Shown here: piece by piece, positions 1 to 64,000 of the stretch
Numbering within the stretch: position 1 is the stretch's first letter
Layout: each line of letters opens with the position of its first letter
DNA from: Haliclystus octoradiatus
Lineage: Eukaryota > Cnidaria > Staurozoa > Stauromedusae > Haliclystidae
Direction: 5' to 3'
Length of the DNA: 64,000 nt
NCBI GenBank assembly: GCA_916610825.1
Contig: OU744448.1
Coordinates: 23,725,032-23,789,031 of the forward strand
Notes under the pieces: model-generated
Database searches by the model: none
Told to the model about the DNA's origin: nothing
Seen by the model: only the letters and a program-made list of their open reading frames with translations
Translations under genes and position numbers: made by a program

Positions 1-866
1 GTCCCCCTTCAAGATTGCTGTATCGAAAATTTTGATCAAGGCTTGCATTAAACAATTCAATTATCTTACCCCGATGGTGACAACTGACTTTTAATCGACG
101 GCAAAATTTGAGCTGCCATCATTATCAATAGTATAAATGAAACTCCATAGGCCATGATGAAATATATGCATCAAATAAATATGTTGCTGATTCAAGTAAC
201 AGTCGATGGAGAAATGGAGAATTAATATGCAATACTCATTTCCACCTGGAACTAGAACAAACTGGGGTTCTCCCTATCCCAAGGTCATTCCCATGTGATT
301 TGGAATAATATTGGTCCAGCCTTATAATTATGCAAACATCAATTTTTGACCCTTACAGAAGATATAGTCTTCCCTGATGGAAGAACTGAGCAAACCCCGA
401 CTGGGGGTTGTAACTCCCCTGTCATTCCAGTGGTGCCAATCCTGCAAACGTGGGATGTAAATGAAAGGCAAAATGTAGAACTGGACTCCTTTCATCGATT
501 CTTTTCCGTTGATAAGATTCTTACGACAGCAATATCATCGAGGTCGGTGAAAGCAATCACATGAACACATTTACCAAAAAATTTCATCATTCTATCTAGA
601 GCACACTATTCGCCATGGGGGGTGAGGGGAAAATTGCCATACCGACTTACGAAACTATAAGTAAATGTAGTAAAGGAAAGGTAAGGAGAACTCAATTGAA
701 CAGAGCTGGATGTAGTTAAGAAGGGAGATGAAAGAGGGACGCATGGATGAGGAGGATGCTAGCGACAGGAAGAAATGGAAATAGGCAAACAACAAAGCTC
801 AATAATAAGAAGAACAGCAAGACAAATAACTTAGCAGCAAAAACATCTAACGAATTATGTACTATA
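1..866. other. No gene recognised
   Basis: The only open frame (346-564, plus) has no recognisable domain, and its reverse strand is interrupted by stops. The stretch ends at the GT-rich end of the retrotransposon that begins at 867. Confidence 0.5.
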
Positions 867-2332
867 GTGTGTGTGTGTGTATAATTTTATTTCGATTCGT
901 AACCAAAATGAGCAAATGCTCGTTTATACATTGATACGAATTTAAAAGTAAGTTATTAATTATAATATTGTAAATTAGTAGAAATAATGATAAGGATAAT
1001 AGTATTAATAATATAATACAATTTTTATTTTTATTTTATTATTTTGTTATTTTTTTTTTTTTTTTTCGTTTTTTGAATGAGACAAGTTCCATAATTATGC
1101 TAATTTTATTATATTTATGAGGAGAATACTAGTGTTTTTGATATATATAATATTATAATCTAACTATCGACAGCTGATTGACATAAACCAATAATTTATT
1201 TTCCATTCCAGGGATGTCAAATACGCAAGAGTTGACTCTTTGAATGTTCTTATTGCTTCCCCACGTATTACTTCCGGGATAAAGTTCCAGACTCTAGTAC
1301 CTACTGCTACAATCGACCATTTCATCAGGGTTGTTCTGCAAATGGGTGGGATGAGTTTGTTTGGACGGCAAGATGACGTATATTTAGTGTTGGATATCTT
1401 GAAGAGGGAGTGTAAAAGTTTTGGAGTTTCTGTTATGAGTGTTTTGTGGATCATATTGGTTAATTTTACTATTCTTCTGACGTGTAGAGATGGAAGATGA
1501 TATTCTTTACCAGTATTGGGTCGTGTTAGGTGTTTTAGTGATTTTTCTTGAATTCTTTCTAATTTTAGTCTATCCGTTTGATTAATTCCAAGAAGAAGTA
1601 GGCTACAATGTTCTAGGTGAGGACGGATGTATGTCTTGTAAAGTGTATTGGCAAGGTGTGGGTTTAGGGATTTCTTAACCTGTTTGATTTGATATAGGGA
1701 GAGATTGGCTTTTCTGATGCAATTGCGAAGATGACATCTCATGTTTAATCTACTGTCAATGTGAGCACCGAGTATCTTTATTATATTGAGCCAAGGTAAG
1801 GTTACATCATCGATTGTAATGTCTTTGTTATGTATTTGATTAGTACTTAGAAGATTTGCGCTCGTGACGTGAATGTCGGGTTCTGGAATGTGAGTGATTA
1901 GTAGGCATTGAGTTTTTGAGGGGTTCAGTTTTAGACAATTCAGCTGGAACCATTGGTGCACCTTTTCCAAGTCTTTGTTGAGGTGTTGGACAGCAGTGTT
2001 TTTGTGGTTGGAGGAATAGTATAGCGTTGTATCATCTGCGTATCGTATGATGGAAGAGGTTATTGGAAGAAATGAAAAGTCTGCTACGTAGATATTAAAT
2101 AGTAGTGGTGATATTATCGACCCTTGTGGGACTCCCCGAGGGCAGGAGAAGGGCGAGGAAGTCTGACTTTCAACTCTGATAGATTGTGTTCTTCCACTTA
2201 GGTAATTGTTGATTAAGTTACAACTTGATGGGTTTACACCGTAAGCTCTCAATTTTTCCATCAGAAGTTTATGGTGTACCATATCAAGTGCCTTGGAGAG
2301 ATCGAGGGAGACGATTGCAGTAGTTTGTTTTT
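867..2332 (-). mobile_element. 5'-truncated non-LTR retrotransposon, sister of the 38-43 kb copy
   Basis: Read on the minus strand, this matches the 3' third of the full element at 38.45-43.22 kb almost base for base: the second half of the reverse transcriptase, the C-terminal region, the 3' UTR and an (AC)n tail, seen here as GT repeats at 867-880. Homology stops abruptly near 2332, where the full copy continues and this one runs into AT-rich TAATATA sequence. Such 5' truncation is normal for target-primed reverse transcription. A long A/T homopolymer at about 1030-1066 differs in length from the sister copy. I did not find a convincing target-site duplication. Confidence 0.9.
1164..2328 (-). 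pseudogene. Reverse transcriptase fragment (3' part of ORF2)
   Basis: The frame contains motif A (SLDLSKALD), the GVPQGS motif, the catalytic YADD box and the C-terminal region of an APE-type non-LTR reverse transcriptase. It lacks the endonuclease and the N-terminal RT motifs. It is open to the normal stop, and the shared portion differs from the full-length copy by only about five residues. One of these replaces Phe by Leu beside the motif-A aspartates. The first ~38 residues of the open frame (to 2441) come from flanking AT-rich DNA and are not element sequence. It is dead on its own but young by sequence. Confidence 0.9.
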
Positions 2333-3480
2333 TAATAATATAATATAATAATATAATTGCAATAGTGATAATATGTAAATAAAATAAGTTAGAATATGAA
2401 GGAAGAAAATTATTAGATATTAGCTCTTCGTTGTAGATCACTAATAGTAATAATAATAGTATATCATCAGGGATGTGTAATCAGATCTGGAAGCTGAAAT
2501 ACGACTGAATTGATAACAGACTGATTATTTTATGAAAGAGCGCCTTTTAATGACAACATTGATACCCTGAAAATTCTCGAATAATTTGGAACAGCTTGAA
2601 ACATTTCGATATGTATATTTGCTGATATGGATGTCTGACTTATTAAATTGATTTATAATTTAAATAGAATAATGTTAATTTTTTATAAATATAATATAAC
2701 CGGATTGCGAAATTAATACCGGAATTGGCTATTTTGAAACATATATATCTATTATTTCACAAAACCTAATTTCACTATACGGCTGGTACTCATTATAGTC
2801 TTTATGGACAATTACGTTTTATTTTTTAAGTGATATATTTGCTGAAATAAATGTTCTGTTTGTTAAAGAGCTCAGCTAAATTAACTATCTTCAAAATATC
2901 AGCGATGAATATGTGATGATTCAGTACCAGCTTATTGCATCTATAGATTTGTATACGTTTCAAAACCAGCTTTTCAAGTATCTTATACTCTCTTATGATG
3001 TGATGTATTTGAAAAAAACATACAGGGAAGTGGTCGGTGGAGCACTTCCATTAATCTTTAGTGCATAGAGACATTAAATATTTTGGAGAACATTAAATAT
3101 TTGTTCAGCTATTGCCTAGAATTATATTAGACTAGCTCAAAGTTTCACTTATTTTTATCACGAGTTTGATAGTTGGTAAGTGAGTTTCCAGCCATCAATA
3201 TTTCAATATATCAGAGTGAGTTTGTCTTGGAGCTAGTCAAGATTTCAAGATGCACTCCGTATACATGACCGTATTGTAAGCGCAATCGAAGATCGAAGGT
3301 CATCAAATTACAATCATAGAGGTTTCTAGACAATGGGGGAAATTAATCCGATTTATGGCGCAGAGATCAGCTAAATTGTGGAACGAATTATTATCAGAGA
3401 TATTGTTGTAAATATATTTCAAATTCTATATTGATATTATTTAATGATGTAAACATATTTCAAAGTATATAAATCCATAG
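2333..3480. other. No gene recognised
   Basis: AT-rich sequence with no sustained open frame on either strand and no recognisable repeat family. Confidence 0.5.
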
Positions 3481-3950
3481 ATAATCATGATGGCATGATT
3501 ATTTATATAAATTAAAGTGTATTAATCTATCCGATGTTACAGAATCCCGTTAATTCATTTGTATAGATGTTAATCGTGTCACCGATCGGACTGAACACTT
3601 CTATCATCTATAGAAAAATATACTTTCTCCGAATTATGTAATTGATGACAATCAGTGTTCAATTGCACTCACAATAGTGTATTTCTCTTATTCCATTTGT
3701 CCGTTTCTTAATATTTTAAATGGCGTTCTTTTTTCAAGATTTCCAAAAAATTCTGGTCATTCAAATTTTTGGATTGTTAATGGATGACGGCAGACGTTAT
3801 TAGCCCAAATATTCAAGATCAAGTCTTTGGCTTTGATTCGTCTAGATATTTGTTGACGTTTCAAATACATTAGACTCTGGGGATTCCAAAATGCCATTTA
3901 AAGAGATCCATCGATATACAAAATAAAAATCTCAAATTTTTCCATTCAAA
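3481..3950 (+). repeat. Dispersed repeat, copy A (uninterrupted)
   Basis: From 3564 to about 3945 this matches, in the same order, the three blocks at 49447-49539, 54309-54546 and 56368-56420. Here it has neither the retrotransposon nor the TIR element that split copy B, so it shows the empty sites of both. The first ~80 bp (3481-3562) match copy B only as the reverse complement of about 49370-49445, so that segment is inverted between the copies. No coding potential is visible. The family type is unknown; it could be an old DNA-transposon derivative. Confidence 0.75.
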
Positions 3951-4519
3951 AGGGGTTTTCCATTAATAACACCAGGGAGGGGGGCGGGTTGAATTTTTTC
4001 AGGAGAAAAGAAATTTCACAACCCTTTACAATTGCTTTAAAAAAATGATTTGTACCCCATTCTATTTGTGACCAAAAGTTTCGTACCCCATCTAATTATG
4101 AAACTAGGCACTTAATTTAATGGTGCTGCTTAATGGGATGAAATATATTCGAAGGAAAATCACATTTAAAATAATGTATTCTATTCAATCTCACTGTAAA
4201 TTTGATATTGTGGAATATTAAATAAGAACAGAATGTGTGTTCCAGCTAGCCTTATGTATCTTGTCTTTCTGTAGAGATCATCGACATATAGAGCGTCTTC
4301 CTCTAATTCAACGATTGACGTAACAGCCTTCAAGTCCGCCATGTTTGTGTTCCCAATCTCAAAAGTGCCATTTCAAATTGTGAAAAGGTTATTGCATGAC
4401 CGTTATTTTGTTCGTAGTGTTGTTTTAGAAGTTAGATTCAACAAATCATGTATCTATTTTGAATTATATCGCTTTATTATTACCTATTCCAACTTTATCA
4501 AGACGGTTATGTGTTTAAT
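3951..4519. other. No gene; C/G-rich runs
   Basis: Contains a G-run near 3975 and two GTACCCCAT-like phrases (about 4051 and 4090). These resemble the phrases of the C-rich dispersed repeat at 4.87, 12.4 and 49.2 kb. Nothing coding is recognised before the THAP remnant. Confidence 0.4.
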
Positions 4520-4815
4520 GGTCAGATGTGGTCGAAAATCTGGTAAACGCGGTAAGAAGGTCAAAAGTCAAAACGACGAAGAAACTGATGGCGAGAAGAT
4601 CCATATCTACAAAGTCCCTGTCATAATCAAGCACCAGGGACAGTCTAATCTAGAGCTAACGACGGAGAAAAGACTACTCTGGATTTCTGCAATTAATACA
4701 GATGGTCTTTCCGAAAAGAATTTATCAAATGATCATGTTTGTTTCTGGAAAAGCTGCAAAATCATTCGACAAATTCAATGTGTATTGGTTTCCTTTACGT
4801 TTGGGACATTCTAAA
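4520..4815 (+). pseudogene. THAP zinc-finger domain remnant, frameshifted
   Basis: THAP domains are about 90-residue C2CH zinc fingers that bind DNA and sit at the N-terminus of P-element-type transposases and related host proteins. One frame gives a Met-Val-Arg-Cys start, a basic stretch, then a block like VPVIIKHQGQ and KRLLWISAI, ending around DHVC. The expected C-terminal part (SGKAAKSFDKFNVYWFPLRL) lies in another frame starting near 4740. The domain is therefore split by a frameshift beside the last Cys-x2-His ligands, and no transposase body follows on this strand. The family assignment is from recalled THAP-like sequences. Confidence 0.6.
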
Positions 4816-4861
4816 GTGTTGAGAACTAGCTGCAGTAAAACAAATGAAAGTGATGCTAGAG

Positions 4862-5015
4862 CTCTGGAAACCGGGGGGGGGGTAACTCAGAAACTTCAGG
4901 TACGGGGGAGTGCCAATTTGAATTCAGAAATACCCCCACAAAAAAATTTTTATTATTAAATTGATACCTCAAATATTTTTTCACTCCAAAATGTATACCC
5001 TAAATATTTTTTTCA
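4862..5015 (+). repeat. C/G-rich dispersed repeat, copy 1
   Basis: Phrases such as GGTACGGGGGAGTGCCAATTT and ATACCCCC followed by A/T-rich spacers recur near 12390-12560 and 49180-49310. The 12.4-kb copy is in the opposite orientation to the 49.2-kb one. It looks like a short interspersed element with an internal, diverged tandem structure. Confidence 0.5.
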
Positions 5016-6538
5016 GTACGCACATTTTATAATTGATCTACATTATATATATTATACATTGTGTCAACTTTTATTGTTCATGAGCAGCAGAACAAGTTTC
5101 CAAGTGATTTGTGAAAGTAAGATGTAATCTGCTCGTGAAGTGTAGTTGGCAAAAGAGAGAAACAGGCCTTGCAAGCGCATTCATTGACAGTTTTTTCCTC
5201 TTTTTTAATCCTCAAGTTAGATTGTGACTAGAGCAGTAAAAAATGTACAAATCCGGGACAAATAATCCTCAATATGACAGTGCTAAGTTCTAGTAGCCTA
5301 TTACCTTAAAATAAAAATGTAGTAATATTAAATGCCTGGTAGTGCTGTTCATTGTGCCTGCTTTTCTCAAATGAAAAAGGCAGGTAGATCCATAAAACAA
5401 AAAAACGGCCACTGCATATCAATTGATTTTCAAATCATGTTGTCCTTGGTTCAATAATAAATTTTGAATACAATAATGAAGTAATCTTCACTTGAACTCA
5501 ATCAAAGCTAGCGTAACTATTGCATACACAATCAGTTCTTTTAGAGGTTCCACATTTCATAAATCTAAATAATTTCTTTCTGTTGTGTAACAGAGAAAAA
5601 AAAGTTTTGTTTTAATTTGAATAAAGTGTTCAATGTTTATAAGACATTGCCCCGGTCTTTGCATCATAGTGATCATACCTTTCATCTTGCTGCCTCCCGT
5701 GTAGTAGCCCACCCCACCCTACCGATCTATCGTTCCTTCCATCTTCCAATCAAGCTAATCGAAATTGCAGATATCATGGGGTTTGCTCCCGGGTTTTCTG
5801 ATTCCTGATTGTAGGCCTGCTTAATTCTATGTTGAATTTAGTGACATATTGAATGATATAGGTTATCTTACGTATCCAGGGTCCGATCCAGGGAAATCAC
5901 TTTCGAAGATCTCCACTCAGAATTCATATACCAGTTCACTTAGCACCAAGATAATGTCACTATAGCTCATAGTACGGGCCATCAGGATTAAGCATCAGCA
6001 ACAAAAAACACGAAAATATTTCCGACGGCTACCATTTCGGATATACCTCCCTGCCATGTAAATGACTGCAAAACTGCTGAATCGGCACAAATCAAAATTA
6101 CTAAAAATGGCTCAAAAAGTGGAGATAGTGTAATTGAAAACGAAACTAAACTTTTACTCAAATTATCAACGCTAGCATACAAGAACAAGAGGTCAAACTT
6201 CTTATTATAACTTTGAACGATTATAGATCATTGTATTCAGGAATACTATTTACAAATTTTCAAATACAATAATCATTGATGATTGATATATATCAGACAA
6301 CACAAGCCTACAACAAGCATAGGCCTAGCTCAGCCTCATTCACTCGCCACGGGTGTTTGAACCGTTCAAGGGGTTCAAACACTGAAGACATTAATTGTAA
6401 GTATCATAAATACATGCACGGTTTTGATTTAATTGAATTTGTTTTCGTTTGTAAGTTCATCATTAATCAATGTTAGGCCTATCAACACAGATCTATATTT
6501 AACAAAAAAATGTCATATTCTAAATGTTTAATAATCTA
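5016..6538. other. No gene recognised
   Basis: AT-rich. The short open frames have no domain, coiled coil or splice-supported structure that I can defend. Confidence 0.5.
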
Positions 6539-9500
6539 CTATATATAATAGGAAACATATCTTGTCCTCTTTGAACGGCGAATTGTTGGATCTTCTGATA
6601 GCGCTGGACGGACTTCCTCCACATACCTACCGTCAATAGTAGTTTGGACAGCTACCTCGGATGATGAAGATCCCGATTGAGGACTTTCTTTGTCTTTGTC
6701 ATTTCTTTTCTCAGGTGGGGTCTTTTTTTTACTTACTTTGAACTTTGCTGTTATGTCTTCTTCTATTGATTTTTTTCCGCTGCCGGGATTGAGTATTTTT
6801 TGGCAATTTCATCATAGACAAGATTTACATGGCATAAAACATCTTTAGTAGTTACACTGATTGGGTTTTTACCTTCAAAAATTAACAATCCTGTTGGTTC
6901 AATGTGGTACATGCAACCAGTTATGTTTATGTGCTCTACATGGTGACTGTCAAATGCCACTGGTTCTCTGTACTCTAATTTTGTTCTACTGATTTTCTTT
7001 ATCATTCGTTGTAGCCTGATAATCAGGAATGATTTCAGTGGAGTGTCCAATACAGCATAATCCTCAAATAGAATTAGATGGGTTTATGCATCAGCTTCGC
7101 CTGTGCTACTAATTTCTTCTTGTGCGTTCACTTGTTTAACTCTAGTTAGCCTGAAAAAGTATATCTGATTGTTATTTCATTTGCTACTGAAATTTCCTTT
7201 GTATTAGCACTGGTTAGTATCAACGTTGTATGATATGTAACAAATCTTACCTATCTTTTGACAGATGTGGATCTTCATTAATGAGTCGTATTAGACTGGA
7301 CTTGAATCACCTTCCATATCCTGGGACCATTACCGTTGGTGAGTGTTTTATCCTTTAATTTAATAATTAAGTATAGTTAATAATTTCTGTTGCAATGCTA
7401 TATATTCCATTATTGGACTTCATGTATAGCTTATGGTTTTCAATATATACATACCTTGTTTCAACTTCTTGGTCAGAATGATCATTTGAATCAACTGCGT
7501 TGCCAAGTGTTTCTTGAAGAGCTTGTATTTCTTCGACGGATGCCTCAAACGGATCTTCACCTTGAAAGAAAGCAAACGTCAAATGAATACATATCATTTC
7601 ATACTTCTCATTATTTGATATTAGATCTATGCAAATTGAGGTTTATATTATTGACATGCCAATCTCCACATTCAATTGTCCACTAGCTAACTCAGCTTCC
7701 TCTTCGTCATCCTCTTCACAATTGTCTTCAATATTAAAGTTTTTAAATAATCTTGGCTGATCACCACTTTCAAAAGGCTTCAGAAACCAGTCATGGGGAC
7801 CTTCTTCGCCTTCGTATGCATACTTGTCGTAAAATGTTTTTATCATTCCTAACTCTGTGGCTAGTTCATGAGCCATTGTGATGCCATTTTCCCAAGAAAC
7901 TACCTCTTCGCCTACTGTAGGATATTTTGCCATGTCTGCATTTTCAAGGTGATCGTTTTCTTTGTTTTCCCAAACATTCTCTTGCTTTATGTGTGCTCTA
8001 GAAAACGATGGGCCACTTGGTTCTGCTTGAATTTGTGTTAGCCGAATCATTTGGGATGTATTTCTCAAAAGATGACCGAAAGGAAATACTGGATGATTAC
8101 CAATGAACTGAACCATTTTTGAAAAAAAGTCTTCACAGCAATCTGACCCCATTTTGTTTAATGGACAAGGAAGTTGGGGAACTGATCTCTAAAATAAAAT
8201 ATTACAGAGACTGCAGAGTGACAACTTAGAAGAAAATCGATGTAACATTGAGTGGAGATAAAGTTATCTTGCATTGTTAACGTTTCGTGCCAAAAAATGA
8301 AGTTCCGCCAAATTGCCAAGAAGTGAACCACACATGCAGCATATTTGATACGCAAAGATAATGAAATTTTTGTACTAAAAAAAATGTCAACGTATAGATG
8401 GATGATCTTCAAGTACATTTTCGTACCAATTACAGCTGGATCTGGTGGTTCGTTCAAAAAACTTCCTTCTGCGACTTTGGTCAAGCAATCCTGGACTTTT
8501 TTGAACGAGAGCTCTTGGGCAATTTTCCAATTTTGGCGATCTCTCTCTCGTCTTACATGTTCTCTCGTTAGCACATGCTCTACTGCTGGTACTTTCTTTA
8601 AAACTTTTTCAATGTGGTTCATGTGAACCAATCTCCCTGGGCCAATTTGCAATACCTTGCTAGTACGATCAAGATTGTTAATGTACTTTTTGTGGTTATG
8701 GATGGGGTCTTGGTCTCCTAGCCGACGAATCACATAACCACTCTCATTTTTTTCTTTTGAAGGAGCTAGAATGAAGCCAAGGGATCTTTCAATTGGCTGA
8801 AATCTGTCCTTGCTCCTTGTCATGTCTTGAACCATAAGTTTTCTTCTGCTATCACCATCTGAACTATGCCCTATCAGTGGTCCAATTTTTTCATCCATAA
8901 TCTCTTTGAAGATATTTTCAAATTCAACCCATTGATTTTCAACATGAACATGACTGAATTTGTTACATGTGCACATGATGCAGACAGCTAATGCAGGTAG
9001 CTGACTGTGCAATGGGTTAAGTATAATTACTCTAGCATTTCTACCAAGTACATTATTTTTAAATGCATCTGTTATTCTATTGTATGATGTTTCGTCATCG
9101 CCAATAGTGAGGTGGATGTTTTGCACGCATTGATGATCATTGTTTTCTGGTGTCCTTTCTCCACTAAACCCTACAATTTCGTCTGTCTCTTGATGGTAGA
9201 CAATGACAGGTTCTACGCCTGTCTCATCTTCTGCTGCTAACCATGGAACTTTTGGTATTTAAACTTCTCCATGAGTTGGCAAATTAGTTTACATAATTGT
9301 TCAAAATTTCCCCCATCAATGCCGGGTAAAATCTTCACAGAATTCTGTTTCCTCCAATGATACACTGCATTGAGGCTTGGTCCTTCCAAATTTTTATCAA
9401 CGAAATGACACAATTTAGGACCTCCCATTATCAGTAATGATTCATAGAAACTATGAACTGGTTTGTTGTATCTTTTACCTTGAGGTCCTTTGACCAAGAG

Positions 9501-11338
9501 ATTCCGTGCTATTGTTTCTAGCAGTCCTAGGAAAAATGGTTTATCTTGCAAAAGTCCTTTGCTACTTGCTTTCTCTAAGCGATAGCATATCGCCTTCATA
9601 TCACCACGTCTTGCATATTCTTTAAGTGATTCTGTGACTGTTCGTACTCTCAATCTTAATCTTAAGTTTATTTGAGTTAAAAAAAAGTTTGCAGTATCCT
9701 TATCTTCGATAATAGCATTTTTCTGTCTTAGTTGTTCAATCCTTTCATCTGTGGTTAAATAATCAAATCTGACACTTGAAAGTTCACGTTTCGTGTCTTC
9801 GTTATTTGTATTCGTTCTAAGGATTAGGCGTTGTTTACAAGACGGTAAGTATGGTATTTTTTGCAGGTCGAACATGTATGGCTATTGTCTTTTGCAAATC
9901 CAAAACACTTTCTATGTTTAAAGGTACCTTTATGTAGTACAATCCCATCTTTTGTCTCTTCTTTGAAGTGAGCCATAGGAATTGCATACCATGTATTTTC
10001 GAAATTATCAACTCCTTCTTTGGTGTCATTTATCAGCAGCTTTGTGTTCATATCATCATTTCCATAGTTAACATTTTCTCTGAAAAATCCTTCGCATATG
10101 TTGTATGGTTTATTTGATTCAAATGAATTTACGGTGGCTAGTCAACTCGTAGACTTTGAAGAAGTAGGGACTGTCATGAAATTTTTGATGCTGCTTACGT
10201 TCTTAACGTTACATTTGTTTGCTTTTACATGACCACCACTTTTGACATGATCTCTGAATCTTTTCAGTAAATTTCCACGTGATATTAAAGATATGTTTGT
10301 TTTGCAGGATCTACAATGAGCAGTTCCATTTGGTTTGAGAATAAACATCCCCTTGCTTGTTGCCTCCTCCACATCTCTGAAAATGTCTTCAACTTTTTTG
10401 TCTATTAATCCTTCGGATGCTGCCTCGTTTATCTTGAACTGGTGGATAGATGTATTGTCATGCTGATTGATCGCTCTTGGGTGCTTTGTAAACGCGCTCC
10501 TATTTTTGTAGTAGAATCACATAAGTTACAATCTATATAAAACAACTTGCCATCCTGGGTAACTTTGTAACGGGATACCACATTATCAAGTTTGTTGTTA
10601 TTAGAAATCTCATTTGCAATTTTCTGCAATCCTTTTAATTGGCTACTTTTCTCTATTTCAGGGACATTGGATGGAGTGATGTTTGTTTCCAAATCAATTG
10701 TTGGTATATCATGACTATCATCTTCGTCATTCACTGCAATGATAATTTGTGAACATTGAAATAAACGCATTTGTAAATATAATACTATTCAAATAACTTT
10801 ACTACATCAGCCTATTTTAATTTCAATATGGAAACGGAATATTTGTAACAGTTATGTAACCTTTGACACACACAGTGCTATTGATAGCTATCGCTACATA
10901 AACGCCTAATGTGGAATTGTAAGTTCAATCTGGATACAAAACGTTTTCTAATACCTTATTTTTTAATGTGTCCCAGCTATTCATATTGCTATTGTAATAT
11001 TTTACATACAAATTTCTCAGTTTATTAATATGATGTATTGAATTTCATTTATCAGACAATGACTACTAACCTTCAGATTCAACTTCAGAGACCACTTCTG
11101 TTGTAGAAAAGTCATCCAGATTTTGATAACATCTTTCATCAATTATATCCTCAATCCTTGCTTTTTTAGCTACATTGCTGGTTCCTTTTTTCCTTTTGTC
11201 ATGCTCTGCAAGTTCATGTTTGGTGGGTTTGCAATTACAATAATCACAATCATGTCCCTGCATTGGTAGTTCATAATCATCACATTGCTTGTATTGGAAA
11301 CATTTTCCTCGAAAAGTACCACGTTTATCAACACCCAT
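6539..11338 (-). pseudogene. Disrupted multi-exon P/THAP9-like transposase-derived gene
   Basis: Successive minus-strand coding blocks lie at 11338-11066 (start MGVDKRG, Cys cluster CDYCNC), 10770-10429, 10372-10142 (finger-like C-x2-C..H..H), 10141-9840, 9875-9237, 9230-8163, 8175-7643, about 7571-7450 and about 7095-6539. The body carries a transposase-like pattern: VIVYHQETDEIVGF, then HSSDGDSRRKLM, DQDPIHNHKKYINNL and MGSDCCEDFFSK. This recalls the RNase H-like core and C-terminal block of P/THAP9-type transposases. Damage is extensive. There is an in-frame TGA at 10142-10144, with the same frame coding on both sides. Frame changes occur near 9845, 9240 and 8165, and at the 7-A run near 6770. 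Some gaps (10.8-11.07, 7.6-7.5 and 7.4-7.1 kb) look like introns. I see no terminal inverted repeats. The family call is from memory; a host gene domesticated from a transposase is an alternative. Confidence 0.5.
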
Positions 11339-12389
11339 TTCTGTTTATGTTTTATAAAAAAACTTGACTGCAAACTTTTCCCACCAAAAATAATAGCAGT
11401 TTTTAAAGAAATCAAAATTTTCAGGGTGTAACTACGGTAATAGTCGCAATACAATATAACATCTTTCTGTGCGTAATTGTTTTTCGGGAAAGATTACAGT
11501 GTAATATTGCGTCAAGCGGATTTCGTATTGATACTAATATCCTAATTTGATTCTTATTCAACAAATGGTTGTCAATAGTAACATAATATAGCCTCTTCTA
11601 CACAATACGAGACTGAGGTTAAAGCATAATGGCATAATGGGCCAATAAATCGATTTTGTATTTTACTGACTACGCCTTATGCTTGCCTGTCTTATTTGGT
11701 ATATGTAGGTAACATTTATATATATTTTAAAAGAATAATATCAAGTTAATGATTCTTTTCTTCAAATCAGTCTTCAAATGGCAAAATTATATCAAAACAA
11801 ACATAAATATTATAAAAGAACACACTGGACACTGGTTACTATACTTTCTGAATCCAAATTATTTATTAATTATTTTCCTAGCCATGCTATATTGGAATGT
11901 TGTTATGACATCACAGGTGATAACATAATTTATCACAGTGCAACTCAAACGAAACGTTGCTTTAGTTCGTCCATGTAGTAGCCGAAATATTGTCAATAAG
12001 TACCAGTTTCTACATACATATTTGTTGATTTGCAAACATGCAAACCTTGTTAAATGGTCTATAATGGCTACTTTACAATGATACACATCCGGATACACCT
12101 ATTAATTTCTATTGAATTCAACCTTCAAAGAAATGTCACCTCCCTTTTCTCCCTTCAGCAGTCAGTATTCTCTAATCTCATAATTGGTCGATATAGACAG
12201 GTATTCATTGTACCTATTAATCTGCATATAGAAATAATGGGCTATGACTAACATTGTCTGTTATCTATATGTTACATCAAACATAATAAGGCTGATAATT
12301 TGTATTCACGGTTGATATAAATACTATCAGTAACAGAAAGAAAATAATACGCTAATGCGAAGAAAGTATTTTACGCTTTTCAAACAATA
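11339..12389. other. No gene recognised
   Basis: Upstream (5') side of the disrupted minus-strand gene. It is AT-rich with only short, overlapping, featureless frames. No TATA or initiator assignment is justified. Confidence 0.4.
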
Positions 12390-12560
12390 TTTTTAAATGA
12401 ATACCCCCAAATAATTTCAATCTAAAAAACAGCCCCCCAAAAAGTTTGAAAACTCTGAAATGTATACCCCAAAAATTTTCAAAAATCCTGAAAAGGTACC
12501 CCCAAGAATTGGCACGTCCCCGTATACCAACCATATGGAGTTACCCCCGGGTCATGACAT
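12390..12560 (-). repeat. C/G-rich dispersed repeat, copy 2
   Basis: Repeating phrases ATACCCCCAAATAATTT, TATACCCCAAAAATTTTC and GGTACCCCCAAGAATT at roughly 40-50 bp spacing, followed by GGCACGTCCCCGTATA. The last phrase is the reverse complement of a block at about 49215-49235. It is a member of the same family as 4862-5015. Confidence 0.6.
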
Positions 12561-12687
12561 GTGCTCTTGCCCTTTGTACTTTAGTTTTTTACTTGAGTGA
12601 CCACCATGTTGGCAGCATCTTGTACGTTTTAGTAATCAATAAATATACATTGTCTTCTTACAAACAAGTTTATTTTTATCAGGCATT

Positions 12688-13385
12688 CAGGAAGATTTGA
12701 GACATATGCGGATGTTCAATCGATAAGCAATATTTTGTTGCTGATTGGTTCACAGTAAATGCTTTGATATTTAGTTCTACATCAGTTAATCCTAGTTCAA
12801 TTAGATCACTGCTGATGCTTAATGTTCTTTCTACAGGCATCTCTAATGAAGCACTGTATCCACATGCTTCAATTGCAATACAGAAGGCGTTGTTACTATC
12901 GATTTGTTCACTTGAAGAGAGAATATTTAAATTGGCGTCAGTTTTTGGTCTGTAAAGGCCATACATATTGCCAGGATAAAAATTAATGGCAGGACAAAGT
13001 TTTCTATCACTATATTGACAGCCTATACCATAAACAGTCTTCGAATGTTCAGCATTAAAGCTATTTGAGGGTAAAGACGGAGAGAGCTGGACACCTTTGG
13101 GCATTTTTGAATTAAATAGATCAAATGATCAAGATAATCAAGTGTTTCAGTAATTGGATCAACAAATCCTAAGTTGTTTATCGCATCAGTTTTCGATGAT
13201 CTTATGCCAGTCACTGACAAAAGCAACCGATACGAATTAGATCGTACTGCAATGAATCCTGCTGTATTGGGACTCCATGCGCACGTTGATATGAAATCTA
13301 AAGGTCTACTGCTTTGTCCAGTAGATCGACCAGCGTGCCGAGTCTGACAAGCAGAGATAGAACATTTGTGTCAATCATCACAGGT
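12688..13385 (-). pseudogene. Unrecognised coding region with a frameshift
   Basis: Two consecutive minus-strand frames read as one protein. The upstream block (about 13385-13090) begins around a Cys-x-Thr-Arg-His stretch, continues through STCAWSPNTAGFIAV and ends near LDHLIYLIQK. The downstream block (13104-12688) continues with VQLSPSLP, IGCQYSDRKLCPAINFYPG and YCLSIEH before a stop. The switch lies near 13090-13100. Composition is protein-like, with balanced residues and several Cys, and the region stays open for about 230 codons across the shift. I recognise no family. It could be an exon of a decayed gene or a transposon-borne gene; no splice acceptor is obvious at its 5' edge. Confidence 0.4.
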
Positions 13386-15369
13386 TTTGTACACTCTAAA
13401 ATATGAAGGTCCCTATTCGCAATTTCTTGGGGTCCCAAAATGTTTGGCCACCCTCAAAAATGAATAAGTACCTTTTGTAAATCGGTCCCCCTAGTTAAGA
13501 AAGAATTGCCGCCATTGCAAAAGTAGTGATGACGTTCTAGATGTGTTCTTCGACGAACTTCGATTAAAATTTCACATCTTTGGTACTGGATAGGTAGGAA
13601 AAGTAATTGGCTAAACTGTAGCCTATGATTAAGATAAATATTCATAACTAGCGATTCTCTACTAAATAAAATTCGTTGCTTTGAATCTATTGATATGTGT
13701 TTCAAGTATATTGCATCTAAAACGGCATCGTGAACCCCGCCTCACATACTACACATACAAATGGAAATAGCGTAAATTTGAAAGTAGACAAAGAAATGAA
13801 TATTTTGTTGCAATAGCAATAGTAACTTTAGGCCGGGTTTTTTAACATGCTGGCCTCATATAATACAAAGGGAATTGATTGATTGCGGAGCTTATTAGTT
13901 ATTAATAGCTCTTAGTAACTCAGAAACCGTTAAGTGAAAAACTAATTAAAAATACAGCATGATAAACTTTGCAATTACTGCGACGCTTCAAAATAATACA
14001 TCTAGTTTTAAATTATTTTTTATTTTTTAGCATGTCCCATGAAGCCTACAATATGAGAAATGTGTTATACAAATGTATTCAAATCTCGAAATGATTAACG
14101 CATTCATAGAATTTTTCATATCGTCGAAAAATTCAAAATGGAATGTTGTAGACTAGGTGGAAGAAATTTTTTTCACTGGAGATAACTTCCACAAACTAAA
14201 ATGATGTGTTCATTATATTTTTAATCTGATATTGAAGGAAAAGCATATTCACGCTTAAAAATTGTTTATATTATACAGGATAAAATGCTTTTAAAGATGT
14301 GTAGATCCCACCCGATTCGATCAAGTGTTGATTCAGATTTGGATTGAGTTTAAGCTTTCGGATTTGATCGGACTGGCTGACACTTTTCTGTCAAATTGAT
14401 TCAGATGTTGAGAATATTTTGCTTTTTTAAGCTTTCATTGCCTTTAACAACATTTCTGGCTAGATTTAATCAAACAGTGCCATTGCCATTCCGACGATCA
14501 AGTTTAATATCAATATTAGTAACAATCATTTCCGGTAACAATGGCATTACAACATCAAAAATCTTATCTAAATGTCTACAAAAACTTTCGGAATTTTTGA
14601 GATTTATTTTTAAAAAAAATGTATTAGAACGGATCGGATTAACATTGAAATTTTGAAATTCGGATAGTATCGGATTCGGATTTCAGATATTTCATGCAGG
14701 TGGTTAATTTTAGGATTATCTGATCTGATGCACAACTCTACTTGATAAACACGCACTTACCAAGATTAATTTTGTCTGCCAAGAGAAACTTCAGACCCGG
14801 GATAATATCTTGAAAATGTGGCCCTTTAAAAATTAAGTTCTGCCGCTCACATTCACAAATATTTTCAAGTTTTAGCACTCCTGCAGTTCGAAAATATATA
14901 GTAAGAAAAATGTGAATCCCTGTAAACTCTTGCGGGAGAATTGTCTTGCTTAACTCTCTGTGGTCCTGAGATTAATAATATAATGTAAAGTTGGATTCAT
15001 GTTATATTGTAAATGCCTGTAGAGGATACAACAATCTGTATGATGGAATTGAATTTTATCTGATTGAATCTATTTTATTATTTTAGAAGCCTTTATAATA
15101 GAACAAATAATATTTTCTATGATTTCTAATGTTGTAAACATATGGCAAAAGCATATAATATTGCAAGTAAGTGCCTGCTAATTGGCATTTAATCAATATC
15201 ATTGTAAAAACTCTATAATTTTAGTTTGTTGCCCGCTGTTTGAGAATTCTATACATAATTTATGAATTTCTTATGGAATTTCTTTTTCTATCGAGAAAGA
15301 TCCGACATGGGTACAATGTGAGTCAAAGAATGCTGAATATTCTCGCTGCCTGAATGGTTCTTCATAAAA
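13386..15369. other. Upstream region of the PAN gene; no other gene
   Basis: AT-rich. Around 14310-14740 there are irregular repeats of GATTCGGAT/GATTTGGAT type, like those near 62740 and 63500. No promoter element can be assigned with confidence. Confidence 0.4.
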
Positions 15370-15717
15370 ATGACATATTATACAAAACTACCGTGTTTTC
15401 TATTTACTTGTATTATTACAATTTATTATCTGATGATTATAGCAGATTGCCAAACATGTGATTGGATGGAAGGAAACCAAACGGTAGTGGATCGTGTTTT
15501 TGATAACCACTCCATCACTACAAATGATGATTTCTCTCTTGTTGTAACAACATCTAATCTCTTTTTATGCAACTATTTATGCAAGAAGAATGCTACTTGT
15601 AATGGTTTGAACTTTTGGAAAAACAAAACTATTCAAAACTGCAACTTAAATTTTGGTTTTAATCTCTTCAACCGGATGACCGACAACATCAATTCAACAA
15701 CAATCTTACGATTTGAG
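15370..15717 (+). CDS. Exon 1: signal peptide and PAN/apple domain
   Basis: The ATG follows AAAA and opens a hydrophobic signal peptide (residues about 8-25, FLFTCIITIYYLMII). The mature part has cysteines at about 27, 30, 67, 71, 77 and 91. The C-x3-C-x5-C-x13-C spacing and the sequence CKKNATCNGLNFW fit a PAN/apple module, a protein- or carbohydrate-binding fold of secreted proteins. Five N-glycosylation sequons are visible (about N36, N46, N74, N85, N108). The exon probably ends at GAG|ATAAGT (15717), phase 0. That is a perfect donor except that +1 is A instead of G. The nearest true GT donor (15721|GTTATA, phase 1) would skip the mini-exon and also keep frame with the TSP1 exon. Confidence 0.7.
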
Positions 15718-16883
15718 ATAAGTTATAGATTTCTTATTTTATCAATGCTAGTGTATTTTGATATGATTTTATGAATTTTATAAAGTAAGATATCTTTAGG
15801 TCTTTACTGAACCTATTACAAGTTTATTATTGGTTTTGATACTATCACATCAGTATATATCTCGTTAGTTAAAACTCCCTAAAGCATGGGGCAAGCGCTC
15901 ATGATTTTTACGCGATTTTGTCAAAAATGGCAAATTTGCTACCGTTAATAGCCAATTTCAAAGCTTTCGGGTACACGTGCACCACCCTGTAAAGGTTCCA
16001 CTCTTTTTAGCCATAGATTGACTAGACAAAATATAAAATACGAAACAAACACGTGACAAATATTTCAAAGCGACGTCTTTTGCATGTTTAAATGTTTGAA
16101 TGGCGGGACTTCCCCTAATTATCATAACAAAGAAAATCTCAAGTTACGCGCCCATTAGTTCTATTTCAGACTCTGTTGCTTATGACAATTAATTGATCGA
16201 ACAGACGTGATGAAACATGAAGCGCGTTGAATCCATCACATGAATTCTGTAAACTAATGTCGAAGGAGACTGACTCTGGGCAAACAAACCATTTTAAATT
16301 ACTAATTTATATTACATTTATTCTGTACAGTACTTATTGTTATTTCTATTCTTGATTTTATTTGAATGTTTTCTAAATTGTTTGTTTACAAAAATGTCTA
16401 TTTTGTTACCCGCCTCAGAACGCCAATTCTTATACCGTTATAAATGGAAACAATTGTTTCTTTTGTCCTCTATTGTTTCATGAATTATTTGTACTCCCTG
16501 TGGTCAATCCACTTGATATCACGATCCGTTTAATATCACGATTCTTGCTTGCACCGCCGTCGTGATATTAACGGGGTTTCACTGTACTTGCTTATGTGGA
16601 TATCTTTTCACTACTTCGGTAGTTTGAGCACTCAGGTATAACACAGATATTTTCTTTCATGTCTTTCGTGTCCAGTGTGTATTTTTCACCACATTGTCTG
16701 ACTTATATTGACTTAGCTGGAGCAGGCGAAGTTATTCCCTAGTTGTTCACGATGCAGTACTGATGACTGCGAATGACCAGAAAAAGTGTTTGTTCTTCTT
16801 CATAAATATTTTACTGGTAATGAATGTTGAAGATACATTGAAATTGCTTATTACTATATCTCAAATCAATACTTTTGTTTCAG
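15718..16883 (+). other. Intron 1 of the PAN-TSP1-FReD gene
   Basis: About 1.2 kb between the PAN exon and the mini-exon, ending in TTTTGTTTCAG. It contains a short motif at 16553-16588 resembling one end of a pogo-like element. No other feature is seen. Confidence 0.5.
16553..16590 (-). repeat. Possible pogo/Tigger-like terminal fragment
   Basis: On the minus strand it reads TACAGTGAAACCCCGTTAAT then ATCACGAC. This resembles the CAGT..AAACC starts of pogo-type elements next to a TA. A related ATATCACGAT phrase lies at 16516-16541, but I found no full partner end or transposase. Confidence 0.3.
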
Positions 16884-16908
16884 GCTGACTGTACAAGTAC
16901 ATCGATTG
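16884..16908 (+). CDS. Exon 2: 25-nt mini-exon
   Basis: Bounded by a strong acceptor (TTTTGTTTCAG) and a strong donor (GTAAGT). In phase 0 it encodes Ala-Asp-Cys-Thr-Ser-Thr-Ser-Ile plus one base. That base G joins AG at the start of the TSP1 exon to make a Glu codon, so the phases match exactly. It requires the previous exon to end in phase 0, which points to the GAG|ATAAGT site with its mutated donor. It adds one cysteine and a short Ser/Thr linker. It could be alternatively spliced. Identification rests on splice sites and phase, not on homology. Confidence 0.5.
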
Positions 16909-19119
16909 GTAAGTTTTTCTTGTTTCACAACATTTACCCCACAAACAAGCTTCCCACTCCGTTCTTTACATGTATCAATTCTATCATGTTCCATCCAAAA
17001 ATAAAAAATGGACATTGCAACTGTGTTTGAAACGCGCTTGGATGGATTTTACTATAGGTTATGCAACCTCATGCATGAAATCCTAGAAGCTATGCTTCGT
17101 CTGATACCAATCAGACAGCTATTCTATATAATCTAAAGAAATTCTCTAAATGTATATGATAGGCAAATATACATAACATCGTATCAACCTATAGTATAGC
17201 AACTCGGTGGTTCCAATGAAAGAAAAAACTGATGACTAGTACTTTGAAAACATTTACTTGTCAATTTTGAATTTATTATCTAGCAATAATATTGCTCCCT
17301 GCTTTGTCGATAATATTTTCTATAATTTACATCAATAATACAAATACGTTACTTTCACAACTTTACAAATCGCAACTATAAAATCTAAAACCATAGTAAA
17401 ATTATGTTAATTATTTTGGTGCTAGCTATTTGACATTTGGAGAATGTGTTTACTCCAATCCGGAGAAGGAAGCAGTTGTATCGGTATGATTATTCAATTG
17501 TTGAATAGGATCTGATTGGTCTGGCCTCTATATATATTTTACATCGTTTATAAAATCAAAACGTTCGTATTAATTTGGGAAAAACTAGCAACTTTATCAA
17601 GCTGTGATTTCAAGTATAGATCTACTTGACAAGTCATTTTCTCCGCCCGAATTGTCAACATTCTATAACAACATATTGCCATTGCGTAGCATCGTGTGAC
17701 AAGAGGTCTCATCTTCTTTTCCTCTCACGCTTTTAGGCATTGTGGAACGACTTCTAGTAAGAAGTTCGTCTAGCCCGTGTGCCGTGAATCTCAGCTTCAT
17801 GTAGCAGAGAATGCGGTAGAATCTCTTGCCTTGCAGTTATTATTCCACTTGACACCTTCTTTTATTTCGTCATAAAAATGTCAAGGCATTACAGTTAATG
17901 AGTAAACATGTGAACAACTGTATTTATAAAGATGAAGTAACATAGATTTTGAATGAAAGGCTGAAGCCTGTGGATACTATTAAAACCATGTTAATTTCCA
18001 CTTATTTCTATGAAATGACTTATTTATTTCGAAAGTAACATATGTTTCGATAAAAAGGAATAAAAGAAATTTGTAAGTTTTACAACAAGTTGTTAAATCA
18101 ACAACTCTCGAGTTGTATTTGAATCTTAGGAATGATTTTGACTTGAAAGTATCTTCACGTAGACAATTCCACAAATACACTATGGGGCTACAAGATTGAA
18201 CTTTTAAGTGCTGTGTGAGCATGAGTAGACTATGTTGGACTGTCAATTTTTATAAATGACTATGCATGCAGTATTTGTTGATACCATATTTACTGTTATC
18301 AATGGAGAACTGTTGTTGATAATGGAGTAAAAAAAAATACTACTATCGTTTGGATGGTGTTACTCCAAATATGGATTAATGCATTTTTCTGCAGTGAAAC
18401 ATTTAATTAGTAAGTCTGATTTTGAACTGTCGTCGACATATTTGTTGCCATTTACATATTCAAGAGTTGGAATCTATAAATTTGAATGTAGCTTGTAATC
18501 TACATAGCAATAAAATCCTGTAAGAGATCCTCTTTCTATTATAGCATCATCTTCTTTAATGCGATCAGATCTTTCTGCTGTGTCGCAATAAAACAAAGTT
18601 TTTTATAGATAATTTTATGCTAAATTATTTGTAATGCGATAAGCAGCTTTCTTCTCTATGGCCAATGGGACTATCTTAGTGATTTAGATGTACGAGTAAC
18701 TGAATGATATTTCAGTACATAATTGTCGACGAATGCGTCCAAAATATAGTACCATTTCATACAATACATCATACACCACCGTGACAGCGCCTTCTTAAAT
18801 CTAACCAGTCGATGCGAATTAGCTCAGTAAATATATCACCATACTCTGCTTTCCTGAATCTATTGTGAACATGGTGAGTTTTATCGCTACACCACTTTTG
18901 GGTACACAGACAACAACATTGATATGGAGTTATGGTTATGTACAATCGCATGTAAAAGCAATGAAAATCAGAAACTCATCATCTGGTCGAAGCTGGAACC
19001 ACATCTAAAATGTTGACACATTGTGAGTAAGACCAGGGGCAGCTTGATTTAGGCTATTTGAAGAGCAGTGGATAGGAAGATATTTGCAGGCATAGATTGA
19101 ACCCTGTAGCTGAAAATTC

Positions 19120-19420
19120 ACTTAACCGCAGGTAAATAGGTCATTATCGCAGCTAATTGACTATTGGCCGCATCTTTCAAAAATCGCAGCAAAGTTCATC
19201 ATTTCCATAGCTAATTCTCTAATAGACGTATCATTGAAAAATCGTAGCTTAATCGTCAATTCGCTGTAGCGAAATAGATCATTTTCACAGCTAATTGTCT
19301 ACTAGACGTACTTTGAAAGATCTCAGCTTAACAGTCTATCCGCTAAGCTAAATAGATCATTTCCGCAGCTTATTCACTAAATGCCGCTTCTTGAAAATAT
19401 AGCAGCTTTAAAGTCATTTA
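19120..19420. repeat. Diverged tandem repeat, about 4 units
   Basis: Phrases of the form AAATAGATCATTTCCGCAGC, TAATTGACTA, and CTTTGAAAAATCGCAGC recur at roughly 70-90 bp spacing. The units are considerably diverged from each other. Confidence 0.6.
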
Positions 19421-20607
19421 TTATCATCTTTTCCCAAAAAAGCAAATGAATTGACGCTTTAAATCTATTCTCTGCTGGCCACGTTGATGGACTACATCGG
19501 TAATAATCTTTCAATCTTTCGCCTGTAACTTTAGAATGGGATTTTGATCATCCTTCTTCTTCGTCAATGAATAACATTGTGTCAGCTTTATTGTTGACAC
19601 ATTCACAGAATTCCCAGCATTTTCCGAATCCCCTTTGCTGCGTTGTTGTTGTATATCAAGTGCATGATCGTCATTATCTTGATAAGAAGCGTAGTCTTTC
19701 ACCGAGAAAGCCATGTTGAATATGAATATGTTTCATGCATACGAGCACGTGTAGTTGAAGGCAATTACACACAACGTTCGTGTTTACATGCATATGCATC
19801 CTTTGTGTGAGAAAAACATTTGATGTTAGATTTCACATGCGTTGTCTCGATTGTTTTAACCCACATCAATAGGCCATTAACCACAAGTGGAATATCATCA
19901 TATTCATATCAAACTAGCATACTTCATTCATCAATATGAAGTGATCAGCTGAGTGCAAGATACTTTCTGAAAACTAATTGTCCACGCTTAAAAGTATGTA
20001 TCCGTATCAAAGACTGGGTATTATCATTTAGAGAAGAAACTCAATAACAGCGTCGGATCTTTCGATTTTATTGAAATTAGTATGTATATAGTTGGTTTTT
20101 AATTTACATTTATATTAATGTTCCTGTAGTTGAGAAGCAATTGTAACATTATCCTTTTAAATATAAACATTTTGTCACATTTTCAAATTAATTTTAAAGA
20201 ATAAAAACAGAAAAAAAGAATGCATAGTAAAAATTCAGATTAAACCTATACTAAAGCAATAAGGTTTCCCTTGGAGCTTTATCGTGAATAAATCAATCAG
20301 CTGCAAACACGGGGTTGAAAATATAAGGTATACCACCCAGAGCTTTGAAGACGTTATGGCACCGAAGAACGTTGTGTTATAATGTGATACAATTCATCTG
20401 CTTGCCATATAATCAAGCCGATATAATTGAATGCCAGCCTGAAACTGATCAATTTCGTGTAAAGGGGGTGTAATGGCTGTGAAGAGCAACATTTGAGATG
20501 TGTATAATTCAACACTTCCTATAAAGTGTTTGAAAAGTTGTTAATTACCTAAAGGTTTTTTGGCAAATATAACCTGAATTGTAATTATAAAAGTTTCTTC
20601 GAAAAAC

Positions 20608-21837
20608 ATTTTAGTATGAAAGATAGCGACAAAAAATCACGATTAAATTTATTCCGACGTTTTAACCCATAACAAAAGTTATAGGGAATCTGCCCACATG
20701 ATTTCGGTTGTTCGAAAATGCAACTCAAAATTTGACTGTTTGGTACATGAAATGTTGGCAATCAGGAAGCTAAAACCGACTCTTAACATTCAAAGCGATT
20801 CAATTAAGTCGCGACTTTTAGTTTAATTGTTTCCTTTGTCACAGCGTTCTATTGTCTATATATCTGTAGATTTTCGTAATTCTCTCTTTGTAAACAATAG
20901 CCATAGAATGTTAAATTTATATCTTAGCACGATTTTACCTATATATATCTTGTAATTTCATATAATATTTCTTTTAAGCCGGGTTTCCATTTGACGAAAA
21001 TTTCGCTGCAGCGAAAAATTCGCGGCTACTTTCGCGGCGAAATTTTCGCTGGTTCATTTCCACTTGAAATTTTTTTTCGCGCGCCAAAATCTACATTTTA
21101 TGAAAATCTATCATGGCACCAGTCAATTTGGAAGCTGTATTGCTTGCACGACTACAAATATATTCAAATGTTTCTGCTCAGAAGACGTAGAGTTTATGCA
21201 AGAAAATACAGTAAACCATTCTGGGTCCGGAAATTATTTGAAGAGAGGAAAGAGACAGGAGAGTTTCATTTACTCGTAAAGGAAATGAAGCTCTACGACA
21301 TCGAATATTTTTACCGTTCTCTTCGAAAATATGTCATTCGACATTTGAACAATTTTATGTAATGATTGGTCTACAAATTGAAAAGAACGATACTCACATG
21401 AGAAAACCATGTGTTTGTTTGTGTTATTTGGTGACTGGAGAATGGAGATTCACAATTGACAAAATACAGGCTACAAATTTCAGGCAACTAAGCAATACAA
21501 GCTACAAATTTCATCCCGCCATCTTGTTTGCTGAAAATGTCATGACAACATCATTTTCAGATGATTTGCATTGGTTTGATTCACTTTTCGCTGCAGCGAA
21601 TCGCAAAAAAGTAGGATCAATTCCAACTACTTTTTTCGCTTCAGCGAAAGTTGCAGCGAAACCTGCGTGGTCCAAAATTGTGTGCAACGTCACACAGCGC
21701 ATGCGTACTTGGCTTTTTAGCCGCGAAATTTTCGTCAAGTGGAAACCGGGCTTTAACCTTGAAAATGACAACAGCAATGTCGAAACGTCGGAATAAATTT
21801 AATCGTGATTTTTTGTCGCTATCTTTCATACTAAAAT
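20608..21837. repeat. Inverted repeat, 55-bp perfect arms, enclosing a MITE
   Basis: The arm at 20608-20662 (contains GATAGCGACAAAAAATCACG) is repeated as a perfect reverse complement at 21783-21837. The 1.1 kb between contains about 310 bp of unique sequence and the smaller element at 20978-21752. Identical arms suggest a recent or maintained palindromic structure, either an outer non-autonomous transposon or a fold-back. No coding sequence is evident. Confidence 0.8.
20978..21752. mobile_element. MITE with ~30-bp TIRs and TTAA flanks
   Basis: The left end reads GCCGGGTTTCCATTTGACG then AAAATTTCGC. The right end is its near-perfect reverse complement (GCGAAATTTTCGTCAAGTGG then AAACCGGGCT). 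Both are flanked by TTAA (20974-20977 and 21753-21756), the target used by piggyBac-type elements. Subterminal GCGAAA/TTTCGC phrases recur internally. The internal open frames are by-products of this composition. At 775 bp with no transposase it is non-autonomous. A TA or TTTAA target is also possible. Confidence 0.75.
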
Positions 21838-22119
21838 AACCTGAATTCAAGACAGAAATCATAATAGTAGAATCTTTAAAAATAAATAAATATTCTAGCT
21901 TGAAATTTTACTATAACATTTGAATAAAATATTCTCGTCAGTCGTTATCAAGAGAAGAGACATCTTTCACAGCATTGAATTTAATGCCAGACAATAAATT
22001 CAAAATATTATTTCTTGCATCGAAATAAAAGACTATGAATAGACCACCACAATGTTATAAGTGTCAATTGTTTCCAGTATCTTAATACAATATCAAATGA
22101 AAGGCTGACATTTGATAAC

Positions 22120-22650
22120 CTTTCACAACCAAAGGACTTTTTATTTCGCCAACATTCGCAGCATTTTGTTGAATTCAAATTGGTGAACTAAAAAGCAATT
22201 TGGCCACTCCCACTTTTTAGGATATTTCTGGCTACATGTTGAAAGTCACTAATTTGTATTTTGGAGACGTTCAAACTTAATTTTGACAACTTTGGCAGGA
22301 TTTTATTGAATTATATTGTTCTACACAAATCCTATCGATGTTGGCGAAGTTGCGGAACGAATTTTTATTTTCGCTAAAATCAGTAAACATTCTAAAAATT
22401 ATGAACTTTCTTCTGATTGGTGAACTACGAAGTAACTCGACTCAGGATTCGCGGGCACGATTGACTAGTCACCATCCCTCAAAATATCACCACTGTTGAT
22501 GAAAATAAATTCGATAAAATCTTATCAATGTTTGCGAGATAAAAAGTCATTTGGTCACCCCAAGATGTTGGCTACAAACGGCAACATCCGTAGGATTAAA
22601 TCCTATCAATGATGGCGAAATGAAAAGTTGTTTGGCCTGGTCTTAAAGTT
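22120..22650. repeat. Diverged repeat tract
   Basis: Phrases like TATCAATGTTGGCGAAAT, AAAAAGTCATTTGGCC and AAATTCGATAAAATC return several times at irregular spacing of about 100-200 bp. This suggests an old, degenerate tandem array. Confidence 0.4.
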
Positions 22651-23838
22651 ACATGCGCTTTTTGATCACTCTCTATTGGATCACTCTCACAGTCATTTAT
22701 GCCGAAAATAAATATAATAGATCTGACTTGGATGAAGCGTTATCCTGCGTTTGAGCAAGATGCCAGTGCTTGATCCACCAAAAGTTTTTTGTAGTCCCGT
22801 TTGTAGTCCAGAATGAGTTATATAAATACTTAGATGGAACAATGCTATTGACAGAAATGTTTTAGAATAATTAAACCCTTTATCTTGAATCCTTAACGTC
22901 ACAATAATTTGACGTAGGTGAATGTTTGGTGGGAGGTTGGCAGCAAACTACAATAGCTAGTTGACCAATAGCAGACCCGACACCACCAACCAAGCTCCAG
23001 TCACACTGCCAAGTCAGTGGAATTCATAGTTATACTTTTATACTTACCTTTGTCACCCAACATGGGATGGTAAGGGAGGGGAAAAAGTAAATAATAAACA
23101 GCGTAAAATATCAGCAGCAGATGAATTAACCACATCAACAAATAACAATAGCAACAGCATTAACATTGTGTTCATATACAAACTAGACATCATTTGTTGA
23201 GATGAATGGCTTTGACATAGCAGATCATAGGATACATACAATACAGTCACAGATCAAACACACCACTCGAAAAGCATAAACTCCTCATTAACTTTCCTAA
23301 ACCATTCGTCGGTGCGTTGAAGCAAAAAAAGAACGATATGGTCCTGAACTGCACTGAGTCCTAGCAAGTAGGAACGGACAGAGTCATGATGTTACATGTG
23401 CTCAATTCAGCACCAAGGCAGATTGGTTGTTTACAAGCAGAATTTGTGTCATATAACAAAAAATCTTGCAACGGGATTCAAAGATGATGTTTAACCTCAG
23501 TAAACTTTCATTTAACTACAATAAAAGTTATTTTATGAATCCGTAAAATACATATAGATCTATTTGAATTTAGTTCAAATATTTATTATACGCGGTTATC
23601 ATTGCAATTTCTCAAACAGAATGTAAGCATGGCTGGAACACCAGTTACTTGTACAGAAATATAAATAAATTGACTCTTGTGACTTCTTCTATCATCGTAT
23701 TTATAGTTATATCTTCCACATTTTGGATTTTGTGTAAGATTATTACCATAACTACATGTATCATTCAGATTGACGGTTACTATACTAATAAATAAAAAAC
23801 ATGTATGTTTAAGCTACGATTGATAAATTTGAAAAGTT

Positions 23839-24395
23839 TAGACTTACATAGACTGCTGACGAAAATGTGCAACATGGGGAACAAAGATGGCTGACGCAAT
23901 GGACTTACTTTAGCGCTCTCCTCATTGACTTTTTCAAAATTATTTGATGTCTCCTATAAACCCTTTTGTTATCTAAACTCTAAACAATATGTTCTCATTG
24001 TAATAGAAAGCTAGTTTAAATAGGATTTTCCTGCCAGTGGGTTTTTTCATAGGATTACAATTATTTTCAAACATTTATGAATAAGTTGAAATCACACAGA
24101 GCGACAAGGGACTATAAAAATAAAAAATAAATACTATTCACCTTCAAATACGATTAAAAAACAGATATTTTAACTCATGTATGATGCAACTTGAAATTGG
24201 TAGTCGCAACTAACTATTTTATAACAAAAACAATCCTGTTTCATTTAGAAACAAAGATTGCTCAAAAAGTGGCTTGAAATTTCGCAGTTTTCAAACCTCT
24301 GTGTTGGTAATTTGTGTCAGCCATTACGGATGCCCAAGGTCACTATGTGTTTTCCATAAAGATTGGCAATGGAATCAGCAGGCTATGTAAGTCTA
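23839..24395. mobile_element. Possible MITE with imperfect TIRs
   Basis: The left end TAGACTTACATAGACTGCTGA is matched on the right (24375-24395) by the reverse complement with one mismatch. Further in, ATGGCTGAC on the left (about 23886) mirrors GTCAGCCAT on the right (about 24317). The target duplication is unclear. Confidence 0.5.
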
Positions 24396-24779
24396 TGGTT
24401 TAGACACTAGAAATAACAGTTACAGAAATGTATATAAATGCACGAATCAGTCCTTCATATTTGCTAGTGCGAATGTCTGGTTTTTGTGTTGATTGAATCT
24501 CTTATTTTGTAGTTTATTTATCCCGCGGACACTGAATTTTCAAAATATACCGCATTGGATATAAATCTTTTCTGTAAATAATTTCCGAGAGCTCCAGTGG
24601 GAACATGTGAAAAAGCTGTATAGATTTACATAGTATACCTTGTAATGTAATTGTATGGTATTGTATTATAATTACACCTTGCAAATACATTTTCATTGTA
24701 CCTTTTTTTTGTCTATATCATAAAGACAATAGTGTCGAGCAAAATTGGGATAAACTAGTATGTGTATATTTTAAATCAG

Positions 24780-24949
24780 AGAACGGAGGCTGGTCAGAAT
24801 GGGAAGACAAAGTGGTTTGTCCTGATCCTTGCACTAATTTGGAATTAATGGAAATCAGACGATGTGACAATCCTTCTCCAAGATGCAATGGAAATCCTTG
24901 TGTTGGAATAAAAGAACGGAAAAGACAATGCAAGCCAAATGAAGTCATG
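24780..24949 (+). CDS. Exon 3: thrombospondin type 1 repeat
   Basis: The exon follows AAATCAG and ends before GTCAGT. It encodes a complete TSP1 module: NGGWSEWEDKVVC (a WxxW C-mannosylation-type motif), then six cysteines in the expected order (VVC, DPC, RRC, PRC, NPC, RQC). TSP1 modules mediate protein or glycosaminoglycan binding in extracellular proteins. It enters in phase 1, receiving the single base left by the mini-exon (or by the alternative exon-1 donor at 15721). It leaves in phase 0 after KPNEVM if the donor is right. The next visible exon starts inside a fibrinogen domain. Confidence 0.8.
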
Positions 24950-25046
24950 GTCAGTACTTGCTTTTTTAATTTTAAATACAATATTCACTATCAAGGACAA
25001 ACTGTGATTGGTTAGAATTTTTGAAATTATTCTTGGATTACTTAGA

Positions 25047-25168
25047 CATGTTTAGTATTGTTTTGATTGTCTGTACAAATGTCCAGCATTGTTTTTGATT
25101 GTCTATACATATGTTCAGCATTGTTTTTGATTGTCTAGATTTGTTTAGCATTGTTTTGATTGTTTAAA
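25047..25168. repeat. Short tandem repeat, ~31-bp unit, 4 copies
   Basis: The phrase GTTTAGTATTGTTTTGATTG and variants ending in TCTGTAC, TCTATAC or TCTAG occur four times in a row. Confidence 0.75.
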
Positions 25169-25377
25169 ATGATTAAAAAATATCTGATTGCGAACATCTT
25201 TCGATTGCTCTATGCAAAAATTTTCAAATGCAAGTGTGCAATAAAGCTTGTAATAAACTCTACAAATTTAAAATGAAATTAATTACATAAAGTGGTCAAA
25301 CCATGAATAAAAACATTCAATTGTATTGGCATTGAATTCAAATCAAGTTGAAGTCAAATCAAATCAACATCAAAAAG

Positions 25378-26079
<702 letters not shown>

Positions 26080-26428
26080 GCAAACCGCGTCGGTGATCAT
26101 ATCATCATTTTTTCATTATTGTTAAACTACTTTTCCGCAGCGCACATTCCAAACTTGTAATACCCTTTTGGGAATCTATAGGCCTTCGACTACCTGAGGT
26201 TTGATTTTACAGTCCTGAAGGAAGTCCTGAGAAAATAAACTGCTTTGCCCGTGTTCGCTTCTTTTGTTATGAAGAAATTTCTATTGTTCTTACCACTAAA
26301 TGATTTCATGTAAAGATTCACTCAATCGATACAGCAATAATATTTACATGCCGATGCCTTTCACTGTGAAAACCAGCTCATTAATTGATTAACAAACTTG
26401 CAATACATATTTATTTATTTCGAACTAT

Positions 26429-26433
26429 GTAGT
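26429..26433. repeat. Target-site duplication GTAGT, left
   Basis: The five bases directly left of the LTR. The same GTAGT directly follows the other LTR at 29922-29926. Confidence 0.9.
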
Positions 26434-26599
26434 TGTCGTATGACAATGATTAAAGATATTCATGAGTCAATGAGTACAACGCGAGATCCAACATAATCTA
26501 ATCTTATTAATAAAGAACATCTACTTTTATAGTCTACATCAAAACGAGGTTAATATAAAGAGGTTATATATACAGGAATAACAATTACGTAATACGACA
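26434..26599 (-). repeat. 3' LTR (element orientation)
   Basis: 166 bp, TG...CA ends with a 7-bp inverted terminus TGTCGTA/TACGACA. By eye it is identical to 29756-29921. It includes an AATAAAG phrase that could serve in RNA processing on the plus strand; its function is unknown. Confidence 0.95.
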
Positions 26600-26600
26600 A

Positions 26601-26610
26601 CTTCCCTTTA
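26601..26610 (-). other. Polypurine tract of the LTR element
   Basis: On the minus strand AAAGGGAAG lies one or two bases before the 3' LTR start. This is the usual place for plus-strand priming. Confidence 0.7.
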
Positions 26611-26688
26611 TCTAAATTAAAGCAAATATTGTTATTACTGATGTTGTCTTTTTACCACATTAATTAATTAATTAATCTATTTTATTTA

Positions 26689-29600
26689 TTAACTATAACC
26701 AAAACGATTTGGTTGACGAACAATTCTTGATGAACGCCGTATTGACATATGTGGTGAAGATATGTTTGAATCAGCTGGTTGAACTGCTGATGATGATGTT
26801 GTATCGGGTGTGGGGCTAGTCCTACTTGTTTGTTCTAAATTGCAGTCTACAGGGGCATTGCCAATTTGATTGTTCGAAGCTAATACTGTTCTCTCCCCCA
26901 ATTTTAACCACGCTGTGTTTGATCCTTTTGCAACAACAAATGCAGCTTTCCGAGAGGGTGTGGAATTTGTTGGCTTATACATTACGATGTCTCCTGGTAC
27001 ATGATCGGAAACAAAAGGGACTCTGAGATTTCTCCCCATTAAAATTTGTGCAGGTGATTCTCCGCGAGCATTCGAAGTAGTTCTGTGTACCAGCAAAATC
27101 TTGTTTAGAAACATATCGAAAGAAACGCGCATATTGCGATGCCAAGCTTTCATAGCACGCTTCACTGTTTGGACCGACCGCTCTGCAAGGCCGTTAGCGC
27201 GAGGGAAATAGGCGGGTGATTCAGATTTGTAGCAACCAGATTTGGCTAGCCATGAAACAATAGCGTCATTGACGAATTCTTGCGCATTATCGGAAACTAA
27301 GTGTTTTGCGACACCGAAACGGGCAAAAAGTGATGAAAATATTCGAATAATATTTGGAGTGGATCGGTCTGGACATCGGAAAGCTTCAATCCAGCCGCTA
27401 CCAGCATCAACAATCATTAAAACATTTCCGATATCTGGAACATGGCCAAAATCCATATGTAATCTTTCCCAAGGGTCAGCTTTTGGCCATTCATGTACTG
27501 ATTTAGCAGTCTTAGGGCGCAAAGTACAGCACTGTTCACAAGAAGATACATAGCGGTCTATGTCACGAGCCATGCCTGGCCACCAAGCACTCTTTGAGAG
27601 AAAGCGCTGGGTTGCATTTATACCTTGGTGGGTAGAATGTGCTTTTTCGAGAATTGAACGGCGGAGCGATGCAGGAATAAAAGCAATAGAACCGAAATAG
27701 ATAACGTCGTTATGTATAGTTAAATTTTGGTTCAAACGCGCAAACGGACGCTCAGCTTCACTGGGATTGGCCCAATTGCCCGAAATAATACGCCCTTTTA
27801 GAGATTGTGCGATGACATCAAGATGAGTAGCATTTTTTAAATCGGAAAAAGCAATAACTGGCTGAAGAAAAGCCTCGTCACAGCTACGTGTGACTTCGAC
27901 AGCAGCAACAATGTCTTCGCGGGAAAGGGTGGAAGACACTGAAAGGCGAGATAATGCATCAGCATGACAAATTTCAGTTCCGGGCCTGTGTTGAATATTA
28001 AAATCAAACGCCATTAAATTTATGGCCCACCGACTGATTCGTGCCGAAGCAGTTTTTGGAATTGGTTGATCAGCACCAAATAATTGGATCAAAGCCTTAT
28101 GATCCGTGATAAGTGTGAAATGACGACCTAAGAGCAGTTGACGCAGCCTTTCTACGCACCAAACAATACCAAGACCTTCCCTTTCAGTTGCAGAGTATTT
28201 TTTTTCAGCTGGAGTAAGGGATTTTGAAATAAAAATAACAGGTTGGCCATCCTGTGTGAGGACACCAGCAATACAATGGTCTGATGCGTCAGTGGTCAAT
28301 GTCGCTTCTTTTAGCAACGAATATGGTTGAACAATTGGTTTACTTGAAAGTTCAGATTTGAGATTTTCAAACGAACGAGCACAATCATTATTCCATTCAA
28401 AAGCGGTTTCTTTTTTGCGTAATAAATTTAGCGGTTTTATTTTGTCTGCAAAGTTTGGTATGAAACGCCCAAAAAAATTCACCAAACCAACAAATGACTC
28501 AATTTCTTTTTTATTTTGAGGAGGACGCATGCTGTTAATTTTATTGACAAGGCGATCATCTGGTTGAATACCAGAAGCTGATATGCGATAGCCCAAAAAC
28601 GAAACTTCAGAAACACGCTGCGTGGATTTTTCCATATTAATAGAAAGCCGCCGGGATTTAAACCGTTCCATTACAGCGTTCAAACGTTTGTTTAAAGATT
28701 CTTCAGTAGTGGCATAAATAAGGACATCATCCTGATAAGCAATTGTGCCCTTTAAACCTTGCAGGACATCTTCAATTACATGTTGAAAAATAGCCGAACT
28801 GTTGCGCATGCCCATTTGTAAGCGGGTTACGCTATAAAGGCCTTTACTAGTGTTGATAATAGATAATTTTCGCGCGTTGGCTACATCGTTGACATCGTCA
28901 TTGGCGTCACTGTCATGGTCCACTGCTACATGATTTACCTTCGCGGTGTCTTTCTTCTTTTTATAACAGCACTGTTCAAGGTGCCCACGTTTGTTGCAAT
29001 AACTGCATCTTTTGTTGAAAGCCGGACAAGCACGCGGAGGGTGTGTCCCATCACAGAATTTGCATTTATGACTGTTTGAAGCTTTGTTGGTTGAGCTTTT
29101 AACATAATTAACGACCACTTTTCCTTCATTAGGTAATGTCGTTCGTTGTAGAAATGTCTGCGTCATATCGTAGAGGCGGACACGTTCTCTTAAATCCTCA
29201 AAAGTAGCCGTTGGCATTAGTCGTATATAATCCAGCAACTCTCTGGTGATTTTGACATCGTTGAAGCAGTTTATAAAAACCAATTTCTTTAACTCTTCTG
29301 ATGGGTCCAATGTTTCTTTGAACCGTGAAAAGTCGCATCTTTCACTTTGATAATTGATTCTAGTGTAGACATCTTCTACTGACTCATCTGGCAATTGTCG
29401 TATTGCTAAAAATGTAGTGCGTTCAGCAATCAAAAAACGCTCTTTTGGCTCTATGTATTTACAAGCGATAGCATAAATGTCAGCAAATGGCATTTGTTCA
29501 AGCTTCTTTGGTGTAACCAATCTTGACAATGTGATATATGATGTCTCTCCACACATTTCTATGAACATATCAGTTTGCTCTAAATACCCGTCTTTGGAAA

Positions 29601-29706
29601 GATCACCATCTTCAAGATGATCGCGACGGCATTTAGCATTAAACGAAGCAAACCAAGCGTTTGCTTTCTCGACATCATCTAAGACTAAAATTCTTTTTCG
29701 GTCCAT
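26689..29706 (-). CDS. Gag-Pol fusion, protease and N-terminal RT missing
   Basis: 1005 residues from an ATG 50 bp inside the 5' LTR. Residues 1-200 are gag-like. Two zinc knuckles follow (CKFCDGTH..C and CSYCNKRGH..CC, about 215-250). At about 275-285 the sequence jumps into the middle of reverse transcriptase (GLYSVTRLQMGMRNSSAIFQ, then YQDDVLIY). The aspartic protease DTG/DSG motif and the RT motifs before this, with the first catalytic Asp, are absent. RNase H (TTDASDH, TDHKAL), integrase HHCC (HSTHQG...CEQCC) and the DD35E core (MDFGH, SDNAQEF, NGLAERS) follow intact. Complete relatives are usually several hundred residues longer. The deletion is in frame, so a fusion protein could still be made. 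Confidence 0.9.
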   Translation of the reverse strand: MDRKRILVLDDVEKANAWFASFNAKCRRDHLEDGDLSKDGYLEQTDMFIEMCGETSYITLSRLVTPKKLEQMPFADIYAIACKYIEPKERFLIAERTTFLAIRQLPDESVEDVYTRINYQSERCDFSRFKETLDPSEELKKLVFINCFNDVKITRELLDYIRLMPTATFEDLRERVRLYDMTQTFLQRTTLPNEGKVVVNYVKSSTNKASNSHKCKFCDGTHPPRACPAFNKRCSYCNKRGHLEQCCYKKKKDTAKVNHVAVDHDSDANDDVNDVANARKLSIINTSKGLYSVTRLQMGMRNSSAIFQHVIEDVLQGLKGTIAYQDDVLIYATTEESLNKRLNAVMERFKSRRLSINMEKSTQRVSEVSFLGYRISASGIQPDDRLVNKINSMRPPQNKKEIESFVGLVNFFGRFIPNFADKIKPLNLLRKKETAFEWNNDCARSFENLKSELSSKPIVQPYSLLKEATLTTDASDHCIAGVLTQDGQPVIFISKSLTPAEKKYSATEREGLGIVWCVERLRQLLLGRHFTLITDHKALIQLFGADQPIPKTASARISRWAINLMAFDFNIQHRPGTEICHADALSRLSVSSTLSREDIVAAVEVTRSCDEAFLQPVIAFSDLKNATHLDVIAQSLKGRIISGNWANPSEAERPFARLNQNLTIHNDVIYFGSIAFIPASLRRSILEKAHSTHQGINATQRFLSKSAWWPGMARDIDRYVSSCEQCCTLRPKTAKSVHEWPKADPWERLHMDFGHVPDIGNVLMIVDAGSGWIEAFRCPDRSTPNIIRIFSSLFARFGVAKHLVSDNAQEFVNDAIVSWLAKSGCYKSESPAYFPRANGLAERSVQTVKRAMKAWHRNMRVSFDMFLNKILLVHRTTSNARGESPAQILMGRNLRVPFVSDHVPGDIVMYKPTNSTPSRKAAFVVAKGSNTAWLKLGERTVLASNNQIGNAPVDCNLEQTSRTSPTPDTTSSSAVQPADSNISSPHMSIRRSSRIVRQPNRFGYS

Positions 29707-29735
29707 CGCAATGTCAGCGAAGATTCTTTGTACTT

Positions 29736-29752
29736 TATAACTCGCAGCGCCA
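29736..29752 (-). other. Candidate primer-binding site
   Basis: On the minus strand, three bases after the 5' LTR, the sequence TGGCGCTGCGAG starts with the TGG expected from a tRNA 3' CCA. I cannot name the tRNA. Confidence 0.6.
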
Positions 29753-29755
29753 ATT

Positions 29756-29921
29756 TGTCGTATGACAATGATTAAAGATATTCATGAGTCAATGAGTACA
29801 ACGCGAGATCCAACATAATCTAATCTTATTAATAAAGAACATCTACTTTTATAGTCTACATCAAAACGAGGTTAATATAAAGAGGTTATATATACAGGAA
29901 TAACAATTACGTAATACGACA
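29756..29921 (-). repeat. 5' LTR (element orientation)
   Basis: 166 bp, by eye identical to the other LTR. It is followed on the right by the target duplication GTAGT (29922-29926). Confidence 0.95.
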
Positions 29922-29926
29922 GTAGT

Positions 29927-30455
29927 CAACATACCATTTACTTATATATAACCTATATTTATTCAATTGAAAAGTGTGGTAGGCTACAATAGAGTATCAA
30001 TCTCATTTTTACTATACTTCATAAGTAAGTAAGGATTATAATTATCAAAGCTAAAATGCATAATCAGTTTGTTCTGCATTTTTAATTCCTTTTCATGACT
30101 CTTTTGTTTCATTGACATTCTCTTATGACAAGCTTCACTGCAGGCTACTAAAGGGAGCGAAGCGACCTCTTTGTGGAAGCCTAAGGCTGACTGACCCGGG
30201 CGCAGGCTGCAAAGTGCAGGCTGCAAGCCGCAGGCTTGTTTGATATTAATTGTTTAGTATTTTTGTGATCAGTTGGATTAATTTTAGAATTATTCTGAAC
30301 TGATTTTGATTGTTAAGATTGCGTAATATGGTTGAAAATACATATTTCCGAGAAACTGTTGGACGTACCAAATCAAACCACGCTTGCCATCCTGCCAATG
30401 GAAAGAATTTGGTGCTTGGCTTAAGGCCCTATTATCACGGTCGATTGAACTATTC
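29927..30455. other. Intronic sequence with a GCAGGCT cluster
   Basis: A small GC-rich patch at 30145-30240 repeats GCAGGCTGCAA-like heptamers, and a GCGAAGCGACC phrase lies nearby. It may be a degenerate tandem repeat. No coding sequence is recognised. Confidence 0.4.
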
Positions 30456-31043
30456 TTAGACAATCAACAGTTGAGAAGAGCATTGTCTATCTGACTTGTC
30501 ATAAAAATATGCGAAGAACATACTAATAGTTGTGGCATGCCAGTGCTCACAAATTGACATCATGGCCTAGCATGCAAAAGATCAGCTGGTCGATCTTCGA
30601 GGCATTCCGAAGTCAACAGCATTATCCACCGATCATTTTCCTCAGCTCACATTCCATCTACAGTAGAGCCAGCAGGATTTTCAAGAGAAGATGGAAAGCG
30701 ACCTGATGGTATGACCCAAATTCCTTGGAAGAAAGGTAAACGTTTGGCATGGGACTTCACATGTGCAGACACCCTATCTATATCAAATCAAATTTTATCT
30801 AATCCACAAGCAGGCTCAATGGTAAGTAGAGTAGAAATACGAAACTTCAAAAATATACAAGCCTCTCAAACAGATACCATGCCCAACCCATTGGAATCGG
30901 CACACTATGTCCTTTTGGTAACGAAGCAAAACATTTCCTCTGAGAACTCGGATCCATGTTTATCAAGACAACTGGAAAGAAAGGAGAGAGATCATTTTCT
31001 ATCCAAAGCATCAGTATTGCAATACAAGGTGGGAATGGTATGA
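30456..31043 (+). pseudogene. C-terminal endonuclease-like region of a retroelement
   Basis: One continuous frame with two in-frame TGAs (30492-30494 and 30555-30557). After the second stop it reads HHGLACKRSAGRSSRHSEVN, then SIIHRSFSSAHIPSTVEPAG, then DGKRPDGMTQIPWKKGKRLA and WDFTCADT. A Cys/His cluster followed by R-P-D-G and, about 15 residues later, W-D-x-T is the layout of the restriction-enzyme-like (PD-(D/E)XK) endonuclease at the end of some retroelement polyproteins. From memory, very similar blocks are common in predicted retroelement proteins of corals and echinoderms. The reverse transcriptase itself is not present upstream. The last ~60 residues are less clear. It is an inactive relic in sense orientation. 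Confidence 0.6.
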
Positions 31044-33052
31044 GTATTATGGGAACATTGGAGCATGGTCAACCACTTGACGAATTCTTTTATTTTAATC
31101 AAAACTCTTAACTTTAGATTAGTAGGACTTTTTGTTTATTGTTTTCTATAACTAGATTTAATATTTAATAACTTTTAGTTTGAAATATGTATATACATAT
31201 AGACATTTGTAATTTACTTTATAAGTTTTAAAAATTTGAAATATATCTGTTTGATTAGATATGCAGTAATTTCAAAAGGAAAATCGCTTGTGAGGAGGTA
31301 TCAACAAGGATAAAAGTGCAGGGAAATGTAATATCATTTTTGAAGTTGCATGTTATTAGATGGAAAAAGTTGAATTTGATGAAACATTCAGGAGTAATGG
31401 ATCATAAAAAGACATTGTGGATCATAGTTATTGTTTTTCAAGTCACATTTTCAGAGAGCATGGCGTATTTCAATCAAGTTGTAATCATGCAAGGGATCGA
31501 AGAAATCAGAAATATTTTACGAAAGCATGTATTTATGGCTGCATGTACTGTTGAGATGTTTGTTGTTCCTTTGAAAATTGATCGATGCCGTCAATTTGAA
31601 TGTTTTTCACTCTCTGCCACTGACTCCATTTACGTGAAATAATTTGAAATAAAACCAGAGATCGAGAGACAGATAATCGTTGTAACAGAGTAAAAAATTT
31701 CACATCTATTTTTTCAAATAAACAGTTTATTCAGTTTAATATTTCTATTCCAAAAAAATTTCCATCTGCTATTCTCAATGTAAAAGGTTTTATCAAATTA
31801 TCTAATTCATATATTAAACTAAAGAATAATTCTATTATTTCAAATATTCTAAAACCCTTTGGAAATGTCATTACGAGATATCTATTGAAAGATTGTTCGA
31901 ATTGAGAATATTATACTGGTTTTCAATTCAATTATGTGAAATCTTAAGTAGAACACACAATAATTGAATAAAATATTTACGTGGTTTAATTTGATTTCCT
32001 AATTGAATATTTCTTTCACCTTAACTTGATTGACCTAAATTCAGTTCTTCCTTACGATTTTCTTATTTCAGATATTGTGGATCTCTACTCCCTTGGTGTT
32101 GGGGTACATTACATCAACATCAACTCATTACGTGTTTCAATGAAGAAAAGAACGGATTCTCGCAATAACTATAGTCAGTAATAGTGAGATATTTTGGATA
32201 TCATAGTGTCTCACGTTTTGAAACAAAATGGAAATGCGAATTTTTTTTCCACAATAGAGTTTGACCTTCACGTTCTGAGGACATTTATATTTATATTTAT
32301 ATCTTTTTACTTTGTTCCATTAAATACTTATAACTGTTCATTCGTATCCTGCTATTTATTTTCATTATTGTATTATTTATTCCACAAAGTACTATATACC
32401 TTCAATGCTGTAACTTCTTATTTCTAACACTTCTCTTGTGAAGTTCTTTAGTCGCTAGCACGTAATTAATACATCAGCAGGATTACCGTGTTGCTACACA
32501 ATGCTGCTTGGGGCTTCAATTTTTTAACTCCACAAACCTAAGTTTAAGTTTTAAATTTCAAATCTATTTTGTGTCACATTCATCCTTGCGTATCAACACG
32601 ATAACGTGATAAGAATGTGCTGTCCGCAGATAAATGTAAAACGGGAAAAGTTCCAACTTTGAAGGCATAAATCTCTTTTCGGAATATGCGATACAATGGC
32701 TAACTTAGCTGACTTAGTTAATTAACGTTGCCAACTTAACTAACGTAACTTAAGATATGGATTCAATTGTCTGAGCAAGAGCTTGAACCAGAACTCAGCA
32801 TTGACAATCATAATTAATTAATCATTTAACACAATTAATCATAATCCAACATCCTTTGATATGCCGTGATTTGATATATGGATCCAACTCAATGACCTAA
32901 TCAGAAAGAGAGCAACTATTGAAAGAGGAGTATGATTTAGAATAATCTGCATAATAGTTACAGATTAGCTTTAAATTACATTTTCATTGCCAAGTCTAAT
33001 TCACATTATTGACAATGAGTCAATGATCCCATTGAATTTTTGTTTTTCGTAG
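31044..33052 (+). other. Intronic sequence, nothing recognised
   Basis: The open frame at 31316-31642 has no domain or acceptable splice-bounded structure. I searched for the missing N-terminal fibrinogen exon (CDM...GGW) and did not find it. Confidence 0.4.
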
Positions 33053-33322
33053 AGTTTATTCCAATACAAAATCGAGAAACTGGTGAAACATCATTTAATC
33101 GAAGCTGGGAAGAGTATAAATACGGATTCGGGGATCTCTCTAGTGACTTCTGGATTGGAAATGAAAACATTCATCAATTAACAGCATTGTTAACTTTTCA
33201 ATTTGCAAGAATTGACGGATGGAATGAGAACGAACGTGCAATGGTTTTTTACAATGGATTTCACGTTACTGATGAAAACGATGACTACCAGCTGGAGGCA
33301 TTCTTCAGATTACGAGGTTCAG
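33053..33322 (+). CDS. Exon 4: fibrinogen C-terminal domain, middle part
   Basis: Bounded by TTTTTCGTAG and TCAG|GTATTT. It encodes the central part of a fibrinogen-related domain: IQNRETGETSFNRSWEEYKY, then GFGDLSSDFWIGNENIHQLT, then a strand-rich stretch to DDYQLEAFFRLRGS. In ficolins, techylectins and tenascins this domain binds acetylated sugars or protein ligands outside the cell. Entry is in phase 1 (an ?AG codon), or in phase 0 if the acceptor is two bases further on. Exit is in phase 1 and fits exon 5 exactly. The expected N-terminal portion up to GGW is not in this exon. Confidence 0.85.
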
Positions 33323-33689
33323 GTATTTATATGTACTGTTATTTATTGCTATTTCAAACAAATTACATTCTCTAGACTATGAATTATGATAAGCCAACGA
33401 ATGAAAATGAGACATTTATATTTGCTACTAGCAGTTTCACGCCTTTCTTTCGATCATCAGGCAATTTAATCTATGAAAAATAAAGTGATACCTTCTGTGT
33501 AAATGAAAACAGATCATTCTATTGTTAATTTTTCTATTGTTTCTATTAGTAATTACATTGATTTCAAGGCAAACTGTTTCTGTTTATTTAGATGTATTGA
33601 AGTTTGATAATTAAAATTTATTTTTGTGCCGGCATTTATTGATCATCTCTGTTTACTTTTTTGAAAAATTTTGTTAGAACATATAGTGT

Positions 33690-34101
33690 GGTACTTTTCA
33701 CCGGGACAGAGTTCATATGTTTCTGGTTTTTGTTTTTTTGTATGCCGTAGCAAATGATAGTATAGACCAATCGATGGTGTAGTTTTTCTTGTCGTTATTT
33801 GGTTTCATGATTTGTTTTGATAACTCAGTTGAGTTTATGTATTTTCATTTTCTAAATGAGTATCTTTATGTGAATGTTTCTTCTATCAGTCAGATATAAA
33901 TTTGTTCTTCCACAGATTGGTTACATTAGCGTTGTAGACGACGCATGTTTTGAGGCTGTTGTTTTCTAATGAGCATACCGATTTATTTTTGCAGTTACAT
34001 GATTGCTCTGTGATTTTATTGTTATGGCTTTTTAGAATTGCTTTCATGTTCTTTGTGCAGCTATTTTTTTGCAGTTCTTTGTACTCTTTGTTTTCACCCA
34101 C
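33690..34101 (-). pseudogene. GIY-YIG endonuclease relic of a Penelope-like element (type 1)
   Basis: The minus-strand frame from 34101 has CNCKNKSVCSLENNSLKTCV then VYNANVT. After the stop near 33886, shifted frames continue with NLYLTDRRNIHIK and, further on, NSTELSKQI and KNYTIDWSILSFATAY. This cysteine-rich block followed by a YIGLT-like strand, an F-K-x-R helix and an STELSK...W motif is the pattern I recall for the GIY-YIG domain at the C-terminus of Penelope-type retroelements. Several frameshifts and stops make it inactive. No reverse transcriptase is visible nearby. Confidence 0.55.
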
Positions 34102-34119
34102 GTGACAATTTTACTAAAA

Positions 34120-34550
34120 TTTTCTGTTGGCGGCCATGTTGGTGTACTCGCAGCTTAGCGAGATTACAATTGCATTATCAAATGCAATGTTTTCTAATAA
34201 TCCTGGATTAGTTTACACCGTGAATATCTCTTCATTCGTAATACACACGATTATGATTTTTTTTTTCTACTTTGCATCGTTCGAAATGGTTAGTGAAAGG
34301 TTTTAATCATTCTGTAACATCACTATTGGAGGTGAAAATTCTAAGATAGTTTTTGTTGTGTTTTGACCGTGAGATATTCTAAACCGACATTTCAGGTTTT
34401 GTTGGCGACTTCGAAAAGACAGTATTATATATTTGTTGTTTATATTGTTTTCTGGAGTTATTTACTACATTAAACTGATAAGTCAGTCGTCATGGTTTAT
34501 TGGGAATAAATTCTTCTAAAGACTATTTTATACCAGTTTGTCCATATTTA
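34120..34550 (+). repeat. Direct repeat, unit 1
   Basis: Starts near GGCGGCCATG and includes CAGCTTAGCGAGATTACAAT and TCATTCTGTAACATCACTAT. The same order recurs at 35150-35570 with moderate divergence and small indels, ending near ACCAGTTTGTCCAT. Confidence 0.85.
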
Positions 34551-35149
34551 TGGTTTGTCAAACCATTGTCAAACTATTTTCATACCATCACACTGAACCG
34601 ACGAACTACAAACATCATCAAAGCTACTGGGCTCACCTAAACATCGTGAGTTATAACTCACAATTAGTGTATGGGTTGGTACACATGATCTGCCAGGAAA
34701 CAAAGATCTCTCTAAGCTGCTGCCAGCCCCAGTTTCGACTAGATAGAGCACACTTGAATGTCAAATGGGACAATGGATGATTAACAGAACAATTTACTTA
34801 TTTTGGTTGTTAGAACATTTTTGTATTAGAAGTCGCTTACTAGTAATATTCAAATCAATAGTCAGTAGCAACAATTTATCAATATTATTTGGAACGACTT
34901 TTCGGTCAGATAGAACTTCTGCCATTTTCAAATGAAATACAAACAAATTTTCTACATAATTATACATATTTTCATTTATCCACAAACCGGGTAAGCTTGC
35001 AGCTTTTTGACTCATGGTTACGTAAGTGACCTTGAGTCTATCCTGTCATGGTAGAAACGTTGATTTTCTCATTTCATTTTTGACTCAACTCTTTTGTTCT
35101 TTTGAAATAACGTTCAACATACTGCTTTGCGTGCTAACGATTGCAATTA
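34551..35149. other. Spacer between the two direct repeats
   Basis: About 600 bp with no recognisable gene. Confidence 0.4.
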
Positions 35150-35570
35150 ATGTTTTCCGTTGCCCGCCATGATGGTCGACTTGCAGCTTAGCGAGATTAC
35201 AATTGCATTAATAAATGAAATGTTTTCTAATGCTCCTGCATTAGTTTACATCGTGATTATCTCTTCATTGGTAGAACACATGATTGTTTTCTTCTTCTCG
35301 TCATTTGAATTGGTTAATGAAAGGTTGTAATCATTCTGTAACATCACTATTTGAGGTGAACTTCGTAGATAATTTTTGTTGTATTTTAACCGTGAGAACT
35401 TTTAAACCGACAATTCATCATTTGTTCGGGGGCTTGGACAAGACAGTATTGTATATTTATTGTTTATATTGTTTTCTGAAGTTATTTCTTACATTAAACT
35501 GCTAAGCCAGTTGTCATGATTTTATTTGGAATAAATTCTAAAGACTATTTAAACCAGTTTGTCCATGCGA
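35150..35570 (+). repeat. Direct repeat, unit 2
   Basis: Diverged copy of 34120-34550, with shared blocks CAGCTTAGCGAGATTACAAT and ACATCACTATTTGAGGTGAA-like sequence. It may be a segmental duplication or two copies of one interspersed family. Confidence 0.85.
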
Positions 35571-35840
35571 CAACAATAACAAGGCGATACCCTGAACGAG
35601 AAATTTCACATCATTTACTGTAGGTCAAAAAATTGCGCTAGGCCCCTAGTATAATTAGTGAGAAATAAATATTCTTCTGTTAATAGTTTTCATGATTATT
35701 TGTTGTTTCCATTCTTTAAAGTTTTTTATTAAATTTTTTTAATTCTGCTGCGACATCAGCTTAAGATGAGACAATTTCGCACGTCATTTACAATTCACAC
35801 CTGTATTATAAGTAGTGAAAATCACTACATTTATTCTAAG

Positions 35841-35912
35841 TTGGTATGGTCTAGGGGTGGAGCGTCTGCATCAGGCGCATAGGGTTGGAGTTCAATTCCA
35901 ACGGTCTACACT
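35841..35912 (+). ncRNA. tRNA-like sequence (pseudo-tRNA or SINE head)
   Basis: An A-box-like TGGTCTAGGGG and a B-box-like GAGTTCAATTCC sit at tRNA spacing. A five-pair anticodon stem (GCGTC/GGCGC) closes the loop TGCATCA, and the T-stem TTGGA/TCCAA is perfect. The acceptor stem does not pair and position 33 is G rather than T, so a working tRNA is unlikely. TTTT terminators follow soon after. A T-rich tract (35930-36180) lies downstream. Confidence 0.5.
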
Positions 35913-35929
35913 AACACTTTTCCCTTTTC

Positions 35930-36190
35930 TTACTTGATTTATTACTTGGATATGTTTTTCTTTATATTATTATATTATTCGGATATAGTTTTAATTTATT
36001 TTATTTTATTTGATTGAAGTTAATTTTTTTATTTGATCTGATTTTATATCATTCGATTGGATTGATTTTACTTTTTTGAATTTGATTTGATTAAATTTTT
36101 CTTCGCATGATGATTTGATTGATTGGATATTCTATTGAATTTGATTTTAATTGGTTTATTTTGATTATTATGTCATTCACCATGAGTCTG
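35930..36190. repeat. Low-complexity TTGATT/TTTTATT tract
   Basis: Irregular GATTGGATT, TTTGATTTGATT and ATTTTATTTT repeats with no coding potential. Confidence 0.6.
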
Positions 36191-36254
36191 AGCGTAGCGG
36201 AGCTAATTTTTTCACCTGGGTGGTTGGTATTTTCGTTAGTATTTTGAAGCTTGT

Positions 36255-36376
36255 GTGCGTTTAGTAGCCGGGTGCCCCTCCTGATGCCACGACCTATAGT
36301 GATCCGGCCAGGGATTGAACCCGATACCCTGTGAGCCGTGATCCAACGCTCTAGCCACTACATCAACGCCGCTTCT
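36255..36376 (-). mobile_element. tRNA-derived SINE
   Basis: On the minus strand, GTAGTGGCTAGAGCGTTGG carries an A box and GGGTTCAATCCCTGG a B box, the pol III promoter of a tRNA head. Then comes GGTCGTGGCATCAGGAGGG and GCACCCGGCTAC. The GGCATCAGGAAGGGCATCC-like block is, from memory, a conserved central domain in several animal SINE families. It abuts the GIY-YIG relic at 36410. The tail is not clearly defined. Confidence 0.65.
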
Positions 36377-36409
36377 AAATAACTAAATAAAATATTAGCA
36401 TGTCATAAA

Positions 36410-36781
36410 TCAAACAATCCTTTTTATAGATTGACATTTTCTAACAATTTTAAAACAATTAGAAATTGACTCTTTTACTGAGATACCATGACTTTTCAGA
36501 TGTTTGCCAATATTGGAATAGCGATGGTCGTCTATGCGTTCGTGTAGGTGGCGTACTGTATATTCTACATAATCTGAATCACACAGATCACATTTAAAAT
36601 GATAGATGACACAATGCTGGTTAACAATGGATGGCTTTGTTTCAGTTGTCCTGAGTTCATCGATTAGCTTGCTGCTTATAAAAACGGGTCTAAAAATTAA
36701 ATTTATCTTGCTGTTTGAAAGTAGCTCCTGCTTAACGCGGTCTGCAGATTTTTGGTAAAGGTAAAATAATTTTGACTTCAT
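36410..36781 (-). pseudogene. GIY-YIG endonuclease relic of a Penelope-like element (type 2)
   Basis: 123 residues ending at a natural-looking stop. CVIYHFKCDLCDSDYVEYTV then RHLHERIDDH and IGKHLKSHG match the pattern of Penelope-type GIY-YIG domains: VVY..KC..C...YVG.T.RHL..RI.EH. Tyr and Arg are kept, but the usual Gly before the second Tyr-Thr is Glu here. It belongs to a different family from the 33.9-kb relic. It lacks the reverse transcriptase and is probably 5'-truncated. Confidence 0.65.
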
Positions 36782-37634
36782 TATATCCCCTCAACTTATT
36801 TACACGATAGCTAAAACATGAAAAATCAAAACAGATTAAAAAACTATTCAAAAGAGGATATTTTGATTGTTTAAAAATTGTATTTAATAGATCAGCCTAA
36901 TGCTATATATGCATCATACAATCATACAAACAATGGGTATGATTAAGACCAAGTTAGGGGTATTTAACGGAGTCTGAAAATTGCGTACATGCATATTTTT
37001 CACATAAACTTAGATAAATGTTGACATTTTACCGCGATTCCAAAAAGGAGATTAAGGCCGTGCAATATTTGCGCAATACCCTATCGTTACGCGTAACGCT
37101 ACAGTATGATTCTAGACTGCATGGACATTTGATCTGATATTTTGATCTGATATGTTGAAAATATGGCACTCTGCTGCAAGTGCAGTGAATGATGATTGAT
37201 GGATGATGATTATATAATGATATTGTACAACTTATCAAGCTGCATTTGAGTGTAAATTAGATCATCACAGCCTTCTCAATTTTCTTCATAATTTATTTAA
37301 AGTTTGAGTGATTACAAAATGGATAACATATAACTCACTAGTGTAGGACCCTATAATAGTAGGAAAAATGATAATTTCAAATCATTTTGAAGACTTCTAT
37401 TCTACTGTCACGTAAAATATATGTCTTAAAAATCATCTACTGTATTCAATTAATTTCATGGGAGGTACATCCCAATTCTTTGCAAATACAAGACTAACGA
37501 TTTATATTATAACTGAATAAAGCCATAAACTTTTATCATTTGTATCTTATTACATACAGCATTTCATGTCTTCATAGCAATATTTTTTGGGAAATGAAGG
37601 CTATACTGGTGATATTCAAGTGAATACTCAATTA
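36782..37634. other. Intronic sequence, nothing recognised
   Basis: AT-rich with short irregular frames only. Confidence 0.4.
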
Positions 37635-38091
37635 TAGACCGAGCACCACAGAACTAAAACGGCAGGTTTCTCCGGGCAACTTGAAAATCACATAAAAGTG
37701 TTCATAAGAATATGCTGAACAATTTCCTATTCCTTGTTTTAATTAAATTCTATTGCAAACCCTTCAAAAATCCTATTTATATTTCAAGATTCATGGTCAG
37801 AGCCCTCTTATCATTATGAGAAAATGCTGGATGTGAGCTTCATGGTTTTTGATTCTTTTGTTCTCCCAAGATTTTGCGAATTCATAGAAGCATGACGAAA
37901 ACACAAAATGTATGAATTAAGAGGGCTCTGACCGTAAAATGATTTATAAACACATCTCTGGTGAGCTCCACAATAAAATTCGACCAAAACAAAGAATAAG
38001 TAATTGTTCAGCATATTTTTATGAACACTTTTATGTGATTTTCAAGTTGCCTGGAGAAACCTGCCGTTCTAGTTCTGTGGCGCTCGGTCTA
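37635..38091. mobile_element. Fold-back element with ~175-bp inverted arms
   Basis: The left arm (37635-37812, starting TAGACCGAGCACCACAGAAC) is repeated as an inverted copy in the right arm (about 37914-38091, ending GCTCGGTCTA). About 100 bp lies between the arms. Both ends are flanked by TTA, a possible 2-3 bp target duplication. The left arm carries an extra AAATCC-type segment, so the arms are not identical. The predicted transcript would be a long hairpin. Confidence 0.85.
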
Positions 38092-38729
38092 TTACTGTTC
38101 ATTGACTTCAGTCGATGTGCCACTCACAGAAGAAGGCTCTGAAGCTAGTTGCTAGTTTATTGGCTCTGTTACGCAATATATGTACTCTATAAGCATATTT
38201 ACCAGAAAATTTTTTATATTTTATATGTAACATAATGCATATATATCAGAAATGTAAGTTTGACAGTTGATAAATCCAAAGCTTTGCTCATTCGCTTCCT
38301 GCTTCCAAGTTAAAATAAAGCTAAATGCTGAGTTAAAACACATATATTATCTAAATGTTTCTGAGGAAGATTCTCGATAGAATAATAATTTATAATTGAC
38401 AAAATCATACTTATCCGTTTTGCAAGGCGTCATTGCAAATTTAGAAGCACAGTTCGATTGGAGTCGCGGCACTCGTTTGGTCGTTAATACTCACTAGGTT
38501 CTTCAATTTATCATTATTTTGAATATAACCATATTTAAGATATAATTTATTATTGCTCAATGACTGATTTGGTAATAATATCGAAATATATCACATCTTG
38601 AACAAATGGTGTTAAAGAATTGATGTAAACTTATCAACTTATCTTTTGCTTCAATATCCTCATCAACGATCAACGATCAGCGATGTAAACAATCGATAGG
38701 TAAGCACAGATATTTTGAATTTGCTAGAG

Positions 38730-39770
38730 ATGGGAAAGAAACGGGCCAAACAGAGTACCAGTGACAATGAAGGCTTAGAATGTAAATGCAATGATAAACT
38801 GAAGGAATCGATCAATGAAATGAGGGAAGAAATATCTGAATTAAAAGAAATTATTTCTAAATTTATCGACCGGGAAAAGTTGCCATGTCAACCAAATTCT
38901 TGGTCACAGGTAGTGGCTACAGCCCCTAACAATGCATTAATTGTCAATAGAACAATTAATGGAACAACAAAAAACTGCACAAAGCTTCTTTCAGATGAAC
39001 CTTCTGAAAAAATAATAGAAAAACTAAAGAAAAGTAAAATTAATGTTAAAGGATCAATAATTACAACAAAAGGGAAAACAACCTCGATCGAAGTGCCGAA
39101 TGAAAAGCTAGCCAGTATAAAATCATCCTTAAGTAAAGGTAAAATTACCTACAAAGAAATAAAAAAAAGGGACCCAGTCGCAATTATTCCAAATGTTCCG
39201 AAATGGATGACATCTAAAGCTATCCATGATTCACTGCTTGCTGACAATCCAGACATTTTTGAGAGTCAAAATGACATTATTAATTTATATCTGTTTCCAA
39301 CAAAAGAGAATGCTCTTGATCAAAGAGTATCCTTACGACTAGCATCCAAAGCATTCTCTAAGCTTGCCGAGAACAACATGTGGCTAAGACTTGATTCAAT
39401 ACTAAATGTATGCGCCTATCCAGATCTGAAGCCGATCCGATGTTTTCATTGTGGCCGTCTTGGTCACAGTACAAAGAATTGTGAAATGATTGACGAAGAG
39501 TCAATTTGCTTTGATTGTGGTGATCAACATCCACTAGACAGGAAAAAGAAATGCAGCAGGAAAGAAAGAAAATGTGCCGCATGCTGCAAATCGAAGGCAT
39601 TCCAATGCAAAGCAACATCGCATCACACCTTCGATGGCAGTTGCCCACTACTACTCTTACACATAAAACGCAACATCGGAAATACAACTTTCACAAGCGC
39701 CACTTATGGAATCATCGAAAAACAACTTCAGCATATGACCCAAACAAAATACCGCAATGCCCATCAATAA
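38730..39770 (+). CDS. Retrotransposon ORF1: gag-like RNA-binding protein
   Basis: About 346 residues from the ATG at 38730 (an upstream TTG adds five codons). The N-terminal ~50 residues are charged and helical. The C-terminal third has zinc knuckles: CFHCGRLGHSTKNC is a classical C-x2-C-x4-H-x4-C, and further CFDCGDQH and CAACC clusters follow. This is the ORF1 type of Jockey/I-like elements, which binds element RNA and helps form the ribonucleoprotein. Its stop TAA overlaps the ATG of ORF2 by 14 nt, suggesting coupled translation of the two proteins. It is intact. Confidence 0.85.
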   Translation: MGKKRAKQSTSDNEGLECKCNDKLKESINEMREEISELKEIISKFIDREKLPCQPNSWSQVVATAPNNALIVNRTINGTTKNCTKLLSDEPSEKIIEKLKKSKINVKGSIITTKGKTTSIEVPNEKLASIKSSLSKGKITYKEIKKRDPVAIIPNVPKWMTSKAIHDSLLADNPDIFESQNDIINLYLFPTKENALDQRVSLRLASKAFSKLAENNMWLRLDSILNVCAYPDLKPIRCFHCGRLGHSTKNCEMIDEESICFDCGDQHPLDRKKKCSRKERKCAACCKSKAFQCKATSHHTFDGSCPLLLLHIKRNIGNTTFTSATYGIIEKQLQHMTQTKYRNAHQ

Positions 39771-42700
39771 TCAACAATTCCGAATATCAACTGGATTATT
39801 TAACTCATCCATCCGTAAATATCAAGTAACTACGACTAACACGAAAACAAAACTTTATAAAATATTGAAGCATATCGTATTATCCACCATAAACAATTTG
39901 TATGTCACAATAACTACATCATTCACTACTGTACTCAAATGTTTTTCACAGATCAACCAATACTTTATAACACTTATCTATCTAATAATGCTCTGCTGTG
40001 GTGATATACATCCCAACCCTGGACCAATTCATAATATTAACATCGTCAGCTGGAACTGCAACAGTCTAAGGGGGAAGCAGCACGAAATCGACCACCTCAC
40101 TAATAAATTATCACCGAATATCATTGCCCTATGTGAAACCAAATTAAACACTAATATCAGCAATAAGCAAATAGACTTAGATGGATTCACTCTACATAGG
40201 AAAGACCGTCCCAACAGCACTGCTGGAGGTGGACTTGTATTCTACATCAACGACAACATCGCTTGCAGAAGAAAACCTCAATGGGAAAATAACGAAATTG
40301 AGATGATGGCATTCGATATTAAATTTGGCTTAAAAAAGGTGTCAATAATATTAACATACCGGCCACCAAATTTTGCACTGAAAAAGTATTTTGACTGTCT
40401 GAATAGTATTATGGAAACATTACTTAGATCAAGATCTGAGGTAGTATTGCTAGGTGATTTGAATTGCGATATTAGCAAAAAAGTGAATAACACTCCTGGA
40501 CAATCCCTTCAAGAATTTATTGATAACTACGCTCTCATCAATCTGATCAATGGACCAACCAGACCATCATCAGGGACATCACTTGATGTCATACTCGTAT
40601 CGCATCCAAGACACTTTGTTGCTAGTAACATCATCGCAACTGGAGCTTCCGACCACAGTATCTGCATGACAACATACAAAACTAAATGCCTACGCACACA
40701 GCCAAGATTAATAACTTACAGAAAAACGAAAAATACAAACTTTACTTCACTCAATAATGATCTCTGTGGGATACAATGGGAACGTATGTACACTAATGAT
40801 AACGGTGAGCTACTGTCAGCCGATGATGTATGGAACAGATGGTTCTTTGAAGTTAACTCAGTCATAGAGAAACATTCACCATTGACATCTAAACTTATCA
40901 AGGCACAAAGACCACCATGGATTACAGCTAAAATCGACGAAGCTATCAGACTCAGAGATCACTTATCGAAGTTACCACGAAATGAAGAAAATATCCGCCG
41001 CTTCCACACTCAACGGAATCTAGTCACAAAACTTAAACGACACAGCCTCCAACAATATCTCGAAACATCTTCAAAGACTGAACCCTCAAAATTTCACTGT
41101 AACCTACAAAAAATCACTGGTATTGGGAAAAACAAATCTGCTAATGTAGCTAATTTATTGGAAAACAACTGCTTAATAACCTCCGCTAAAGAAAAAGCAC
41201 AAATAATAGGAAGATATTTTAAAAATTGTATACCACCTACTCCAAACTGGACTGCCGACTATCTCAAAAATCACCCAAGCATACATCAAATCATGAATCG
41301 CTCCTGCACTTCCTTCTGTTTTAAATACACATCAGACAATGAAGTAAATAACATTATCAAAAGATTCAGAACTAAAAAGGCAACTGGGGCCGATAACATA
41401 TCCGTAAGCTTCCTCAAAACTATCCTACCTAGCCTCACCTCTCCTATTACCGATCTATTCAATCACTTAATAACAATAAATGAAATACCAAAAGCCTGGA
41501 AACATGGCATAGTCTCACCAATATACAAAAAAAACGATCCATCAAATAAAGAAAATTATCGACCAATTACCATCCTCACTCATATCTCCAAAGCATTCGA
41601 GAAAATCTTAGCAAATCAACTCCAAAATCACTTTAAACCAATTTTCCCACCTGATATGTTTGGATTTGTACATAGTCACTGTGCTGAAATGGCCCTCATG
41701 AAACTCACACAAGATTGTAGAACAGCCATCAACAAAAAACAAACTACTGCAATCGTCTCCCTCGATCTCTCCAAGGCATTTGATATGGTACACCATAAAC
41801 TTCTGATGGAAAAATTGAGAGCTTACGGTGTAAATCCATCAAGTTGTAACTTAATCAACAATTACCTAAGTGGAAGAACACAATCTATCAGAGTTGAAAG
41901 TCAGACTTCCTCGCCCTTCTCCTGCCCTCGGGGAGTCCCACAAGGATCGATAATATCACCACTACTATTTAATATCTACGTAGCAGACTTTTCATTTCTT
42001 CCAATAACCTCTTCCATCATACGATACGCAGATGATACAACGCTATACTATTCCTCCAACCACAAAAACACTGCTGTCCAACACCTCAACAAAGACTTGG
42101 AAAAGGTGCACCAATGGTTCCAGCTGAATTGTCTAAAACTGAACCCCTCAAAAACTCAATGCCTACTAATCACTCACATTCCAGAGCCCGACATTCACGT
42201 TACGAGCGCAAATCTTCTAAGTACTAATCAAATACATAACAAAGACATTACAATCGATGATGTAACCTTACCTTGGCTCAATATAATAAAGATACTCGGT
42301 ACTCACATTGACAGTAGATTAAACATGAGATGTCATCTTCGCAATTGCATCAGAAAAGCCAATCTCTCCCTATACCAAATCAAACAGGTTAAAAAATCCC
42401 TAAACCCACACCTTGCCAATACACTTTACAAGACATACATCCGTCCTCACCTAGAACATTGTAGCCTACTTCTTCTTGGAATTAATCAAACGGATAGACT
42501 AAAATTAGAAAGAATTCAAGAAAAATCACTAAAACACCTAACACGACCCAATACTGGTAAAGAATATCGTCTTCCATCTCTACACGTCAGAAGAATAGTA
42601 AAATTAACCAATTTGATCCACAAAACACTCATAACAGAAACTCCAAAACTTTTACACTCCCTCTTCAAGATATCCAACAGTAAATATACGTCATCTTGCC

Positions 42701-42903
42701 GTCCAAACAAACTCATCCCACCCATTTGCAGAACAACCCTGATGAAATGGTCGATTGTAGCAGTAGGTACTAGAGTTTGGAACTTTATCCCGGAAGTAAT
42801 ACGTGGGGAAGCAATAAGAACATTCAAAGAGTCAACTCTTGCGTATTTGACATCCCTGGAATGGAAAATAAATTATTGGTTTATGTCAATCAGCTGTCGA
42901 TAG
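39757..42903 (+). CDS. Retrotransposon ORF2: endonuclease and reverse transcriptase
   Basis: 1048 residues. The first ~90 contain a hydrophobic stretch (about 70-80) and a 2A-like motif ending at Pro-90. The APE-type endonuclease follows (about 94-310: IVSWNCNSLRG, ALCETKL, GDLNCD, ASDHSICM). The reverse transcriptase lies at about 545-800: KKATGADNIS, NYRPITILTH, SLDLSKAFD, GVPQGSIISPLLF and the catalytic YADD. A C-terminal region without RNase H extends to the stop. The protein nicks target DNA and primes cDNA synthesis on it. The frame is fully open. The truncated sister differs by about five residues over the last ~390. Confidence 0.92.
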   Translation: MPINNQQFRISTGLFNSSIRKYQVTTTNTKTKLYKILKHIVLSTINNLYVTITTSFTTVLKCFSQINQYFITLIYLIMLCCGDIHPNPGPIHNINIVSWNCNSLRGKQHEIDHLTNKLSPNIIALCETKLNTNISNKQIDLDGFTLHRKDRPNSTAGGGLVFYINDNIACRRKPQWENNEIEMMAFDIKFGLKKVSIILTYRPPNFALKKYFDCLNSIMETLLRSRSEVVLLGDLNCDISKKVNNTPGQSLQEFIDNYALINLINGPTRPSSGTSLDVILVSHPRHFVASNIIATGASDHSICMTTYKTKCLRTQPRLITYRKTKNTNFTSLNNDLCGIQWERMYTNDNGELLSADDVWNRWFFEVNSVIEKHSPLTSKLIKAQRPPWITAKIDEAIRLRDHLSKLPRNEENIRRFHTQRNLVTKLKRHSLQQYLETSSKTEPSKFHCNLQKITGIGKNKSANVANLLENNCLITSAKEKAQIIGRYFKNCIPPTPNWTADYLKNHPSIHQIMNRSCTSFCFKYTSDNEVNNIIKRFRTKKATGADNISVSFLKTILPSLTSPITDLFNHLITINEIPKAWKHGIVSPIYKKNDPSNKENYRPITILTHISKAFEKILANQLQNHFKPIFPPDMFGFVHSHCAEMALMKLTQDCRTAINKKQTTAIVSLDLSKAFDMVHHKLLMEKLRAYGVNPSSCNLINNYLSGRTQSIRVESQTSSPFSCPRGVPQGSIISPLLFNIYVADFSFLPITSSIIRYADDTTLYYSSNHKNTAVQHLNKDLEKVHQWFQLNCLKLNPSKTQCLLITHIPEPDIHVTSANLLSTNQIHNKDITIDDVTLPWLNIIKILGTHIDSRLNMRCHLRNCIRKANLSLYQIKQVKKSLNPHLANTLYKTYIRPHLEHCSLLLLGINQTDRLKLERIQEKSLKHLTRPNTGKEYRLPSLHVRRIVKLTNLIHKTLITETPKLLHSLFKISNSKYTSSCRPNKLIPPICRTTLMKWSIVAVGTRVWNFIPEVIRGEAIRTFKESTLAYLTSLEWKINYWFMSISCR
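39997..40026 (+). other. 2A-like ribosome-skipping motif in ORF2
   Basis: Residues 81-90 read CGDIHPNPGP, directly after the hydrophobic FITLIYLIMLC. Canonical 2A peptides end D-(V/I)-E-x-N-P-G-P and make the ribosome skip the Gly-Pro bond. Here NPGP and the Asp-Ile are kept and Glu is replaced by His. It sits just before the endonuclease, where 2A-like sequences are known in other non-LTR elements. Skipping would release a short leader and an endonuclease-RT protein starting with Pro. Activity of the His variant is unproven. Confidence 0.7.
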
Positions 42904-43220
42904 TTAGATTATAATGTTATATCTATCAAAAACACTAGCATTTTCCTCATAAATATAATACAATTAGCATAATTATGGAACTTGTCTCGTTCAAAAAATG
43001 AAAAAAATAAAAATAAAAATAAAAAAAATAAAAAAAATAATAAAATAATAAAATAATAATAAAAATTATATTATATTATTAATACTATTATTCTTGTCAT
43101 TATTTCTACTAATTTACAATATTATAATTAATAACTTACTTTTAAATTCGTATCAATGTATAAACGAGCATTTGCTCATTTTGGTTACGAATCGAAATAA
43201 AATTATACACACACACACAC

Positions 43221-43727
43221 AGTCGAAATCACCATTGTGACCACTCGACTTCAGGGCTGTCTCGTATCGGTGCTTGGATTTGTCGAATAGGTGTTTGTTG
43301 CTCAAAAGGTCAGCTAGTCGTTGATTGATTGCTGTTGGTATATGTAATGCAGATGGTTAGACTTGGTGTTACAGTGTACATCCTGGATATTGATAGAGAA
43401 AATGTTTCCATTCATACATGTTCGTATTGTGTTTTGCTTTGCGCGATCACTACCCCTCCAAAAATTCAATCACAAGTGACGATTTTGTGTCTCACTCTCT
43501 TTTCACCATCAAGAACCCGTTTACTTTTCATAAGAGTGTTTAGACCGGAAAAAACACTTGGCGTGTTTTTCTCTCTAATTATAATACTGATGATCCAAAT
43601 GACAATCTGTTCAGCTCAATATGCACATATATTTTTATCAATATTTGAGGTCCAACAGAAGAGATATAAGTCAAAATAATACAAATTTGAGTTTTTTCGA
43701 GCGGTTACACCTCTTTACGGATAAGCT
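43221..43727. other. Intronic sequence, nothing recognised
   Basis: Flank between the non-LTR element and the hAT element. The open frame at 43329-43679 has no recognisable domain. Confidence 0.4.
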
Positions 43728-43735
43728 CTGATAGG
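43728..43735. repeat. hAT target-site duplication CTGATAGG, left
   Basis: Eight bases repeated exactly at 46912-46919, the length typical of hAT insertion. Confidence 0.95.
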
Positions 43736-46700
43736 CAGGGGCGCAATTAGGGGGTGTCTACCCCCCCATTTTTAATTATTGGCCAAAAGTTGGTCACTGT
43801 CGGTCCTACGATAACTTTGAAAAGAATGAGCGAAGAACAGAAAGTAGTTTTGAGGGATCTTCATATTAAACTTTACTTTCAAGTAGGGCGTTCCAGACAT
43901 TCTAGTGAATAAAGTACGCAGTTCAGAATAATAGATATGTGAATAGATAGAAATTTCAATAATCAGCTTATATGAATTCATGGCTATCGATACATTTCCG
44001 TCGTTAATTGGTTTTACTTTCCGTCATTTGTCTAAGAATTGTTAGCATATCTAACAAACCATTGACAAGACACACCGCCTATGAAATGAATGATGAATAA
44101 TGTGATATTTGTGTGAAGACTGCTCAGTTCACGTGATTTTATATATTACAGTTGAAGTAATAATGTGACTGGACTGCTTACGGTATAATTTAATTTCTTT
44201 TGTATTGTAATATTGTAATTTTTTCGTTTCTTTTGAGACCTTCAGACAAGTACGTGACTCATCTTTAAAACTTTTAGAAAATTCTGAAACATGTCTGCAT
44301 GAATTGCGGAAAACCAAGGAAGTACGGAATCACCAAGTCAGAGCTTTATGTCAGTACATCATGATCCTGGTTTACGTAGAAAAATTAAGAATGATGAAGA
44401 TAGAGATTATGTATTGAGCATGGGTCCATTCAGCCATTAATTCGATCCCTGAAATAATGATGTCGACTCTTCGAAGCAGAGCAGGTTTTGTGATGATTGG
44501 TTTAGAGAATTTCCACATTTGGAATATTCAATCGCAAAGGATGCTGCATATTGTTTCTGCTGTCAGCTGTTTCCTATTGGATTAGGGCATGAACAATCTT
44601 CCGAGGCGTGGGTTAGAGGTGTTCGGAAATGGCACAAAATGATGAAAAGTAAAGGGAAAGTAAAGAAAGGGAAACTCTCGAGCCATTTCGCAAGTGAGAA
44701 TCACAAATCTGCAGTTGAAGCTTTGACCATGTACCAACGACAACATTTACATGTTGACAGTATGTTGAATAAAGGGCTGAGAAAGGAGTACATTGAAATC
44801 TAGTGCGAAAGTGAAAGAAACTGTGAGGCAATAAAGATATTTGTCGATGCGGAACGGCTTCTTGGTCGCCTTCTAGCATTTCGAGGATCTAGTGCACAAA
44901 ACGATATAAACGGAAATTTTCATCAAGTTGTTTATTTGATTGCAGGTCATTGTTCTCTTTTGAAAGGATGGCTGGATGATGATGTAAAACACCCCCAGTG
45001 AGCTGTGTACATGTACTGGGACTCCCAAAATCAATACATTGACCTTCTCCATGAGCAGCTGAAGGAGAGAATTCAATAAGAAGCAAGCAGTGAAAAGTTC
45101 TTTGCCATAATGACCGATACTACACCCGATACATCTCACAGGGACCAATTATCAGCTGTAGTGAGATACGTGTCTGCTGAGGGTGAAATCAAGAAACGTC
45201 TCATTGATGTGTGCATAACAGATGACAAAACAGGAGATGGTGAATCAAAATCAATCATTAAATCCTTGCAAAGTCAGGAATTTGATACTGAAGCAGTTGC
45301 TTTTCAATCTTATGATTACACAGCCCCAATATCCGGTAAAATTAAAGATTGCCATGCAAAGCTGTCTGAATATCTGAAAATAGAAATTCCATACTTCCCA
45401 TGTCTTGCTCATCACATCAACACCACGGTTGAACACAGTTGTGCATCAAGTAATGTTATTTTCAACATGTTTGATACATTGCAATTTGCCTATGCATTTT
45501 TCAGTTCCAGTACAAAAAGATTTGTAATCTTCAAGCAGCAAATGGAGGAAGATGTGAATGCTGAGAGCAACATGCAATTGAGGAATCTTTCTGGTACAAG
45601 ATGGGTTCACATAATTTGAATCTATAAAAGCTGTGTGATCTAGCTATGATGCTAGCATTTCTGCGCTGGATAAGGAAATGGAAGAGGGAGATCGTTCTAC
45701 AGCAAACAAAGCAAAACATTTTTCATTGAAGATTGCTTCCTTTGAATTTATTGTTGCATTAATGTTCTTGCGAAATGTTATTACCAAAACAAAAATACTA
45801 ACTGAACATGTGCAGACAGTTGAGCTTAATGTAACAGATGCGTTGCATTAATAAAAGTTAGTATGGATCACGATGTGGATCCTGATTTAGAGTTTCAAGA
45901 CGCCTACAGCCAAGGAGATACGATGAAAACGCAGCTAACAGTGTTGAATTTACTTTACAAAGCTTTTATCGCACATAATTTTTAAAAGTGCTAGATACCC
46001 AGATCGAAAACTATTTAGATACATTCAAAATTATTGAACATTGTTGTTTGATCTTTAAACCACCGTACAATGATAATGTAAATCGAATCAGGTTAAACAG
46101 CTTCTCAATCTTTTTCCGATTTCCGCAAGACCTAATATTGAATCATTGGAAAGTGAAATTGAAATATTTCGAATTCATAGCAGGATTACCTGACAAGGTG
46201 CAATTTTTTTTAAAGATTATTATAGTTATTGTCTTCAGTACTCGAATGTTTTCTCATTAACGTTGCGTTGTCTGAAGCTATTATTGACAGCACTAATAAC
46301 ATCTGCCCCTAATGAGCGAGCTTTCTCCAAGTTAAATTTAGTAATGACTTTATTAAGAAGTACAACTAGTCAAACGCGTCTCCATGGTCTAATGAGTTTG
46401 GCAACAGAGAGGGACATCGTAGATGCTTTAAATTTGGATGATGTTTCGAAAAAGTGGTCTAAGGCATCAAAGACTGGAGACAGATGAAAATATAATTACT
46501 TCGATTCACATTTCAAAGTAATATATGCAGCATGATTATCATTGACAGAAAAATATATCGTATTCATGTTTGACTCAATAGGTAATGATTCATGTTATTA
46601 TAAATGTATTGAATTTTTCATTTACACATAGTAGTGAATTTATATTAGTGAATTTATTTTGTTAACTTTAAGAGTGATCAGTCCACTGTGCCCATATGGC

Positions 46701-46911
46701 ATATATTAAATTGGATTTATAAAGCATTGAAATCTATTTGTTTTTGTGATTGCTTTCCTAGTAAGTCAGAATATCCACAGTAGGTGCGCCAATGTAGGAA
46801 ACTTTCTTAACAAATGTCGGAAACGTGACACAAAACTATGAGAAATTTCAAAAAAAGATCAGTCCCTTTTCCCAGACACCCCCCTAAGATTAATTTCAAA
46901 TTGCGCCCCTG
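43736..46911 (+). mobile_element. hAT DNA transposon with intact ends and dead transposase
   Basis: This 3176-bp element has perfect 13-bp terminal inverted repeats (CAGGGGCGCAATT at the left, its reverse complement at the right). It is bounded by a perfect 8-bp target duplication (CTGATAGG). The CAGGG start and the 8-bp duplication are hallmarks of hAT elements. C-runs (TACCCCCCC left, ACACCCCCC right) lie just inside the ends. The transposase is broken by stops and frameshifts, so the copy could move only with an enzyme supplied in trans. Confidence 0.95.
44400..46487 (+). pseudogene. hAT transposase with TTF-type finger, disrupted
   Basis: Blocks run in order with intervening stops and shifts. 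A TTF/ZMYM-type zinc finger region comes first (from about 44500: EYSIAKDAAYCFCCQLFPIG, SSHFASENHK). Next is a LLGRLLAFRGSS block (about 44850-44895), then the catalytic domain (45110-45619: MTDTTPDTSHRDQLSAVVRY, FPCLAHHINT, SGTRWV). Last is the C-terminal dimerisation region (46263-46487: SAPNERAFSKLNLVMTLLRS, GLMSLATERD). The layout matches ZMYM1-like/DUF4371 hAT proteins. Stops lie near 44803, 44999, 45077 and 45617, and frame changes follow. It is non-functional. Confidence 0.85.
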
Positions 46912-46919
46912 CTGATAGG
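46912..46919. repeat. hAT target-site duplication CTGATAGG, right
   Basis: Exact copy of 43728-43735. Confidence 0.95.
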
Positions 46920-46954
46920 ATTATTGCTGTGGGTATTCTCTGTGCGCTTTCTTT

Positions 46955-47188
46955 GTAATTGTAATTGTAATTGTAATATCACGTGCCCCCTTTGCCATAC
47001 TATGGCAAGCACATCATCAACTGAGTGCAAGGCGAATTTACTTTTTTTTGTTGTTGTTGTTGTCTCATTATTTATTGTTTATACATTGTTAAGTTTATTT
47101 AATACCATAGAAAAGCCATAGAAGTGCATCTTGTAATTGTAATTGTAAAAACTATGGAGGAAAAACCATAGAAAAGACATTAAATAAT
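46955..47188 (+). repeat. TTGTAA repeats and CCATAGAAAAG repeats before an endonuclease fragment
   Basis: (TTGTAA)n runs at 46955-46978 and 47131-47148, with CCATAGAAAAG at about 47105 and 47166. They could be the 5' leader of the retroelement that starts coding at 47189. (TTGTAA)-type repeats also form 3' tails of some non-LTR elements, so this may be the junction of two copies. Confidence 0.45.
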
Positions 47189-47545
47189 ATGAAAGTATAT
47201 TATGTAAATACAAGAGGACTAAAGTCTAAATCACAAAGTCTGATAGAGATAATAGAAGATACCAATGCCGATGTTGTCGCAGTAATAGAAACTCACACAG
47301 GAGCAAACGACATAATTGCAATAGAAGGGTGCCGAATATTTAGAAACGACAGAAATACAGAAGGAGGGGGGGTGTTAATAGCAGTTAAAAATAAATACAA
47401 AAATACAACAATGGAAGTCACCAGATCTAATAACGACATGGAAAGTTTGTGGATTAAAATTGGAACCATCACAACATATAAAATAGGAGTAACATACTTT
47501 CCAAAGGGAGACATGATAAAGAAGGCAGCTATCAAGGTCATGTAT
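47189..47545 (+). pseudogene. N-terminal APE endonuclease fragment of another non-LTR element
   Basis: From ATG: MKVYYVNTRGLKSKSQSLIE, then DVVAVIETHTGA, FRNDRNTEGGGVLIAV and MESLWIKIG. These are the first half of an APE-type endonuclease with its Asn and Glu active-site residues. Homology stops near GDMIKKAAIK. The following codons stay in frame but belong to something else, so the fragment ends at a recombination or insertion join. It is a different family from both complete elements in the window. Confidence 0.75.
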
Positions 47546-47925
47546 GAAGTACCTCAACTTCGTGATTTTTTACGAAAAAGTGGTCTTTAAAGTTGGTGAT
47601 ACAAAAGAAGAACTTGTTGCTTTGTCGTTTGGAGCTGTTCAGTTTGAAGTGAAAAATGTGCCAGATGCCGATGAAAAGGACTGACTGAAAAAGGCCCAAT
47701 ATAACTCTCTCTTGTTAGTGGAGGGAGAAAAGCTTCCAGATCCTTTAAACGAAATTGGCGAAATGTTTTGGGTTGGCGAGAAGGAGGGTGTTAGTCGCTG
47801 GCCTTTTATTTCATTTGCGAATATTGAGACCTTTATTCTATCATCTGAACAGCTAGTATCAGCTTCACTGATCAAAGGAATGCTTAGTGATTATAAATAA
47901 GGGAAGTCATTTAGCTATTTCGATC
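47546..47925 (+). pseudogene. SAP-like fragment of an unassigned transposon-associated protein
   Basis: Begins in the endonuclease frame with VPQLRDFLRKSGL, then shifts and continues KVGDTKEELVALSFGAVQFE. Further pieces are KLPDPLNEIG, WVGEKEGVSRWPFISF and, after a stop, GKSFSYF. A short helix-loop-helix of SAP type followed by a G-W-x-x-E-K-x-x-x-x-W-P block recalls N-terminal parts of large YqaJ/SWIM-type proteins that are common in invertebrate genomes. I hold that only as a recollection. At least one frameshift and two stops are present. Confidence 0.4.
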
Positions 47926-48484
47926 CAAAAAAAAATCGATCATCGATCCAAAAGAAATTCAATGGCGTTTGAGAATATTAATAAGGGAAGTAGCGTATCC
48001 AATTTGGAGAGATTTCGCCATTGAGGCACACACATAGGTCGAAGAAATATATCAAAATGATAGGAATGTAATATAAAGTATTTTAATTTACAAGATATGT
48101 AGAATGACTATAGTCACTGGCATGCAATGCACATTCTGCATTTAATCACAATCAATCACATTGCATATCCAAACATGCTTTATATGTATGTCGGAGGTTA
48201 TTTGTTCAAATTTGATAGGAAGTTGGCTAATCAGTGTGACAGCTATACACTGATAGCGGTTTCGTAATTTGCATCTAGTATTAGTGCTAACTCTAGTTTA
48301 GCAACAACTGCATGTAATCACTGACTTCGTTTCCAAGATATAGTTGGCGTTTGTCACTGAAAAATTTACGAGTAGAAGCTCAATTTATGAGCTCATCAAT
48401 CCAACATTTGAAGTAATTTCGTTTTTCAAGTGTATAACCTTAGCATAATCAATAAATAGGTTATGATTTCATTTTTTGTTATAG

Positions 48485-48744
48485 CTACCATGGGTGATTC
48501 GTTGGCATCAAACATGAAGTTCTCAACCTATGACCGTGACAATGATAATGAGCAGGATGGAAATTGTGCATTGCATTATTCAGGTGGATGGTGGTTTGAT
48601 GATTGTGGAAAATCGAATCTTAACGGGTTATGGCCAGGCACAGATACCTATAATGGCCAATGAATTATTTGGGAAACGTATAATGGCAGAACATCTTTTA
48701 CTTCCTCATATATTGAATTGAAATTGCTAGCAGTGCAGCCTTAA
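48485..48744 (+). pseudogene. Exon 5: fibrinogen C-terminal end, with premature TGA
   Basis: Starts after TTTTGTTATAG. The base G from exon 4 plus CT gives Ala, then [20 protein letters not shown], the AGDSL...FST-x-DxDND calcium-site region of fibrinogen domains. [21 protein letters not shown] follows with the paired cysteines. At 48661-48663 an in-frame TGA sits where the family has Gly in GIxW. The same frame then continues IIWETYNGRTS...SYIELKL to the expected end and a TAA at 48742-48744. A single GGA-to-TGA change would explain it. If translated as is, the protein loses its last ~27 residues. A possible poly(A) signal (ATTAAA) is at about 48757. Confidence 0.85.
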
Positions 48745-49179
48745 CGTTTCTTTATTAAAAAGGTCAAAACGATATTTCCAGCATTTATTTCTATTCCACT
48801 TATTTTTGCATAGCATACACTGCATAGGCACAAGTTGGTCTTTTTAATATACGTAGACATATCAAATATTACGAAGAACCTAAATATGAGAAATTATTTC
48901 ATTTAATGTTGAGGTATAAATGCACAAGATATAAATTTCATATTAACTGATTAGCCATCATAATGCACGCTATATACTGAGTATATCTTTTTAAAAAATT
49001 GTATGCTGTTAAATTGAATATAAACATTATCTTATTCATATTTTGGGGTCATTTTCAGGGATTAAAATACTTTATGCTGCATTCTTTAGAGTTTTTGAAT
49101 TCTCTATCAAACAGCAACTGGTTGCTTTCCAAAGAAATTATGAAATGGTTATCTCAATCCTGACATGTTTATCTTAAGG
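48745..49179. other. Downstream of the fibrinogen gene; no gene seen
   Basis: Presumed 3' UTR and spacer. AT-rich with no open frames of note. Confidence 0.4.
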
Positions 49180-49310
49180 GGATACCCCGGGGGACTTCAA
49201 TACATTGGCTATACGGGGACGTGCCATTTTTAAGGGGTGCCTTTTTCCAAACTCTTGTGAATTTTAGGGTGTCAATTTAAAAAGTTTCAAAATTTTTAGA
49301 ACTTTTCCTT
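49180..49310 (+). repeat. C/G-rich dispersed repeat, copy 3
   Basis: ACCCCGGGGGACTTC, then TATACGGGGACGTGCC and AAGGGGTGCC. These are reverse-complement relatives of the copy at 12390-12560 and in the same sense as 4862-5015. Confidence 0.6.
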
Positions 49311-49369
49311 CGTTTACTCGTACTTTATTTTATTCATAAAACTGTTCTTCATTAAAACATGTAATCATA

Positions 49370-49539
49370 TAAATGAATTAACGGGTTTCTGTAACATAAA
49401 TAACGAAATAGATTAATACACTTTTATTTCCATATATAATCATGCTAGATGTTAATCGTGTCACCAATCAGACTGATCTATAGAAAAATATACTTTCTTC
49501 AGATTATGTAAATGATGACCATCTTCAACTGCACTCGCA
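49370..49539 (+). repeat. Dispersed repeat copy B, left block
   Basis: 49447-49539 matches 3564-3662 of copy A in direct orientation. 49370-49445 matches about 3481-3562 in inverted orientation. It ends in ACTGCACTCGCA at the insertion point of the retrotransposon. Confidence 0.8.
49534..49539. repeat. Target-site duplication CTCGCA, left
   Basis: Repeated after the retrotransposon tail at 54309-54314. The empty site in copy A reads GCACTCACAATAGTG, which supports this join. Confidence 0.7.
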
Positions 49540-49664
49540 TGTCGTACTCGTGTGTCGTCATGTCGTCATGAATAGACGTGCTCCTGTCTATGACTGACTT
49601 TATTGCATTAATTTAACATTATTTTAGCTTAATTGACATAACTTTTCTAAAAGTCGTATGCAAT

Positions 49665-51264
49665 ATGTCTAACTTTTCAATTCAATCAGAAAGCTATGGA
49701 GAACAACTTGATGTACCCTCTCCAAGTGTCAATTTTGTTCAAGATGCGTTAGTTACAGCTATCGAACCTTCACAACAAAAGCTTAACCTGATGAGTACAG
49801 CCTTGAAAAAATGTATCAACATTCTGGAAACTGAGAATAAAAAACGTGGGCATTGCAAGGAAGAAACTAGCAAGAAACTCAAAGAAAGGAGATTTAGCCG
49901 ATTTATGTTTGTATTTTTATGGAATTATAAGCCGAGATAAAAAATATAAAAATGTCATCGAAAAAGATTTACCAGACATTTGGGCAGATGAAACACATTC
50001 ACCGAGTGTTCTCCAATTACCTTTGAATTCTCTCGCCGCCGCTGATTCAAATATTTACACACCGGATCTATCAGGAGATCAATTGCCATGTATTGACGCC
50101 ATTTTGGACCGCACAAATGATTCGATCGTCTCAAATGGAAGCATTGTGAATAATAGCGACAATACTAATATAGATTACATCACCGTTCCATCACAATCGT
50201 GCGAAAACCTAGATAAAAGTAATATAAACGAGGAAACTATGACGTCATCTCCCGTATGCATTGATCTAAATTCTGAAGGGAACATATTAGACAGTACACC
50301 TGTTTCAAACAAATTGAAAGAAATAAGATACGAAAGCCTGATGACGAAATACAAGAAACAACAAGAACAAATACAACTATTGTTAGACCAAAAAACTCAA
50401 TTGCAAAATAAGATACGTGGAATCGAAAAACAAGCGTTAGACATGAAGCATGATGCTGAAAACACATTAAAAAGTGAGAAACTAAATAGTGATGCAAAGA
50501 CAAAACAAATCCGTGAATTAACTAAAAAGACAATTGCCCTGAAGTCAAAGATAACCAAAGATAATCAAACAAAAAATGATAACTCTACAAATAATTGTAC
50601 TGAAATCCAATTGACTACTGCAACAGAAACAATTCTAAGCAAAATTGATGAAATCAAAAGCCTTGTAACTGAAAAATCCCTTTGCTCCCAAACTGAAATG
50701 AATACCTTACTGGATATTGGAACTACAAACCCACCTAACAAATCGTTTTCTACTATATTAAAAGTACAAACTGAGCAACGTCTGCATGAAAAGGCAATTA
50801 AGCAGACACAAGAAAAAGACAAACGGAAATTAAATGTAATTATCCGAGGACTAAATATAAACCCAGATTATGAAAATGACACTGATTACCTCAAAAGTTT
50901 AACTGTTAACATCTTGGGTGAAGATGTGGAGATTGAGTCCTGCCATCGCCTTGGAAAACCATCAGATGTGCGCTCGCAACCATTATTAGTAAAATGCTGT
51001 GATATGCGAAGCAAACTTATGCTGCTTACAAATGGTAGACGTCTACGTGAAGATGATGGTCTGGAAAGTGTCTATATCTCACCAGATTACACCAGAGACG
51101 AACAAAAATTCCAAACTGAACTCAGAACGGAATGCAGAGAGAGAAATGAGGGGTGTAAAAACTCGACAGATCGATGGGTCATACGTAATTTCGGTTTAAT
51201 CCAAGTGAAAAATATCAGAAAGAAGACAATACCCCAGCCCCGGACTCAACCGAGTAGTAATTGA
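49665..51264 (+). pseudogene. Retrotransposon ORF1, coiled-coil RNA-binding type, one frameshift
   Basis: The first frame (ATG 49665) codes for about 75 residues. Near 49880-49890, within AAAGAAAGGAG, the reading must change to the frame that is open to 51264. In the second frame, residues corresponding to about 50325-50560 form a long charged coiled coil (KKQQEQIQLLLDQKTQLQNK). The C-terminal part (RKLNVIIRGLNI, CHRLGKPSD, VYISPDYTRDEQ) is an RRM/C-terminal-domain-like RNA-binding region of ORF1 proteins, with no zinc knuckles. The frameshift may be a real lesion, a programmed shift or a sequencing error in an A-rich run. The stop lies 6 nt before the ORF2 ATG. Confidence 0.7.
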
Positions 51265-51270
51265 CTCAAT

Positions 51271-54144
51271 ATGAATAGCAGCACAAACAAGAAAAGAGTA
51301 AGTACAACCATAAACACAATAAATAAAATAACTAAAACAAAAGAGATAAAAATCTTAACAATTAATGCTCAATGTCTAACATCTGAGCGATTAACAGAAT
51401 TACAGACATACGCTGTTGATGATGATATAGACCTAATAATTATACAAGAGACATGGCTACATCAAGAATCAATAGGATGTTCTATTCCTGGTTATTGTCT
51501 ATATAGAAATGACCGAAATGGCAGGCATGGTGGCACTGCTATATTTTACAAAAATATCATGAAAGTTTATTTAGATCCAACCCTGACAAGAAAGGCCCAG
51601 GGGATTGAATACGAACAATTAGTAGTAAAACTACAAATACCAAATAATAAAATTATATACATCATAAATTTATACAATCCTCGCTATGAGAATTACCGCC
51701 AAGCCCTTGACATCATTCGTGAAACCACAGAGACTTTAACTGAAAGAAATTGTGACTTCATATTTGCCGGAGATTTGAACATTGACTACCATAAAAACAC
51801 TCCTGCAAAAAAACTGCTTTCAGAGTTGATGTCCCAATTTAAATTACACATTCTTAACACTAAATCGACTCGAATCACAGAAACATCTCAAACGGAAATA
51901 GATTATATGATATCATCTACTTCATTAAAACATACAATAACTACATGTATTCCAAAAACTGTCTGTAATTCAGACCACCTTGGGCTGTATTCTGTTATGA
52001 AATATGATGCCACAGAACAACCTAGAAAAACAACCAGAACTGTAAGAACATACAAAAACTTTGACAGAGTAGCATTTTGTGAAGAACTCTTGAACGTTGA
52101 TCTGACTAAATTTGAAGAAGCAATAATGGATGAAGATGTAAACAAAGCAGCCATGATATTACAAACAATATTGCAGGACACTCTGAACAAATATGCACCA
52201 GAAAAAACAATTGTAATGTATCCAAATTACGCACCATGGGTAACTGTTGAACTAAGAGATCAATTAAAGAAACGCAGCAAAATGCGCTATACGGCTATGA
52301 AGACGACATCATCAAAAGATTGGGAACTGTATAAACATCAGCGTAATCAAGTAACATATAAACTCAGACAGGCAAAAATAAATTACAACAAAGAAAAATT
52401 TATTGAATGTGGTGACAATGTAAAAGAAGTATGGAACCTTGTCAAAAAGCTGACGAGAAAAACTAATTATAAATGTACAGCAAAAACGAAATCAGAATTA
52501 AATGAAATCAACAAATTTTTCAGCGAGGTTGGATCAACCATTAAGAACCAAACTCACACAAAAACCAACTATGAAACAATACAACAACATTCACAAACAT
52601 TCGAATTCACAAATGTCACAACCATTGACACAATTAAAGCTGTAGGGCTACTACCAAACTGGAAAGCACCAGGCTACGATGGCATAAATGGCTTCGCAAT
52701 TAAATCTGCCCTTCCAGCCATTGCGGCACCATTTACAAAACTTATCAACCTATCCCTAAAGACATCAAAGTTTCCATCTTGCTTCAAAAACACTATAGTA
52801 TCGCCAATACCAAAAGTACCAGGTACTATAGAACCAGATAAGCATCGACCACTTGCACTTTTATCGTTACTGTCAAAAGTTGTGGAAAGAATAGTTTACA
52901 TCCAACTGTACCCCTTCTTATCTCCTATCCTAAATAAATATCAACATGGATTCCAACACTGTCGCTCGACAGTTACAGCCCTTCTGAACATAACGGAAAG
53001 AATTCTTAAAAACATGGACACTCGTGATACTTCCTTGTTAATACTCATGGACCTATCTAAAGCATTCGATAGCCTTCAACATAATATTTTATTGGATAAA
53101 CTTAAACTATTCGGATTATCTGACATTGCATTGGCATGGATAGAATCGTACTTAAAAGACCGTAAACAGACCATAAAAGTGAACAACATCTACTCTGACG
53201 AAGTTACACTGTCATGTGGAGTACCTCAAGGCTCAGTACTTGGACCATTGCTCTTTTTAGTTTATGTGAATGATCTACCAAACGTAATTAAACATGGCGC
53301 AGCTGGTCAGTTTGCCGATGACACACAAGTATTGTATAATTTTAAATCTAAAGACAACCAATCACTGTGTAATGTACAAAAACAAATTAATGATGATTCA
53401 AAAAGAGTTTCGACTTGGTTTGCTGCAAATTCTCTACTACTCAACACTAATAAAACAAAAATTATGGCTATTGGTCACAAAAAGTTAATTAACCGAACTC
53501 TGCCAACTTTGACAATTGACAAACAAAGTATAGAGTATGTAAGTACAGCTAGAAACTTGGGCGTGGTCTTTGATAATGAAATGAGTTTCAAGAAGCACGT
53601 CGATAAAATCTTAAGAACTGCTTCCTACAGATTATCTGCAATATCAAAGATTCGCCCTTATATTCCAGCTGGGTTATTTAAAACACTTATAGAATCAAAA
53701 ATTTTAAATCCTTGTCTCTACGCTATCGAAGTCTGGGTCTCATGCAACAAAACACAGCTTAGAAGGGTCCAGATAGGAATACAAAATTGGGCGGCAAAAT
53801 TGATATGTGGAAAGCGAAAATTTGATAGAATGGAAGACGCACTTGAACGACTGGGATGGCTCTTTATCAGCCACATGTCACATCTCAGTACTGCATGTAC
53901 AGCCCACCAATCCAAATCAGGAATGTATGGTTCAGAATTAAAGACTTTATTTAATAAAAGTAACCACAAATATATTACAAGAAAAAACATGTACATTCTC
54001 CCGCGCATCAATACTGACCGTGGTAAACGATCATTCAGCTTTCGAGGTGCACAATCACTAAATAAATATTACAAATACGATTCATACAATATTATTAAAT
54101 ATAAACAAGAAATTAAAAATACACTATATTCTCAATCAAACTAA
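51271..54144 (+). CDS. Retrotransposon ORF2: endonuclease and reverse transcriptase
   Basis: 957 residues, fully open. The APE endonuclease comes first (about 20-245: ILTINAQCLTS, IIIQETWL, RHGGTAIFY, FAGDLNID, SDHLGLYS). The reverse transcriptase lies at about 465-690: LPNWKAPGYDGI, KHRPLALLSLLSK, LMDLSKAFDSL, GVPQGSVLGPLLF and catalytic FADD. A C-terminal region follows. It starts 6 nt after the ORF1 stop, so it is probably translated by reinitiation. All catalytic residues I can check are present. The element is potentially active in ORF2 but has a damaged ORF1. Confidence 0.92.
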   Translation: MNSSTNKKRVSTTINTINKITKTKEIKILTINAQCLTSERLTELQTYAVDDDIDLIIIQETWLHQESIGCSIPGYCLYRNDRNGRHGGTAIFYKNIMKVYLDPTLTRKAQGIEYEQLVVKLQIPNNKIIYIINLYNPRYENYRQALDIIRETTETLTERNCDFIFAGDLNIDYHKNTPAKKLLSELMSQFKLHILNTKSTRITETSQTEIDYMISSTSLKHTITTCIPKTVCNSDHLGLYSVMKYDATEQPRKTTRTVRTYKNFDRVAFCEELLNVDLTKFEEAIMDEDVNKAAMILQTILQDTLNKYAPEKTIVMYPNYAPWVTVELRDQLKKRSKMRYTAMKTTSSKDWELYKHQRNQVTYKLRQAKINYNKEKFIECGDNVKEVWNLVKKLTRKTNYKCTAKTKSELNEINKFFSEVGSTIKNQTHTKTNYETIQQHSQTFEFTNVTTIDTIKAVGLLPNWKAPGYDGINGFAIKSALPAIAAPFTKLINLSLKTSKFPSCFKNTIVSPIPKVPGTIEPDKHRPLALLSLLSKVVERIVYIQLYPFLSPILNKYQHGFQHCRSTVTALLNITERILKNMDTRDTSLLILMDLSKAFDSLQHNILLDKLKLFGLSDIALAWIESYLKDRKQTIKVNNIYSDEVTLSCGVPQGSVLGPLLFLVYVNDLPNVIKHGAAGQFADDTQVLYNFKSKDNQSLCNVQKQINDDSKRVSTWFAANSLLLNTNKTKIMAIGHKKLINRTLPTLTIDKQSIEYVSTARNLGVVFDNEMSFKKHVDKILRTASYRLSAISKIRPYIPAGLFKTLIESKILNPCLYAIEVWVSCNKTQLRRVQIGIQNWAAKLICGKRKFDRMEDALERLGWLFISHMSHLSTACTAHQSKSGMYGSELKTLFNKSNHKYITRKNMYILPRINTDRGKRSFSFRGAQSLNKYYKYDSYNIIKYKQEIKNTLYSQSN

Positions 54145-54308
54145 TTATTAGACGACGATGACGCCGTCAGACATCAAGAAACGACTGCTTAACAATAATG
54201 CCTTATATAACACATACATGTAATCAAATAGAACAAAAAGGAAAAATCATGTATCATAGTTGTTTATATGTCTTTAAATAAACTATTTCTATTCTATTCT
54301 ATTCTATT

Positions 54309-54546
54309 CTCGCACTAGTGTATTTCTCTCATTCCATTCGTCCGTTTCTTAATATTTTAAATGGCGTTCTTTATTCGACATTTCGATAAAATTCTGGTTG
54401 ACATTCGATCTTATGGCTTGTTAATGGATGATGTCAGACGTTAGTAGTCCAGATGTTCGAGATCAAGTCTATGGCTTTGATTCGTCTTGATAGTTGTTGA
54501 AGTTTCAAATACATTCAATACAGTGAGGATTCCACATGCCATATAA
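54309..54546 (+). repeat. Dispersed repeat copy B, middle block
   Basis: Continues copy B after the retrotransposon. It begins with the duplicated CTCGCA (54309-54314) and matches 3663-3905 of copy A (TTCTTAATATTTTAAATGGC and onward). It ends at the TATAA where the TIR element is inserted. Confidence 0.85.
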
Positions 54547-56367
54547 GGGCCATTTACACTGCAGCAAAAAAGGCACGGTACTCGTCAATCAACACCCGAG
54601 GTGTTAACAAGAATGCGGCCCGTGCTGTTTTTTTTTCAGGGTTTACACAGCTTATTAAAGGGTCAAAACAGACCGGGAAACCTTGCTCGCACACATTTTG
54701 AATAGTGCACGTAAAATTCAAACACTCGTTTCCAAACATGGCTTTGCCTCGTCTAGAATGGGTTTGTCGTAAAATATTTTTGAACCATTCTTGAACAAGA
54801 GCTTTATTTACTAGCGTATTCTTTATTTCTAATCTTCGATAATTTTAATAACACGAATGCCAAGTTTCCTGAAGAACCAGAACATGGTGGTAAAAGGGAA
54901 GGAGCAGGTAGAAGGCTACCGATTACTCAAGAGCTTTCACTTATACATCAGGATATCTGTTCATATGCTGTGGCGATAAACCATAACAAAGTTTTACCTA
55001 AATTTCGTGATTTGCAAAGACTGGTATAAGGAATTTTGTCTAAAGGAACACCTGAGTGAAGATTTGATAATGTTTTCCTCTTTACAAACCAATCAATGCG
55101 AGATCCCTTCAAAGAACAAAAAGCGAAGCTCCATTTTCACAACCTCAAATCAACAGCTTATTTTGTATTTCTATTTTCAAACTTCAATCACACTTGATAT
55201 TTATGGAACTTCGATCGAGATGAAATAAACATCATATGTAGTTTCTTGACGCATGGAATATATGAATTTCTACAGCAAAATTAATTAAAATAGTATTTTA
55301 TTATTGATCAGTTTGCCATTCCTTCGTGTATTTCTCTCTGTGGTTTGAGTATGTTTTGATAAAAATTTCAGACTGTTTCACATGGTTTGATGTTAATGTT
55401 TCACGGTCGTACATAATTACTATAGTTTTCATTATCCTTATTCAATTCGCATTGTTTCGCTCCCGTTCTCATGTTGTTTTTCAGAAATATCCATACAAAA
55501 TTAAAAGGTTGCTACGGCTCAAATGAAATTATGAGGAATGCTATGACGTTGATAAAAAGGTTGCGAGACTCCATTTTGAAAAAAGTTGAATGCAAAGGCT
55601 GCCGGTCTGGTTTGACCCTTTAAAAACTTTTTTCAAGATCGCCTGTGCCTATTTTTACGCGGGCCGAGATTGAAAATTTACAAACTGAATTATAGGTTTC
55701 TCATTATTTAATGAATTTACATGTGAAATTCGATAAATTGATATTCAATTATGGTAAATAACTTGTAAGGATTCCGTTGAACTGAAAATCACTATGTTTT
55801 TCATCAATTATAATATTTAAACTTTAGTTACATTCCTATCTCTATTGAGCAAAATTCAAATACATTTGGCTTAGTCTTTCACCTCCTGAACATGCTACCA
55901 CGCCAGATCAGTATTTCTGTGACAAAATACACATCTAAATTTACGCTCCGCACTCGTAGTTACAATTTGCATAATTAAACCTTATATTACAGAAACTTCA
56001 TTAATTTTCAAAAGAAATACGTAACAAAATATGCTTAATGTGCTTATCTAGCTTTGGTAATCTTTAGTCTGTTACTGATTTTATTAGAAAACCTCAGAAT
56101 TCCACTGTAAAGAGACGCAACTTCTACGATGACGTCATAATTACTGCAAAACAGCACGGTGCCCACTTTTTGAGCGGGCCGAGACTACCTCGAGAAATAA
56201 TCTAGGCCCGATCAAAATAGTAGGCACGGTGCCGCTTCTCAATGTCTGAAAAAGCCGTTTAGACAGTGTTTTTGCTTGGCCCGTGCTCAAAAACACTTGA
56301 CACCTTCACACCTTTGATGTGTTAATTAACGAGTACCGTGCCTATTTTGCTGCAGTGTAAATGGCCC
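54547..56367. mobile_element. 1.8-kb non-autonomous DNA transposon with ~45-bp TIRs
   Basis: The left end GGGCCATTTACACTGCAGCA continues to GGCACGGTACTCGT. The right end is the near-perfect reverse complement (ACGAGTACCGTGCC...TGCTGCAGTGTAAATGGCCC). It is flanked by TATAA at 54542-54546 and 56368-56372. Copy A shows the empty site ATTTAAAGAGAT in the same context. Subterminal motifs (CCCGTGCT, GCACGGTGCC, GCGGGCC) recur in both orientations. No transposase frame is present inside, so it depends on an enzyme from elsewhere. The superfamily is unresolved because the target duplication could be 2, 3 or 5 bp. Confidence 0.88.
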
Positions 56368-56425
56368 TATAAAGAGATCAACTCAATATACAAAATAAAA
56401 AATCTCGAAATTTTAATATTTTTGA
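56368..56425 (+). repeat. Dispersed repeat copy B, right block
   Basis: AAAGAGATCAACTCAATATAC and AAAATAAAAAATCTCG match about 3906-3945 of copy A, completing the repeat split by the two insertions. Confidence 0.8.
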
Positions 56426-59400
56426 CTCGTGCTTATTTTAAAATAAAGGCAACAATTTGATGATTTCATGGCAGAAATATTTTTCTTTTCAAGGTGATAT
56501 CACGACACACAATTAACACACATGCTTGCATAATTTCCTTATAGGAATTATCTGTATTATTATTGCCATATTGATTTGTACATATATAAGTCGTAGACAT
56601 ACAACAAATAATTTAATTGCAAACAGACATCAGTAGTGAATAAGAGGATAAAAGTTACAGTTTATCAGGGAAGGCTATTTTTCACGTGGAAGAACACACT
56701 GACTACACACTAACAAACATATGAGAGCCAGGTGAGAGCTTCTTCCAGATATACGATGATGATCTATTTAGTTTTAATGAGATTGGGCTGCAAGAAAGAA
56801 TTTTCAAAATGATGTCCCTCATATGTTTGTCATGTCAAGAAAAACAAGTATACAATTGAAGTTTGTATTTAAATTCTATTTCTTCCCCTATCTTATGTGA
56901 GGTAATTTATACAAGTTAAAGTTATCAAGACATCCCCCAAGCAAATGACATATTTATTATAACGGCATATAATATGATGTGAGGAAAACACATGTATGTG
57001 AGAGTGCTCAATGTTTGTTAAGATAGGTAGAGCATAATATAGAATTGAAACAAAGATAAGGCAAAAGCGGTTTCCCGTTACTCGGAGTTTCACGCGTTTA
57101 TTTTGCGATCATCAGACGGTTTACCTAATTATTTAAACAAACCACTATCCCTATTAATTCATGCATAGACATGATATATATCTATTATGTCAATACAAAG
57201 GTTGTTGTTTATCACTTCAATTGTTATAATTAGATACCGGCTTTAACAGAGCCATCGATATACAAGAGTTGTGACACACTTTCATGTTGCCTCTAAGCTT
57301 TTCATTGGCTAACAAGATTATCACGTGACACATGGGCGCCATTTTTGTTCGTGATTTCTGAAAATTTTTAAACTTCGCGTTAAGATATTTTACGGGTTTT
57401 GTATTCAACGGCTGTAAACATTGCAAACTATGTCGTAATCATTAATAAGATAGTTATTTTTCCAGTCATTGGTATGATGTTATAAATTTACACCTTCTGA
57501 TGATAGACAGATTATATATTTTGAGCATTTCAATTTGAAATATTACAAACTTTATTATTAGATAGAATAAACATAAAACTCGAAGTTGGATCACAACATA
57601 TATATACATTTAGTCAAGAAGTATGACTTCCAAAATGCTGCACACTTATAATCAACAATGTAAAAACATTAAAGGGACTATGCAGACCGGCAGTCTTCTT
57701 TATTGAAAAGTGAGCTCACTTTTCAATACTCGTTTTCATGTTAGCTGTCTTCTTCTGTCTGGTGTTCAATGTTTATGAAAAGCTAGTCAAACGCCGTTAG
57801 CCTGTGTGCATTACGTCAGAACTCCATTTCATACAGGCTAACATCAATGAGGGTAAAAAGCGGGCCCACTAAGAAACATGTTTTGCAATGCGCATGCGTA
57901 AAACCTCGCTAAAACCCGAAGTCTAGCCGAGACTGCTATTGAAATGACAAACGCTAAAACAAAATGAGTGTTCGACATTGCCAAATTCGACGTCTTGATA
58001 TGTTATCCTGTTTCATTTCTAAAAGCTCAAAATGCTCTCTATTATCATTTTTTTCTTGATGGTAATTTAACTCAAAGTGTTTTGAATGTAAGAACATAAT
58101 TTATCATAAAGCAAGCAGTCTTTTTCTTTACCAGAAACTGGAATTTGAGAAGGTTGCTTCGCAGACGCAGAGTGACGGTCCGAACCTAGCCAGGTTGGTA
58201 TTAATAAGACAGTAAATACGATCAACTGCAACTGATCAACTAAAACTTATGTCTGTTGTTGTCATAACGTTGAACTTTACTAATCCATATGCATATACTG
58301 ACTCATTTATGCTAGGCTGGCCAATGGCCCAATTGCCCATCTGTTTGTCTTCTTCTCTTCATTTTTCACATTTTCAGGACTTCTAACCTACTAATACTTC
58401 GGATTAGCCTAGGCCAAATAGTATACTACAGCACACTTTACATACTAGTAATTATTATTATTATTTATATGTTGTTATAAAGCCTAAAGAGTATTCTGGA
58501 ATCCCAGAGGCACTTAAACATTTTCTTTTCAATTTTTTTATTGATGTTTGACCAATAAATTGTAAAATATCAATTTCCTTCTGAATTTGCTCCAATCTTC
58601 TGATTCCTACTTTTGTCGAACTCTAGCTGTAAGATTTTATCCTACGTGAATCAAGTGAATCAATACGCAGCAAATTTAATCGATCATTGGTAAATCTCTT
58701 TTACATCTTTAATCAGATAAGTACTACATAGATGAGTGTCATTATCAATAATTGGTTGAAACTTGAACATATGTGATATATGCTTAAGTCGCTGATTTCT
58801 CTCTAACTTTGTCTTCCGTCTTCTTTAATTGTTGAAATGTTCTCCTTGCGGCGTACAGCAGCATCGGATAACTATACATGAATTGCTAAAACAAACTCTA
58901 AGGGTATTTATTTATAGGCATACTATTTTATTTACCAAGGTCATTTACAAATCGCAAGGGCTTAATTGGTCGTAAGGCAATCTTATTTAATGTCTTATGA
59001 TAGAAAGAAGTTATCCTATTTCTGGTATATAATCGCATGATTTTCACGATAGGAAGTATTTACATTATCCCATAATTTTCATAATAGGAAGCCAATGGAG
59101 ACTAACTTTGTAGCAATACCTAGGACTTATTCATCCTCTTGGTGAAGGAGTTTATAGCATATATTTTTAGTTAAGAAACCTTCAAGTTTAAAAATAGAGG
59201 TAAGCTAATGTTATCAAATTTTGGCAGTTAAAGCAGTAAGTTATTTCAGCATGAGCGCACAGTTTGGATAATTTGCAGTCTGGCAGTAAGCAAAATACTT
59301 CATTGAACATGTTATATGACACTGATATTGCATTGGTTATGTTGCTAAAAATAACATTTATTTACAAAATTATAAATAAATAATATTCATTTTCAAGATA

Positions 59401-62400
59401 CAGTAAATATACATATACAATGAATAATGAAATATTTTGATGCAGCCTCAATCGTAACAGGACCAACAAAATTGCATAAAAGGTTATTTATTATCCAATA
59501 AGATGACGATTGAATTTTGGATTTCAATGTTTACATGAACAATGAAGAGTTCCATTTTCTGTTCATAAAACTGTTTTAAGAGCATGCCAGCCTGATTAGC
59601 AGAAAATTAGTTCTGTGGACGCTTTGCATGATTTCCCAGAACTTCATCAGTTGGTGTGCTTGTCTGGAAGAATGTCTCTTCTTTCTTATCTGCATAAAAA
59701 ATGGTATTTGGTAGGCTATTGGGCAAAGAGAGATCAACATCTATGTAATTTAGTGTCCTACATGACAGAGGATTCACCTGGTCACCCGCACTGGAGCATA
59801 GAGTAACCAACTATTAGAGCTTGTATCATAGGATTCGATTTGTGTAATTATTATTAAATTTGTAGAAAGATGATTTCTTACTATATTGCTTTCGTCCTGT
59901 AATTGCCTAAATCACATTTATTGTACTCCTGTTTAGACACATGAGCCTAGAAATTGCCCAAAACAATGCTAAAGATGAAATGATATATTGTTTTAATTTG
60001 TTTACTTCTCTGATGTATTTTGAGTATTATGTATTTAGTATGCCGGAACCTGGATCCTGTATTTTGTATATCTGGTGTACATTGTTACTAAATAGCAGCA
60101 ACATTTTGCTGTTGAGGATTATTGTTTCACATTTTCTGAGGGGGGGAGTATTAATTCTCTTGCATAGATTGAAGTGAAATTTGAGGCACAAGTGACCCTT
60201 CGTGCAACACATAAAACAGGACAGACCTGAAATTAATTTTGGAGAATCTTGAATTCCAACATCTCAACCTATAGTGTTCTTAGCGGCTGAGAAAGCTGGG
60301 TCTATATGAAAACGGTGATCATCATAATTGTTCGATCACCAGGCTGCATGCTTAAATAATCCTCATTGTAACAGGCAGGTTTTCAATATTTCCAAATTAT
60401 CTTATCTCGTCTTCAAGCAGGTCAGAAATGGAATGTTTTCAAGTTTATAGAATATTTATATGAAATCTAAAAAGTTACACAATAGTTGATATTGAATTTT
60501 TCTACATGTGAAACATTAAGTGATACACGAAGAAAGGGAAATCACCTCCAAGAGATATGCTTGCAGATATAATACAAAGATAATGGTTGAGACTGCAACA
60601 AGTTCTACAACAAAACAATTTTGATTCAAAGCATCTGCGAGTTGATATAGGCATCGAGCAAACCTTACTCTGTCTCTGTGTTGTTATATAAGACTCTAAT
60701 TGTGGATGTAGGTATCTATAATCATGTGCAGTCATCGAGTATAAACACTTTGAACATCATCATTGAGCCTCAAAAAAGCAAGGCTAGATCGATGCAACAT
60801 CTGAACTTCAAGCATAGAAGGGTGAGATGAACGAAATAATTCTGATTGTACACATTGCCATAAGCTCATCGCTCAAGTCATGAACTATTAGCGTTCATCG
60901 CTCCCACATTTATGGATTATCAAAAACAATACGATTCTTCATATCCTTGATTCAAACGAGAGTATGACAATGTCAATATCTAATATACAAATGCCATTCA
61001 TCCATATGTATATATAAATGATAATGCAGCATGCTTTGTACTTTATAGGCTGAGTTTATCAAACTTAACCGCCAAGTTTGCGAGGCAGCTGCCAGCTGCT
61101 AACAGAAATCTTCTGACGAATTGGCTTATCAAAGTTTAAAACCCAACACCAGATAATGAACAATTCTCATGAACAAACTCAATTATAATTCAAATCCAGT
61201 CACAAAATGTCCACGTTGTTAAAGATTATAGGAAATAAGTAAAGACAGCAATCCAGTCTAATTAAATATACTGAAAACAGCGTTTCAATTCTCCATGATA
61301 GGCAGGCAAATTAAATAAACTAAACGAAGAATGATTCGAAGCATGGAAGCAGATTTTTGAAATTTTGGATATTATTGAAAAAATGATGAGTCAGATTTCA
61401 TGACGTAGGGATATTTCAACCAATCAAAAAGGCTTACAGCTTCACGTGATCTCAAGGTCGCATGTGATTGGGCATTTCCGAATTCTGAAATGGTGGGCCA
61501 ACTTTTAGGGTAGAGACGAAGGTAAACAGAATATTCAACAGGCTGCATGGAGTCATGCGCAGTAGCATCCTGTCCCGTCTGATATTTTGGCCACATCTGA
61601 ATTAAATCTGAATCTCGCACGATTGATTGTACTTCGGTTTGATTTGTATTTCAAACTCAACTTGACTTTGAGATTTCTGATGGCGGTCTTGTCCGAAAGT
61701 AATGAGATTAAAGTTTCAAAATAACAGCTTTTGACAATAGTCATCGTCATATAATATAATTTGTGTGGATACAAAGTTCTTATCCTGGTCATCGTATCCA
61801 GTACAGTTGATGTAACATTTATCAATTATTTGCACGTCTACGTTCTTACTTATCAACGAACAGTCTAACAGAGACAGAGTACACGGTGTATTTTTAAATA
61901 GCTAATATTGAATATTGGACAGGGTAAGGGAAGATATTAGAAAAATTAACATGAAGTATGGTATAATCTAACTCAGCTTTGAATAATAAGATATGATAAT
62001 ATCAATATAACATCAAAACATGAATAGATTGTACACATAGAATCCGGCATAGAATAGGCTAGTCTATATTTTCTAAAGTCATTACTCATAGACCTTCAAA
62101 TCATAGTCTATAACCTACATTAATCAGGAAAGTAATGGAAGGAGCTCACTCAATCAACTGCGGTAATAATTGATGATAGTGAGGCTTAGTGATCCATTGT
62201 CTATGATATGATTATCATATATACATGTATTTATCAGCTTTAATTTTAATCAATTCATTGAATAAGAAATTGATTTTTTAAGTCTTTATAATTCTCAAAC
62301 ATTCAATATATTTCAAAATGTTAGTTATGATATGATATGTTAATATAGTACTTCTTATCGATAAAATCTCTACCAAGCCACAGAGTTTTGACTGAAACAA

Positions 62401-64000
62401 GTCAGTTGCAGTGTATTGCGCTGAAAGTCGTCATACCATAAACAATTATATTGAAGCTTCAAAACTAACAGCGTGCAGTATTAATCAATTCAGAAAATAT
62501 CAATTATCTGAATTCCATAAAACAATGTAAATATTTAAAAATGCATGAATGAACGATAGGCTTTTAATCAATTTATTTCAATTTTAAAAACTACAAGTAG
62601 GCGTAACTGTAGTATAGTTCATTGATAGCAAGAGCCAGTATATATGTTCATGTCATCTTGAAGCAAGACCATACGCATTGAAGTGTGCATCAGATCGAAT
62701 TTACACAAAATTGATTAGGGGTATGAATGTTGTAATGATCCGATTCCAATCCGATTTGAAGCAATATGCCAATTATAAATATAATCCGATTCGAAGCAAA
62801 TAATTTGTAATTAATGTAAACTAATCCAAGTTTTTAATGTATAGATTTATGGATGATTGCTTGATACAGTCTCAGGCGCTTTAATCAGATGTCTTTTAAC
62901 TTGATGCTGGATATTCTGCGTTAGACACTTAGTTACTACTACTGTGATAAAATACAAAACTACCACACAGCAATAATAAATACCAGCATGAATAAATGTG
63001 ACGTACTATCACTGTATGTCGTATAGCTGGCTTTGCTATAACAACAACTAATTGATATTTGAGACCCAATGGATAGTGAGCACAATGAAGGCTAAACTGT
63101 ATCTCATTTATTATTCGATCTACACATAGACAACATAGATAGATTACAGGAATTATATAGGGTGCTGACATGAGACAGTCACATACAGCACATCAAAATG
63201 ATAATACAATACGTACAATGAATCAATAATCTTGATCATTTCCTTGAAGAAATTGTATAATTCATTTCACATCAAACGTGTAATTGATGTACTAGAGAGT
63301 GGAATACTAGAGAGTGGAACATGAATGTCGCTATATGTACAAGAAGCAGTCAGTTGAGAGGAAACTAGAACACATTGATTAATCGCTACAAAGTACAAAT
63401 ACTCTTCCAAGTTTCAAAATACAAAATCATCTGGAATCAATAAATACAAATTCGACCCAATCCAAAGACCTAAAATATCACTACCTGGATGCGATCCAAT
63501 CTGATTGGATTCGCACATCTTTATACGCAGGTGCAAAATAAATGACAATGAGGCTCAAAACTTTCAGAGGTTAAATTTGTTATTCACAACTAACATATAT
63601 ATGTACTTTTGGAATGGTCAAATTCTTTTAATTATTATATTTTCTTATTCGTAATTGACAATATTGTCACTTTAGTTTTACTTTCGTTGTGGGTTTGATT
63701 TTAAACACAGCCAAAAAGGTTGAAGGTTGTTCACTTAAATTATACCTGTCAGATATGACTCTGTGATAGTATGATTAATGTAGATTCTATTACATAGTTT
63801 ATATTATAGAGGCCAGAGGGTATGATTCTTCATTACTCAGAAATTTGGTCCTGATGCTTGTAAGAAAGTTTCTTTTAAATTTTATTTCATTTTATTATTA
63901 CAAAATATTTCATTAATTATTATCATATGATTTTCACATAGATTTATCTTTGGTTGGTGCTACGCAAATAAGTAGGCATATCCCCCTACGAAAAATTTGT
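56426..64000. other. 7.6 kb without a supported gene
   Basis: AT-rich with only short frames lacking domains on both strands. The most GC-rich part is about 57660-58200, with a perfect 28-bp palindrome at 57701-57728. An exon-like 59-bp stretch (58133-58191) lies between TTTCTTTACCAG and GTTGGT, but no continuation is found. Irregular GATTCGGAT-like repeats occur near 62740-62800 and 63500. Confidence 0.5.
57701..57728. repeat. Perfect 28-bp palindrome
   Basis: TATTGAAAAGTGAG is followed directly by its exact reverse complement, with no spacer. It could form a cruciform or be the centre of an eroded fold-back element. No larger inverted repeat surrounds it. Confidence 0.85.

Follow-up and report, generated by a model that had tools for sequence, protein, structure and literature searches.

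The locus raises the question of whether a signal peptide, a PAN domain, a TSP1 repeat and a fibrinogen-like (FReD) head, read in the initial annotation as five plus-strand exons of one gene, belong to a single secreted protein, and whether that gene is still alive in Haliclystus octoradiatus. Comparison with relatives in the same genome upheld all five exons and revealed a sixth that had been overlooked. Positions 15370-48744 of the window (the whole 64,000-nucleotide stretch of contig OU744448.1 analysed here) are likely to represent a recently inactivated, dispersed copy of this six-exon gene, whose intact relatives are predicted to encode a secreted signal peptide-PAN-TSP1-FReD protein. 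The features of the locus are listed in Table 1.

Three relatives, copies A, B and C, were found in tandem on another contig (C10; genome G000, 262 Mb), and each of the six window exons was matched in all three, in the same order and on the same strand. The six exons, mini-exon included, and the intron phases are common to all four copies, except that the end of the window TSP1 exon is off by one base and exon 4 of copy C is interrupted. Once spliced, copies A and B yield open frames of 382 and 391 amino acids, respectively, with GT-AG boundaries at all five introns of each, which backs the original proposal that PAN, mini-exon, TSP1 and FReD form a single secreted protein. In copy A, 504 nucleotides separate TSP1 from the FReD-start exon, and a further 1771 nucleotides lead to exon 4.

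The domain order was also compared with shifted positions (300 shifts). PAN followed by TSP1 and FReD on the same strand was recovered for at least 7 PAN matches at no fewer than 6 loci (shifted mean 0.41, maximum 4), and TSP1-FReD pairs within 10 kb numbered at least 19 of 150 (shifted mean 0.52, maximum 7), the lists holding 150 of 833 TSP1 candidates and 150 of 225 exon-4 candidates. The FReD list comprised 155 entries: the 150 exon-4 matches, four added by hand (one of them a near-duplicate) and one stray PAN coordinate. By inspection, neither the triplets nor the TSP1-FReD pairs use any of these five extra entries, and the shifts included them. The count of PAN-FReD pairs (at least 18 of 93) draws on two of the extra entries and was not relied on. 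The window gene is not a singleton; it belongs to a small PAN-TSP1-FReD family in H. octoradiatus.

Table 1. Features of the locus, in coordinates of the window.
Feature	Position	Strand	Evidence
First exon: start codon with hydrophobic leader, then PAN-like domain; phase 0 end	15370..15717	+	Open frame; PAN_1 15.0-17.4 bits
Intron 1 donor, non-canonical AT for GT (GAG/ATAAGT)	15718..15719	+	GT at same site in copies A, B and C
Mini-exon, 25 nt, phase 0 to 1, ADCTSTSI + first base of Glu	16884..16908	+	Splice scores; present in 3/3 relatives
TSP1 exon, 170 nt	24780..24949	+	PDB match to thrombospondin-1, E 6e-14
Ty3/gypsy element, TSP1-FReD region, outside gene proper	26433..29921	-	ORFs; terminal repeats
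Diverged FReD N-terminal part (DIVDLYSLGVGVHYININSLRVSMKK...), phase 1 to 1	32072..32173	+	Homology to copy A; also in B and C
FReD exon 4, Pfam positions 46-124	33053..33322	+	Fibrinogen_C 70.3 bits
LINE retrotransposon, intron between FReD exons 4 and 5	38700..43220	+	ORFs
FReD exon 5, last exon	48485..48744	+	Fibrinogen_C 49.5 bits up to stop

Exon 1 shares 81% amino acid identity with that of copy C. Its PAN_1 score lies under the Pfam cut-off of 21.4 bits, which was exceeded by two of four related proteins (L013, 22.7; L017, 26.8) and not by copies A (16.8) and C (18.7); a single-sequence AlphaFold model of the exon had a mean pLDDT of 31.8. Of the open, phase-compatible segments of 9-60 nucleotides that lie between exon 1 and the TSP1 exon, no other reached splice scores as good as those of the mini-exon, as judged with approximate splice-score tables, against a chance expectation of 0.017 on average in 60 dinucleotide shuffles; in each of the three relatives the mini-exon is likewise flanked by canonical splice sites. 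The annotated junction at which its final G and the following AG form Glu was confirmed. Its cysteine would be the last of the PAN domain; the PAN_1 match grew no longer when the mini-exon was added, so this putative assignment follows the PAN cysteine motif. The match of the TSP1 exon to thrombospondin-1 in Table 1 refers to the whole sequence, the best single repeats giving E values of 9e-7 and 4e-7; its TSP_1 score was 14.2 bits (Pfam cut-off 21.6). Exons 4 and 5 joined with an X at the stop codon scored 128.1 bits with Fibrinogen_C, compared with 131.5 for copy A (cut-off 22). Exon 4 has an alternative end at 33316, in the same phase and at the site of the copy A donor; with the same type of approximate tables, the donor at 33323 scored 5.2 and that at 33317, equivalent to copy A, 1.0. 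From either donor the G of exon 4 and the CT of exon 5 give the Ala originally proposed, in a single phase.

The window copy carries a changed donor, a one-base deletion and a nonsense codon. The TSP1 exon measures 170 nucleotides in the window versus 171 in copies A, B and C, and the base missing near its end shifts the frame, with loss of the last TSP1 cysteine, which the three relatives retain. Exon 5 is broken by an in-frame TGA at 48661-48663, through which the annotation that placed the gene end at 48744 had read, and the FReD C-terminus is incomplete in the window. In all three relatives the frame runs on past the equivalent position, and the FReD is complete in A and B. Because each of the three lesions is absent from all three close relatives, the window copy is most likely a pseudogene and not a working pattern-recognition gene; it probably lost its function not long ago, whereas its intact relatives lie on another contig or chromosome.

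Pairwise dN/dS, which cannot single out the window branch, was 0.18 between window and copy A (217 codons, exon 1 left out), 0.23 between window and copy C (253 codons, exon 4 left out), and, over TSP1 and exons 4 and 5 alone (191 codons per pair), 0.18 between window and copy B and 0.24 between copies A and B. Since the values against copies A and C are about 0.2, the decay looks recent. The same values, together with exons that are otherwise all open in frame, are as under continuing selection and would also suit a living gene, with assembly errors or a null allele accounting for the lesions and the full PAN-TSP1-FReD protein as its normal product. By itself the changed donor might be tolerated, since a weak GT at 15751 (score -0.2), in the same phase, could stand in for the lost site; splicing from there would add 11 codons and keep the mini-exon in frame. 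However, three changes of three different kinds within about 1.2 kb of exons, found in none of the three relatives, make a living gene unlikely.

A shorter surviving gene, in which retention of intron 1 gives a secreted PAN-only protein, is less probable still. Exon 1, with its start codon and leader, does run open into intron 1 as far as 15774, but the mini-exon, TSP1 and FReD exons are still close to those of the relatives, which leaves little time for a new PAN-only role to have arisen. As a pseudogene, the window copy would give a truncated product at most; with intron 1 retained, translation would stop after 18 further codons and yield a PAN-only protein of 134 amino acids.

The link between TSP1 and FReD, which the initial annotation had regarded as its weakest part, proved right, since the overlooked exon joins both in phase 1; copies A and B splice open frames through the same exons, phases and order. 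This exon shows 78% nucleotide identity to copy A over 87 nucleotides. Three-frame translations of the interval between TSP1 and exon 4 (24950-33052) gave no FReD start in the Pfam scan, and a small home-made, unfiltered profile of the FReD N-terminal subdomain, run over the entire window on either strand, gave no convincing match (best 8.3 bits, E 0.46). Nor did Pfam detect a FReD start in the plus-strand stretches 15720-24784, 33319-38600 and 44000-48484 or on either strand of 54160-64000; whole-frame scans covered these listed stretches and the remaining window was scanned as single ORFs. The stretch 44000-48484 gave transposon matches and one sub-threshold match only. Loss of the FReD-start exon from the window was considered and rejected on comparison with copy A: the exon is present and unrecognisable to the profile. 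In intact copy A, too, the Fibrinogen_C match starts at position 40 of 221, and because the start goes unrecognised even there, the fold of the FReD head is putative. The CDM...GGGW signature, the motif of the FReD N-terminal subdomain and visible in PDB FReD chains, is missing from this exon in all four copies. That two adjoining genes, PAN-TSP1 and FReD, were wrongly joined can hardly be sustained: the absence of a Pfam-detectable FReD start in 24950-33052 would fit, but the intervening exon is present and flanked by phase 1 introns on either side, copy A has this order in compact form, and copy B splices through in frame.

Window-copy C homology extends past the exons, over 13912-15793 around exon 1 and 16723-17906 around the mini-exon. 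The window copy probably arose by DNA-level duplication, introns and upstream flank included, and would have been held under purifying selection until recently, with decay afterwards. The Ty3/gypsy element of the window has two identical 167-nucleotide terminal repeats and, by eye, a 5-base target duplication (GTAGT); a near-identical element sits inside FReD exon 4 of copy C and disrupts it. A 1.49-kb piece of the LINE recurs inverted at 867-2333 (97% self-match).

Many animals use FReD proteins for recognition, and the modules N-terminal to the FReD determine how these proteins assemble and what they attach to. The product of the intact relatives would be an exported protein of 380-390 amino acids, with PAN and TSP1 as putative protein- or glycan-binding modules and a FReD head that may recognise a surface ligand in defence or adhesion. 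Among PDB chains, the FReD head matched angiopoietin-1 and tenascin-R best (best six chains, E 4e-29 to 4e-28), followed by ficolins from 3e-26. A 14-residue FReD stretch is common to angiopoietin-1 and the window protein, whereas tenascin-R has CH where the window FReD reads CG. All three protein types carry N-terminal modules other than PAN-TSP1, and unlike them the window family has a FReD start without the CDM...GGGW signature. Searched at E values up to 1, the protein spliced from copy A showed neither a collagen-like stalk, a ficolin feature, nor an IgSF domain, a feature of mollusc FREPs.

PAN/Apple-containing fibrinogen-related proteins are described in the mollusc Biomphalaria glabrata, with Lottia gigantea and Crassostrea gigas also mentioned (PMC7588048), and share PAN/Apple and FReD in one protein with the window family; the B. 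glabrata protein differs in carrying an IgSF domain, and the main text of that paper does not mention thrombospondin or TSP. Large TSP1 or FReD repertoires occur in non-bilaterian animals, as TSR proteins of cnidarians and as expanded FREPs (PMC5446238, PMC12549020); no PAN-TSP1-FReD combination was found in the text consulted, and fibrinogen is absent from the main text of the former. No description of PAN, TSP1 and FReD in one protein was found in the literature searched, and the window gene is best filed as a putative pseudogene of a new domain-architecture variant among FReD proteins. Evenly balanced, in our judgement, is the broader proposal of an undescribed secreted recognition family in a non-bilaterian animal, whose FReD head would have lost the first disulphide and the GGGW core, the end of TSP1 supplying the first cysteine instead. 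Such a family would evolve by birth and death, with tandem copies, a decaying dispersed copy and a sister disrupted by a Ty3/gypsy element that was active until recently.

Two copies with open frames (A-B dN/dS as above) would combine a degenerate FReD with a PAN-TSP1 stalk, a putative design for a recognition protein. The locus also illustrates that a domain order which looks attractive in raw sequence may be that of a dead copy, and that the overlooked exon and the one-base deletion were revealed only by relatives within the same genome. Searches of viral contigs with exon 4 and TSP1 and of prokaryote genomes with exon 5 gave a single 13-residue match (L001) and otherwise none, and Rfam and tRNA scans gave no matches. 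As a separate observation, a molluscan origin of the sequence, considered on account of the PAN-FReD proteins described in molluscs, was rejected on mitochondrial COX1, whose protein reads as probably cnidarian. Counted from its first Met, COX1 has nine TGA codons in frame and four AGR codons, the latter at sites where Arg is expected, in keeping with genetic code 4.

The initial annotation had placed a plus-strand gene with PAN, mini-exon, TSP1 and two fibrinogen-related (FReD) exons at 15370-48744; that gene architecture is real, but this copy of it is most likely a dead gene. Against Pfam Fibrinogen_C, FReD exons 4 and 5 scored 70.3 and 49.5 bits singly and 128.1 bits when joined with X in place of the stop (positions 46-209 of 221). 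Exon 1 (15.0 to 17.4 bits for PAN_1, cut-off 21.4) and the TSP1 exon (14.2 bits, cut-off 21.6) remained below the Pfam thresholds. No other comparable segment of intron 1 reached splice scores as high as those of the mini-exon, the chance expectation being a mean of 0.017 over 60 shuffles.

Features of the window discussed in the text
Feature	Position	Strand	Remarks
Minus-strand frames	6763-11493	-	series of frames, longest 366 aa
Exon 1	15370-15717	+	open frame; hydrophobic leader, then PAN-type cysteine pattern (by eye)
Mini-exon	16884-16908	+	splice scores
TSP1 exon	24780-24949	+	thrombospondin-1 match in PDB, E 6e-14
Microsatellite	25379-26078		perfect (AAT)233, 700 bases, 100% matches
Ty3/gypsy element	26433-29921	-	short (3.5 kb); one frame, 1030 aa
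FReD-start exon	32072-32173	+	DIVDLYSLGVGVHYININSLRVSMKK
LINE	38700-43220		ORF1 with CCHC knuckle (Pfam sub-threshold); long ORF2 frame
hAT-type transposase pieces	44453-46487		last intron; DUF4371 sub-threshold, Dimer_Tnp_hAT match
In-frame TGA	48661-48663	+	last exon
LINE-like frame pair	49617-54144		485 aa + 959 aa; distinct from the first LINE

Relatives were searched for in the genome of the same animal (261.9 Mb, 33 contigs), in which the window lies at C4:23725032-23789031. On contig C10, matches were obtained for exon 1 (81, 43, 42 and 38% identity), the TSP1 exon (91, 85 and 83%), FReD exon 4 (76, 65 and 65%) and FReD exon 5 (82, 81 and 79%), all of them minus-strand, falling within 13.733-13.875 Mb in the order PAN, TSP1, exon 4, exon 5. 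They form three tandem copies, A, B and C, with one additional PAN exon near B. Copy A, assembled from overlapping loci, has a GT donor after exon 1, a 25-nt mini-exon (GECTNTSV) and a 171-nt TSP1 exon whose end lies in phase 1; once spliced, it encodes 382 aa with GT-AG at all five introns. Its protein scored 131.5 bits for Fibrinogen_C and 16.8 for PAN_1, the latter below cut-off, and TSP_1 was not listed by Pfam at E up to 1. For exon 1 of copy B there are two candidates, L013 and L014; the copy further contains a mini-exon (GQCTNTSV), a 171-nt TSP1 exon, the FReD-start exon and exons 4 and 5, and gives 391 aa when spliced with L013, again with GT-AG in five of five introns. Both candidates are open PAN exons (C10:13834559 and 13842200) upstream of a single TSP1-FReD set; one of them could be an orphan, could serve as an alternative first exon, or could be what remains of a fourth tandem copy that was partly lost. 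In copy C all six exons are present, TSP1 with 171 nt. Two of four related proteins passed the PAN_1 cut-off (L013, 22.7; L017 on contig C6, 26.8), copies A and C falling below it; we regard PAN as established for the family through these relatives but not on the strength of the window alone.

The link between TSP1 and FReD, doubted in the initial annotation, proved to be correctly drawn. Comparison of the TSP1-exon 4 intron of copy A with that of the window revealed a single conserved block (78% identity over 87 nt), an exon with phase 1 at both ends through which copies A and B splice. It occupies the FReD-start position and lacks CDM and GGGW, probably the reason for its absence from the Pfam matches.

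Copies A and B thus appear to be intact and copy C is disrupted, whereas the copy in the window carries three lesions of its own. Firstly, its intron 1 begins with AT, the nine bases GAGATAAGT being donor-like save for the first intron base. The closest GT, at 15722, gives by its phase a stop directly after the mini-exon join (by eye); a GT at 15751 is in the right phase and adds 11 codons, so the donor lesion alone need not be fatal, although this site is weak (score -0.2 versus 8.3 for the mini-exon donor). Secondly, the TSP1 exon, with 170 nt, is one base short and ends in phase 0, whereas FReD exon 4 starts in phase 1. The third is the TGA in the last exon.

We estimated dN/dS with a home-made Nei-Gojobori count, in which the exons compared varied by pair and stretches past indels were excluded. 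The window copy gave 0.18 against each of A and B and 0.23 against C, the A-B pair gave 0.24, and single exons of the window ranged from 0.07 to 0.35. The window copy showed no rise, and its loss of constraint was therefore probably recent, as far as pairwise values, which cannot isolate the window branch, indicate. Homology to copy C continued outside the exons (13912-15793 at 74%, 16723-17906 at 71%), so the window copy originated through duplication of DNA and not through retroposition.

The spread of the architecture was assessed with the 93 PAN hits listed, 150 TSP1 hits scored out of 833 candidates and 150 FReD exon hits out of 225 (plus five stray entries unused by the result); a PAN hit counted when a same-strand TSP1 hit followed at no more than 60 kb and a FReD hit at no more than 30 kb. 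Among the matches listed, seven PAN hits at six loci formed such triplets; when the PAN hits were shifted at random 300 times, the mean was 0.41 and no shift exceeded 4. The six loci comprise the window, copies A, B and C and two candidates on contig C6. With at least 155 Fibrinogen_C matches, the FReD family of this genome is very large. Most of those listed span positions of about 42 to 131-137 and others about 137 to 219, and many cluster on C2, C4, C5, C10 and C11.

Intact copies should be secreted. The PDB heads closest to the FReD head of the window gene were those of angiopoietin-1 and tenascin-R; it carries CG in place of the CH of tenascin-R, and in ficolins this position contributes to the acetyl-binding pocket. 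'Lectin' is a guess, and 'secreted recognition or adhesion protein' is safer. A protein combining PAN, TSP1 and FReD was not found in the literature searched, a weak negative given that most subscription papers, supplements and animal protein databases lay outside it. PAN/Apple combined with FReD is reported from molluscs (PMC7588048), and a very strong expansion of the FREPs of Nematostella is mentioned in PMC12549020.

The Ty3/gypsy element between TSP1 and FReD of the window gene has identical terminal repeats, the mark of a recent insertion. Exon 4 of copy C runs into a terminal repeat of an element of the same Ty3/gypsy family (C10:13744674-13746407, L053), which thus breaks a member of the gene family; its internal part is 99.5% identical to the window element over 1305 nt, and the Ty3/gypsy family has therefore been recently active. 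Close to the start of its ORF2 frame, the LINE encodes CGDIHPNPGP, which resembles a 2A ribosome-skipping motif. The second LINE-like pair begins about 1 kb past the last FReD exon. Three frames from the minus-strand series at 6763-11493 gave no Pfam match; the series is possibly a broken transposon or gene. Mitochondrial COX1 (C33, 3135-4475, L066) contains, from its first Met, nine in-frame TGA, read as Trp, and four AGR codons, apparently read as Arg, at positions occupied by Arg in known COX1 proteins; this points to a non-bilaterian animal, perhaps a cnidarian judging by the protein, and fits genetic code 4.
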